This document shows, piece by piece, positions 1 to 64,000 of a stretch of 64,000 nucleotides of DNA. How positions within the stretch are numbered: position 1 is the stretch's first letter; the number at the start of each line of letters is the position of its first letter. Origin of the DNA: Cladocopium goreaui (lineage: Eukaryota; Sar; Dinophyceae; Suessiales; Symbiodiniaceae); NCBI GenBank assembly GCA_947184155.2, contig CAMXCT020000526.1:135001-199000 (forward strand). Direction: 5' to 3'. The translations under genes and the position numbers were made by a program. The notes under the pieces are model-generated. The model made no database searches. It saw only the letters and a program-made list of their open reading frames with translations, and was not told the DNA's origin.

Positions 1-1334
1 TAAAATCATCATTTTCTATTGGTTTCAGAAGTTACGTTAGACCTTTTTGCGGTGCAATTTCGGAACCTTTCCGTCCTTCACTGCCATGGGGATTTGCCGC
101 TGGCAGTGGTTCGCTTTTAGGCGTCGCAGCTAGACACCAGCAGCAGCACCTGCAGCAGCAGCAGCAGCAGTAGGGATCCGTCCTTCACTGCCATGGGGAT
201 TTGCCGCTGGGAGTGGTTCGCTTTTAGGCGTCGCAGCTAGCCACCAGCAGCAGCAGCAGCAGGAGTGTCTTCAGCAGCAGGAGAAAAAAGTAGCTAAAAT
301 CATCATTTTCTATGGGTTTCAGAAGTTACATTAGGCATTTTTGCGGTGCCATTTCGAAGTTTTTCCGTCCTTCACTGCCATGGGGATTTGCCGCTGGGAG
401 TGGTTCGCTTTTAGGCGTCGCAGCTAGCCACCAGCAGCAGCAGCAGCAGCAGGAGCGTCTTCAGCAGCAGGAGCGTCTTCAGCAGCAGGAGAAAAAAGTA
501 GCTAAAATCATCTTTTCTATGGGTTTCAGAAGTTACGTTAAGCATTTTTGCGGTGCAATTTCGAAGCTTTTCCGTCCTTCACTGCCATGGGGATTTGCTG
601 CTGGGAGTAGTTCACTTTTAGGCGTCGCAGCTAGCCACCAGCAGCAGCTTCAGCAGCAGCAACAGCAGCAGCAGCAGCAGTAGGAGCGTCTTCAGCAGCA
701 GGAGAAAAAGTAGCTAAAATCATCATTTTCTATGGGTTTCAGAAGTTACGTTAGACATTTTTGCGGTGCAATTTCGGAACCTTTCCGTCCTTCACTGCCA
801 TGGGGATTTGCCGCTGGGAGTGGTTCGCTTTTAGGCGTCGCAGCTAGACACCAGCAGCAGCAGCTGCAGCAGCAGCAGTAGGGATCCGTCCTTCACTGCC
901 ATGGGGATTTGCCGCTGGGAGTGGTTCGCTTTTAGGCGTCGCAGCTAGCCACCAGCAGCAGCAGCAGCAGCAGTAGGAGTGTCTTCAGCAGCAGGAGAAA
1001 AAAGTAGCTAAAATCATCATTTTCTATGGGTTTCAGAAGTTATACGTTAGGCATTTTTGCGGTGCAATTTCGGAACCTTTCCGTCCTTCACTGCCATGGG
1101 GATTTGCCGCTGGGAGTGGTTCGCTTTTAGGCGTCGCAGCTAGACACCAGCAGCAGCAGCAGCAGCAGGAGTGTCTTCAGCAGCAGGAGAAAAAAGTAGC
1201 TAAAATCATCGTTTTCTATGGGTTTCAGAAGTTACGTTAGGCATTTTTGCGGTGCAATTTCGAAACTTTTCCGTCCTTCACTGCCATGGGGATTTGCCGC
1301 TGGGAGTGGTTCGCTTTTAGGCGTCGCAGCTAGC

Positions 1335-1373
<39 letters not shown>

Positions 1374-2134
1374 CGTCTTCAGCAGCAGGAGCGTCTTCAG
1401 CAGCAGGAGCGTCTTCAGCAGCAGGAGAAAAAAGTAGCTAAAATCATCTTTTCTATGGGTTTCAGAAGTTACGTTAGGCATTTTTGCGGTGCAATTTCGA
1501 AGCTTTTCCGTCCTTCACTGCCATGGGGATTTGCCGCTGGGAGTAGTTCACTTTTAGGCGTCGCAGCTAGCCACCAGCAGCAGCTTCAGCAGCAGGAGAA
1601 AAAAGTAGCTAAAATCATCACATCGGTTTCTATGGGTTTCAGAAGTTACGTTAGGCATTTTTGCGGTGCAATTTCAGAACCTTTCCGTCCTTCACTGCCA
1701 TGGGGATTTGCCGCTGGGAGTGGTTCGCTTTTAGGCGTCGCAGCTAGACACCAGCAGCAGCAACAGAAGCGTCTCCAGGAGCAGGAGAAAAAAGTAGCTA
1801 AAATCATCATTTTCTATGGGTTTCAGAAGTTACGTTAGGCATTTTTGCGGTGCAATTTCGAAACTTTTCCGTCCTTTACTGCCATGGGGATTTGCCGCTG
1901 GGAGTGGTTCGCTTTTAGGCGTTGCAGCTAGCCACCAGCAGCAGCAGCAGCAGCAGCAGTAGGAGCGTCTTCAGCAGCAGGAGAAAAAAGTAGCTAAAAT
2001 CATCATTTTCTATGGGTTTCAGAAGTTACACTAGGCATTTTTGCGGTGCCATTTCGAAGCTTTTCCGTCCTTCACTGCCATGGGGATTTGCCGCTGGGAG
2101 TGGTTCGCTTTTAGGCGTCGCAGCTAGCCACCAG

Positions 2135-2175
<41 letters not shown>

Positions 2176-3592
2176 GTAGGAGCGTCTTCAGCAGCAGGAG
2201 AAAAAGTAGCTAAAATCATCATTTTCTATGGGTTTCAGAAGTTACGTTAGACCTTTTTGCGGTGCAATTTCGGAACCTTTCCGTCCTTCACTGCCATGCG
2301 GATTTGCCGCTGGGAGTGGTTCGCTTTTAGGCGTCGCAGCTAGACACCAGCAGCAGCACCTGCAGCAGCAGCAGTAGGGATCCGTCCTTCACTGCCATGG
2401 GGATTTGCCGCTGGGAGTGGTTCGCTTTTAGGCGTCGCAGCTAGCCACCAGCAGCAGCAGCAGCAGGAGTGCCTTCAGCAGCAGGAGAAAAAAGTAGCTA
2501 AAATCATCATTTTCTATGGGTTTCAGAAGTTATACGTTAGGCATTTTTGCGGTGCAATTTCGGAACCTTTCCGTCCTTCACTGCCATGGGGATTTGCCGC
2601 TGGGAGTGGTTCGCTTTTAGGCGTCGCAGCTAGACACCAGCAGCAGCAGCAGCAGGAGCGTCTTCAGCAGCAGGAGCGTCTTCAGCAGCAGGAGAAAAAA
2701 GTAGCTAAAATCATCATTTTCTATGGGTTTCAGAAGTTACGTTAGGCATTTTTGCGGTGCAATTTCGAAGCTTTTCCGTCCTTCACTGCCATGGGGATTT
2801 GCCGCTGGGAGTGGTTCGCTTTTAGGCGTCGCAGCTAGCCACCAGCAGCAGCAGCAGCAGCAGCAACAGTAGGAGCGTCTTCAGCAGCAGGACAAAAAAG
2901 TAGCTAAAATCATCTTTTCTATGGGTTTCAGAAGTTACGTTAGGCATTTTTGCGGTGCAATTTCGAAGCTTTTCCGTCTTTCACTGCCATGGGGATTTGC
3001 CGCTGGGAGTAGTTCACTTTTAGGCGTCGCAGCTAGCCACCAGCAGCAGCTTCAGCAGCAGGAGAAAAAAGTAGCTAAAATCATCACATCAGTTTCTATG
3101 GGTTTCAGAAGTTACGTTAGGCATTTTTGCGGTGCAATTTCGGAGCCTTTCCGTCCTTCACTGCCGTGGGGATTTGCCGCTGGGAGTGGTTCGCTTTTAG
3201 GCGTCGCAGCTAGACACCAGCAGCAGCAACAGGAGCGTCTCCAGGAGCAGGAGAAAAAAGTAGCTAAAATCATCATTTTCTATGGGTTCCAGAAGTTACG
3301 TTAGGCATTTTTGCGGTGCAATTTCGAAGCTTTTCCGTCCTTCACTGCCATGGGGATTTGCCGCTGGGAGTGGTTCGCTTTTAGGCATCGCAGCTAGCCA
3401 CCAGCAGCAGCAGCAACAGTAGGAGCGTCTTCAGCAGCAGGAGAAAAAAGTAGCTAAAATCATCATTTTCTATGGGTTTCAGAACTTACGTTAGGCATTT
3501 TTGCGGTGCAATTTCGAAACTTTTCCGTCCTTTACTGCCATGGGGATTTGCCGCTGGGAGTGGTTCGCTTTTAGGCGTCGCAGCTAGCCACC

Positions 3593-3623
<31 letters not shown>

Positions 3624-6035
3624 GCAGCAGTAGGAGCGTCTTCAGCAGCAGGAGAAAAAAGTAGCTAAAATCATCCTTTTCTATGGGTTTCAGAAGTTAC
3701 GTTAGGCATTTTTGCGGTGCAATTTCGAAGCTTTTCCGTCCTTCACTGCCATGGGGATTTGCCGCTGGGAGTGGTTCGCTTTTAGACGTCGCAGCTAGTC
3801 ACCAGCAGCAGCAGCAGCAGCAGGAGCGTCTTCAGCAGCAGGGGCGTCTTCAGCAGCAGGAGAAAAAAGTAGCTAAAATCATCTTTTCTATGGGTTTCAG
3901 AAGTTACGTTAGGCATTTTTGCGGTGCAATTTCGAAGCTTTTCCGTCCTTCACTGCCATGGGGATTTGCCGCTGGGAGTAGTTCACTTTTAGGCGTCGCA
4001 GCTAGCCACCAGCAGCAGCTTCAGCAGCAGGAGAAAAAAGTAGCTAAAATCATCACATCAGTTCTATGGGTTTCAGAAGTTACGTTAGGCATTTTTGCGG
4101 TGCAATTTCGGAACCTTTCCGTCCTTCACTGCCATGGGGATTTGCCGCTGGGAGTGGTTCGCTTTTAGGCGTCGCAGCTAGACACCAGCAGCAGCAACAG
4201 GAGCGTCTCCAGGAGCAGGAGAAAAAAGTAGCTAAAATCATCATTTTCTATGGGTTTCAGAAGTTACGTTAGGCATTTTTGCGGTGCAATTTCGAAACTT
4301 TTCCGTCCTTTACTGCCATGGGGATTTGCCGCTGGGAGTGGTTCGCTTTTAGGCGTTGCAGCTAGCCACCAGCAGCAGCAGCAGCAGCAGCAGTAGGAGC
4401 GTCTTCAGCAGCAGGAGAAAAAAGGAGCTAAAATCATCATTTTCTATGGGTTTCAGAAGTTACATTAGGCATTTTTGCGGTGCCATTTCGAAGCTTTTCC
4501 GTCCTTCACTGCCATGGGGATTTGCCGCTGGGAGTAGTTCGCTTTTAGGCGTCGCAGCTAGCCACCAGCAGCAGCAGCAACAGCAGCAGCAGCAGTAGGA
4601 GCGTCTTCAGCAGCAGGAGAAAAAGTAGCTAAAATCATCATTTTCTATTGGTTTCAGAAGTTACGTTAGACCTTTTTGCGGTGCAATTTCGGAACCTTTC
4701 CGTCCTTCACTGCCATGGGGATTTGCCGCTGGCAGTGGTTCGCTTTTAGGCGTCGCAGCTAGACACCAGCAGCAGCACCTGCAGCAGCAGCAGCAGCAGT
4801 AGGGATCCGTCCTTCACTGCCATGGGGATTTGCCGCTGGGAGTGGTTCGCTTTTAGGCGTCGCAGCTAGCCACCAGCAGCAGCAGCAGCAGCAGGAGTGT
4901 CTTCAGCAGCAGGAGAAAAAAGTAGCTAAAATCATCATTTTCTATGGGTTTCAGAAGTTACGTTAGGCATTTTTGCGGTGCAATTTCGAAGCTTTTCCGT
5001 CCTTCACTGCCATGGGGATTTGCCGCTGGGAGTGGTTCGCTTTTAGGCGTCGCAGCTAGCCACCAGCAGCAGCAGCAGCAGCAGCAGCAGGAGCGTCTTC
5101 AGCAGCAGGAGCGTCTTCAGCAGCAGGAGAAAAAAGTAGCTAAAATCATCTTTTCTATGGGTTTCAGAAGTTACGTTAGGCATTTTTGCGGTGCAATTTC
5201 GAAGCTTTTCCGTCCCTCACTGCCATGGGGATTTGCCGCTGGGAGTAGTTCACTTTTAGGCGTCGCAGCTAGCCACCAGCAGCAGCTTCAGCAGCAGGAG
5301 AAAAAAGTAGCTAAAATCATCACATCAGTTTCTATGGGTCTCAGAAGTTGCGTTAGGCATTTTTGCGGTGCAATTTCGGACCCTTTCCGTCCTTCACTGC
5401 CATGGGGATTTGCCGCTGGGAGTGGTTCGCTTTTAGGCGTCGCAGCTAGACACCAGCAGCAGCAACAGGAGCGTCTCCAGGAGCAGGAGAAAAAAGTAGC
5501 TAAAATCATCATTTTCTATGGGTTCCAGAAGTTACGTTAGGTATTTTTGCGGTGCAATTTCGAAGCTTTTCCGTCCTTCACTGCCATGGGGATTTGCCGC
5601 TGGGAGTGGTTCGCTTTTAGGCGTCGCAGCTAGCAACCAGCAGCAGCAGCAGCAGCAACAGTAGGAGCGTCTTCACCAGCAGGAGAAAAAAGTAGCTAAA
5701 ATCATCATTTTCTATGGGTTTCAGAAGTTACGTTAGGCATTTTTGCGGTGCAATTTCGGAACCTTTCCGTCCTTCACTGCCATGGGGATTTGCCGCTGGG
5801 AGTGGTTCGCTTTTAGGCGTCGCAGCTAGACACCAGCAGCAGCAGCTGCAGCAGCAGCACTAGCAGCAGCAGCAGTAGGAGCGTCTTCAGCAGCAGGAGA
5901 AAAAAGTAGCTAAAATCATCATTTTCTATGGGTTTCAGAAGTTACGTTAGGCATTTTTGCGGTGCCATTTCGAAGCTTTTCCGTCCTTCACTGCCATGGG
6001 GATTTGCCGCTGGGAGTGGTTCGCTTTTAGGCGTC

Positions 6036-6069
<34 letters not shown>

Positions 6070-6268
6070 GAGCGTCTTCAGCAGCAGGAGAAAAAAGTAG
6101 CTAAAATCATCATTTTCTATGGGTTTCAGAAGTTACGTTAGACATTTTTGCGGTGCAATTTCGGAACCTTTCCATCCTTCACTGCCATGGGCATTTGCCG
6201 CTGGGAGTGGTTCGCTTTTAGGCGTCGCAGCTAGACACCAGCAGCAGCAGCAGCTGCAGCAGCAGCAG
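1..6268. repeat. CAG-rich satellite array with higher-order repeat
   Basis: Roughly 35 tandem copies of a 150-200 bp unit. Each unit has a conserved core (TTTCAGAAGTTACGTTAGGC, then a stretch around CTTCACTGCCATGGGGATTT and GGCGTCGCAGCTAG) followed by a variable CAG run and a GGAGCGTCTTCAGCAG linker. Variants recur in order: the CACCTGCAG plus TAGGGATCC variant appears near 1-180, 2210-2400 and 4628-4810, giving a higher-order period of 2.2-2.4 kb. Some units chain into open frames of up to about 200 codons with polyglutamine, but stops (CAGTAG) fall irregularly. I read it as satellite DNA. The array runs off the left window edge. Confidence 0.85.
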
Positions 6269-6269
6269 C

Positions 6270-6300
<31 letters not shown>

Positions 6301-6302
6301 CC
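6269..6302. repeat. (CAA)n microsatellite at array end
   Basis: About ten CAA triplets follow directly on the last CAG run, as if the CAG tract slipped into CAA. It marks the right end of the CAG satellite. Confidence 0.8.
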
Positions 6303-6707
6303 ATGTGCCACCTCTGCTGTGCTCTCGACAGTCCATAAGCTTCAGGGTTAGGCTGCAATTTTCTTAGATCAAGTCGTGTCTTTGGTACCGGAGCATACTA
6401 CTTGCCAACATTTTGTTCCACATCTTTTCCCGTTTGGTTTTTTTGTGCGCTACCCGTATGCGGCCAAAGCGTTTCGTGCTTTGCACTTCTGTTAAACATG
6501 ATGGACACTGATGTGTGAAAAAGCTCTGAATCACTGTGCCACCGCGAACACGGAAGCGGACACCACAATGCTGTTGTTTCGCATCAACTTGTCCATCAGT
6601 GACAGTACTACGGACCTGTGTCTCACAATGAGGACATATATATTCATAGACCGGCTTTCTCTGCGAGATAGTAGTTGCTTCCGGGGTCGGCGGCAGGGGC
6701 GGCAGCC
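6303..6707. other. Short non-repetitive spacer, no gene seen
   Basis: Sequence between the CAG satellite and the first composite unit. It holds only short open frames of under 90 codons with no recognisable product. It ends in GGCAGCCCTT, the lead-in to the composite unit. Confidence 0.5.
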
Positions 6708-6905
6708 CTTAAATTCGGCTCCGCCGGCTCCACACGAGTGGCTTGCCCTACGAGCGTCCCAGAGCGACTAGAGCTCTAAGGTGAGGCGCGCCCCAAGCCG
6801 CCGACCCTCCGACGCCGGGCCCCAAAAAACACCAAAAATCCTTCAGGAGGGTGGGGGAGAGCTTTTTGGCCGGGATCCGGGTCGCTCATCAGTGTCTTCA
6901 AGAGC

Positions 6906-7555
6906 ATTCCCCCCCCCCGTTTTGAGGGTACCTAAAATCGGAAAAAAGCGCCGTTTTGACACATTTTTCGGACGATTTTTCGCTTTTCGAAAGTCACAAA
7001 ATGCTATAAATTACAGCATTTTTGCGTTTTAACATCTTTTGCGGGAGCCATGCAAAAACGTAGAAAATGCTGTAAATACCAATACTTTTTGGACCCAAGA
7101 TGCACAAAACACCGCAAATACCAGTGTTTTTGAAAGCCAAGCAAAAAAAACACTGTAAATTACAGCATTTTTGGCGTGTTGATCGCAAAAACTGCTGGTA
7201 TTCACAGTGTTTTTGCAATTTCAAGAAAACGTGGAAGGCACGAAACACTGTAAATAGCGGTGTTTTGGCCACTTTTGGACGCCGAAACGCTGGTATTTAC
7301 GCAGTTTTTTGCCCGTGGCGGCGCCAAACCCCTGTAAATTACAGCATTTTCTTCCCTTTCTGAACCGATTTTTCGCCTTGATGAACGGAAAAAACGCTGG
7401 TATTTACGCGTTTCCCAAAAAATCGAAGATCGTGACGTGAACGAAACCCTGTAAATAACAGTGTTTTAGCCACTTTCGGGGACTAAAACTGTGGTATTTA
7501 CGCGGGTTCTTGCCATCTGACAGCGCAAAATGCTGTAAATTACAACACTTTGTGC
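6906..7555. repeat. TGTAAATTACA palindrome field
   Basis: A run of short motifs alternating CTGTAAATTACAGCATTTT-like palindromes with GGTATTTACGC half-sites, 50-70 bp apart, embedded in genes-free sequence. The same field recurs at 10890-11537 and 19440-20095. The regular spacing of a palindrome looks like a series of binding sites for a dimeric protein, which is inference only. Confidence 0.7.
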
Positions 7556-7709
7556 GCTGTTTATGTTCAATTTTTTAAACTGCGATGCTTTCACCTGTTC
7601 TTTGCCTTCTTCCACAAGAAACAATGTTGCAGATTGAAACTGGAAACAATGTTGCAGATTGAAACTGGGCGACAGCGTGACCCGAAAGAAAGCTGGAGGG
7701 AGGAGTCGC

Positions 7710-8757
7710 ACAGAAGCTTTTACACACACAGGGGCTTTTACACAGAGAAGTCTTTACACAAAGGAGCTTTTTACGCACAGAAGGTTTTACACAGCGAAGT
7801 CTTTACTCTAAGGAGCTTTTGCGCACAAACGTCTAGGAGCCTTTACACACAGAAGCTTTTACACGAAGAAGTCTTTACACAGAGGGGTTTTTACACACAG
7901 ACGCGTTTGCACACAGAAGCTTTTACACAGAGAAGCCTTCACACAGAGGAGCTTTTACACACAAAAGCATTTACACACAGCAGGCTTTTACACACACAGG
8001 GGCTTTTACACAGAGAAGTCTTTACACAAAGGAGCTTTTTACGCACAGAAGGTTTTACACAGAGAAGTCTTTACTCTAGGGAGCTTTTGCACACAAATAT
8101 CTAGGTGCTTTTTCACACAGAAGTTTTTACGCGAAGAAGTCTTTACACAGAGGGGTTTTTACACACAGACGCATTTGCACACAGAAGCTTTTACACAGAG
8201 AAGCCTTTACACAGAGGAGCTTTTACACAAAAGCATTTGCACACAGCAAGCTTTTACACACACAGGGGCTTTTACACAGAGAAGTCTTTACTCCAAGGAG
8301 CTTTTTACACACGGAAGCTTTTACACAGAGAAGTCTTTACTCTAAGGGGCTTTTTACACACAGACGCGTTTGCACACAGAAGCTTTTACACAGAGAAGCC
8401 TTCACACAGAGGAGCTTTTACACACAAAAGCGTTTACACACAGCAAGCTTTTACACACACAGGGGCTTTTACACAGAGAAGTCCTTACACAAAGGAGCTT
8501 TTTACACACAGAAGGTTTTACACAGAGAAGTCTTTACTCCAAGGAGCTTTTGCACACAAACGTCTAGGAGCTTTTTCACACAGAACTTTTTACTCGAAGA
8601 CGTCTTTACACAGAGGGGTTTTTACACACAGACGCATTTGCACACAGAAGCTTTTACACAGAGAAGCCTTTACACAGAGGAGCTTTTACACACAGCAGGC
8701 TTTTACACACACAGGGGCTTTTACACAGAGAAGTCTATACACAAAGGAGCTTTTTAC
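7710..8757. repeat. TTTTACACACAGAAGC short-period satellite
   Basis: Tandem variants of a 15-19 bp unit (AGAAGCTTTTACACAC, AGAAGTCTTTACACAA, GGAGCTTTTTACACAC) arranged in a higher-order pattern. The same array continues at 9404-10445 and recurs at 11695-12775, 13428-14450 and 20226-21655. Confidence 0.9.
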
Positions 8758-8761
8758 ACAC

Positions 8762-9403
8762 GGGAGCCTTTTGGAAGCAAATTTCGGCCTTTTGGCGGCC
8801 CCTCGGCCGGCTATTGAATTTCTCTTCTGGGATCATTGGGAAATGGCCGTTTTTGGCCAAATCCTGGCCGGGAGCCTTTTGGAAGCAAATTTCTGCCATT
8901 TGGCGGCCCCTCGGCCGGCTATTGAATTTCTCTTCTGGGATCATTGGGAAACGGCCGGTTTTGGCCAAAATCCTGGCCGGGAGCCTTTTGGAAACAAATT
9001 TCTGCCATGTGACGGCCCCCCGGCCGGCTATGGAATTTCTCTTCTGGGATCATTGGGAAACGGCCGTTTTTGGCCAAATCCTGGCCGGGAGCCTTTTGGA
9101 AGGAAAGTTCTGCCACTTGGCGGCCCGTCGGTCGGCTATTGATTTTCTCTTCTGGGATCATTGTGAAACAGCCGTTCTTGGCCAAATCCTGGCCGCGGAG
9201 CCTTTTGGAAGCTAAAATCTAGCATTCTGAAGCCGGCTATTGAATTTCTCTTCTGGGATCATTGGGAAACGGCCGTTTTTGGCCAAATCCTGGCCGGGAG
9301 CCTTTTGGAAGCAAATTTCTGCCATTTGGCGGCCCCTCGGCCGGCTATTGAATTTCTCTTCTGGGATCATTGGGAAACGGCCGTTTTTGCCAAAACCTGG
9401 CCG
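8762..9403. repeat. 108-bp tandem repeat, six copies
   Basis: Copies begin at 8762, 8870, 8979, 9087, 9196 and 9296 with GGAGCCTTTTGGAAGC, and contain GAATTTCTCTTCTGGGATCA and a GGCCGTTTTTGGCC palindrome. The block interrupts the TTTTACACA array. It is present in copy 2 (12779-13427) but absent from copy 3. Confidence 0.9.
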
Positions 9404-10980
9404 CAAGGTTTTACACAGAGAAGTCTTTACTCTAAGGAGCTTTTGCACACAAACGTCTAGGAGCCTTTGCACACAGAAGCTGTTCCACGAAGAAGTCTTT
9501 ACACAGATATATAGCTTTCATTCACAGACGCGTTTACACACAGAATCTTTTACACAGAGAAGCGTTTACACAGAGAATTTTACACAGTGAAATCTTTACA
9601 CAGACGCGCTTTCACACAGAGAAGCTTTCACACACAGAAGCTTTTACACAAAGAAGTCTTTACACAAAGTGGTTTTTACACACAGCAACTTTTACACGCA
9701 AAAGCTTTTACACAGAGAAGCCTTCAGCCAGAGGAGCTTTTACACACAAAAGCGTTTACACACAGCAAGCTTTTACACACACAGGGGCTTTTACACAAAG
9801 AAGTCCTTACACAAAGGAGCTTTTTACACACAGAAGGTTTTACACGGAGAAGTCTTTACCCTAAGGAGCTTTTGCACACAAACGTCTAGGAGCTTTTTCA
9901 CACAAAACTTTTTACACGAAGAAGGCCTGACAGAGAGGGTTTTTACACACAGACGTGTTTGCACACAGAAGCTTTTTTTACACAGAGAAGCCTTTACACA
10001 GAGGAGCTTTTACACACAAAAGCATTTACACACACAGGGGCTTTTACACAGAGAAGTCTTTACACAAAGGAGCTTTTTACACACAGAAGGTTTTACACAG
10101 AGAAGTCTTTACTCCAAGGAGCTTTTGCACACAAACGTCTAGGAGCCTTTACACACAGAAGCTGTTACACAAAGAAGTCTTTACACAGATATATAGCTTT
10201 CACACACAGACGCGTGTACACACAGAGGCTTTTACACAGAGAAGCCTTTACACTTTACACAGAGAGTTTTTACACACCGAAGCTTTTACACACAGTGAAA
10301 TCTTTACACAGACATTTCACACAGAGAAGCTTTCACACATAGAAGCTTTTACACAAAGAAGTCTTTACACAAAGTGGTTTTTACACACAGAAACTTTTAC
10401 ACACAAAAGCTTTTACACAGAGAAGTCTTTGCACAGAGGCGTCTTGACATGAAGTCACAAGTTGAAATTGGCAGCAGTTCTTCGGGAAAAACCCTTGGCA
10501 GGAGCTTTCGGGCACTCACTTGCTCCCCAAAAAAGCCGTCTATTTCCAACAAAGTTCCTGTTCTTTTTTTTTCAAAAAACGTAAGGAATATATTTCTGAA
10601 GCAGGTCCCCATCCAAAAGCTTTCCAGCCCCCACACTGCGATGAAATGGAGGGCCGAGAAATCCGGCGGAGCCGACGAGGGGCGTTAGCCCTTAATTCGG
10701 CTCCGCCGGCTCCCCACGAGTGGCTTGCCCCACGAGCGTCCCAGAGCGACTAGAGCTCTAAGGTGAGGCGCGCCCCCAACCGCCGACCCTCCGACGCCGG
10801 GCCCCGAAAAACACCAAAAATCCTTCAGGAGGGTGGGGGAGAGCTTTTTGGCCGGGATCCGGGTCGCTCATAAGCGTCTCCAAGAGCATTCCCCCCCCCC
10901 CGTTTTGAGGGTACCTAAAATCGGAAAAAAGCGCCGTTTTGACACATTTTTCGGACGATTTTTCGCTTTTCGAAAGTCAC

Positions 10981-11005
10981 AAAATGCTGTAAATTACAGC
11001 ATTTT
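10981..11005. repeat. Perfect 12-bp-arm palindrome
   Basis: AAAATGCTGTAA, a single A, then TTACAGCATTTT: two 12-bp arms around one base. It is the best-preserved member of the palindrome field. The copy-1 version near 6999 has one mismatch. Confidence 0.85.
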
Positions 11006-12778
11006 TGCGTTTTAACATCTTTTGCGGGAGCCATGCAAAAACGCAGAAAATGCTGTAAATACCAATACTTTTTGGACCCAAGATGCACAAAACACCGCAA
11101 ATACCAGTGTTTTTGAAAGCCAAGCAAAAAAACACTGTAAATTACAGCATTTTTGGCGTGTTGATCGCAAAAACTGCTGGTATTCACAATGTTTTTGCAA
11201 TTTCAAGAAAACGTGGAAGGCACGAAACACTGTAAATAGCGGTGTTTTGGCCACTTTTGGACGCCAAAACGCTGGTATTTACGCAGTTTTTTGCCCGTGG
11301 CGGCGCCAAACCCCTGTAAATTACAGCATTTTCTTCCCTTTCTGAACCGATTTTTTGCCTTGATGAACGGAAAAAACGCTGGTATTTACGCGTTTCCCAA
11401 AAAATCGAAGATCGTGACGTGAACGAAACCCTGTAAATAACAGTGTTTTAGCCACTTTCGGGGACTAAAACTGTGGTATTTACGCGGGTTCTTGCCATCT
11501 GACAGCGCAAAATGCTGTAAATTACAACACTTTGTGCGCTGTTTATGTTCAATTTTTTAAACTGCGATGCTTTCACCTGTTCTTTGCCTTCTTCCACAAG
11601 AAACAATGTTGCAGATTGAAACTGGAAACAATGTTGCAGATTGAAACTGGACGACAGCGTGACCCGAAAGAAAGCTGGAGGGAGGAGTCGCACAGAAGCT
11701 TTTACACACACAGGGGCTTTTACACAGAGAAGTCTTTACACAAAGGAGCTTTTTACGCACAGAAGGTTTTACACAGCGAAGTCTTTACTCTAAGGAGCTT
11801 TTGCACACAAACGTCTAGGAGCCTTTACACACAGAAGCTTTTACACGAAGAAGTCTTTACACAGAGGGGTTTTTACACACAGACGCGTTTGCACACAGAA
11901 GCTTATTTTACACAGAGAAGCCTTCACACAGAGGAGCTTTTACACACAAAAGCATTTACACACAGCAGGCTTTTACACACACAGGGGCTTTTACACAGAG
12001 AAGTCTTTACACAAAGGAGCTTTTTACACACAGAAGGGTTTACACAGAGAAGTCTTTACTCTAGGGAGCTTTTGCACACAAATATCTAGGTGCTTTTTCA
12101 CACAGAAGTTTTTACGCGAAGAAGTTTTTACACAGAGGGGTTTTTACACACAGACGCATTTGCACACAGAAGCTTTTACACAGAGAAGCCTTTACACAGA
12201 GGAGCTTTTACACAAAAGCATTTGCACACAGCAAGCTTTTACACACACAGGGGCTTTTACACAGAGAAGTCTTTACACAAAGGGCTTTTTACACACGGAA
12301 GCTTTTACACAGAGAAGTCTTTACTCTAAGGGGCTTTTTACACACAGACGCGTTTGCACACAGAAGCTTTTACACAGAGAAGCCTTCACACAGAGGAGCT
12401 TTTACACACAAAAGCGTTTACACACAGCAAGCTTTTACACACACAGGGGCTTTTACACAGAGAAGTCCTTACACAAAGGAGCTTTTTACACAAAGGAGCT
12501 TTTTACACACATAAGGTTTTACACAGAGAAGTCTTTACTCCAAGGAGCTTTTGCACACAAACGTCTAGGAGCTTTTTCACACAGAACTTTTTACTCGAAG
12601 ACGTCTTTACACAGAGGGGTTTTTACACACAGACGCATTTGCACACAGAAGCCTTTACACAGAGAAGCCTTTACACAGAGGAGCTTTTACACACAAAAGC
12701 ATTTACACACAGCAGGCTTTTACACACACAGGGGCTTTTACACAGAGAAGTCTATACACAAAGGAGCTTTTTACACAC

Positions 12779-13427
12779 GGGAGCCTTTTGGAAGCAAATT
12801 TCGGCCTTTTGGCGGCCCCTCGGCCGGCTATTGAATTTCTCTTCTGGGATCATTGGGAAACGGCCGTTTTTGGCCAAATCCTGGCCGGGAGCCTTTTGGA
12901 AGCAAATTTCTGCCATTTGGCGGTCCCTCGGCCGGCTATTGAATTTCTCTTCTGGGATCCTTGGGAAACGGCCGTTTTTGCCCAAATCCTGGCCGGGAGC
13001 CTTTTGGAAGCAAATTTCTGCCATTTGGCGGCCCCCTCGGCCGGCTATTGAATTTCTCTTCTGGGATCATTGGGAAACGGCCGTTTTTGCCCAAATCCTG
13101 GCCGGGAGCCTTTTGGAAGCATATTTCTGCCATTTGGCGGTCCCTCGGCCGGCTATTGAATTTCTCTTCTGGGATCCTTGGGAAACGGCCGTTTTTGCCC
13201 AAATCCTGGCCACGAGCCTTTTGGAAGCAAATTTCTGCCATTTGGCGGCCCCTCGGCCGGCTATTGAATTTCTCTTCTGGGATCATTGGGAAACGGCCGT
13301 TTTTGGCCAAATCCTGGCCGGGAGCCTTTTGGAAGCAAATTTCTGCCATTTGGCGGCCCCTCGGCCGGCTATTGAATTTCTCTTCTGGGATCATTGGGAA
13401 ACGGCCGTTTTTGCCAAAACCTGGCCG
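12779..13427. repeat. 108-bp tandem repeat in copy 2
   Basis: About six copies of the GGAGCCTTTTGGAAGC unit seen at 8762-9403. The copies differ slightly in order (GGTCCCTCGG and GGGATCCTTGGG variants), so the block has been homogenised or expanded independently of copy 1. Confidence 0.85.
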
Positions 13428-14743
13428 CAAGGTTTTACACAGAGAAGTCTTTACTCTAAGGAGCTTTTGCACACAAACGTCTAGGAGCCTTTGCACACAG
13501 AAGCTGTTCCACGAAGAAGTCTTTACACAGATATATAGCTTTCATTCACAGACGCGTTTACACACAGAATCTTTTACACAGAGAAGCGTTTACACAGAGA
13601 ATTTTACACAGTGAAATCTTTACACAGACGTGCTTTCACACAGAGAAGCTTTCACACACAGAAGCTTTTACACAAAGAAGTCTTTACACAAAGTGGTTTT
13701 TACACACAGCAACTTTTACACGCAAAAGCTTTTACACAGAGAAGCCTTCAGCCAGAGGAGCTTTTACACACAAAAGCGTTTACACACAGCAAGCTTTTAC
13801 ACACACAGGGGCTTTTACACAAAGAAGTCCTTACACAAAGGAGCTTGTTACACACAGAAGGTTTTACACAGAGAAGTCTTTACCCTAAGGAGCTTTTGCA
13901 CACAAACGTCTAGGAGCTTTTTCACACAAAACTTTTTACACGAAGAAGGCCTGACAGAGAGGGTTTTTACACACAGACGTGTTTGCACACAGAAGCTTTT
14001 ACACAGAGAAGCCTTTACACAGAGGAGCTTTTACACACAAAAGCATTTACACACACAGGGGCTTTTACACAGAGAAGTCTTTACACAAAGGAGCTTTTTA
14101 CACAGAGAAGTCTTTACTCCAAGGAGCTTTTGCACACAAACGTCTAGGAGCCTTTACACACAGAAGCTGTTACACAAAGAAGTCTTTACACAGATATATA
14201 GCTTTCACACACAGACGCGTTTACACACAGAGGCTTTTACACAGAGAAGCCTTTACACTTTACACAGAGAGTTTTTACACACCGAAGCTTTTACACACAG
14301 TGAAATCTTTACACAGACATTTCACACAGAGAAGCTTTCACACATAAGCTTTTACACAAAGAAGTCTTTACACAAAGTGGTTTTTACACACAGAAACTTT
14401 TACACGCAAAAGCTTTTACACAGAGAAGTCTTTGCACAGAGGCGTCTTGACATGAAGTCACAAGTTGAAATTGGCAGCAGTTCTTCGGGAAAAACCCTTG
14501 GCAGGAGCTTTCGGGCACTCACTTGCTCCCCAAAAAAGCCGTCTATTTCCAACAAAGTTCCTGTTCTTTTTTTTTTCAAAAAACGTAAGGAATATATTTC
14601 TGAAGCAGGTCCCCATCCAAAAGCTTTCCAGCCCCCACACTGCGATGAAATGGAGGGCCGAGAAATCCGGCGGAGCCGACGAGGGGCGTTAGCCCTTAAA
14701 TCCGGCCAGGGGCCCCCTGGCCGTGTCCTTGCCGAAGGCGTTT

Positions 14744-14763
14744 CTCTCCTCTCCGTAGGAGAG
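14744..14763. repeat. CTCTCCT/AGGAGAG hairpin
   Basis: 7-bp perfect stem (14744-14750 with 14757-14763) around a CTCCGT loop. It is present once per module, just after the GGCCAGGGGCCC palindrome. Confidence 0.75.
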
Positions 14764-15275
14764 AGGGGCCGCGCCCCCTGCCGGTGGAGAGTCGGTAGGG
14801 CCAAAAACTGTCGCGTTTTACAGGGTATTTTGCTCTTCCCACTTTTTGCAACTTTTCGGATCTTATGGCTCAAGATGGGCCAACATCGGCCAACATAGGC
14901 CTCAAGATGGGCCAACATAGCCTCAAGATGGGCCAACATGGCCCCAAGATGGGCCAACATAGCCCCAAGATGGGCCAACATAGCCCCAAGATGGGCCAAC
15001 ATAGCCCCAAGCTGGCCCACATTGCCCTCAAGATACGCCAACATAGCCCCAAGATGCGCCAACATAGCCCCAAGATAGGCCGCCGACCGTCAAAATATCC
15101 CGCGTTTTACAGTGATTTTTTGCTGTTCCCATTTTTCGGCTCTTTTGGCTCAACATGGGTCAACATGAGGCCAACATAGGCCAACATAGCCACAAGATGG
15201 GCCCACATTGCCCGCAAGATAGGCCAACATACGCCAACATAGGCCAACATAGCCACACAATGGGCCTACATAGTT

Positions 15276-15326
15276 GGGCCCCTGGCCGGCTGTCGCGCGT
15301 AAGCGCTTAAATCCGGCCAGGGGCCC
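15276..15326. repeat. GC hairpin at module junction
   Basis: GGGCCCCTGGCCGG (15276-15289) pairs perfectly with CCGGCCAGGGGCCC (15313-15326) over a 23-nt loop that contains GCGCGTAAGCGCTTAAAT. Identical 14-bp arms recur at 15922-15972, 16538-16588 and 17151-17201. The right arm is missing where the satellite meets unique DNA at 23053. Confidence 0.9.
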
Positions 15327-17705
15327 CCTGGCCGTGGCATAGCCGTACGGCGTTTCTCTCCTCTCCGTAGGAGAGAGGGGCCGCGCCCCCTGCCGCCGAC
15401 CACCCGGGACTGCCAAAAACTACCGCGTTTTACGGTGTTTTGTGCTTTCCTCGTTTTTGGGCCTTTTTCGGCTCTTGTGGTTTAAGATGGGTCAACATGG
15501 GCCAACATAGGCCTCAAGCTGGGCCAACATAGGCCTCAAGATGGGCCAACATAGCCTCAAGATGGGCCAACATAGCCCCAAGATGGGCCAACATAGCTCC
15601 AAGATGGGCCAACATCGCCCCAAGATGGGCCAACATAGCCCCAAGATGGGCCCACATTGCCCTCAAGATAGGCCAACATAGCCCCAAGATGTGCCAACAT
15701 AGCCCCAAGATAGGCCGCCGACCATCAAAATATCATGCGTTTTACAGTGTTTTTTTGGCTGTTCCCATTTTTCGGATCTTTTGGCTCAACATGCATCAAC
15801 ATGAGGCCAACATAGGCCAACATAGCCACAACATGGGCCCACATTGCCCGCACGATAGGCCAACATAGGCCAACATAGGCCAACATAGGCCAACATAGCC
15901 ACAAACTGGGCCCACATAGTTGGGCCCCTGGCCGGCTGTCGCGCGTAAGCGCTTAAATCCGGCCAGGGGCCCCCTGGCCGTGGCATAGCCGAAGGCGTTT
16001 CTCTCCTCTCCGTAGGAGAGAGGGGCCGCCGCCCCAGCCGCAGACCACCCGGTCCGGCCAAAATATCCTGCGTTTTACAGGGTATTTTGCTCTTCCGTTT
16101 TTTCCGCCTTTTTTGGAGCCTGTGGCTCAAGGTGGGTCAACATGGGCCAACATAGGCCTCAAGATGGGCCAACATAGGCCTCAAGATGGGCCAACATAGG
16201 CCTCAAGATGGGCCAACATAGCCCCCAAGATGGGCCAACATAGCCCCAAGATGGGCCAACATAGCCCCAAGATAGGCCCACATTGCCCTCAATATAGGCC
16301 AACATAGCCCCAAGATGGGCCAACATAGCCCCAAGATAGGCCGCCGACCCTCAAAATATCCTGCGTTTTACAGTGTTTTTCTGGCTGTTCCCATTTTTCG
16401 GATCTTTTGGCTCAACATGGGTCAACATGAGGCCAACATAGGCCAACATAGCCACAAGATGGGCCCACATTGCCCGCAAGATAGGCCAACATACGCCAAC
16501 ATAGGCCAACATAGCCACAAAATGGGCCAACATAGTTGGGCCCCTGGCCGGCTGTCGCGCGTAAGCGCTTAAATCCGGCCAGGGGCCCCCTGGCCGTGTC
16601 CTTGCCGAAGGCGTTTCTCTCCTCTCCGTAGGAGAGAGGGGCCGCCGCCCCAGCCGCCGACCAACCCGGCCGCCAAAAACTGTCGCGTTTTACGGTGTTT
16701 TGTGCTCTTCCCATTTTTTCCCATTTTTCGGATCTTGTGGCTCAAGATGGGTCAACATGGGCCAACATAGGCCTCAGGATGGGCCAACATAGGCCTCAAG
16801 ATGGGCCAACATAGCCTCAAGATGGGCCAACATAGCCACAAGATGGGCCAACATAGCTCCAAGATGGGCCAACATCGCCCCAAGATGGGCCAACATAGCC
16901 CCAAGATGGGCCCACATTGCCCTCAAGATAGACCAACATAGCCCCAAGATGGGCCAACATAGCCCCAAGATAGGCCACCGACCATCAAAATATCCTGCGT
17001 TTTACAGTGTTTTTTTGCTGTTCCCATTTTTAGGATCTTTTGGCTCAACATGAATCAACATGAGGCCAACATAGCCACAAGATGGGCCCACATTGCCCGC
17101 AAGATAGGCCAACATAGGCCAACATAGCCACAAAGTGGGCCAACATAGTTGGGCCCCTGGCCGGCTGTCGCGCGTAAGCGCTTAAATCCGGCCAGGGGCC
17201 CCTGGCCGTGTCCTTGCCGTACGGCAGTTCTCTCCTCTCCGTAGGAGAGAGGGGCCGCCGCCCCAGCCGCAGACCACCCGGTAGGGCCAAAAAACGTCCT
17301 GTTTTACGGTGTTTTGTGCTCTTCGCATGTTTTCCAATTTTTCGGATCTTGTGGTTTAAGATGGGTCAACATGGGCCAACATAGGCCGCAAGATGGGCCA
17401 ACATAGCCCCAAGATGGGCCAACATAGCGCCCAAGATGGGTCAAGATAGCCCCAAGATGGGCCATCATAGCTCCAAGATGGGCCAACATGGCCCCAAGAT
17501 GGGCCAACATAGCCCCAACATGGGCCGACATAACCTCAAGCTGGGGCAACATAGCCCCCAAGATGGGCCAACATAGCCCCAAGATGGGCCAACATAGCTC
17601 CAAGATGGGCCAACATAGCCCCAAGATGACCCAACATTGCCCCAAGAGGACCCAACATAGCCCGAAGATGGGCCGACATAGAGCAACATAGCCCGCAAGG
17701 TGGGC

Positions 17706-18715
17706 CCGACCGACCCCAACCTACCAACCCCAAACCCACAGGCACAAACCAACATTGATCAATCCCAACGCACCAACCCCCAGACCCACGAGCACAAACC
17801 GACGACCCAAACCCCAAACCCCAAACCCGCTGCCTGAGCCACCGACCCACCGATCACGAACGCCGACCCACCGACCCCTAACCGCAACGCCGGGCCAACA
17901 TAGCCAACCCCAACTCACCAACCCCAAACCCACACGCACCATCCGACGACCCAAACCCCACACCCCAAACTCGTCACCTGAGCCACCGACCCACCAATCG
18001 CGAACGCCGACCCACCGACCCCTAACCGCAAAGCCGGGCCAACATAGCCTCCGGATCGGCTCACATGGCCCCGAAGAGGGGGTAAGATAGCACCAAACCT
18101 GACAGCACAAACCACGCCAACCCACCAACCCCAAACCCACAGGCACAAACCAACATTGATCGACCCCAACGCACCTTGGTGACCAGGCGATTGCGACGGG
18201 CTGTCTGAGCAACACTCTCACGCTCGCCTGAGTAGCGCCACGCGGTGACCCTCACTTGACCGACACTCTAGCTGACCACGACTTCAAACCTGCTCCGTCG
18301 GAGACGACCAACGTTCACTCTCAACCTGCTTAGCTCAAACGTGCCAAATAAACATGCCCGTCAAACTCTGCCGGGGTGACCGTTCGCCTTGGTCGGTCTG
18401 AGCAACGCTCTGACGCTTGCTTGAGCAACGCTCTAGCTGACCCAGGCTTCGGCTGCACTAATCCGGACACCCCTTCCCGACCGGCCGGTTCCACACAGGC
18501 TGCGTTTACTATAGACCGCACATCCCGCACCAGGTTCCTTCGACGGCCGAACCCGACCCCTGCAGGATCGGCGCACACACAGCAAGGCGCCTTAGCGCAT
18601 CACCCTTGCTGTCATACCCGCCGTCCCGAGCGTTGGCCCCACGTGTGCGGAGCGATGTGTCCCCGCACCACCGACCACCGTGGTGACAGCCGCCCATGCA
18701 CTGCAGTTGCACGGT
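17706..18715. repeat. CCCAAACCCC-rich degenerate repeat and spacer
   Basis: Irregular repeats of ACCCCAAACCCCAAACCC and CCACCGACCCACCGATC. A longer segment around CAGGCACAAACCAACATTGA is duplicated near 17740 and 18140. The last 500 bp are low-identity and hold no convincing gene. The C-rich strand resembles diverged telomere-like sequence, but no exact CCCTAAA run is seen. Confidence 0.6.
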
Positions 18716-19168
<453 letters not shown>

Positions 19169-19244
19169 TGCAAGAACCACTACACCTAAATCCGCCGCCG
19201 CGGCTCCCATGGTTGGGCCCCTGGCCGGCTGTTGCGCGTAAGCG

Positions 19245-21831
19245 CTTAAATTCGGCTCCGCCGGCTCCACACGAGTGGCTTGCCCCACGAGCGTCCCAGA
19301 GCGACTAGAGCTCTATGGTGAGGCGCGCCCCAAACCGCCGACCCTCCGACGCCAGGCCCCGAAAAACACCAAAAATCCTTCAGGAGGGTGGGGGAGAGCT
19401 TTTTGGCCGGAATCCGGGTCGCTCATAAGCGTCTCCAAGAGCATAATCCCCACCCCCCCCGATTTTGAGGGTACCTAAAATCGGAAAAAAGCGCCGTTTT
19501 GACGCCTTTTTCGGACGATTTTTTGCTTTTCGAAAGGCACAAAATGCTGTAAATTACAGCATTCTTGCGTTTTACCGTCTTTTGCGGGAGCCGTGCAAAA
19601 ACGCAGAAAATGCTGTAAATACCAATACTTTTTGGACCCGAGATGCACAAAACACTGCAAATACCAGTGTTTTTGAAAGCGCAGCAAAAAAACACTGTAA
19701 ATTACAGCATTTTTGGCGGGTTGATCGCAAAAAATGTTGGTATTCACAGGGTTTTTGCAATTTCAAGAAAACGTGGAAGGCACGAAACATTGTAAATAGC
19801 GGTGTTTTGGCCACTTTTGGACGCCGAAACGCTGGTATTTACGCAGCTTTTTGCCCGTGGCGGCGCCAAACCCCTGTAAATTACAGCATGTTCTTCCCTT
19901 TTTGAACCGATCTTTTGCGTTGATGAACGCAAAAAACGCTGGTATTTACGCGTTTTTCAAAAAATCGAAGATCGTGACGTGAACGAAACCCTGTAAATAA
20001 CAGTGTTTTAGCCACTTTCGGGGACTAAAACTGTTGTATTTACGCGGGTTCTTGCCATCTGACAGCGCAAAATGCTGTAAATTACAGCACTTTGTGCGCT
20101 GTTTATGTTCAATTCTATAACCTGCTATGCTTTCACCTGTTCTTTGCATTCTTCCACAAGAAACAATGTTGCAGATTGAAACTGGACGACAGCGTGACCC
20201 GAAAGAAAGCTGGATGGAGGAGTCGCACAGAAGCTTTTACACATACAGGTGCTTTTACACAGAGAAGTCTTTACACAAAGGAGCTTTTTACACACAGAAG
20301 GTTTTACACAGAGAAGTCTTTACTCTAAGGAGCTTTTGCACACAAACGTCTAGGAACCTTTACACACAGAAGCTGTTACACAAAGAAGTCTTTACACAGA
20401 GGGCTTTTTACACACAGACGCGTTTGCACACAGAAGCTTTTACACAGAGAAGCCTTCACACAGAGGAGCTTTTACACACAAAAGCATTTACACACCGCAA
20501 GCTTTTACACTCACACAGGGGCTTTTACACAGAGAAGTCCTTACACAAAGGAGCTTTTTACACACAGAAGGTTTTACACAGAGAAGTCTTTACTCTAAGG
20601 AGCTTTTGCACACAAACGTCTAGGAACCTTTGCGTTTGCACACAGAAGCTTTTACACAGAGAAGCCTTCACACAGAGGCGCTTTTACACACAAAAGCATT
20701 GCACACAGCAAGCTTTTACACACACAGGGGCTTTTACACAGAGAAGCCTTTACACACAGGAGCTGTTTACACACAGAAGGTTTTACACAGAGAAGTCTTT
20801 ACTCTAAGGGGCTTTTGCACACAAACGCCTAGGAGCCTTTACACACAGAAGCTGTTACACAAAGAAGTCTTTACACAGAGGGCTTTTTACACACAGACGC
20901 GTTTGCACACAGAAGCTTTTACACAGAGACGCCTTCACACAGAGGCGCTTTTACACACAAAAGCATTTACACACAGCAAGCTTTTACACACACAGGGGCT
21001 TTTACACAGAGAAGTCCTTACACAAAGGAGCTTTTTACACACAGAAGGTTTTACACAGAGCAGTCTTTACTCCAAGGAGCTTTTGCACACAAACGTCTGG
21101 GAGCTTTTTCACACAGAACTTTTTACACGAAGAAGGCCTGACAGAGAGAGTTTTTACACACAGACGTGTTTGCACACAGAAGCTTTTACACAGAGAAGCC
21201 TTTACACAGAGGAGCTTTTACACACAAAAGCATTTACACACACAGGGGCTTTTACACAGAGAAGTCTTTACACAAAGGAACATTTTACACACAGAAGGTT
21301 TTACACGGAGAAGTCTTTACTCTAAGGAGCTTTTGCGCACAAACGTCTAGGAGCCTTTACACACAGAAGCTGTTACACAAAGAAGTCTTTACACAGATAT
21401 ATAGCTTTCACACAGACGCGTTTACACACAGAAGCTTTTACACAGAGAAGCCTTTACACTTTACACAGAGAGTTTTTACACACGGAAGCTTTTACACACA
21501 GTGAAATCTTTACACAGACGTTTCACACAGAGAAGCTTTCACACACAGAAGCTTTTACACAAAGAAGTCTTTACACAAAGTTGTTTTTACATACAGAAAC
21601 TGTTACACACAAAAGCTTTTACACAGAGAAGTCTTTGCACAGAGGCGCCTTTACACGAAGTAACAAGTTGAAATTGGCAGCAATTCTTCGGGAAAAACCC
21701 TTGCCATGAACTTTTTCAAAAAACATAAGGAATATATTTCTGAAGCAGGTCCCCATCCAAAGCTTTCAAGCCCACACTGCGATGAAATGGAGGGTCGAGA
21801 AATCCGGCGGAGCCGACGAGGGGCGTCAGCC
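19245..21831. repeat. Composite satellite unit, copy 3 (lacks 108-bp block)
   Basis: Same leader, palindrome field and TTTTACACA array as copies 1 and 2, with a shorter tail (GAAATCCGGCGGAGCC near 21800). There is no 108-bp repeat, so that block was either inserted into or deleted from the unit. It is introduced by GTAAGCGCTTAAAT. Confidence 0.85.
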
Positions 21832-23053
21832 CTTAAATCCGGCCAGGGGCCCCCTGGCCGTGGCATAGCCGAAGGCGTTTCTCTCCTCTCCATAGGAGAG
21901 AGGGGCCGCCGCCCCTGCCGCCGACCACTCCCCCCCGCCAAAATATCCTGCGTTTTACAGGGTATTTTGCTCTTCCCATTTTTTCCCATTTTTCGGAGCC
22001 TGTGGCTCAAGGTGGGTCAACATGGGCCAAGATAGGCCTCAGGATGGGCCAACATAGGCCTCAAGATGGGCCAACATAGCCCCAAGATGGGCCAACCTAG
22101 CCCCAAGATGGGCCAACATAGCCCCAAGATGGGCCAACATAGCCCCAAGATGGGCCCACATTGCCCTCAAGATGGGCCAACATAGCCCCAAGATGGGCCA
22201 ACATAGCCCCAAGATCGGCCGCCGACCCTCAAAGTATCCTGCGTTTTACAGTGTTTTTTTGCTGTTCCCATTTTTCGGATCTTTTGGCTCCACGCGGGTC
22301 AACATGGGCCAACATAGGCCTCAAGATCGGCCGACATAGGCCTCAAGATCGGCCCACATAGCCTTCAAGATAGGCCAACATAGCCCCAAGCTGGGTCAAC
22401 ATAGCTCCAAGCTGGGCCCACATTGCTCGCAAGATAGGTCAACATAGGCCAACAGATGGGTCAACATAGTTGGGCCCCTGCCGCCGACCTCCTGTAGGGT
22501 GCGCGTGTCGACAGAAACCCCTGTAATTTACAGTGTTTTTTGGCCCTGTGACATTCAACATGTTTTTGCACTAACATCGCACATGTGGCTCAAGATGGGT
22601 CAACATGGGCCAACATAGGCCTCAAGATGGGCCAACATAGCCTCAAGATCGGCCAACATAGCCCCCAAGCTGGGCTAGCATACCCCCAAGATGGGCCAAC
22701 ATAGCTCCAAGATGGGCCCACATAGCCTCAAGATGGGCCCACGTAGCTCCAAGATGGGCCAACATAGCCCCAAGATGGGCCGCCGACCATCAACATATCC
22801 TGCGTTTTACAGTGTTTTTTTGCTGTTCCCATTTTTCGGATCTTTTGGCTCAACATGGGTCAACATAGGCCTTCTGATCGGCCAACCTAGGCCCCAAGAC
22901 GGGCCAACATAGCACCAAGGTGGGCCAACATAGCCCCAAGATGGGGCAACGTAGCCCCAAGATGGGGCAACGAAGCCTTAAGATCCTGCTCCCAGCTACC
23001 CATATCACCTCAACATGGGCCCCTGGCCGGCTGTCGCGCGTAAGCGCTTAAAT
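21832..23053. repeat. AACATAGGCC modules, second block, ending at unique DNA
   Basis: Two to three degraded modules of the 14695-17705 type. The last ends GGGCCCCTGGCCGG–GCGCGTAAGCGCTTAAAT at 23018-23053 with no right hairpin arm, after which the sequence becomes AT-rich and unique. This is the satellite boundary. Confidence 0.85.
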
Positions 23054-23134
23054 ATGTTTCAATCATTTTCAATCAACGATTTCCCTGGAATATAGTCCCT
23101 TCCAAACCCCCGAAGTCTCCGAAGAATATACAAC

Positions 23135-23230
23135 CAGCTTAGCTCTCAGCATGTCCTTGAGAAGGTGGAGCAGCCGCAAGAAATGGATCTGTTTTCCCAA
23201 GTCCACCACGATGGAGTCCAGCACCAGGCG
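23135..23230 (-). CDS. Candidate exon: alternating-hydrophobic segment, unknown protein
   Basis: A 32-codon island on the minus strand with strong G/C at third positions. It lies between GGGACAG (acceptor) and GTTGTA (donor). It reads VLDSIVVDLGKQIHFLRLL followed by HLLKDMLRAK: a beta-like stretch running into an amphipathic helix. That pattern is seen in repeats of bridge-like lipid-transfer proteins, but also elsewhere. It is the last exon found before the satellites, so the 3' end of the gene is unaccounted for. Confidence 0.45.
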
Positions 23231-23761
23231 CTGTCCCGTGGGCGCACCAGCCTTGGTGGATGGTCCAGTGCTTGTACCCCAAGGATCAACAAGGGAAGGT
23301 GGAGAAAGTTCAACAAGGAGAGAAAATGATGGACAGGTGGGTATGTTCATCTGGGCACATCCAATGTTGCCCTCATAGTTTCAAATACGATGAAAGATAT
23401 CTGATACATTGTGACATGGAATGTGCCTCTGCAGGGCTGAAAACCAGGGCAAAGTCAGCATGCCAGTATGGAGACTGCAAGGCATTCGCCTGCAACAAAC
23501 ATGAACCCATATAAAAACAATAATGGACCCCAAGATTCTAATGTTGACCTCAGAACAAGAACCATGATTGGTCCGTTTATTCGGGTGTCTCTGAACATGT
23601 GAATGAAACCCATCAAATTTGAAGGTCAATAATCATTGTCCTTAGCTGGGGGGTTTGTCCCCTATTTTCCGCATCAGCACTCCTCTGACCACAGCAGCTA
23701 GGTCCCCAGCTTCTGGACGGTGGATGGGCAGCAACCTGTGGTGCCAGCTGAGCATGAGTAG

Positions 23762-23884
23762 CCTCTGGTGTCATCAAACATGGCAACTTGAAGTCCTATA
23801 TGGGTATGGATCAATACCTATTAATACCATTTTTAGTGGGATGAACATCCATTTACCAGCTATTTTGATGTTCACCAGGGGGAT
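23762..23884. mobile_element. Fold-back element (CCTCTGGTG...CACCAGGGG family)
   Basis: Left arm CCTCTGGTGTCATCAAACAT pairs imperfectly with the right end (GCTATTTTGATGTTCACCAG). It shares the 'CTCYGGTAATCAAACATRGC' end with elements at 34755, 39673, 44107, 48870 and 54339. No coding capacity, so MITE- or introner-like. Confidence 0.55.
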
Positions 23885-24020
23885 AGGGTTTTGACCCATC
23901 CCCATATAAATGTGGGTTTTCATGGGAAAATAGTCGAACTGAATATATACGGGGATTGCTGGCCATGTCTGACATCTCCAGGGGATATGATATATTTACC
24001 CGAAACTGGCACATTGCACA

Positions 24021-24330
24021 TGTATATATACGTACGTATATATATATATATATATATATACACATGTGAATATATATAATAATAGTAATAATAGGAATAA
24101 CAACAACAATAATAACAATAACAACAACGATAATAATAAAAAACACCAATAAAAATAATAAAATGATAATAATAACAATAATGATAATAGTAATAATGAT
24201 AGTAATAACAACATGTAATAATAATAACACCAATGATAATAATCACAATAATAATAACAACAATAATAATGACAACAATCATAATACTAATAATAATGAT
24301 AATAATAATAATGTATATATATATATACAT
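24021..24330. repeat. TA and AAT/AAC microsatellite
   Basis: (TA)n with TACGTACG, then about 230 bp of AATAATAAC/GATAAT trinucleotides ending in (TA)n again. Confidence 0.95.
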
Positions 24331-24448
24331 GTGTGTCTATTGCGTAATGTGTACATTACATACATACCATGTATCTGAAGGTAGTGCTATACCACGCTAC
24401 ACCTATACAGTCTCAGTTTGTTCATAGGACGGCTACCATTAGATCTGC

Positions 24449-24482
24449 AGCCCACTGCCGGATGGCCATGGCAAACACGCTG
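24449..24482 (-). CDS. Candidate micro-exon
   Basis: Minus-strand island after acceptor ATGCCAG. It reads SVFAMAIRQWA and ends at a GC donor that keeps frame with the exon at 23135. The same acceptor context and SSV-AM- start occur in the exon at 46715-46750, so the two may be related repeats. Confidence 0.4.
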
Positions 24483-24947
24483 CTGGCATGTCGATTCCTG
24501 AGATCTAGTTTGGGGGTCACCATAATGAATGTGTCCGGAGCTAGACAGCCGGCAATTTTGACATCATATCTGGTAGGGGCATTGGGGATCTCATGGTTTT
24601 TTGGTAGTGAGATTGTGACCTTCTAGGAAGATCTTACGAGCACCAGATCTGACAATGATATCAAACGCAAGCTCTCAACCAACGTCACTTCTTTCTGGGC
24701 TCTTGCTGATTCACTTTTACTTTTGCGTAGAATGTCGTTGTTTTCTTCTTGGATGTATGTATTAAACACATCTCAATCTCGATTGATATCTACTATTTGA
24801 TTCATCTTGTTCAGTGTTGATCTCTTGATCTCAATTCAAGTTGATATCAACCTAGCTGAGTCTTCAGAAGTTTGATATCTACTATTATCTACTAATTGAT
24901 TCATCCTGTGGTCCATTATGAAGCTCCCAAGCCTTTCGATCCCACGC

Positions 24948-25051
24948 GCTTGGGCCCCCAAAGGCCCCCAGGGGCCGCGCCTGGCGCTGCAGGGAGCCAC
25001 CAGGTCGTCCACCAAGCAACGCCAGGAGGACTCGGACTCAGCAGCCAGCTC
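24948..25051 (-). CDS. Candidate exon
   Basis: Acceptor ATATCTCCCAG, then ELAAESESSWRCLVDDLV and an arginine/glycine/proline-rich end, all with G/C third positions. A GC donor (GCGTGG) carries the frame into 24449-24482; a GT donor two bases further would not. The plus strand is also open here but lacks a matching splice frame. Confidence 0.45.
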
Positions 25052-25059
25052 CTGGGAGA

Positions 25060-26010
25060 TATCCAAGCTGGGAAAGATGCTATTGCACATATGATATATG
25101 ATATATGATCTATATATATATATATAACTTAATCTTAATTATATATATAACTTATATATACATATAACTTATATATATATAACTTATATAACAAATTATA
25201 ATAATACGATATAGTGTGGTAATAATGTGGTAAACAACATGCTATAAACCATGCGCAAAATCACCATAAATGGGTTGTACATACAACTCCAAATGGTAGG
25301 TTTATTATCGGGTTTCCCACATTAGTATGTTTAAGAGTTCGTAATCTTTTGGGTAACCGTCCGTTCCACAGAAGTGAACATCAACGTGATTAGGGACCTT
25401 TTGAAAGGATGACAACTTCTGTGGAACGTGAACAACTTCTGTGAAACGTGCACAACATCTGTGAAATTTGCACAACATGTCTGAAACACTATCAATAACT
25501 CTTGAATAGTTTATACCCACATATAAATAAAATTATATAATATTACAATGTAGATTATACATATAACTATACAATATTACAATGTATTTTCGACACATAA
25601 CATCATATAACTATATATATATGTAATATTACGATGTATATTCTCTATGATATGATATGATATTATAGGACTTTCTACTGTTCTGTCCCACAGTAGCGAA
25701 TTCAAGCAATCTGTCTCCCTCACGCTTACATTCTTTGCGATTTAACCACTTTAAGTCCAACAGGACAACCAGGAACATAGGATGTCACCCAGGCCATCCC
25801 GGACGTTTTGGCACTTGGCACTTCCGGATTTCCAACCGCAAAAACCATCCTGGGAACAACATTTTGTTGTTTTGGACAGCTCACTGCAGCCGTTTCAAGC
25901 TCGACTGAATGGGGGGAATATTACAGTGCCGAAACTACCCATCCAATATTTTCCCAGTATATATACATATATGGGAATCGATCCCCATTATGAGGGTTTG
26001 ACCTGTTCCC
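25060..26010. other. AT-rich intron, no gene seen
   Basis: TATATA tracts (25100-25200, 25600) and unique AT-rich DNA. A GTGAACAACTTCTGTG-like short repeat lies at 25410-25470. No exon found. Confidence 0.5.
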
Positions 26011-26016
26011 ACGTGC

Positions 26017-26088
26017 CTCCACGCTTGCAATGCTGCCACTCCGCGCTTGTCGTTGTTCAAAGAGGGACAGGGACAGGACGGCCTGACC
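26017..26088 (-). CDS. Candidate exon
   Basis: Strong pyrimidine-rich acceptor (GCCCTCCCTTCGCAG), 24 codons reading GQAVLSLSLFEQRQARSG and onward, then a GC donor (GCACGT). It is phase-compatible with its neighbours at 27552 and 25051. Confidence 0.5.
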
Positions 26089-26763
26089 CTGCGAAGGGAG
26101 GGCGAAACCATGACCCTTGCAGGACCCAGGGAAGTACCTCTGGGATATATCCCACATGTAAGCTGGCTATATACCAACTAACTGGAATGTACATCCAAGT
26201 GATCATCTATCTCGGTCATGGAAAATCTCTTAATGAGAAAACCATATGAACTCGGAATTTATTGGATAGAAGTGCGATACGTCAGTTTGGAGAATAATAT
26301 TCCATTGCCATGCTAGATTACTACCGAAGGGTATGCTGAGGCAAATCCGTGCGCAAGGTGGGTGAGTGTTTAAATTAGAGAGCGATTCATATGTTGATTT
26401 AAACATACTTGGAACATCTTGGAACCTCAGAGTCATCAGCAAAATATACCTGACTATCTTATTTGATCTTATTTGTATGTACTCGTATGAAGCCGGAGGC
26501 CAAGAAGCGGCTGTGAATCAGGCGTGAATGAGATGGCCCTTACATTTGCCACCAAAGAGGCCCAGATGTTTGGTGATTGCCCTTTGACAGACCTACAAAA
26601 TATTCCAGATGGTATATCTTTCCTGCAGCATTCCACCGCCAAATCACTCCTGTCAACCACCTTGGATTGACTCCAGATCAACCCGAGGATGTTCGGTTGC
26701 GAGGGGAAAAATAAAAAGTGGACACGATGAAACCACACTCACGCAACCACAATTCATCAGTCC

Positions 26764-26955
26764 ATGTTATTTAATTGTCCTCATCATTCTTTATCATCAT
26801 CATTCCTTATCATCATCATTCTTTATCATCATCATTCTTTATCATCATCATTCTTTGTCATCATTCTTTATCATATTTATCATCTTCATCACCATCATCA
26901 CCATCATCATCGTCATCATCACCATCATCATCGTCATCATCATAATCATCGGTAC
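26764..26955. repeat. ATC/TTTATCATC microsatellite
   Basis: TCATCATTCTTTATCATC units followed by ACCATCATC and CGTCATC trinucleotide variants. Confidence 0.95.
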
Positions 26956-27470
26956 TACTGCTACTACTGTATGATCGAGTGTGACATTATATAATTGTTA
27001 TTGTTACGGATGTTACTATTGTATATGACCATTGCTATTATCATTACTATATTATATATATTACTAAGTACTATCATCATTTACAGTATATTCTCGTACA
27101 TTATTGTGGTAAATTTGAAACCAATGCCCATATTCCCCGACATATATATATATATGTGTGTGTGTATGTGGTGTCAACTATCCAAACTTTGAAGTTATGG
27201 CATTGGGTTCACCTCATTATATACTTTCATCAACAGGATTGCTCCTAACACAGATTCCATGCGGTGGTGATTCCATGAAGAGGTAAAATGATTCCATGAT
27301 GACAATGGGCTTTCATTTGCCTGGTTTACCTCTTATGGGTCGGTTGCTCCACCTGGATTAAGGCCTACTGTCTATCATGTCGTCGGCAAACTCAACCAAT
27401 ACGTGAAGTAGCTCCGGACTTCCCATTATTCATTCATAGGGATGATGTGGGATTATGGAAGCTATAGCTA

Positions 27471-27510
27471 TCCCATATAATCCCATATAATCCCATATAA
27501 TCCCATATAT
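27471..27510. repeat. TCCCATATAA tandem decamer
   Basis: Four copies of a 10-bp unit in tandem in an intron. Confidence 0.9.
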
Positions 27511-27551
27511 CTGGTTATGGTTTATGACACCCATAGCTAGAACCTACGCTC

Positions 27552-27643
27552 CGCCAGCGCCTCAAAGCTGGACCCAACGCTGCGAGCGCTGGCTTCATTG
27601 ACGCAGGCCACCAGGAAGGGCACACCGTTCGCTTGGCTGTTGC
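27552..27643 (-). CDS. Candidate exon
   Basis: Acceptor AATCTCCCCAG. It reads NGVPFLVACVNEASARSV then GSSFEALA, with mostly G/C third positions. A GA donor (GAGCGT) gives frame with 26088; a GT donor (GTAGGT) four bases on is stronger by sequence but shifts phase. The pattern -F-A-VN---A-S- resembles the exon at 47097-47149. Confidence 0.5.
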
Positions 27644-28052
27644 CTGGGGAGATTTTGCAAATGCCCAACAACTATACAGTATACACATATATATAATTAT
27701 ATGATCAATTATGATCATATATTATATGTATGAAGCTACCTAAGTTCATGGAAATTATGAGGTTTTCATCTTCAGCGGTCACTTAAGTGTGGTTTCCAGC
27801 ATTCACTCGGAGACATGTCAAAGCCATATTCTCCTTCAACGGGTAGGTTTTTTCATCAACTTGGGGAACGGCAACAACACATTGACCAGGAACCGGAGAA
27901 GAAAAGGTACATGTTCATAAAACGATCAAACATGGTGTATTGTCTACGTACAATACATATATATATGTATGTATATGTATGTATACACGGTATAGTATAG
28001 TTATACAGTTTGGAAAACACTGTATCCGGTACTGTATAACATCCCGTAACGC

Positions 28053-28098
28053 TATTCTCATGAGCAATCTTGTTTCGGAGATCAAACATCTGCCGCAC
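28053..28098 (-). CDS. Candidate exon
   Basis: Acceptor GACTCTTCTCAG, then VRQMFDLRNKIAHEN. A GC donor (GCGTTA) gives the phase needed by 27643; a GT donor (GTTACG) lies two bases beyond. The helix-like charged sequence contrasts with the beta-like exons downstream. Confidence 0.45.
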
Positions 28099-28532
28099 CT
28101 GAGAAGAGTCTCAGAGACACTGTGCCCAACTCCACCTGGCAGGGCCTTTCTTTTTCATGGGTAAATCTGGGGCCTTTCATCGTGCAAAAGGCAGGGAAAA
28201 AACAAGAAGAACAAGAGGATATCAAAAGGGACATGATTATCTACCTAGCTAGGCATGTTTCTCGCAGCAGGGACCGAAGGGGCTATAAATGCGGCAGTCT
28301 TAAACCTTCAAACAGGGTTTCAATCATCTTGTGCCATGGCAGCAAAATTACCCTTCTGGGAAGTGCTCAACTTGAAGGTTGTCCTCCAGTATTGGGAATG
28401 CCTACAAGTGTGGACTCAAATCAACCATGATTTGATGTTTAGAAACTGGTGCAAATTTCCAGAATCTTCAATGTAAATACACGGTTTCAAGAGGACCCAA
28501 AAGAAGGCAACAAAAATTACCAAAATGGTATC

Positions 28533-28589
28533 CCTTCTTGAGAGGACCGAATACTTGGCCTTGATTTCCAAGACGTGGATGTAATTAGC
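28533..28589 (-). CDS. Candidate exon
   Basis: Acceptor GAGGATTCAG, 19 codons reading ANYIHVLEIKAKYSVLSRR, then a GA donor (GATACC). Frame 0 to 0, joining 30096-30149 to 28053-28098 without a stop. Confidence 0.45.
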
Positions 28590-28838
28590 CTGAATCCTCG
28601 ACATGGAGTGCTGAAGACTTCCCAATTTCTACTTTGATGATATTTGACTATTAAGTTCAGAAACTATCACATGACATAACTATCATATATCTTTCAAACA
28701 GATCCGGGCATCCTACAAACTCTACACTTCCCCATAGCAAATGGCTTATTATCACATTTCTGAGCTGATTGCCCCGAGTATGTTTGGCTGGTGATTCAAA
28801 TCCACCAAATGACCATGCAGTATATATGCACCAGGCCC

Positions 28839-28982
28839 TGCCACCCCCCCCCCCTCCCCCCCCCATATGGGATGGGTCCCATATACTGGTCCCATATGAG
28901 ATCTTCCCCCTCCCCCCCTGTGGTGTGGTGGGGGTGTGGCACTGTCCCCCTCCCCCCCCTGTGGTGTGGTGGGGGTGTGGTA
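28839..28982. repeat. C-tract and duplicated CCCCCTGTGGTGTGGTGGGG
   Basis: Poly-C runs followed by two near-identical copies of a 35-bp CCCTCCCCCCTGTGGTGTGG unit. Confidence 0.85.
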
Positions 28983-29395
28983 TGGTATGGTGGGTATGTA
29001 TGGTGTGTATGGTCGGTCTGGTATGGCATGTTTGGAAAGTATGGTATGTTTGGTATGTATGGTAGGTATGGTATGTATGGCATGAGTGGTTGGTATTGTA
29101 TGGATGGTAGGTATGGTATGTAAGTCTGTTGGATATGGTATGTTTGATATGACAGTATGTATGGTCTGTATGGTATGTATGGTTACTATGATGGGTATGG
29201 AATATGTCCTATCTAAGGTAGGTATGGTATGTATGGCATGTATGCTTGCTATTGTTATGTATGCTATTGTATGTATGGTAGGTGTGGTAATTACATTTCA
29301 TATGTATGGTATGTATGGTATGTATGATAGATATGATAGGTATGGTATGCATGGCATCATTGACATGTATGGTAGGTACGGTATATGTTCAACAG
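28983..29395. repeat. GGTATGTAT minisatellite
   Basis: About 400 bp of GGTATGGTATGTAT variants with drift. Open frames here are compositional. Confidence 0.9.
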
Positions 29396-29536
29396 AGGTA
29401 CTGTTGTCAGAGTACACAGGTAGTAAACAGGAAGTAGATACAGTAGATACATAGCACATGTATGTATGACTATAGGTAGCACGTAGGTACTTTGAAGGAG
29501 TATGTGTGCTACGTAGGTCGCCTAAAAGGTAGCATG

Positions 29537-29640
29537 TACCTAGTAAATGCGAGGCTGGTAGTCAGAAATGCTGCAAAGACCTAGCAAATACGACGCTGGA
29601 CCTCAGAAATGCTGCCAATAGCTTGCAAATAGAAGGGAAT
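29537..29640. repeat. CAGAAATGCTGC imperfect tandem repeat
   Basis: Two to three imperfect copies of a ~50-bp unit (GCAAATACGACGCTGGACCT, CAGAAATGCTGC). Confidence 0.6.
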
Positions 29641-30095
29641 TGGGGCTACTACCTGGGGACCCAACCCATGGGGGGGGGGGTGGAGAGACGGAGGACGGGA
29701 CCATATATACACCTACTTGTGTATATATATACACATATTATACACGTATATATATAATGTATATATATATATTTTTTATTAATATACATATTATATATGT
29801 ATATATATATATTATATATATTATATTATATATGAACAATGTAACTCCGTTTTTTATACACATGTCTGGGATCTTTCAGGTCAGTGGGCCCCTTCGTTTG
29901 CTTCTCAAGCGACGGTAGTCCTGAAGTCTTTGTACGTCTTTGTTCCATTCATATGAGTCTTATAAAGTTTCATATGTATGACTTATATACAAAAATCACA
30001 CACACACAACACAATTTGTCCTCAGGGATTCATCACCCCATTTTCAGGTAAAAACTAAGCAGTTGGTAGCTGCACCCCACGGCCACGCCAGCCAC

Positions 30096-30149
30096 CTGAA
30101 CGCGAATCACTTCAGCCGTCTCTGCTCTTTTCGGTGTTGGCGCTGGTGC
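30096..30149 (-). CDS. Candidate micro-exon
   Basis: Acceptor AATTCCCCAG, 18 codons APAPTPKRAETAEVIRVQ, donor GTGGCT. Frame 0 to 0. Both splice sites are conventional and third positions are G/C-biased. Confidence 0.5.
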
Positions 30150-30223
30150 CTGGGGAATTTGCAATACCACCCCCTATGGTCTCAGGGCAATCGAAGGGAT
30201 TTCAAAGGGAATGTAACCACTTA

Positions 30224-30329
30224 ATATCTGGTTGGTGGTTTCAACCCCTCTTAAAAATATTAGTCAGTTGGGATGATTATTCCCAATATATGGAAAAATA
30301 TAAAATGTTCCAAACCACCAACCAGATAT
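30224..30329. mobile_element. Fold-back element with ATATCTGGTTGGTGGTTT termini
   Basis: Perfect 18-bp terminal inverted repeats (30224-30241 and 30312-30329) around an AT-rich centre. A second copy starts at about 63936 and runs off the window, so this is a dispersed family. It lies 75 bp upstream of the exon at 30149 in gene orientation. Confidence 0.8.
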
Positions 30330-31115
30330 GTTTTGACACATGTTAAAAATAAGCGTTCTGGGCCCGGGGGAAGACCTTTGAACTAGAAACCCACGAACTG
30401 TATCGAACTGACGCGTTGTTTTCACTACATTTACATTGCAATACAATCCTTTGAACGATCTTCCAAGGGGTCATGAAGGTGGACCCAAAGGGCAAGTCAA
30501 TCTGGGAGAGCATTTCATCCAATTTTTCAGGGCCAAATGTTTATCAATTTTCGACATTAAACCATTTGGATCTGGTGGGGTACTCCCAGAAATTCCAGTT
30601 CCAGTTGATCTCCATCAATCTGAGCGTCTCCCAAGTGGTGTCTGGGACTTCATCCTCTGGCCAAACTGTTTTCTCCAAAAGTCCGCATCGTTGACATTAT
30701 TCCATCCCTTCAAACACACTAAGACTCCTCCTGATTCATCTACAAACGAAAATGCAACTCTACGGCTATCTGCACGCCTAGAAAATGGGTGATTTTTTTT
30801 TTTTTGTTTGATTTTCTTTGGTTGGGGCACTTTTCCTTGCTATTTGTTACATTTTGGAGCAAAAACCTGTACTTTGCTGAGATTTGGAGCTAAATTTTGC
30901 CATTTGCACTGTTCATCAATTTTTCCATGGTGTTCATTGATTTACCCAAAGTGTTCATCGATTTTCTCATAGTTTTCATTGAGCTTGCCATGGGTTCAAT
31001 TGATCTTTCCATGTTTCAATCGATTTTTCCATGCATAACATGCACCTGGTGAACATGTAGAATATAGGTTGAAGCACAACCGTGTTGGGTCTAAATAGTG
31101 GCATTGCTATCATAG
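30330..31115. other. Unresolved coding-like stretch and short CATCGATTTT repeats
   Basis: Both strands are open for 70-118 codons around 30436-30830 but without the G/C third-position bias of the exon islands. A minus frame reads FVDESGGVLVCLKGWNNV. 30900-31030 carries about 25-bp repeats of TTCATTGATTT/TTTTCCATG. I could not assign an exon. Confidence 0.3.
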
Positions 31116-31117
31116 TG

Positions 31118-31590
31118 TTGGTTGGTTTAGGGTGTATTTAGGGTTTGTTTAGGGTCATTTAAGATTGGTTTCGGGTTGGTGTAGGGTTTATTTTGGGGTT
31201 GGTTTAGGGTTGGTTTAAGGTTTATTTTGTGTTGGTTTAGGGTTTATCCAGAGCTATTTAGGAATGGTTTAGGGTTTATTTAGGGTTGGTTTAGGGTTGG
31301 TTTAAGGTTTATTTAGTGTTGGTTTAGGGTTTATCCAGAGTTATTTAGGAATGGTTTAGGGTTTATTTAGGATTGGTTTAGGGTTGGCTGAAATTGATTC
31401 AGGGTTGGTTTCGGGTTTATTTAGGGTTGGCTAGTGGTTTAGTGTCATTTAGGTTTGGTTTAGGGTTGGTTTAGTGTCTATTTAGAGTTGGTTATGTCGG
31501 GTTGGTTCAAGGTTTATTTGAAGTTTATTTAGGGTTGGTTTTGGTCATTTAGGGCTATTTAGGGTTATTCAGGGTTTGTTTAGGGTCTAT
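31118..31590. repeat. Degenerate TTTAGGG-type repeat
   Basis: More than 25 TTTAGGG or GTTTAGGGTTGG units with GGTTTATT spacers. TTTAGGG is the plant-type telomere repeat, also reported in dinoflagellates. The irregular spacing and internal position suggest an interstitial relic. Confidence 0.7.
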
Positions 31591-32035
31591 TATAGATGGA
31601 TGGATGGATGGATCGATAGATCAATAGATCGATCGATAGATAGATAGACAGATAGACAGACAGACAGATAGATAGATAAGATTAGATTAGATAAGATTAG
31701 ATAAGATAAGATAAGATTAGATTAGATTAGATAGATAGATAGATAGACAGATAGATAGATAGATCGATAGATCGATCGATAGACAGATAGACAGACAGGC
31801 AGATAGATAAGATAAGATAAGATAAGATAAGATTAGATTAGATTAGATAGATAGATTAGATAGATAGATTATATATATATTATATATACATATACTTAGA
31901 TAGATAGATAGATAGATAGACAGACAAATAGATAGATAGATAGAAAGGATAAGATAGGATAGGATAAGATAAGATAAAATCAGATAAGATAAAATAAGAT
32001 AATTGATAAGATAAAATAAGATAAGATTAGAGTAG

Positions 32036-32066
<31 letters not shown>

Positions 32067-32400
32067 GACAGACAAATAGATAGATAGTTAGATAGATAGA
32101 TAGATAGGTAGACAAATAGATAGATATATATATATTATAGATAGATAGATTAGATAGATTAGATAGATTAGATAGATTAGATAGATTAGATATATTAGAT
32201 AGATTAGATAGATTAGAATGGATTAGATAGATTAGATAGATTAGATAGATAGAGTAGATTAGATTAGATTCGATTAGATTAGATTAGTTTAGATTTAGAT
32301 TTAGATAGATTAGATAGATTGGATAGATAGATCAGATAAGATACGATTAGGTTAGATTAGGTTAGATTAGATAGATCGATAGATAGATAGATAGGTAAAG
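31590..32400. repeat. GATA/AGATT/AGATAAGAT microsatellite
   Basis: About 800 bp of GATAGATA, GATTAGATTA and AGATAAGATA with CAGACAGA interruptions. A simple-sequence block with no gene. Confidence 0.95.
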
Positions 32401-33130
32401 CATGGTAAAGCCACAAAAGCCACACACCCACAAAAGCCACAGAAGCCACAAAAGCCACAAAGCTAGGCTGGAAAACAAAAAAACATCCCAAAAAACACAC
32501 ACACACAAAATCCCACCAAAAATAGCCCTCCCTAGAAAATTACCGCTAATGCCATCTGAATGTGTCACCCGATATCTAACAAACATGATTTTTGTTTGTG
32601 GGTTTACTCAAGGTTGGGCCTTCTGGACGATGGAGGACATCGGCCTGTCACGGGCCCCTTAAAGACTCAAAGCACATCGCATAGGACCCGTGCAATTTGA
32701 TTGTTCAATAGCAACATTGATCAGATGTATGATATTGTATGATCCTAATTCCTAACATTTTCCAAAAATATGCCTATTATGTAGCTGCCAACTGTCAACC
32801 CGTCTTTCTCAATGTATCTGTGGGCACTGGCAAACACTTTCTCCAAGATATCATAGCTAAAACATCACCCCAAACTTACATGTTGAAATTCTCACCAATA
32901 TACTGAAAGGTTCGGAAGTCAGCCAGGTTCCGTCACATTTCTGTGTGGAGAACACCCCCAATGGCAAACAAAAACAAAGTACATACAAAGCTGATCTCCC
33001 TCCGACAAACTTGGAATACATGGTTGGTAAATGGCACAATTTTCACAATGGAAAAGAATATATAGCACTGATGTTGCGTGTAGGTGTAGACATATATATA
33101 TATTATACAATACGCACTGAAACAACTCAC
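32401..33130. other. Spacer, no gene seen
   Basis: Starts with a short AAAGCCACA repeat (32404-32465), then unique AT-rich DNA without a supported exon. Confidence 0.45.
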
Positions 33131-33340
33131 TTTCTGTCATTTTTTCTCGCATTTTTCCTGGCATTCTATCTGACGTATATTTTGACATTCTTGCTGGCAA
33201 TCATCTGGCATTTGAGCGGACATATATTCTGAAATTTCATCTGGCATTCTATCTGACATGCTATATATCTGGCTTTTTATCTGGCATTCTGTCTCAAACG
33301 TTACCTGAAATACATTTTGACATCTTCCCTTCACCTGACA
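33131..33340. repeat. CTGGCATTCTATCTGACAT repeat
   Basis: Ten or so diverged copies of a ~20-bp unit. It ends close to the exon at 33390. Confidence 0.75.
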
Positions 33341-33389
33341 TTCTATCTGACATTTTGCCTCCAATCGGGTTCGATTTCGGCGAGCTAGC

Positions 33390-33474
33390 AAGGGTTTGGG
33401 CCCAGCGTGGTAAAGAGCGGCTCAGAACGCTGGCGAGCTCGCGATGAAGTGGCAAAGTGGCTGTGTAAAAGACG
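33390..33474 (-). CDS. Candidate exon (strand less certain)
   Basis: Acceptor GTTTGGCCAG. It reads VFYTATLPLHRELASVLSR and SLPRWAQTL, then a GC donor (GCTAGC), and fits phase with 33722 and 30149. The plus strand is also open in two frames here (one reads LARKLATRAMILETW), so this is a lower-confidence call. Confidence 0.4.
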
Positions 33475-33721
33475 CTGGCCAAACAGCGATGATCTGCTAG
33501 CGAGGAAGCTGGCCACAAGGGCCATGATCTTGGAGACTTGGCGATGAGGAATCGAATCTTTTTCGTCATCTTTGCTCCAGAACAGTCGCAAGTCTTCCGC
33601 AACAAAACGATGGAATCGCAATTTTGGTGGTTAAATCCAACAAAAGTGGTGGCTACATTGGTCCATAGCATTTGATTTCTGTGGTGATTGTAGCTTCCAG
33701 CCCCATGCAAGTCTGCAGGAC

Positions 33722-33774
33722 CTGCTCTGGGAAGTGAAGCATGCAGCAAAGGTCAGGAGCGGAGAGGCAGCCAC
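33722..33774 (-). CDS. Candidate exon
   Basis: Acceptor AACTTGTCTCAG, VAASPLLTFAACFTSQS, donor AG|GTCCTG. Its exit phase matches 33474. A plus-strand alternative (SLQDLLWEVKHAAK with GTCAGG donor) exists. Confidence 0.4.
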
Positions 33775-34754
33775 CTGAGACAAGTTGCGCCATGAGGCAG
33801 CCATGATACTCTCTCTTCAACCATCTTCAACCGGCATCTGGCGAAGCTGGGTAGGGAATAAATTAAACCACTGACATAGGTGAAAACAGTGAAGAAACCA
33901 GGTCAATCATAACTGGAGAAGATGAGATGATTCAAAGATATACCGGACACAAAACACGGCTCCAGAAAAAGGGATGAGCTGGAAGCATGGGCTGTTGCCA
34001 CATAATAAAACGCAGTCGTGGCACGGAACAACCAAATGACATTACTGATCAATTCCAATAGTAAAAGTCTTCGAGTCTGTTCCATGACTATATAGCACAC
34101 TTTGATTTCGTGTCTCTTGTGTATATGGCCTAAAGTACAATCTAGCAATCCGTTGGACAAACAAGAACGCACCATTGATACTCAAAGTGAGTGCAGAGTC
34201 ACAACATTTCAACCGCAATCCACCCTACCTGTGTGGTTCCCATCGATTGCCATCCTGCCATGGCCAAGCTACACACAGTCCAATAGGAAGAGAAGAGCAG
34301 AAAATGCTCAAGGGTTGTTCGCCTGTGGATGCAGGTCCCCACCAAAAAAATGGTAGTTACATATAGTTACTGACTGTATACTGTATACAGTGTAAATCCC
34401 CATTTAACTGGACACTGTTCACCTGGCTGTATATGTCTGTATATATCAATGACAGATTTGCCATGAACAAATAGATCATGAACAATTCGCCAACCCAACC
34501 TGTGGTTACCACCAGGTTTGACAAATTCAATCCTGGCCCGAATCCTCTTTTTCGTCGGTTCTCCTGTAACCCCATCTTTGTTGTCAAAACCCCATGTGTA
34601 GCCCCAATCTGGTCCGCAATTTTGATTCTTGGAATTATTTTTGGATATCCGGATATCCATATTCCATGTTTAATCACCAAAGCATATTTCAATCATTTTA
34701 ATTCATTATATATATAATATACTTTTAAAATCCTATCGTTTCTTGTCCTTAACT

Positions 34755-34890
34755 GGTATCCTCCAGTAATCAAACATTGCTGGCTGGGAATCCCCCAAAC
34801 AAAATTGAGGTTTTAAGTAGTTTTAATGGGAACATCACCGAACTAGATTCGGGAATTTTCCAGCCAGCTATGTTTGGTCGGGCACCGGAA
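34755..34890. mobile_element. Fold-back element (CTCCAGTAATCAAACAT family)
   Basis: Left end ATCCTCCAGTAATCAAACAT with CTGGCTGGGAAT pairs with the right end (CCAGCCAGCTATGTTTGGTC). It lies 70 bp beyond the donor of the exon at 34960. Confidence 0.65.
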
Positions 34891-34959
34891 GGCAAAAGTG
34901 ATAGCTGTGCTTCTTGGCATAGCCGGACTGCTCGAACCGCCTCGTTGCGAAAGGTTCAC

Positions 34960-35001
34960 TCGAAGCCAGGCGCGCTTCCGTGGCTCTTCGCCGACCTTCT
35001 C
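34960..35001 (-). CDS. Candidate exon
   Basis: Acceptor GCGCCGCTGCAG, 14 codons EKVGEEPRKRAWLR, donor GTGAAC. It is GC-rich and flanked by AT-rich DNA. The plus strand is also open. Confidence 0.4.
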
Positions 35002-35009
35002 CTGCAGCG

Positions 35010-36200
35010 GCGCGTATCTGAGACATCTCAGGGAAATGCGTGGGACATTTTCTTAGGTTTTGGGTGTGTCTGGAAATGTTGTTGTATATCCCGAAACAAA
35101 TATATATATAATTAGGTAAATGATGATGAGCTATGGGTTTCGGGGTTTATATAATCAACAAAAGGGTGTTAATTAACTACTTTAAGGTATTTAAACCAGA
35201 AAATCGGGAGATTGGATGCCTTTGGAATGCCTTTGGCTATCAAACATGGTTCCCAGAAGTTCATCATCCAGCTATAGCTGTTTAGTTCCGGGAGTTCACA
35301 GCCATTCTGATATTTATGGGGAGCCAGCGTGTTCCAGTTTCTCCATGATCCACCCAAATATTTCCATCCAAATGCCATTGAAATCGGAAAAAAAAACATG
35401 ACATATGACATGCTGATTGGATCCAACCACCAGGCTTCTAAAGTCAACCCTCAAAGAAGGGGAAAAACTGACTTCTGCAAATCTGTATTGGTAAAGCCTC
35501 TTGGTGTGTCGTTGTCAATTGAGGCCAAAGGAAGGAAATGTCTCTCCTAAGTAGGTCCATATATGGGTGCAATACATGGTACAAGTCCAAGTACTTAATA
35601 TTGCTAGTTATTCCACTTACTCGTTGAATTTTGACCCCGCGATATCACCCCAACTATTATATAAAAATGGCTGGCACCGTAAGACAGGTCCAGATACATG
35701 TTGTTCAAGGGAAGTACACGTTTTCTCAAAGTTCTATTTGCGTGATGCCGCCGTTTGCGCTCCGCAGCTCGTCACAGAAAAACAACCCTCCTCGCACCAT
35801 TCCACGATTTCCATGTTTGTGGCTGCCTGGCACCAGTTTTGGGCTGTATGCCCAAACCATCGAAATGCATTTGCCACCATGGGGTGTGAAAAACCCTAAG
35901 CGAAATCTCACAGCCAAACTTCATTTCCCCTTTTTGGTGACCATGTTTGGGTATCCCCCAATTTTTTTTTACGAATCAATGTCCCCCAGAAGCCAATTTG
36001 GGACGCCATCTCATGCCTCTAGTTGTAACGGCCCCACAACGACCACTAAGACAGAATCAAAAACCGCCAACGAAAACAATATAGCAACCCCAAAAATATG
36101 ATAGAACAGTAGTTTAGTTTGGCAGCAATTGAAATCCATTGCCGTTTAGGAGAGGTTAGGAGAGTTTAAGGGGATGTCCTCCGTTTTGATTTTTGCTTTC
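35010..36200. other. Mostly intron; weak island at 35742-35767
   Basis: A possible minus-strand micro-exon (ELRSANGGITQIE) near 35740-35770 lacks a clear donor, and its phase does not fit its neighbours. Otherwise AT-rich DNA with no supported gene. Confidence 0.3.
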
Positions 36201-36212
36201 CTATCCTACTTA

Positions 36213-36324
36213 GTGGCTCATCCCACTTAGTAAGTGGGTTATAACCCCAGTTATAAGTGGATTAACCCTACTTATCCCATCTATAACTGGGGTTATAACC
36301 CACTCACTAAGTGGGATGAGCCAC
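36213..36324. mobile_element. Long hairpin fold-back element, 43-bp arms
   Basis: GTGGCTCATCCCACTTAG... at 36213-36255 is almost perfectly complementary to 36282-36324, with a 26-nt loop. Inner arms carry CAGTTATA/TATAACTG. No coding capacity. It lies 44 bp from the exon at 36368. Confidence 0.85.
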
Positions 36325-36367
36325 CAAGTATCGACTGTTGATAGAATCCCAAAATCCAATGGGCCTC

Positions 36368-36430
36368 GGAGCTTTCCAGCGCGAAGTGGGGTCGGGCCAT
36401 GCGCAGCCGGGCACTCAGGTGGTCCTGGCG
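36368..36430 (-). CDS. Candidate exon
   Basis: Acceptor CACGTCGCCAG. It reads RQDHLSARLRMARPHFALE then SS, strongly G/C at third positions. A GA donor (GAGGCC) leaves phase 0 for 35001; a later GA donor at 36357 would leave phase 2. Confidence 0.45.
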
Positions 36431-36755
36431 CTGGCGACGTGACGCTTTTGGTGGGTTGGGTTCACAACGGGTGGATCTGCTATACCATCTGCACATAAAA
36501 GGGTCAATTGAGTCTTGAAATTGTAACAGGGCGGGGTTGTATTTAATATTTACCATTTATTAAATTAATTTAAATTATATGTTAAAATCATGAAACACAT
36601 TAATTATGCACAAACTTGTTGCAAAAGACTGCCAAAAAAATAAAAGCTGGGTTGGCAATTCACTAGTCCCGAAACAAATTGAGGATGTGGTTCCGATTTG
36701 GTGCTTTACAGAAGGAATCCAGAACTGCAACCTTCCATTGCAGGCTCTTTTGTAC

Positions 36756-36798
36756 CAGCTTCCCAGCGTTGCAGAATTCCAGCGCGACGAACTCGGCG
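36756..36798 (-). CDS. Candidate micro-exon
   Basis: Pyrimidine-rich acceptor ending AACTTTCAG, then AEFVALEFCNAGKL, donor GTACAA. Nearly every codon ends in G or C. Its phase joins 37035-37080 and 36430 without a stop. The plus strand offers VAEFQRDELGAES as an alternative. Confidence 0.45.
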
Positions 36799-37034
36799 CT
36801 GAAAGTTCTTTGCCCGTGAAAAAAAACGGGTGAAGAAAATGGCAGGGCTGGTGGAGAACATGCAACACAGGCCCAGCCTGAGGTTTGGTAGACACAACAT
36901 TTGAAACCGATTGTCACAGGTGACGAATGACAAGTTGCTGACAAGAAATATGCACCTCTTGGATACACCCTGCCGTCGAAAATCTGCTCTGAAATGACCG
37001 CAAAACAGGAGATCCGTCTGTTTGAAAGAAAAAC

Positions 37035-37080
37035 CATCCCAGTCTCCTCCAGTTGGCGGAAATTGGTCCAGAGGGATGGC
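37035..37080 (-). CDS. Candidate micro-exon
   Basis: Acceptor GACAGTCCCAG, donor GTTTTT. In the frame set by neighbours it reads HPSGPISANWRRLG; another open frame reads PSLWTNFRQLEETGM. The splice sites look sound but the frame is uncertain. Confidence 0.4.
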
Positions 37081-37851
37081 CTGGGACTGTCAGGGGATGG
37101 TGCTCTGCACAAATCAGTGGACATCATGTGCTTTGCCTATCCAACATGGTCCAATAGAATAATACAGCAATGAGGATCCATATTGGTCACACATCAGGCA
37201 TTGGAAGGGGATGGTATGTGTCAAACTTGGGGAGCCCCAACCTTGGACGGCTACTGACAAAAAACAGTGCCTAAAGTGCCTGATTTCATCGTTTGATACT
37301 CTGACCCACACCGCCATCCACCATCCAAGAGAGAAACATAGAGAAACTATGAAACTTGATAAACCTGATCCAATCAGAACTCCTGAACCTTCTGGGTTCC
37401 CGGCAGCTGGAATCTCAAGGAAGCCTCCAGGTGGGTCGAAAAAGCAGCTGGTGCAGTGACAAACAGTGTTGTCGAAGTGATGTACACCGAATCCAAATTC
37501 GAGGGTTTTCACGAAACAAATCGAGGATGTACATAGTTGCCAAATGCGATTCGTTTGACAGCTGGGCGACTTTTGGTGTACTTGTTGATCAAGAGAAGTG
37601 CCTATCAGGTATATACTTGTTTCTTCCTGGAATCATGCCCAAAGTACGAGTGCCTGTTCCAACAAATATCGCGACTGTTCCTTTCAGACACTATTCATAT
37701 ATTCATAAAAAGTCAGATTGGCTACGTTTCATGGATCTGGGTCAAATCCACATGCGCAGCTGATATCAGCTGATCGCGGCTGTCTCAGTCTCAGTCTTGA
37801 TCCATTTGTTTAAGAAAAATTCTATAGGAACCCCTGTGCAAACGCTGATAC

Positions 37852-37972
37852 CAGGCTTTCCACTGAGTGAATCCGCAAGATCAGCATTTTCCAGCCGCAC
37901 CTCGCCCGCCACCAAGCTCACGTCCAAGGCAATGGACGAGCGAAGCGACAAAGCCAGCCGCACCCGCGAAGC
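37852..37972 (-). CDS. Candidate exon: beta-rich segment, lipid-transfer-like pattern
   Basis: A 40-codon island after acceptor TTTCCTTGAAG and before donor GTATCA. It reads ALDVSLVAGEVRLENADL preceded by an alternating RVRLALSLR strand. 'L-S-GEV-LEN--L' is the pattern of the N-terminal chorein-type repeat in VPS13/ATG2 proteins. The match is to the motif as I know it, not a search result, and the exon is not at an obvious N terminus. Confidence 0.45.
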
Positions 37973-38168
37973 CTTCAAGGAAAGTCATGGCGACGTCATT
38001 TTTTCAAGGTGGCTATATCGGCTATATGGGATGCTATGGAGATCATGTGTTCTTCTTCAACAATTGGATGACGTATGATAAAATAGACCGCACAAATACC
38101 AAACATATCAAAAACTGAGGATCTGCTAGTTGCTCCCAGGACTTCAAATATCTTTTATCTTTGGTCAC

Positions 38169-38242
38169 CAAGCGACCGCCGCAGGCGGTGCTGGCGCTGG
38201 TGCTGATGGTGACGCTGATGCTGGCGGTGATTCGGATGGTGC
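38169..38242 (-). CDS. Candidate exon
   Basis: Acceptor GCCGATGGCAG, donor GTGACC. In the frame that joins 37972 it reads TIRITASISVTIS then STSASTACGGRL, a strongly beta-like strand. Other frames give Pro/Ala/Ser or His/Gln-rich readings because the DNA is repetitive (GCTGGCGGT). Confidence 0.4.
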
Positions 38243-38671
38243 CTGCCATCGGCACGGGGGGCCACACAATCTTTATATGAAAAGGTTGAATCACTGACTT
38301 ATCCTGTCTGATTGTGTAACCCAAGAAACGTTGCTGAAAGTTGATTGTTTTTCTTCGGGGTTTCGGTAGCCAGAACTCAGTTTCTAGGTTCCATGTCAGA
38401 TTTTAGCACAACTCCTCAACTAATCCATGCGTTTCCTTTCAAACAAGCCACTGCACAGTGCGCAAAAGTTAGTTGGGTACAGCCTGTTGAAACTGTGAGA
38501 TGCAAGCATAGGATTCTAGAATATAGTATGAATAATATATATATATATATATGAATATGTACAAATCTAGTGAAACTCCGGATGTATCAAATATGGACCA
38601 ACATCTGTTCCAATGGGTAAATGCCCACCTGTCCAGGCTGAGCCTCATATTCTACCTACCCCTGCAGCTAC

Positions 38672-38710
38672 CCGCCTCAGCTTCTGGGATGTCTGCAACC
38701 TCAAAGGTCT
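38672..38710 (-). CDS. Candidate micro-exon
   Basis: Acceptor CATGCCTTGCAG, 39 nt reading TFEVADIPEAEA in the phase that continues into 38242, donor GTAGCT. Confidence 0.35.
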
Positions 38711-38920
38711 CTGCAAGGCATGCGAGATACGTCCACCTTATGGTTCACCTGAATTTCTGCATTAGTGGATTGGTAAATTAAAATCTGTTGGAAAACATAT
38801 TTAAGGCCCTAAAAAGTCCTAAACAATTCAATCAAACTATAGCTTGATGACTGATGGTAGGGATTAGAGTGGGTGTTTCGAACATGATTCCTGATTCCTC
38901 TCGCTTCAATGTCAACGTAC

Positions 38921-39032
38921 ATCGAATCGGCAGCATTGGCCCACGGGCGCCGAGGCACCCATTCTTGCAGGGCACGGAGCTGCTGCGCATGCAGGCGAAT
39001 CTTCAAGGGCGTCAACTTCAGGTTCACCTGCG
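38921..39032 (-). CDS. Candidate exon
   Basis: Acceptor CTCTTTTCCAG. It reads NLKLTPLKIRLHAQQLRAL then QEWVPRRPW, strongly G/C at third positions. The strand-then-helix layout resembles the exon at 23135. Donor GTACGT at 38921 breaks phase with 38710; an earlier GTGCCT site or a missing exon may explain this. Confidence 0.45.
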
Positions 39033-39167
39033 CTGGAAAAGAGTGATCCGTGCACCATTCGAATTAGGCTCCTCAGCTCCTCAATTCCCTGCTGGCCATT
39101 GGAAAGTTCTTCAATTTCTTAAAATCACTGGAAAATAAACGATCCAATCTTTGGGGTTCAATTTGAC

Positions 39168-39200
39168 CTCCACTCGGCGCTTTCAAAGCCACAAGAGGAG
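39168..39200 (-). CDS. Candidate micro-exon
   Basis: 33 nt between GGGATGCAG and GTCAAA. It reads SSCGFESAEW or APLVALKAPSG depending on phase. Confidence 0.3.
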
Positions 39201-39522
39201 CTGCATCCCAAATCACACAAACATCCGGAAAATAGACTAACGAAGGGATTATATACCGTCATTCTAGGGATGCCATTATTAATCATGCAATTATGTACTT
39301 GAACAAAGGGACGACTCATTCTGAGAAGTCTCAAGTTAAAAGGCCCTGCATGGTGAGACATAGTTTCAGGTCGCACACGCTACCTACGGTCATCATACAA
39401 CCGAAAGCAAGATCTCAACATATCCCAGCACATCACCGAATAATGCTTCCATGCTCATACAACATGAAAAGTCCACCCAAGGTTCAATGCACACAATGTG
39501 GTCTACCGTCTACACAGGTTGC

Positions 39523-39563
39523 CCTGTCAGCAAGGCCAACGCGAACAAATCCATGTTGCCCAT
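39523..39563 (-). CDS. Candidate micro-exon
   Basis: Acceptor TCTCCAAACAG, MGNMDLFALALLTG, GC donor (GCAACC). A plus-strand reading (SKANANKSMLPICLENHS) is also open. Confidence 0.35.
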
Positions 39564-39672
39564 CTGTTTGGAGAACCACTCCCACCATAGTCTCATGCTG
39601 TTGCAACAAAAACATATATATATATATAATATATATATATATATAATATATATATAATTATATATAAACAAG

Positions 39673-39792
39673 TACTCTCCAGCAATCACATATGGAAACG
39701 GAATTTCCCCGCATTTGTAGATGATTTTCCCACTGAAATATCCATTTATAGGGGGACTTCCCATCCAACCATGTTTGATTCCCTGGAGGGTA
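39673..39792. mobile_element. Fold-back element (CTCCAGGGAATCAAACATGG family)
   Basis: Right end read on the minus strand is TACCCTCCAGGGAATCAAAC and ATGGGAAGTCCCC; the left end is TACTCTCCAGCAATCACATA and GGAATTTCCCC. It lies 47 bp from the exon at 39839. Confidence 0.7.
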
Positions 39793-39838
39793 TGACAACC
39801 ACTTCTGCCCCTCGACTCCTAGGAACTGAGGATCCAAC

Positions 39839-39859
39839 GTCCACAGTCACCAAGGGACG
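39839..39859 (-). CDS. Candidate micro-exon
   Basis: Reads RPLVTVD between GGTGAG (acceptor) and GTTGGA (donor). An alternative acceptor at 39870 (ATGCCAG) would add AGE. Very short, so weakly supported. Confidence 0.25.
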
Positions 39860-40819
39860 CTCACCAGCGGCTGGCATGGTCTGGCGTGGCCAGAGGGCGA
39901 GCGAGTTCTGGCACTTCTGGTGAATCAAACATGGATCTTAAGCAGACCTGGCTGGAAAAAAATGGTAGCACCCTAATGAAATGGGATGAAATGGGTCCAA
40001 GGGTCTAAGAGTCCAAGGGCGTTATTCATCCTGAATTACGATTGGTGATATTTATCGCAGAAACCTCAGAAACCGCTTATTTAACTGCAGCGTATGTCTA
40101 TGTCCGCACGTATGTAGATAGACATGAACATTTCTGCACGGTGTCTACAATGATTTAGCTGATGGCTAATCAATGAAACATCATGCCTGCGTTGATCATT
40201 GTTCGGGTAAGCCTACTGCCAGCCAAAACTGTCTTGAATTAACTCCCAAACGGAGTCTCTTGGGATCTCTTGTTCACACCACTGAATCCTCAAGATTGGG
40301 TTGAAGTCTACCGCTCACATTGGTTGCTCTTATGGCGCATTAGCTGTCTATCGCTCCAAAGGAGTTCATCACCCCTTTTTGATTTAGTTCTTGCACCATT
40401 TGAACATTTGTGAGGGTTTATTTAGTTTATTTCATCATCTTCTATGATCTTCAATCTTCCCTATTTTCAAGTGGGCTTTGAAGTCACACCAGCCTATCCT
40501 CCTATTGTGAAGGGGATTTATACCAGGGATCTTGGTCATCTTCGGTGAACCTAAACTCCTGGTGACCACATTTCATGACTTTCTCCCAGCAACGAAATCC
40601 AGATGTGTTTGGCCCTTCCAAAGCCTGAGCAACCGGTAGTTCCAGATGTTACCCTCTGGCAATTTAATATAATATAGCCTAATATAGCAATGTGGGACAT
40701 CACCATGTTCAAATCGGAAAAAAAATCTGTAAATGGGATTAAATGCGGCCGTTTTCATCCATTTTCGATCGCTATGATCAAGTACCAGATGTTTCTTATC
40801 CAAACAGCCACACCATCAC

Positions 40820-40864
40820 CTCTGATCTCCAGAACTGTGCGCTGGCATGGGTGTCCCCATCCAC
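40820..40864 (-). CDS. Candidate micro-exon
   Basis: 15 codons VDGDTHASAQFWRSE between GTGCAGAG and GTGATG, frame 0 to 0. It is the last exon of the stop-free chain that starts at 57725. Confidence 0.4.
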
Positions 40865-41492
40865 CTCTGCACCGCGGATGGTTCACACCAAAATCGCTGG
40901 GATTTATGGGAAGTTATCCACCCAACATGTGGTGTTTCACAGGTGTTGATCCATAGCCACAGTAACGGGGATTCAATTTTTGCATGATTTTGTCATATTT
41001 TTGCCAACAAGAACGGGTATCTTAGTAACCAACATGAAGATTTCATCGGCAACATGGGATTTCACGAGCAAAGCATGGGAATTTATCAGCGGACATATTG
41101 ATTGATTGATTTGACCAAGCAACAAACATAAGAATTTAACCAGTCAAGAACTGGGTCAGCTGCTGAAAATTGAGATTCGCTGGCAGACAATGGAATCCTA
41201 CCAACACAAAAATGGAAGAACTGAATATAAACAGAACATGGACAGAACAAGTGATGCCCATCAATTCTCCGCCATAGAGGAGGTAATTGGGGCATGTCAT
41301 GGTCACCAGATATACAGGTGGGTTCTACCTCAAGTAGCGCTAGCTCAAAGCCCATATATCAACATATATCAACTACAATCCGTAGTTCTGGTTGGAACAT
41401 GTTTGGAACCACCAAACAGCATCAAACAGCTACCTTTTTACATCACGTCAATCGCCAATCGAATGTGGGTTTCCGGCAGCTGGTTCCCGGAC

Positions 41493-41531
41493 CATCCAAT
41501 CCTCCATGACGCTCAAGCGAAGACCTTGCAC
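41493..41531 (-). CDS. Candidate micro-exon
   Basis: Acceptor TTCGCGACCGCAG, VQGLRLSVMEDWM, donor GTCCGG. The LSVMED stretch resembles FSVMEE in the exon at 62526. Confidence 0.4.
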
Positions 41532-42000
41532 CTGCGGTCGCGAAGAAGTAACATGAAAACCACATGTCGGTGATCTACGCAACACAGCGACAAAAACAGG
41601 GAATTACATGAAATTACCTACAAAAACGATGACTTGAATAATCAGTGGAAATGGGAATTTAGGCACCAAAAGATCACAAGAGCGGGAATGAAGCAACGAC
41701 TGCGAGATACAATGGCAAAATCAACAGAGCTTTTGGGTGTGAATCACCTTGTTCGAACCCGGGAAACACTGATTGAGGTGGAGGATCTCCAATGGGAAAA
41801 CCGTCCTATGAAAATACCCAATAGTGACCCACACACTGGAGCAAATACAGCGCGTTCTCCCCCAAACTTCCCAAACCAACAAGCAAAATATGGCTTTGTC
41901 TGAAAATAGGCTATCCCCAAATTAGACTCTCTATCATCAACCCATTTTTGCAATCAATTGTATTAGACAGACACATCAATTGAAGGTATCCCCTGTGCAC

Positions 42001-42048
42001 CTGAATCCATGGGTCTGTGGCCACGATCAACGGCGAAGTGAAACAGGC
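42001..42048 (-). CDS. Candidate micro-exon
   Basis: Acceptor ATTGCTGCCCAG, ACFTSPLIVATDPWIQ, donor GTGCAC, frame 0 to 0. Both splice sites are clear and the island stands out from AT-rich surroundings. Confidence 0.5.
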
Positions 42049-42908
42049 CTGGGCAGCAATGCACTAGTCTAGTGAATTGGAATATGAAACTGTCGCATGT
42101 ACAAAGATGGAAGCAAAAACAGAGTCGACACCCACCAGTCATCATGAATGAATAAGAATGAACAAGAATTTCTACGTGGCCCCACTTTGCCACAGCAAGT
42201 TACATGGGTCGCTTCATGAGATTTTGTTGAGATGCCAAGGTTTGATTTGGTGAACTCACCAAGAACTGGATGGGTCAAAAGGGGGATCAGGGTCCCAGGG
42301 GTTAAAAACCCCATCCACGCCCCGAAAAACCAATATGTACTATATATATATATAATTGGTACTGCGTCATCCATATACCTCGGCAATCCTAGGCATATGT
42401 ATACTTTGCACGTTGGACCCAATATACAGGGGCAACCTTAGATAACCAACCGTAAATAATCGGCAAATTAACTCGTTTGAGTGGCTGGTCAGTTAGTCTT
42501 TCTCATATTTGGCAAAAAAGTAACCCACGTCAACCTACCAAACCCAGGTAAACCATGGTAAACCCATTTTACTGGCAAAATACAATTTTGATGCTTTTTG
42601 TGGATCCATTGATGCACCACCATTTTTCAGCCATACACATATCATATGGTTGGTTATACCCCATGGTACCCATGATTTTTTCATGATATCCCATAAGATG
42701 TGGTCTCTCTAGATAAGGATAAGGCATCCCACCATTTCCATGGGTTGAAGTCAACAATCAGCCATGGCCGTGGAATATCCCCATGGATCCCCACGGCACC
42801 CGAAACAGCCTCCGAAAATCATGGCTGGAGATCCCTTTCTCGATGATCTTCCTAGCAAACCTCCATGTTGGGGGATTTCCCCGTTTGCTAAGCACCCCAA
42901 CTACTGTC

Positions 42909-42969
42909 GCAGTGCTTGCACCAGGCGGCAGAAGACGCAAGGCACTCGGAAGCGCCAAGATCTGCGGAG
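42909..42969 (-). CDS. Candidate exon with CxxC
   Basis: Acceptor CAATTGATTGCAG. In the frame carried from 43522 it reads ASECLASSAAWCKHC, then a GA donor (GACAGT). WCxxC is the active-site pattern of thioredoxin-fold proteins, but the residues before it do not match that family well. A second open frame reads APQILALPSALRLLPP. Confidence 0.4.
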
Positions 42970-43521
42970 CTGCAATCAATTGCTGGTTGCTGGGCAAATC
43001 AATTGCTATCAATTGCTATCAAATATCCAATGAATATCCAATGAATATCCAATGAATATCCAATGACCATCATTGTTTCTTGGCACTGATTCATATGATT
43101 CATTCACACTTTGCCAAATATGATGACTTTTTGGATCCCACCAACCATTTGTCAGGTTGGGAGGTCGCAACAACTTACGCATGACGAGTCGAGTCCAAAT
43201 GTATAAGTGCTCATTGTGTGTATATAGTATACTTATACATTTGTAGATGTATCTATGTATATCTTGTACACTCAAAATCTCAGTAATTACGTGATTGTTA
43301 AATAATGAACCTGATGATGATCACAACAATGAGAATCATATATATATATCTATCTATATATATATACATGTACGTATAATATAGAGAACCCAGTTTCATT
43401 CTTACTGTTTCATAATAAGTTTCATAAGTCCATGCTTACAACAATAAGAACCATGATAATAATCAACATCATGAACAGTTATCACCGTTCAAAACTTCCA
43501 ACAAGTTCAGCTATGTATCAC

Positions 43522-43565
43522 CTGCCACTGGCCCCAAGTTCACTGAGTGCAAAAATCAGGCGGAG
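43522..43565 (-). CDS. Candidate micro-exon
   Basis: Acceptor TTTTCAGTTTGATCAG, LRLIFALSELGASG, donor AG|GTGATA. Phase-compatible with both neighbours. Confidence 0.45.
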
Positions 43566-43831
43566 CTGATCAAACTGAAAACTTCTGTTTTGCTACACAC
43601 ATCTTCACAGAAACAACAAGGAAACATCTAAAATCAGACAGACTATCATGATCTATCTTTAGCAACGATGCAGTATTATCAGCCATGCAGTATTATCAGC
43701 CATGCAGTATTATCAACCATCATAAATCATTATCAACCATATCAACCATGCATTTTTGGAGTGTTTTGCATATGTTTCCCCTCTGTCATCCCGACAAACC
43801 TCCGAAAAAAAAACATGTCAGGCCCCCGCAC

Positions 43832-43870
43832 CTCCCAGGCCGCCAGGGTGGCAGAGGCCAAAAGCTCGGC
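43832..43870 (-). CDS. Candidate micro-exon
   Basis: Acceptor GAAACTTCCTCAG, 13 codons AELLASATLAAWE, donor GTGCGG. Frame 0 to 0, alanine/leucine helix. Confidence 0.5.
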
Positions 43871-44106
43871 CTGAGGAAGTTTCGGGAAACAGAATTGTCC
43901 ATAGTTGGTTTTTGAACTACCTATAATGTTAATGGGATTTAGTGGGCTTTAATAGGATTTTATGGGATGTTAATGGGATTTAAATGGGACACCACTAGAA
44001 ATGGTGATTTGGTGAGGATCGAATGGGATTATGAACCATTCATTGGGGATTCATAGGGGATTTGATGGGGATTTAATAGGATTATAATCCACTTAATGGG
44101 ATATTA

Positions 44107-44216
44107 TACCCTCTGGTAATTGAACATAGCTATGGAACATGGCCAATTTATAGATGATTTACCTTTTGCACATCGTTCACATGGTGATGTTCCACAGCTA
44201 TAATCACCAAAGAGTA
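44107..44216. mobile_element. Fold-back element (TACCCTCTGGTAATTGAACA)
   Basis: Left TACCCTCTGGTAATTGAACA plus TAGCTATGGAAC pairs with the right end GTTCCACAGCTATAATCACC–AAGAGTA. It shares its ends closely with 48870-48980. Confidence 0.7.
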
Positions 44217-44938
44217 GGACTCATGAAGTAGTGACCAACTCATGAGGAATGGGAGATACCGGATCGTACTACGATTATCTAATGACTTTAAAAATCTTTA
44301 AAATAGTTCTGAACAATTAATCTTGCAACCATTTCTGGGCTGGACTATCTTAGACATCTGGGCTTGACTGGGGGGTCCCTGATTGAGAATTGAGAATTGG
44401 TGCAAGGATGCGTAAAATTGTATCCCCAGGTGCTGTTTCAATGCGCTAACAATACCTTCTGCTAAACTGTGGATCCGCAGGATTTACAAATTCCAACAGT
44501 TTGACACATGCAACATCTTACAACTACTGCTTCAATCATGGAAATCAGATTTGAGATGATCTGAGATGATCTGAGCATATAGTCGCGATTCCAACATGTT
44601 GAATAGATTTGCTAGAGGTCTTGCCCTCATGGTTGCTCATGATCCTTTCACTCCATCTCCCTACGCCTAAGAAACTGTCAAGAAATGAAGTACCAATGGG
44701 TCCAGAACATGCCATTCTCGGGTTTACCACGTCATCTATATAACCATCCAATTTTCAACATCTATATCATCCCCATGAAATCTCCACATTCTGGTTGGCT
44801 AAGCTGGGTTATATACCCATCAAAAAATCCCTAAGTTGTCCCACATTATAGCCCTTAAATATCCTTAAATGAAATGCCGAAATGCCCTGTTGCGTCTTCT
44901 GCTCCTGAATCAACCACCGGCCCGGCGGAAAAATGCAC

Positions 44939-44986
44939 CTGTTGCGTCGGTGCCGCTGGAAACTCATTCTCTGTCGCCTTCGGGGC
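44939..44986 (-). CDS. Candidate micro-exon
   Basis: Acceptor TTACGGTGCATCAG, APKATENEFPAAPTQQ, donor GTGCAT. Frame 0 to 0; low-complexity linker-like composition. Confidence 0.45.
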
Positions 44987-45276
44987 CTGATGCACCGTAA
45001 ACCCATGCCATAGGGGTCTGGTCTTTTGCGCCAGGAATATAATGGAAATGTGAACCCCCCAACAAAAAAAGTATGGAACATGGAAATCTGGGGTGTAATT
45101 ATTCTAAAGGCAACATTCCCATATTCAGAAAATCTTCGCATACCATGTTTTCATCGTACTCCAGACCTGGGTTTTGGTATGTTACTTTGATAGGCATTTC
45201 AGCTCAATCTGGAGGGAACAGTTGGCCCACGGCGAATCCATTGAATGCCCCTCCACAGCTTTCTATCCCCTATGTC

Positions 45277-45343
45277 GTTCCAAAGGAGCTGTGGACGTTG
45301 AATGAATTGAAGGCTGCTTTGATAAGGAAGTTTCCTCATTTGT
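45277..45343 (-). CDS. Candidate exon
   Basis: Strong acceptor CTGTCCTTCTTCTGTAG and a GA donor (GACATA). In carried phase it reads RKLPYQSSLQFIQRPQLLW. Third positions are less G/C-biased than other exons, and the plus strand (ELWTLNELKAALIRKF) is also open. Confidence 0.35.
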
Positions 45344-45544
45344 CTACAGAAGAAGGACAGGGTTGTCAAAGGTAACGTTTTTAAAGGTTGGCTAAGTAAA
45401 AATTAGCAAGTTTCTTCCCCGGGACCTCACCCAAGGTGAACTTGGAAAAATAGAACCCACTGGTGTGCCCCTGGAAGTTTGGGCCGGCTTTGGGATTGGA
45501 ATTTTGGTTCTGGCCGCGAAATTTCCCTATGTGGTCTCTATACC

Positions 45545-46035
45545 AGCCACGCATACTCGGAATTCTTCGCATTCCACAAATTCTTCGCACTCCACATGGG
45601 ACATCGCACTCCACAGCTAGGGACGCGCACATACTATAAAATCCACGCACTCTGCAAGATCTTCGCACTCCATAAAATCTTCGTACTCGGTAATTTTTCG
45701 TTTTTTTCGTTTTTTTTCTTTTTTTTTTCGTTTTTTTTTTGGCTAAAATCGCCTGGAATCACGTTTTCTGGAATATGGGAAAGGTAGCGGTTTTTCGTGA
45801 GACGTCTGTAGTTGCACATACTATCGCATTCCAGGCAATTTTGGCCAAAAAAAAAAAGAAAAAAGAAAAAAAAGCTCAGCAGGGTGAAATGTGATAATTT
45901 TCTGGTATATGATGGAAAAAACTGGTGTTGGATTCATGGGGAAGGTCGAAGGGGGCCACGCATACTGTTTTATTTTCGCATTCCAGAAAATTAGCGCACT
46001 CCAGGGGTGGCATCGTACTCTATCGGTGGAATTAT
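45545..46035. repeat. TTCGCACTCCA repeats and poly-T/poly-A inverted repeat
   Basis: Scattered TTCGCACTCCA/TTCGCATTCCA units (45545-45690, 45975-46025). Between them an inverted repeat (GGCTAAAATCGCCTGGAAT near 45740 with ATTCCAGGCAATTTTGGCC near 45826) is flanked by T and A tracts. Possibly a diverged fold-back element. Confidence 0.6.
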
Positions 46036-46082
46036 TTTGCACGGAAGAAAACAGGATCGTCGATGATTTGTGTTCCCAGATC

Positions 46083-46142
46083 CTGTTGTGCAGAGCTCTT
46101 TGCGGGGCCACAAAGATGTCAAGAAAGATGGGGATGGCGCTG
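46083..46142 (-). CDS. Candidate exon
   Basis: Acceptor GGCCTTTCATCAG, SAIPIFLDIFVAPQRALHN, GA donor (GATCTG). It joins 46715 and 45343 in frame. Hydrophobic helix. Confidence 0.5.
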
Positions 46143-46714
46143 CTGATGAAAGGCCAGCCAAGCGTGCCAGAACATAAGCTTAAAGCTTATGAATTGGGTT
46201 TTGGGATCGTGAAAAGTGTAGATGACAAATTTCCATAAGAACATTATTAATCCATTTTTGGAAAGCTCAACATTTTTAATTATGACATTTCCAGAAATTG
46301 TTGAAAGTAAGGATCTTCTTTGGGGAAGAACATGTGCAGTCGACAACGTACGTGCCAGAAGAAAAGGAATACTTGGCAAACTGTATGAAATACAAATTTC
46401 ACCTGAAAGGGGTCTTCGCAATTCCCTGAAATTTCCCAGCTATTTTGGCATGGAATATGTTCGGCCCTGGAATATGGGCAAGAAATTGCTAGAATTATCA
46501 AAAACATACAACCAGTATCCTGGTTGCTGGCTAAGCCATCCATCAAATGGAGAAAGTCATTGGGACAATCAACAAACACTGGAGATTTCGCCCGACTAAA
46601 GATAGGGAGATATTTCGCAACAATGCTCTAGTGATTCTAGTGAGCCGCCCAAAGGATGGGGGATGCCTGTCACAACCTCGCCCCAGCCATGGAACCTGCG
46701 CCGGTTCCATGGTC

Positions 46715-46750
46715 GCCAAGTGTAGCAAGCGCATGGCCAGGGACACGCTG
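46715..46750 (-). CDS. Candidate micro-exon
   Basis: Acceptor TTTACGCGCCAG, SVSLAMRLLHLA, GA donor (GACCAT). The first bases CAGCGTGT match those of the exon at 24482. The plus strand reading (CSKRMARDTLLA) is an alternative. Confidence 0.4.
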
Positions 46751-47096
46751 CTGGCGCGTAAATTCAACTGGTGCCTTAGATCTGCCCCACCGAACGACAT
46801 ATGATAGTCTATCTACGCCAACAATCCGACCATCCAACCATCCATCTCTCCGTCTATAAATTAACATTAGAATTAATATTATTTATATGTATTATCATAT
46901 ATATATATAGATATATAGATATATACATATATGTGCGAATAATATATGGATGGATGAAATTGAATGAAAGTGAATGAACATTGAATGAAATTGAAAAACA
47001 CATGAATATACATGAATAACATTGAATGAACACACACACGCATCGTGTTTTTTAAAGGTAACAATATGTAACAATGTCTTTTTCCCTGTGAAATAC

Positions 47097-47149
47097 TGCG
47101 GAAAGCTCTTGGCTCCCTGCGAGTTCACGAAGGCCGCAAAGATGTTGCC
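47097..47149 (-). CDS. Candidate exon
   Basis: Acceptor TACCATTGAAG (or GCAAACCAG-type site at 47190), GNIFAAFVNSQGAKSFP, donor GTATTT. Third positions are almost all G/C. The sequence resembles the exon at 27552 (VPFLVACVNEASARS). Confidence 0.5.
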
Positions 47150-47305
47150 CTTCAATGGTAGCACCTTCGTCGGCGGTTGGTGATCGTTGCCTGGTTTGAT
47201 CAGATCCTGGTTTCTTTTTGAAAGATTGTATACTCCATCCATAAGACACCCACACATGGAACAACTATATATATATATATACATGTATTATAATCATACA
47301 TAATC

Positions 47306-47898
47306 TATATAATCCTCTCTCCCTATTACTAAAACACCCCCCCCAAATGGTAAACACAGTGATCTATTTTTATTATTAGGGGTATTTTGTACTAGGGTGC
47401 CCCTAATATTCCAATGAAAAAACCCTAATAATAAAATATAATAAAAATAAAAAATATAAAAGACTCGATTTCAAATTTGATTAAATCCTTTATTAAAATC
47501 TATATACAATATTGCCAAAAACTGGATTTCGAATCTTTCCCCTAATGAAAAACCCTAATAATAAAAGAAAAAAAACTCGATTTCAAATCTAATTAAATCC
47601 CTTATTAAAATCTATACAAAATATTGCCAACAACTGGATTTCGAAGCTTTCCCCGAAAATCTTAATAATAAAAATAAAGATAGAACTTGTGAGATGGGAC
47701 CCGAATAAAAACCTCCAGCCGGCAATCTATTTTTATTAATAGGGGGTTGAACCCATTGTTTCACCATCCTGTTCTCCTATTGATTCTCAATTACCACAAT
47801 TAAGAATCCAAGTGTGCCCAACCAAAAAAAGATAGAAGGGCCACACCAATCCTATTTTTTTGGGGGGAGTTTTAGTAATAGGAAGAAGGGATTATATA
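47306..47898. mobile_element. 593-bp element with ~38-bp terminal inverted repeats
   Basis: Ends are TATATAATCC...CCTATTACTAAAAC–CCCCCC (left) and its near-perfect complement at 47861-47898. It carries an internal tandem duplication of about 112 bp starting ACTCGATTTCAAAT at 47463 and 47575. No open frame of size, so a non-autonomous DNA element. Confidence 0.85.
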
Positions 47899-48381
47899 TA
47901 CATTATTATTATATAATATATATGATATGTTGTTGGCCCCATGTCTGATTAAGGTTTTTGATGGGCCCAGCCGATGATCAGCTCCCAGTGCCCTACCAGC
48001 CCTATTGCTTCATTGGGGATAGGCCCTCTTTAAAACAACCATCCAATGGGAAAAGGAGTATACAAACCAAGGTGGTTAATTAATCAACCAGCAAACATGG
48101 GGTATTTTTTTAAAAGCACATAATATATATACCCAGCAATGCACGAAAAGATAGAAACAACAACATAGTGGTCAAACAGTGGTACATTTCTTGCCTATCT
48201 TTCTGGAGGTTCACTGTCTGATCCAATCTAATCTTATCCAATCTTATAATCAATTATAATCAATTATATGTATACAGTATATATATATATGTATATATAT
48301 ATACCAATGGCTATACATGCATATATGTGGACTTAAATAGGCAACCCCTGAGGTCTCACTTCTCCAGCTTCACCATCCCAC

Positions 48382-48490
48382 CTGTGCCAGGTGCTGACTG
48401 CAAAGCCACGTCGTGGGGGAAAAGGAGGGCTTCAAGGCGGCAGGCAGCAGCTGACCTGCAGTGCGCGCAATGTTCCCATGCTTGACACTG
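48382..48490 (-). CDS. Candidate exon
   Basis: Acceptor ACATTTTCACAG, 36 codons reading SVKHGNIARTAGQLLPAAL then a proline/serine and WLCSQHLAQ end, donor GTGGGA. One of the best islands: long, G/C-biased, conventional splice sites, phase-compatible on both sides. Confidence 0.55.
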
Positions 48491-48869
48491 CTGTGAAAAT
48501 GTGGTGAAGACTGAATGATACAAATCAATTTGTGGTTTTTGCATGTAGAACTGGTAGTTCCATGTAGTTCCGAACTCCCCAAAGAGATAATTCTTGTCGA
48601 TTGTCTGCCATTCTGCCGTATAATCTGGCTGAATTTTGATGGTCATCCCACAATGGATTGACCCCAAAATATGGGGATAAAAAATCCCACTTTTGTCCAT
48701 GGCACATATACAACCAGTAAATATTCATGTATATTAAATGTATATTATTACATTATATTATGCGATATGATGCGTTTTTTCCCCCATAAATACTGATACT
48801 GTTTGTTGAGCTCCCTGACAAATATGAATCTCATTGTGGATCATCCGAAACAATGTTGAAAATAAAATA

Positions 48870-48980
48870 TACCCTCTGGTAAACTAACATAGCTATGGAA
48901 AATCACCATTTTGATGGCACATTTCAACTGACTATACATGGCAATTTTCAATAGCTATGTTAAATTACCAGTGGGTATAA
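48870..48980. mobile_element. Fold-back element (TACCCTCTGGTAAACTAACA)
   Basis: Left TACCCTCTGGTAAACTAACA–TAGCTATGGAAAAT pairs with right ATTTTCAATAGCTATG–ACCAGTGGGTATA. It lies 100 bp beyond the donor of the exon at 49080. Confidence 0.8.
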
Positions 48981-49079
48981 TATCCCATGAAGTGGATTAT
49001 AATCCCATTAAACTCCACTAAATCCCCATCAAATCCCCAATGAATCCCCAATTAATGGCAGTGCAGTATGTGAAAACAC

Positions 49080-49153
49080 CAAGCAGTGCAACCAGTGCAG
49101 TTTTGGTCCCGAGGTCCCCACAGGCAAGCACAAGCGCAGCGTCCGGAAACTGC
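49080..49153 (-). CDS. Candidate exon, frame uncertain
   Basis: Acceptor TTCTCGAGCCAG, donor GTGTTT. Carried phase gives a Cys-rich AVSGRCACACLWGPRD. A frame with better third-position bias reads FPDAALVLACGDLGTKTAL but does not join 48490. A hidden exon in the neighbouring cassette could reconcile this. Confidence 0.4.
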
Positions 49154-49270
49154 CTGGCTCGAGAACGCTCGGCCGTTCAAAAAAAAAAAAGGTCGAGGGC
49201 CAATCAAGTGGACCAAATGTTGGGATATATATATAATATGTTTGTGTCTGTGTATATGTATCCCTATATA

Positions 49271-49320
49271 TATATATCTCTCTCTCTCACTCTCACTCTC
49301 TCTCTCTCTCTCTCTCTCTG
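49271..49320. repeat. CT microsatellite
   Basis: CTCTCTCACTCTC run next to the left direct repeat of the cassette at 49365. Confidence 0.9.
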
Positions 49321-49364
49321 GATTCTGGATATAAATTGTAATATATACAGTATGTATCAGTATA

Positions 49365-51770
49365 TATATACAGGATTGTACAAACGTGATACATCCGCCG
49401 ACCCCGGCCTTCGCCAAGGCCGGGGCGGCGCCTGGGACCACCGCAGGTGTGGAACTTTTCCGCGCACATAGCCCTCTCTCGTTAAGGTACCAACAAGCCC
49501 AACACACGCCACTCCCGCACACAAAAGCCACCACAAGGCCACAGCAATGGCTCAAGCGCACCTCACGGCCGCAGCAATGGCTTCTTATACGCGTTCAAGG
49601 CTGCCGTTTGCCAGGCCTCAAACGCTCCAAAACCCTCCAAAACCCTCCAAACCCTCCAAACCCTCCAAAAGTCCGGCCAGCTCCGCAGGGAAAAGGTACC
49701 CCAACAAGCCCAACACGCGCCACTGCCGCACGCAAAAGCCACCACAAGGCCACAGCAATGGCTCAAGGGCACCCCACGGCCGCAGCAATGGCTTCTTATA
49801 CGCGTTCAAGGCTGCCGTTTGCCAGGCCTCAAACGCTCCAAAACCCTCCAAACCCTCCAAAAGTCCGGCCAGCTCCGCAAGGAAAAGGTACCCCAACAAG
49901 CCCAACACGCGCCACTCCCGCACGCAAAAGCCACCACAAGGCCACAGCAATGGCTCAAGGGCACCCCACGGCCGCAGCAATGGCTTCTTATACGCGTTCA
50001 AGGCTGCCGTTTGCCAGGCCTCAAACGCTCCAAAACCCTCCAAAACCTCCAAAAGTCCGGCCAGCTCCGCAAGGAAAAGGTACCCCAACAAGCCCAACAC
50101 GCGCCACTGTCCGCACGCAAAAAGCCACACAAGCCACAGAAATGGTCAAGAGCACCCCACGGGCCGCAGGCAAGGGCTTCTATAGCGTTTCAAGGGCTGC
50201 CGTTTTTCCAGCCTACAAAGCTCAAAAACCTCCAAAACCTCCAAAAGTCCGCCTCCAAACCCTCCAAAAGTCCGGCCAGCTCCGCAAGGAAAAGGTACCC
50301 CAACAAGCCCAACACGCGCCAGTCCCGCACGCAAAAGCCACCACAAGGCCACAGCAATGGCTCAAGAGCACCCCACGGCCGCAGCAATGGCTTCTTATAC
50401 GCGTTCAAGGCTGCCGTTTGCCAGGCCTCAAACGCTCCAAAACCCTCCAAACCCTCCAAAAGTCCGGCCAGCTCCGCAAGGAAAAGGTGCCCCAACAATG
50501 GCCCAACAAGTCCAACACGCGCCACTCCCGCACGCAAAAGCCACCACAAGGCCACAGCAATGGCTCAAGGGCACCCCACGGCCGCAGCAATGGCTTCTTA
50601 TACGCGTTCAAGGCTGCCGTTTGCCAGGCCTCAAACGCTCCAAACCCTCCAAGCCCTCCAAACCCTCCAAAAGTCCGCCCAGCTCCGCAGGGAAAAGGTA
50701 CCCCAACAAGCCCAACACGCGCCACTCCCGCACGCAAAAGCCACCACAAGGCCACAGCAATGGCTCAAGGGCACCCCACGGCCGCAGCAATGGCTTCATA
50801 TACGCCGTTCAAGGCTGCCCCGTGCAGGCCCTCAAACGCCCAAAACCCTCCCCAAAACCCTCCAAAAAGTAAGCGCCAAGTCCGCGAAGGAGGAAAAGGC
50901 GTGTTTTACCCCGCAAGGAAAAGGGGTACACCGACAAGGAAAAAGGTACCCCAACAAGCACCAACACGCGCCACTCCCGCACGCAAAAGCCCACCACAGT
51001 CCACAAGCAAGTATCAAGAGCACCCCACGGCGCCCAGCAATTGGCTTCTATACGCGTTCAAAGGCTGCCGTTTGCAAGCGCATTCAAAACGCTCCCAAAA
51101 CCCTCCAAAACCCTCCACAAACCCTCCAAACCCTCAAAAAGTCAGCGCCAGCTCCGCAGGGAAAAGGGTACAAAAAAAAGACCAACCAGCGACAGGAGCA
51201 CGCAGAAGCCAACAAAGGCACAGCAATGGCCTCAAGGGACAACCATAACGGCCGCAGAAAAAGCAATGGCTAGTATACGTTCAAGGGCTGACGTGCCAGG
51301 CATGTCAAACGCGAGGACAAACATACACAAACCAACGTGGGAGGAAGACCAAACCCAAACCCTCCAAACCCTCCAAAAGTCCGCCCAGCTCCGCAGGGAA
51401 AAGGTACCCCAACAATCCCAACACGCGCCACTCCCGCACGCAAAAGCCACCACAAGGCCACAGCAATGGCTCAAGGGCACCCCACGGCCGCAGCAATGGC
51501 TTCTTATAGGCGTTAAACCCTCCAAACCTTCCAACTCCTCCAAAAGTCCGCCCAACTCCGATGCAAAAGGTACCCCAACAACCCCAACAGGCGCCACGCC
51601 CGCACGCAAAAGCGACGACAAGGCCACAGGCTTGAGAAGCAAACGGCCATATGTCTGTCTTGCTGTCCGTCTCCCTCTCTCTCTCTACAGTACCCCCCTC
51701 CAATTAGGGGGGTCGGCGGCACCTGGGCGCTAGCCCATTCTATATACAGGATTGTACAAACGTGATACAT
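49365..51770. mobile_element. GC-rich tandem-repeat cassette between 30-bp direct repeats
   Basis: Perfect 30-bp direct repeats (starting TATATACAGGATTGTACAAA) lie at 49365-49394 and 51741-51770. Inside, CCGCCGACCCC (49395-49405) and GGGGTCGGCGG (51709-51719) are inverted. The left edge has a 10-bp hairpin CCCCGGCCTT/AAGGCCGGGG (49402-49425). The body is about 11 copies of a 190-210 bp unit (CCACAGCAATGGCTCAAGGG, CCTCCAAAACCCTCCAAA). One frame is open for about 620 codons (49386-51248) with a basic Pro/Ala-rich repeat but no ATG near its start, so I do not call it a gene. It sits in an intron of the candidate minus-strand gene. Confidence 0.75.
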
Positions 51771-51963
51771 ATCTCATGTACCTCTTTCCACGTGTCTGAC
51801 CGTGTATATATGTATATATTTCTATATACATATAATATATATATATATATAATGTTGAGTGTACATGTACATATTTCCCAAATATCTTCACATGAAAAAA
51901 ACGCATGTTGCTGCATGTTGCCCGGGATAGCTTTGAAAGATGTTGGCCGGAATAAAATATGAC

Positions 51964-52014
51964 CTTCGATGGGCCGATGCCTCGCCTGCTCCATGTCTTT
52001 ACTGCTTGACTGGC
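51964..52014 (-). CDS. Candidate exon
   Basis: Acceptor CGGTGCATCCAG, ASQAVKTWSRRGIGPSK, donor GTCATA. Frame 0 to 0, directly continuing 52265-52365. Confidence 0.5.
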
Positions 52015-52264
52015 CTGGATGCACCGACAGTGAAAAGACTCTGGTGATTTGGTGCTGCTTTGGATGGGAGACCACCTACCATTGAATACATAGGCCCCCA
52101 AATCTAGCAGAGTCTGGCTGTAGACCTTTCACAGACTTTCTACTTGTGAAAGATTTTTGGAATGCAAGTTTTCACAGACTGCTCTGTGAACATGAAGCTT
52201 TTGCGAGATGGACCTTGTCAAGTACTCACAGTAATGTAGCAAGCTGGAAGATCTACCAAATCAC

Positions 52265-52365
52265 CAAGTCCTGTGGAATCTCATTGGCTCTGAAGCTGTT
52301 GCAGGTCTGAAAGAGCTGTTCAATTCCCCAAACCCTTCCCAGCACCTTGGTGTCTTTCAGCATCT
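52265..52365 (-). CDS. Candidate exon (strong)
   Basis: 101 nt reading MLKDTKVLGRVWGIEQLF then QTCNSFRANEIPQDL, no stop in this frame, donor GTGATT, acceptor ATCTGAGGCAG. Phase matches 52435 upstream and 52014 downstream. I do not recognise the family. Confidence 0.6.
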
Positions 52366-52434
52366 CTGCCTCAGATAGGAGAATCAGGTTTCATGATACG
52401 CGAACTGATTGAATTTGGGTCAGTTCAAGTCAGC

Positions 52435-52495
52435 CTTTCTTCCAGGTCAGAAATCGTGGCTCGACTTTGAAGGCGTCAGTCTCAAACCTCTCGCG
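52435..52495 (-). CDS. Candidate exon
   Basis: Acceptor GAACCCTTGCAG, FETDAFKVEPRFLTWKK, GC donor (GCTGAC). Joins 52365 in frame through a shared glutamate codon. Confidence 0.55.
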
Positions 52496-53005
52496 CTGCA
52501 AGGGTTCTCCTGCTGCTTTTTGTCATGCGTTGACTCTTGTGTCTGAAAACCCTCATTGGTTTGGCCATTAGAGAATATTCTGTCGATTAAACATTACTAC
52601 CAGTGGATCTGGGGTATACCCCATTTTGATCCATTTTGGAGAAAGTCTGGACCTGGTCTCTTTTAACATGCCTGATCTTTGTCTTTTTTGATCGCGCAAA
52701 AACAATAAAAAACAACTCGATATCCGAGCTAGGTACTGTTTTCCTTCACGTGTGCCTATTCATAATCCATTCACCTACCTTTTTCTCGGAGATTTAGATC
52801 ATGGGTATTTTGATACCCAATAATAGATGTATAACAACAATGAATGATGGATAATGGATGTATAATAGTAAATTACTTAAACCAACTGATTTTGATACCC
52901 AAGGGGTGATCACTAGCGGCACTAGAAGTGGACACCTCCACCAGTTCTCCATCCTTTTTTTTGCAGTTCCTGATGTTCCTGGGGATCTCTTAGGTATCTT
53001 AAGAC

Positions 53006-53064
53006 CTTTGGGGGCCAAGCTGGGGCACATGTCTGTAGTGGTACTCCTGACCAGCTCACTGCGC
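53006..53064 (-). CDS. Candidate exon, frame uncertain
   Basis: Acceptor CTCCCATCAG, donor GTCTTA. Carried phase reads AVSWSGVPLQTCAPAWPPK; a better-biased frame reads RSELVRSTTTDMCPSLAPK. Splice sites are good in both. Confidence 0.4.
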
Positions 53065-53310
53065 CTGATGGGAGGAACAAAAATCATAGGGACCCCCACA
53101 ATCTGACTGGCTTCGGCATGTCCGTGCTGGCCGCCTGGTCAAATCGTCAAAGTTATCCACTCGGATTAATTAGTCATATTCGACTGTGGTCAGTGGTGAA
53201 CATGTAATAATCTCAATACATTGTTACATGTTATATACAAAGGTTAATTGGGGATAATGATCCCATGTATCCTCGAACCCGAAAGATTTGAAACCAATCG
53301 TTGTTCAATC

Positions 53311-53383
53311 CAAGGCCCAGCACGCATCTGGTGGCAGTCTGAGCACTTAGCGGTGCCATAAACCAAGCAACTCTTCGGAACTG
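53311..53383 (-). CDS. Candidate exon
   Basis: Acceptor CCCATCACTCAG, QFRRVAWFMAPLSAQTATR then CVLGL, GA donor (GATTGA). Phase-compatible with 54013 and 53064. Confidence 0.45.
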
Positions 53384-53639
53384 CTGAGTGATGGGTAGTT
53401 CTCTGCCCACAAATGATGTATCGGGGCCCGTTATCATGGCTGGTACACTCTGTGGATCTCTGCAGTACACATGCTTTTCACAAAATCACATATTTCTGCT
53501 CAGATTTGTGAAAAAAGGGACGGGACCAACATAAATCACATAATAACACATTCCTAGTACTCACCCTTACAGACACAGCAAGGCAGTATTTTTTTGGAGA
53601 CAGCTGCGCTAGAAAGCGAGTAAGATCCATGAAACAAAG

Positions 53640-53920
53640 AAACAAATCTAAAGTAGAAGGCATGCCCTCGAGAAATGACCACCCCAGGAACACTCAAGCG
53701 CCACAAAAGAGCGTCCAGAGAGGCCACCAAGGAGAGAGCACCCCCCACAGTAGAAGGCCAAATCCACAGTCACCAGCGCCTCAAACAGACCTCCTCCAGG
53801 GTCAAGACCCAAGAAAAACAGGCAAGAAAGAGAAAGGGCGCAGGCGCAGTACGCTGGCAAAGAGGCGGTGAACTGGGGAAGGCAGTTGGGTCAGCCAAAT
53901 TACTGCGTGTCCAGCCATGA
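53640..53920. other. Coding-like island, strand unresolved
   Basis: Plus strand reads a basic low-complexity stretch (KRHKRASREATKERAP) ending in a TGA at 53920. Minus strand reads a hydrophobic Gly/Leu-rich stretch (GLDPGGGLFEALVTVDLA). Neither has clear splice limits. Confidence 0.25.
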
Positions 53921-54012
53921 TTCGTACTATCAAACAGTGGTCTGCTTACTAGTAGATTCCCCAGTCATGGTGGATTCAGCCATGGAAAAATGAAGAAAAT
54001 CATCAGCGAATC

Positions 54013-54064
54013 CAGGTCTCTCGCGCCTCCAAGCACCACATGTTTCGTATTGCCCTGTGGGGAT
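54013..54064 (-). CDS. Candidate exon
   Basis: Acceptor TCAGAGTTCCAG. In the phase carried from 54488 it reads GNTKHVVLGGARDL, then a GA donor (GATTCG). Confidence 0.45.
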
Positions 54065-54338
54065 CTGGAACTCTGAAGCAGATTGGAACAGGGATGGCAA
54101 GTAGAGGGCAAGTCATGATTTCAAGTGAAAAATCCCAAGAGATTCTGCAAAATCATGTCTCTTGAAGGGTCAACGGTTCCTGAATTTCAGGAAACCACTG
54201 AATTGCAAAATAAATTCTGTCAGTGGAAGACGCTCTGGGGACCTTCACAGGTAGAAAGCAGAAAATGTGTTCAAGGCTTCAGTGTTTCAATTATTTCGGA
54301 TCTGATGGCTACTCACTAAATACAAGTTTTAAAAAAGT

Positions 54339-54464
54339 GTACCCTCCGGCAATCAAACGCGGCTTGCCAGACAAGTCACCAATTTATAGATCATTTTCAT
54401 TGATTTTCCCATTCAAACCTCCATCTATAGAGGATTTCCTAGCCATCTTTGATTACCGGTCATA
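54339..54464. mobile_element. Fold-back element (TACCCTCCGGCAATCAAACG)
   Basis: Left TACCCTCCGGCAATCAAACG pairs with the right end, which reads TGACCGGTAATCAAAGATGG on the minus strand. It starts only 24 bp from the donor of the exon at 54488. Confidence 0.65.
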
Positions 54465-54487
54465 TTCCCCAATAGCGCCCAGGGAGC

Positions 54488-54543
54488 GGCCCGCTATCCT
54501 CGTGGATGATTCCCATGCGTTGCAAGGAGAAGAGGCATTGCAC
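54488..54543 (-). CDS. Candidate exon
   Basis: Acceptor TGATGCCACTGGCAG, VQCLFSLQRMGIIHEDSG, GC donor (GCTCCC). G/C-biased; continues to 54064 without a stop. Confidence 0.5.
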
Positions 54544-54729
54544 CTGCCAGTGGCATCAGTGTTGCTGTAACGTACCAAAGACAACTGGGAAACATGGAGA
54601 AACAAACTGGGGATCCAAAGCGGGCAAAGTGCAAACTCAAGTTCGTACTTAAGCTATACTGTACATCTGCGAGTATTGTGAATATTATGACTGAAGTATG
54701 CAGATATTCATGAGATTTCATGACTATAT

Positions 54730-55730
54730 ATATATAATATGGTTTTCAGAACATCTCAGCATATCTCAGCACCATCCTCTCTTTGTTTCAATCGAACACA
54801 TTGGAAAAAGGGTCTCAAAAAGGGACAGCAACGCGCTTCTTATGAACAAATAAAGCATCCCATCGAACTGCTGGATTTGGTATCGTCAAACTCTGATTCA
54901 TTCTCAAATTGGAATATTCCGAACGGGTCAAAACCTATGGTACATTCTTCATCATTATGGTACCATATTTGAATATATGTGGGGTTCTTGGTAATCTTGG
55001 TACAACAACTTCGATGATTTCATGTACTAGACCGTCTAGACCCAATGATAAACAGTCCACAGCAAGGGCCCCCCAACAAAAACAATCCCCATTGAGGTTA
55101 CCACATATCCACGTCCACATGTTCCAATATGTTTTCATCAGTGGATCCAAATCTTTCACGGGTACATCCACCATTTTTGGCTGGTTATAGCTGGTTGAAC
55201 ATGTGAAATCCCACTTGGCTTTGTCTGAAAAAGACGGATGTCCTCAACTTGGCCGTGGTAATGGCGAAAATGATGATTCGCTATCCAATTTGGGTTACCC
55301 AAATTTAAAGTGGTTCTGAGTTGGCTTATAGACCACATTCACTATGTATGTTTGCCATTAGCCATGGTCAACCCAAGTTATAAACAAACTTAGCCATCGA
55401 CCTGGGGTCCCACCAACTGGTTCAATATCCCAATATCTCACATGAAAAAAACGCGTAAAATGGTTGGTGAAGGTTGGTTATGCCCATGATATTCCCCAAT
55501 TCTCAACCTAGTGAATCGGATCCATCAACTATAAATTAATGAACTTCGATGGGTTAAGTCCCAGTTTTGCTGTGTAAAACACGAAATGTCCCAGGTTCTC
55601 TCCGACATCATAGGTATATATTATCCTGATATATCCTGATTATATCTGATTATATAAATACCTAGTATCTCCCCCATATTTCCATTATATTCCCCAATTT
55701 TCTTTTTTTCAATCAACCATTTTGGTTTGG
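54730..55730. other. Intron-like DNA, no gene seen
   Basis: AT-rich unique sequence with no GC-rich island and no supported exon. Confidence 0.45.
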
Positions 55731-55734
55731 TTAC

Positions 55735-55889
55735 AGTCGCCGACAAAATTATAGAAAAAAAAAGGATAGAAAAATACCGGAGCTGACGGAAAAAACAAAG
55801 AGATCGGATGCGTTATTTTTTTCTATAATTATATATATACGTTTTTTCTATAATCTATAATGTTTTTTTCTATAATTCCGTCGGCGGCT
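55735..55889. mobile_element. Fold-back element with AGTCGCCGAC / GTCGGCGGCT ends
   Basis: AGTCGCCGACAAAATTATAG-AAAAAA (55735-55760) pairs at 23 of 26 positions with the right end. The centre is TTTTTTCTATAAT repeats. A diverged relative spans about 57241-57530. Confidence 0.75.
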
Positions 55890-56633
55890 ATGATTAGTGA
55901 TTAGTCTTGTTGTATGCATTATACTTCCACTGGTTTCACCTCTTTTTCAACAGATTTCACCACCTTACCATAGTTTTCATCACTTCTTCAGTTTATTTCG
56001 TTTATTTTTGCCATGGCTTTCATTATTTTCTTTCTCCCGGTTTCTGGAAACAATTTCCAAAGAAATTCTCTATTCGAAAAATGCACTTTGGGGCTGGATT
56101 AGTTCCCGGCTACCCTTTGGGATATTTTGGGATGATTTTGTGACAACTTTTCTTACGAAATGGTCGTCCAGGATGACCAACCTGTCAAGAAAAGTACACG
56201 TTGATCTGATGATCAGGTGTCAAATGTCCCAGAATATATGTCATAATTTTACCAGTGGTTTGAAACCATTTTCCAACCTATTTCAGCCATTTGCATTTGG
56301 TTTTAAACAATTTTCTGACCCAATTGTTTGTTTTTTTTCATTGGTGTTCAGCAGTTGTTCAACATATTGCAACATTTTACATAGGTCGTCATCAGTTGTT
56401 CAATCTATTATGTTAGCATCGGCTTTCATTAGTTTCTTTCTCCCGGTTTTTGGGAACGATTTCAAAAGGAGTTCTTTGTTCAAAAATGCACTTCGGGGGG
56501 CTGGATCTGACCGGCTACCCTCTTAGCATGATTCTGTGACAACTTTTTTTTGCAGTTCTATGCAATTCTATTTTTTTTATAATTCACTTTTCCCGGAAAT
56601 GGCCGTCCAGGATGACCAATCTGTCAAGACAAG

Positions 56634-57056
56634 TATATATAGCCTCGTCCCCGGTCTTGGAACTGCGCACAACCCGAATTAGGTTGGTAAAACTTGTCAA
56701 TTCCGGGACGAAATTTTGTCCCGGAATTGACAAGTTTCATTAGGGTCATCATCATCATCATCATCATCACAACATCATCATCATCATCATCATCAGCAGC
56801 ATTATATCATCATCATCTGCAGGTTCACATGAACGTTAACATCCCACCCCATCCCCCCCACCCCACCCCGCGTGTGCGTAGCATCAACTGCTTCTGCAAG
56901 TTCACATGAACGTTAACATCCCACCCCATCCCCCCACCCCACCCCGCGTGTGCGTAGCATCAACTGCTTCTGCAAGTTCACATGAACGTTAACATCCCAC
57001 CCCATCCCCCCACCCCATCGTATGTAGTTCCAAGACCGGGGACGAGCCTATATATA
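56634..57056. mobile_element. Inverted-repeat element inserted in a duplicated segment
   Basis: Ends TATATATAG–CTCGTCCCCGGTCTTGGAAC and its complement (CTCGTCCCCGGTCTTGGAACT shared; arms 56644-56664 and 57026-57046). Flanking TATATA may be the target duplication. Inside are a perfect hairpin (56690-56737), an ATC microsatellite and 2.6 copies of a 76-77 bp repeat (56818-57019). Confidence 0.8.
56690..56737. repeat. Perfect 20-bp-arm hairpin
   Basis: AAACTTGTCAATTCCGGGAC, loop GAAATTTT, then the exact reverse complement. Confidence 0.95.
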
Positions 57057-57240
57057 CACATCTGTCAATCAGGTGTCCCAAAATAGATTTCATCACTTTA
57101 GCATTGGTTTCACGCAATTGTCAAACCTATTTCAGCCTTTTGCCATTGGTTTCAATCAATTGTCCAACCTATTTCATTGCTTGTTCATTAGTTTTCGGCA
57201 ACTGTTCAGCAAAAATTAACAGCCTTCGGAAATTCTTGGA

Positions 57241-57530
57241 TGATGTCCCCAAATAATTATAGAAAAAAATGGGTATCAGAAACTATGGAATTCTAGGGAA
57301 ATTTGGCAGGGATTATCCAAAATACAGGGGCAACATGAATTATAGAAACAAGCAAAAGCCCCTTTTTTGTAATATGATAGAAAAACCCTGGAAATGGCCA
57401 AAAGTTCAACGATAAAAACCATCATTTTTTGTTGTTAACCCTTTTGGGGAAAACTTAATTATAGAAAAAACTGATACGGCAACTGCTCGGTAAATTTCTA
57501 TCTTTTTTTTCTGATAATTCTGTTGGTGAC
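57241..57530. mobile_element. Diverged relative of the 55735 fold-back element
   Basis: Left AATTATAGAAAAAAATGGG and right TTTTTTTCTGATAATTCTGT with several internal AATTATAGAAAAAA copies. Weakly paired ends. Confidence 0.45.
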
Positions 57531-57647
57531 CATAAGTCAATCCCATTCAAATCACAGTAAATGCCACTAAAACTCATTAAATCCCGAAAAAAAACACTGA
57601 ATCCCACTAAATCCCAGTAGTGTAAATCCCATCATAATCTGAACATC

Positions 57648-57725
57648 GCGCCCCCTGCCGGCCTTGCTGACGCTGGAAGAGCCGGGGGCTGTTGCGCCGC
57701 ACATCTCCACCGCCTCGTCCTCGGC
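57648..57725 (-). CDS. Candidate exon (strong)
   Basis: Acceptor TTCTTCACCCATAG, 26 codons starting [18 protein letters not shown] and ending with a basic KAGRGR, GA donor (GATGTT). Almost every codon ends in G or C. It opens the stop-free chain that runs down to 40820. Confidence 0.5.
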
Positions 57726-57769
57726 CTATGGGTGAAGAAATATGGGAAAAAACATGGGGATAGAGTGGG

Positions 57770-58440
57770 ATATATATATAAAGTAAATCATCATGGTGTA
57801 ATGGATATAATATAACTATAGATATAGATAGATAAATAGATACAGATATATAGATATAGATATATAATTCTGGATAAAAACATCTAGATATATAGATATA
57901 ATATACATATATATATACACATAAACATGTATATACATATATAGAAATAAGAATATATAAATATACATATACATTGATATACATATATATACATGTACAT
58001 AAATAAATATATATATAATAAAATTTAAAAATGGTATATATATATATATAGATATATAGATATATAGATATATAGATATATAGATATATATAGATATGAA
58101 GATATATAGATATACACATATATCGATATATATATATAGATATATAAAAATAATAAAGATATATAGTAGATGTATAGGTATATAAAAATAAAGATATATA
58201 GATATATAGATATATAGATATACACATATATAGATATATAGATATTTAGATATATAGATAAACACATATATAGATATATAGATATATAGATAAACACATA
58301 TATAGATATATAGATATATAGATATATAGATAAACACATATATAGATATATATATATATAGATATATAAAAATAAAGATATATAGATATATAGATACATA
58401 GATATATAGATATAGGGATATATAGATATAGTGATATGTA
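57770..58440. repeat. ATATAGATATA microsatellite
   Basis: About 650 bp of TATAGATATATAGATA with ACACATATATAG variants. Long open frames are compositional. Confidence 0.95.
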
Positions 58441-58881
58441 AACAACAGTAATTATGATATTTGTGTATGTCTGAACATGTCATACTAACTCCAATTTATG
58501 GATTCTATGGTCATTTTCATACGGGGAAAATGATGATTAAACTATGGATTTTGAGGCCCCTATTTTCAATCAAACTAAAATGCGGGTTACCAAAATACCT
58601 GGGTAAGATAGAAATCACCACCACGGCGGAAGGACACATCGTCTCAGAAATGGATAATTTACCCCTATACATGGGGATACATCACCAACAAAATATCGGG
58701 ATGTGTAGCTTAGGGGGGATGATTTCCAAGCACGCTTGAAACATAATTTCATTTTACAATATGATTCATGTTTTTTTCCTTTTTAGGTTCTATGTTAATT
58801 TCCCCTGGTCTATATGAACACCGCAAATGGAAGATGTAAGAAGGAAAAAAACAACAACATTTTTTCAAAGGGTCCCCTCAC

Positions 58882-58950
58882 GAATCATGGTCTTGACTCT
58901 TTGATCCGACTTATTGCCTTTCAAATTCCCCGACATGTCGCTGGATTTCG
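58882..58950 (-). CDS. Candidate exon
   Basis: Acceptor ATTGGATCCAG, KSSDMSGNLKGNKSDQR and onward, donor GTGAGG. Entry phase matches 59201-59270; exit phase needs a different donor (GATCAA) to reach 57725. Confidence 0.4.
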
Positions 58951-59200
58951 CTGGATCCAATCACATCATCAGGAAAACATGCAGGAGGAACATGTACCAA
59001 GGGACTTAGGCAGTAGAAAAACGCAGTAACTTGGCAGTTTACGCCCTTCATCAGCTGTCAAACGAAAAGTGAAAGGAAACCACTACACCATAACAAAACC
59101 AATCACACATCATTCAAAATCCACCTCCTGTTCTACTTCAATCCCACTTCTTGGAGGTTTTTTTCACCCCGTACCGTGCCGAAAATCCAATGGCACTCAC

Positions 59201-59270
59201 CTCCGAATCGCTGGTGGCCCAAGGAGGTGATGCCATGCTCGAAACCACACTGGGAACGTGGCGACGCGTG
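59201..59270 (-). CDS. Candidate exon
   Basis: Acceptor CAAAAATGTCCAG and a consensus donor GTGAGT. It reads HASPRSQCGFEHGITSLG or, in another phase, RRHVPSVVSSMASPPW. The plus strand is open too (SLVAQGGDAMLETTLGTW), but the minus splice sites are better. Confidence 0.4.
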
Positions 59271-59380
59271 CTGGACATTTTTGGGTCCCAGGGGGAATCC
59301 ATTCAATATTTGTGGCATAATGTGGCATATAACATTATAAAACCATAGTCACCATATATCAATAGTTTATAGTGGTATGT

Positions 59381-59960
59381 CCGCCGGCCTGCCGGCGTGT
59401 CTTGTGGATTTTGCTTGTTCCTAGTTGTACTGTGTGTTTTGTTTTCAGTTTTGTCTAGATTTTCCCCTTGGCGCGGGTTTTTGCCTCGTCTAACTTGAAC
59501 CCCCGCGCGCCCCGTTCGTTTCGTCTTCATCTTTCCTTAGGTTGTGCAAGGCTCAACTCTGCGCACGCCTTGCTCAACACCGGCTTGGTTTTGCAATTTT
59601 GCTGTCATTTCGATGGTTGTTTTTGTCTTTTTTTGTTGTGTTTGCCATTGGTTTGCTCCGTCGCTTCTTATAACCGATACTTGATCCACTGGCTTTTGTG
59701 CCGAACACCTTTTACATGCATAACCTTTCTATGTATGGCCTTCTCCAAAACCCTGGTTTACACATATGCCTTGGTTTGAACACAAACCATGTTTTTGCGT
59801 CAAAACTGTCTTTTACACAAAGAGCTGGTGTAAACAAAAACCGTGTTATAAACACCATGTTTTACACAAACACCATGTTCTTGCTGGGCCTGTGCAAGCG
59901 CTGTTTGCGGCTTGTAGGATAGCTCTTTCCATGGTGGCCGGCGGAACACGCCGAAGGCGG
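59381..59960. mobile_element. CCGCC-bounded GC-richer cassette
   Basis: Starts CCGCCGGCCTGCCGGCGTGT and ends ACACGCCGAAGGCGG, so CCGCC and GGCGTGT are inverted at the ends. Inside it is T- and C-rich with TTTTACACAAAG- and TTTTACACAAACACC-like segments, recalling the TTTTACACA satellite. No gene recognised. Confidence 0.5.
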
Positions 59961-60239
59961 TTAAATTATGGTCAGCAAGAAAGTACACTAGCAAGAAAGT
60001 ACTACCATATATATATATATGAATATAACTTCAGTCATGTAGCCATTGCTGATAATTATACGGTACTGGTACCAGTAGTACCGCACAAGGCAGTGGCGGA
60101 AGTTTCAAAAATAGGAAACCTATAGGAGAGGTTGGTTGTTGTGAATCACGGATGGCAGAGCGAATCCACTGATGGACTGAAAGGTGGTTGGAGTTGCGTT
60201 TTTTGAAGCGATTACAATGGTTGCAGTGGTCACCTGGTC

Positions 60240-60688
60240 GGTCACCTCACCCACAGCTGCTGGATGTAGTGTGGTGTAGTGCAGCTGTAGTTGTAGTCGT
60301 AGTGTAATGGAGCTGTAGTTGTGGTGTAGTGCAATTAGTGTAGTGTAGTTGCAATTGCATTTGTGGTGGTGTAATGAGTGTAATGTAATGTAGAGTAGTG
60401 TAGTGTAGTGTAAAGTAGCGTAGTTGTAGCTGTAGTTGTAGTTGTAGTTGTTGTAGTGTAGTGTAGTCTAGTGTAGCGTAGTGTAAAGTAGCTCAGTTGT
60501 AGTTGTAGCTGTGGTTGTAGTTAGTGTAGTGTAGTGTGGTGTGGTGTGGTGTGGTGTAGTGTAATTGAGTGTAGTGTAGTGGAGTGGAATGGAGTGAAGT
60601 GTAGTGTGGTGTAATGTGGTGTAGTTGTAGTTGAAGTTGTAGTTGTAGTGTAATCGAGTGCAGTGCAGTGTGGTGGAGTGTAGTGTAG
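60240..60688. repeat. GTAGT/GTAGTTGTAG microsatellite
   Basis: About 450 bp of GTAGTGTAGTGTAG and AGTTGTAGTTGTAG units. Confidence 0.95.
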
Positions 60689-60975
60689 TTTTTCGACATG
60701 ACAACTTCCAAAAGTGGTCCGAGAATGGTGTGCTTTGCACATTTTGACTTGGAAATGCGTTTCGCGCCACAACAGCGTGCACTTTTTCGACATCTCAACT
60801 TCCAAAAGTGGTCTGAGAATGGTGTGCTTTGTACATTTTGACTTGGAAATGTGCTTCGCACCACAACGGCGTGCACTTTTTCGACATCTCAACATCCAAA
60901 AGTGGTCCGACATTGGTGCGTTTTGTGCATTTTGACTTCGGAGTATGCTTCGTGTCACAACGGCATGCAATTTTT
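60689..60975. repeat. 94-bp tandem repeat, three copies
   Basis: Copies start TTTTTCGACAT at 60689, 60783 and 60877. Each contains CCAAAAGTGGTC and CACAACGGCGTGCAC. Confidence 0.9.
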
Positions 60976-62500
60976 CATCTCTCATCTGGCCAGCTGGCTC
61001 CGCAGCCCCTGCTTTAGCGAGCCTACTTTTCGACCCTCCGGAGCCACCAATCATTGGAAAAACTACCTTTTCGCGCACCTGCATCTTCTTTCTTCTGACT
61101 CTTTCTCTTCTCTGATCTTCTCTTCTCTTCTCTGACTCTTCCCACCTCTGCTCTTCCATCTGTCGATATTGTCGGAAGTTTGACTTGTAATCCTTCTTTG
61201 ACCACTACTTGTAATATCTTATAATAACTTATACTACTTCTAAAGATAACTTGTGTACCACAACCATGGCTATATGCAGTCATGCCATTATATAGCCATT
61301 ATAGGACCACAGTCATGCACATAAGGGGAATACGTCTCACCATCAAGACAACAACACTTAAAGGGGTTATATCCATACCGTTCAGAACTACGTCTTGTAC
61401 CCGTTTATACCATGTATACAGCCATAGTTACCCAACCTGCGGTGGTCATTTCACCATGAGACTTTTCTGCTTGACACTGGAATCATTTGCTGAGGCTGAT
61501 ACTTTACATATTCACCACACCCGGAATGTTGGGTGTTGATTAATTCGGTGGTGATTACTATAAATTTAACATTAATATCATGAAATTATGTCATGACATT
61601 TCATGATACATCTGATTTTAGGCAGAGATACCATCATACGCTATCATATGCTGATATTTGGGATAAATGATAATATATTTTTTTATATAACATGAAAAGT
61701 TTGGCAATTTTTGGATAGTTCACTATCATTCAGGTCGTGACATCGCGACATGAGGTCGTTATAATGCATGCAGCCACTATCCCGCAATTAGTTGCATCCC
61801 CATTAATATACATCACTATTCCATTAATATTCCACTACTATCACCGCTATATTCCATCAATATCCATTATTATACGCCAAAATATCCAGCTAGATCCAGC
61901 TATCATATGCTGATATCCAACATCGTATCAAAGTTTTGTGCTGGTTCAATCAATATCCTAGAAACTAGTAAATTTTTCAAATCCCGTTAAATCCGTATTG
62001 TTGTTGGTGAAATCCATTATATTGTTGGTTATTACATATAATATCGCATTATATCAAATTCCTTTCATATCTATACATATTATGTATTAAGCCTCGGTTA
62101 TTCCATAATATCACCATTATAAATACCCATTTGGATCCAGCTATCATATGCTGATATGTACTGATATCTAGCATCTGTTCACCATTAACATTCCATTGAT
62201 ACTGTGGATGGAATAAATCCTGCACCAGTTGGGAGATGGTTTATCCCCTTGTAATCCCATTATTCGCAGTGTTTCATCCAGGTAGGAATCCTGATAGGCA
62301 TCCCACTTGGCGCAGGGTTTCGCAAACATCCACAGTATGATAGGGATATCATGGGATGAAACCATGCGTTTTCTACATCTATGTATAATAATTCTAATTC
62401 ACTGATCTGAAAATAAGATGATTTGGGAATACTTCCCCCAAAAACATTCACTATTATTCCAGTGAGGTCGCGACGTGAAGTCGTTATAATTTACCCATAT
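60976..62500. other. Intron-like DNA, one weak exon candidate
   Basis: Mostly AT-rich. Repeated CAGCTATCATATGCTGATAT occurs near 61900 and 62140. Around 62170-62330 the minus strand is open (AKWDAYQDSYLDETLRIMG) but lacks the third-position bias and clear splice limits. Confidence 0.35.
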
Positions 62501-62525
62501 CTATGTTAGTTTACCTCAGGGTCAC

Positions 62526-62617
62526 CTCTCTTCCATGACACTGAACCCCTTCGGAAGGCCCATCACCTTGGCCGCGGTGTATAGATTTGAGCGTCTCGCT
62601 CGGTGTCCAGGGGAGAC
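62526..62617 (-). CDS. Candidate exon
   Basis: Acceptor TTTCCGTCCAG (or GCGGCCAAG at 62566), ends AAKVMGLPKGFSVMEE, donor GTGACC. The 3' part is strongly G/C-biased. Confidence 0.45.
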
Positions 62618-63144
62618 CTGGACGGAAAGAACGGCTGGTGACAGGAAACCTAGAAAAATCACATGTATTTAAGGATAAAACCTCATGACAAGGACAAAGA
62701 CATTGTTTTTTTTGCGAAACCATGAAACAAGAAAATGTATTGAATGTTAAACCCATGGTTTAATGTGGACTTTCCCTTAAATCCGTCCAGTGAACTTGGA
62801 ACCGTGAACAAATTCTCTGAAATGTGATTTCATGACCCATCGACATGGGATGTTCCCCATCAACACCATGAAGAGAATATGAGTTATTGGGGGGGTCATC
62901 TTATGTCATCGTCCTTGAAAATAGATTTTGTGGGTATACTGTACCGGTCAACATGAGGTACCAATGGACCCAGTTCTAGACTTCTAGACGTGTCATCTTT
63001 TGGGGACCCATAAAAACATATTGTGGGAATCTATAGCCAACAAATATGAGGATAGGTACCAAACATGACCTGGTGGTCAACCATCGAAGACTGATGTTGA
63101 ACTAAGACATCAAGTAGGAAAGTTATGGAAATCGCCAAGTGTAC

Positions 63145-63340
63145 TTTGAGAATATTCCAGCAGCCTCAGAAAATCGGGACGTTTGTCCCAACTCGGGATA
63201 AAACTAGACCCGGCCATCCGTCTGCCGTCCCAAACCATAGAATCATTGGAATCCTCTTCGCCACTCAGCCATGTCCATGTGCAGTTTGACTGGTTGGTAA
63301 CTTCACCCAAAGGCTTATCAAGGCGGGATACCACCTTGAT
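63145..63340 (-). CDS. Candidate exon, longest island
   Basis: About 65 open codons starting KVVSRLDKPLGEVTNQSN and including SGEEDSNDSMVWDGRRMAG, acceptor TACGCGACAG, donor GTACAC. Third-position bias is moderate. A different gene is possible, since phase to 62617 was not established. Confidence 0.45.
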
Positions 63341-63455
63341 CTGTCGCGTACTCGCACTCATAGGGATACAAGAACTCCACTATCAAGCAGAAACGCACAG
63401 ACCTGTAATGTATGTCCTACACCAATTGATACCCAAAATCATAGGAGAACATGGC

Positions 63456-63528
63456 TTCAGCCGCTCCTCCGGAGCTTTTCCAAGCGCCCAGACTCTGCCC
63501 AGTGCACTGCAGCTTGAAGGTCCTGCAC
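63456..63528 (-). CDS. Candidate exon, strand uncertain
   Basis: Acceptor CGACTCGTCCAG. It reads VQDLQAAVHWAESGRLEKL or, in a second frame, CRTFKLQCTGQSLGAW. The plus strand (APPELFQAPRLCPVHCSLK with GTCCTG donor) is equally open. Confidence 0.3.
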
Positions 63529-63935
63529 CTGGACGAGTCGTACCAAAAAATTCATTCCTGGCCTCTGGATCATGATATAAGCATCAAGAATAGGTACGGA
63601 TTTGGCAGGGATACTATGGGATGTATGATATATGATATATGATGTATTAGATATAATACGTATATATATATATATATAGAAATGTATATATTCAATTATA
63701 TTCACATATGTATCATTATATATATATATATCACTCAGCATATGGCTACTTCTTTGGGTGTGTCTAATGAAAAAACACAATTTTGATGGGGAGAATGAGG
63801 AGAAACCATGGGATTTGGGGTGGTTTCCCTCATTTTTCCGACCAACCAACCCTTGTTGAGTCTGGCAACATCCCATAGTCAAGACAGGTATGCGGGTGAC
63901 CTGGTCATCGCGCCATCAGTAGGGATTGCTTATGG

Positions 63936-64000
63936 TATAATCTGGTTGGTGGTTTTAACCATCTTGAAAAATATGAAAGTCAATGGGAAGGATTATCCCA
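63936..64000. mobile_element. Partial second copy of the 30224 fold-back element
   Basis: TATAATCTGGTTGGTGGTTT–TAACC followed by GGGAAGGATTATCCCA matches the left part of 30224-30329. It is cut by the window end. Confidence 0.75.

Follow-up and report, generated by a model that had tools for sequence, protein, structure and literature searches.

The question raised by this locus is what the GC-rich islands scattered over positions 23135..57725 are. An earlier note had read them as one very large micro-exon gene of about 45 exons on the minus strand. The window is the whole stretch of 64,000 nucleotides that was analysed (G000:C526:135001-199000), part of a contig of 240,702 bp in an assembly of 1,165,616,438 bp and 6,202 contigs. 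The size of the assembly fits a dinoflagellate, as do the splice-site pattern and the intron-rich genes for PRP8 and RNA polymerase. Positions are those of the window unless the contig is named. Most likely the window holds real minus-strand coding sequence of dinoflagellate type, ordinary in form for the genome.

Islands and exon cores

The islands exist as claimed: a plain 60-nt GC threshold finds 71 of them at 23-60 kb, repeats counted. Reading the minus strand by eye gave 29 exon cores with 662 codons and a mean core of about 68 nt, and the exon size is closer to 70-90 nt than to the mean of about 60 nt given earlier. Schistosome-type micro-exon genes carry series of exons no longer than 36 nt. 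This class was rejected for the locus, all 29 hand cores being at least 39 nt long.

The four boundaries proposed earlier (57725, 40820, 36430 and 23135) all coincide with splice-like sites. The contexts are atag/GCC at 57725, /gtgatg after 40820, gccag/CGC at 36430 and /gttgta after 23135, where '/' means the exon boundary. An AG/G acceptor precedes 21 of the 29 hand cores against 3.6% of background positions, a comparison that is biased since the cores were picked by eye. GT, GC and GA donors are all found at exon ends, all three having been permitted in advance. Scans of the window with Rfam and for tRNA gave no match. A DinoSL-like site within 3 mismatches was not found in the window either, which says little as the leader is added in trans.

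A frame carried without a stop over most of the span had been offered as support. It is not evidence, as the plus strand and shuffled sequences also yield stop-free chains. With the splice rules of the earlier note the minus strand gives 24 exons and an open chain of 2.2 kb; shuffles average 17.5 exons and 1.6 kb (15 shuffles). Within 12 nt of their ends, 15 of the hand cores allow an exit in all three phases and 13 an exit in two; the remaining core has a single exit phase. An open frame carried across freely chosen splice sites is, by itself, no proof. The absence of stops within the cores carries no weight, the cores having been selected for lacking them.

Gene finder

The gene finder handles only internal exons. 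Its final codon model was built on 906 codons from exons of PRP8 (331 codons), RNA polymerase (386 codons) and ribonucleotide reductase (RNR) in the same assembly, with none from the window. Codons of single-exon kinases (GC3 0.52-0.66) were left out. Donor weights were 0.30 for GT, 0.52 for GC and 0.18 for GA, near those of a table in PMC10666404, and the bonus for AG/G was set by the analyst. As null, blocks of 30 nt were shuffled locally, which roughly keeps the local GC content.

Early runs are circular, their training exons having been taken from the window itself; minus against plus scores were 201.3 vs 116.1 (fixed) and 252.9 vs 225.5 (self-trained). A generic GC3 model gave 123.9 vs 92.7, and 112.0 vs 73.8 in a second run. 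Self-training lifts both strands (265.4 vs 222.4; second run 271.9 vs 257.3, almost level), and we therefore rely on the independent codon model and on segment scores instead. With the gene in question left out of training, the controls scored 106.7 against 28.7±8.4 in shuffles for PRP8 and 68.7 against 10.8±4.4 for RNR (20 shuffles each). A model of window-exon and RNA polymerase codons picks up much of PRP8.

Coding signal on the two strands

For positions 23050-57800 the 906-codon model scores the minus strand at 89.7, a value attained by none of 60 shuffles (40.4±8.6), which is codon use like that of the genome's certified genes. The plus strand scores 59.2, attained by 3 of 60 (40.2±12.2). 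Further models without window codons gave 74.5 vs 47.7, 98.4 vs 70.6 and 115.5 vs 78.0, minus against plus. It is very likely that the minus strand is coding somewhere within the span.

When the span was divided into segments (independent codon model, 40 shuffles each), minus was ahead in three of four:
23-36 kb: minus 30.0, plus 20.3; minus score attained by 3/40 shuffles
36-43 kb: tie, minus 16.1, plus 17.4; 0/40 shuffles for either strand
43-49.3 kb: minus 27.2, plus 13.0; 1/40 shuffles
51.8-58 kb: minus 17.4, plus 8.1; 1/40 shuffles

The gene finder with dinoflagellate rules and GC and GA donors, which had been proposed as a check, thus favours the minus strand overall, with the 36-43 kb part tied. 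Coding on the plus strand in that part would account for the tie, and for plus scores of 14.6 at 38185-38260 (one model) and 10.5 at 38185-38240 (PRP8 codons). The high-scoring plus stretch contains a two-copy 18-nt repeat, however, the same segment holds the strong minus exon 39027-38905, and the contig flanks that were examined favour minus (67.0 vs 25.8 and 113.1 vs 79.1). We consider plus-strand coding there very unlikely.

A stricter test, made island by island with GC content removed, is weak: minus wins 34 and plus 25 of 60 islands, compared to 18 vs 6 of 26 for the PRP8 control. The statement that almost all islands are best read on the minus strand was therefore too strong. This weakness, and the ease with which shuffles and the plus strand produce chains, would fit islands that are not exons but regulatory or compositional features, with the gene an artefact of permissive splicing rules. 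Such a reading is improbable in view of a minus score that none of 60 shuffles attains with a model from other genes, and of the strongest single exons. The minus strand has 9 exons scoring above 4 (3.5 in shuffles), 5 above 6 (1.3) and 2 above 10 (0.10 per shuffle run). In these exon scores most islands are without individual support.

The exons and candidate exons are listed below; 'by eye' refers to the splice sites, and 'passed over' to the gene finder.

57651..57725, minus: candidate exon, 25 aa; AG/G acceptor; score 8.0 for 57725-57629, independent codon model
47096..47188, minus: candidate exon NDHQPPTKVLPLKGNIFAAFVNSQGAKSFPQ; score 4.9; island z 2.6 on minus
46696..46773, minus: candidate exon HQLNLRASSVSLAMRLLHLATMEPAQ; AG/G acceptor by eye; score only 1.8
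44878..44986, minus: candidate exon, frame unsure, PRRRQRMSFQRH... or APKATENEFPAA...; score 6.9; another run took a different frame
43829..43870, minus: candidate exon AELLASATLAAWEV; AG/G acceptor; score 2.6
42800..42850, minus: candidate exon KIIEKGISSHDFRRLFR; AG/G acceptor and GT donor by eye; passed over
42001..42048, minus: candidate exon ACFTSPLIVATDPWIQ; AG/G acceptor and GT donor by eye; passed over
40820..40864, minus: candidate exon VDGDTHASAQFWRSE, end of the first frame carried earlier; AG/G and GT by eye; passed over
38929..39027, minus: exon VNLKLTPLKIRLHAQQLRALQEWVPRRPWANAA, among the two strongest; score 10.6 for 39027-38905; island z 3.3
38169..38242, minus: ambiguous candidate, TIRITASISVTISTSASTACGGRL on minus, AVLALVLMVTLMLA on plus; two-copy 18-nt repeat inside; higher score on plus
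37874..37972, minus: exon ASRVRLALSLRSSIALDVSLVAGEVRLENADLA; score 7.1 for 37972-37896
36362..36430, minus: candidate exon RQDHLSARLRMARPHFALESSEA; score 4.1 for 36424-36365; acceptor AG/C, or AG/G 6 nt on
34932..35001, minus: candidate exon EKVGEEPRKRAWLRVNLSQRGGS, further frames also open; score 6.0
33724..33774, minus: candidate exon VAASPLLTFAACFTSQS; AG/G acceptor by eye; passed over
30057..30149, minus: candidate exon APAPTPKRAETAEVIRVQVAGVAVGCSYQLL; AG/G acceptor; score 1.0
27546..27641, minus: candidate exon NSQANGVPFLVACVNEASARSVGSSFEALAER; AG/G acceptor; score 2.2
26005..26088, minus: candidate exon GQAVLSLSLFEQRQARSGSIASVEARGN; AG/G acceptor; gene-finder start 26137, score 3.4
24947..25051, minus: candidate exon ELAAESESSWRCLVDDLVAPCSARRGPWGPLGAQA; AG/G acceptor; score 4.8
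24437..24496, minus: candidate exon NRHASSVFAMAIRQWAADLM; AG/G acceptor and GT donor by eye; passed over
23445..23489, minus: candidate exon ANALQSPYWHADFAL; AG/G acceptor and GT donor by eye; passed over
23069..23251, minus: exon AGAPTGQRLVLDSIVVDLGKQIHFLRLLHLLKDMLRAKL; score 10.7 for 23251-23135; open to the TGA at 23071-23069

Ends, repeats and neighbouring genes

The exon starting at 23251 stays open beyond the end at 23135 given earlier, to the TGA at 23071-23069 directly before tandem arrays, and 23069..23251 is possibly the terminal exon of the candidate gene, judging from its reading frame. Between 158 and 193 kb of the contig there are 8 tandem arrays of at least 150 bp, some within putative introns, and one putative intron contains a high-copy palindrome. 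A repetitive stretch with repeated peptides at 49.4-51.7 kb splits the span, including a tandem array at 49640-50867. The minus signal also goes on outside the window, with a score of 21.2 against 8.0±3.6 at contig 193000-227000 (0/25 shuffles).

Flexible joins may have merged what are in fact several minus-strand genes (two or more), for instance one at 23-48 kb and one lying upstream of the 49.4-51.7 kb repeats. The cut made by the repeats and the signal beyond the window suit such a division, and so does the freedom of the joins, 28 of the 29 cores reaching at least two phases. Nothing speaks directly against it, given a gene finder for internal exons; one possible last exon, at 23069, was met by reading on. 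We regard this division as a real but clearly less probable alternative.

The same method, applied to the minus strand of contig 115001-124500, gave a chain that is the RNR large subunit (PF02867, 5.4e-34; PF00317, 2.2e-19). That run was trained on PRP8, RNA polymerase and hand exons, with no RNR and no homology input. The RNR gene lies about 38 kb off across tandem arrays, and the minus signal of the window is co-oriented with this one neighbour. Dinoflagellate genes are described as mostly co-oriented in PMC11453091.

Product and homologue searches

A homologue of the spliced product had been named as a check. Pfam and PDB gave no significant match, and parts of the chain were without a relative in two contig collections. 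The Pfam searches (E up to 10) covered the first gene-finder chain, 10 peptides, two curated chain parts, the three minus frames each of 23-38, 38-48 and 48-58 kb and, on the plus strand, a single one of the three frames of 23-38 kb. Hits to DUF4380 (E 0.11, 10 peptides) and FkbO_Hyg5-like_N (E 0.16, minus frames of 48-58 kb) were judged as chance. Three phmmer queries against PDB gave nothing significant: two returned no hit, and the pyocin sheath (E 0.74) and B2 protein (E 1.6) hits of the third were also judged as chance. A 159-aa chain part had no relative among IMG/VR viral contigs, nor had a 207-aa part among GTDB prokaryote contigs. These searches could miss a protein of moderate conservation that is split into pieces of 30 residues.

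The look of the exons prompted the idea of a VPS13-like bridge protein, which was dropped as unsupported, the chains having no significant match to VPS13_N or any other Pfam family. In the assembly VPS13_N has two matches (E 4.9 and 9.1), neither in the window, in a search that is insensitive for 30-aa exons.

When a 734-aa chain was searched against the assembly, all 25 matches were the window itself and a second copy was not found. The cores therefore do not belong to a dispersed repeat family. What they most likely represent is one single-copy 'dark' dinoflagellate gene on the minus strand, or two.

A decayed gene, in which some exons are real and ancestral and the whole is no longer translated, was also considered. 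The per-kb coding signal is below that of PRP8 or RNR, several hand exons were passed over by the gene finder and the searches recognised no conserved domain, as decay would predict. The hand cores, on the other hand, have a GC3 of 0.74, within the range from RNA polymerase (0.60) to PRP8 (0.81), and decay seems unlikely.

Interpretation

We favour as probable an ordinary dinoflagellate nuclear protein gene, or possibly a pair of neighbouring genes, with transcription from the minus strand. The coding sequence would lie in short exons, about 70-90 nt each, and the introns between them would range from a few hundred bases to several kb. The introns would start with GT, GC or GA and end mostly with AG ahead of G, and the spliceosome would join the exons like those of other genes in the genome. 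The product would be a dinoflagellate 'dark' protein with no domain recognised in the searches. The dinoflagellate affiliation, splicing, the exact exon joins, a single transcript and any function are what we infer from the DNA; an above-chance minus coding signal, an architecture like that of certified genes and an orientation matching RNR are directly supported.

What stands from the original reading is the minus coding signal, the dinoflagellate-type splice rules, the short exons and the introns of kb size. Neither a single gene nor a count of about 45 exons is demonstrated, with 5 exons above a score of 6 against 1.3 in shuffles. A further-reaching reading, one 35-kb gene with at least 40 exons for a large single-copy protein particular to dinoflagellates and with a fold absent from Pfam, we hold to be unlikely.

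Comparison with known genes

Dark genes are common in dinoflagellates according to PMC6249206 and PMC11453091. The putative window product is like these in being without similarity to known sequences and differs in being predicted from DNA.

In the PRP8 gene of the assembly (C4179:261101-272249) the PROCN profile (PF08083, 407 positions) is matched on the minus strand by 12 collinear pieces, each 63-156 nt long and together spanning 11 kb. Seven of the 12 match at E 0.001 or better and the rest are collinear; two cross stops. Junctions of the form N/G[TCA]...AG/G were read by eye at six places, following the order of the human PRP8 protein. PRP8 is like the window in its short pieces, spacings of about 0.3-2.6 kb and GC-ending codons, and unlike it in strong universal conservation and a higher coding signal.

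Genes for the second-largest RNA polymerase subunit (PF00562; C6126, C2513, C296/C2207 and C5950) have stop-free pieces of 60-186 nt. On C6126 two pieces lie about 12.6 kb apart, and some of that interval may contain unmatched exons. Left aside were a match on C1 and longer stop-containing pieces on C5395, C5950 and C296. These genes differ from the window in being conserved and present at several loci.

In a table of PMC10666404, six of seven columns have GT donors at 24-75%, GC at 25-58% and GA at 0.1-24%, and AG/G acceptors at 79.7-97.1%; the last column has 99.9% GT and 56.5% AG/G. With the last column set aside (3.4 exons per gene), the tables taken from PMC10666404 and PMC7245778 give 8-19 exons per gene, mean exons of 99-240 nt and mean introns of 0.39-4.7 kb.

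The exon-intron architecture of the window is not unusual, as in the same assembly the genes for PRP8 and the second RNA polymerase subunit resemble it. Short exons amid kb-sized introns occur even in PRP8, and flagging a 'micro-exon gene' therefore needs certified genes of the same assembly as yardstick.

Repeats and flanking sequences

Tandem arrays occupy much of window positions 1-22990. The repeats found there and within the span of the putative minus-strand gene were as follows:

1-22990, tandem array with units of about 190-213 nt containing CAG runs
1-22990, tandem array of the 16-nt unit CACAGAAGCTTTTACA
1-22990, tandem array of 108-nt units
1-22990, tandem array of the 21-nt unit CAAGATGGGCCAACATAGCCC
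1-22990, CAA run
31120-32394, degenerate TTTAGGG-like array followed by an ATAG array
49386-51248, repetitive stretch

The last of these carries an RPQQW-rich open frame of 620 codons on the plus strand, as well as long open frames on the minus strand, and was masked during later gene finding.

To the left of the window, the same contig (CAMXCT020000526.1) carries at 115371-120400, on the minus strand, a ribonucleotide reductase large subunit gene with short exons; the sequence covered was the upstream part of the gene. To the right, long minus-strand open frames are found at 228000-235500. By eye these look like a Copia-type retroelement; a Pfam search using two pieces of them gave no match.

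Elsewhere in assembly GCA_947184155.2, contig C1 (7,377,000 bp) holds numerous kinases within long open frames, and RNA polymerase beta was matched full-length within one frame. C1 probably represents the genome of a bacterium that was assembled together with that of the alga.

Palindromic element

Window 36206-36330 holds an almost perfect palindrome, about 124 nt long, next to the candidate exon at 36362-36430 (minus strand). Folding of 131 nt gave -98.2 kcal/mol (z -16.2). The palindrome has many genomic copies, with at least 82 matches (40 of 1276 candidates scored); among the matches listed, those on one strand mostly had 94-98% identity, those on the opposite strand 85-88%. The palindrome is a foldback mobile element, possibly of the introner or MITE kind.
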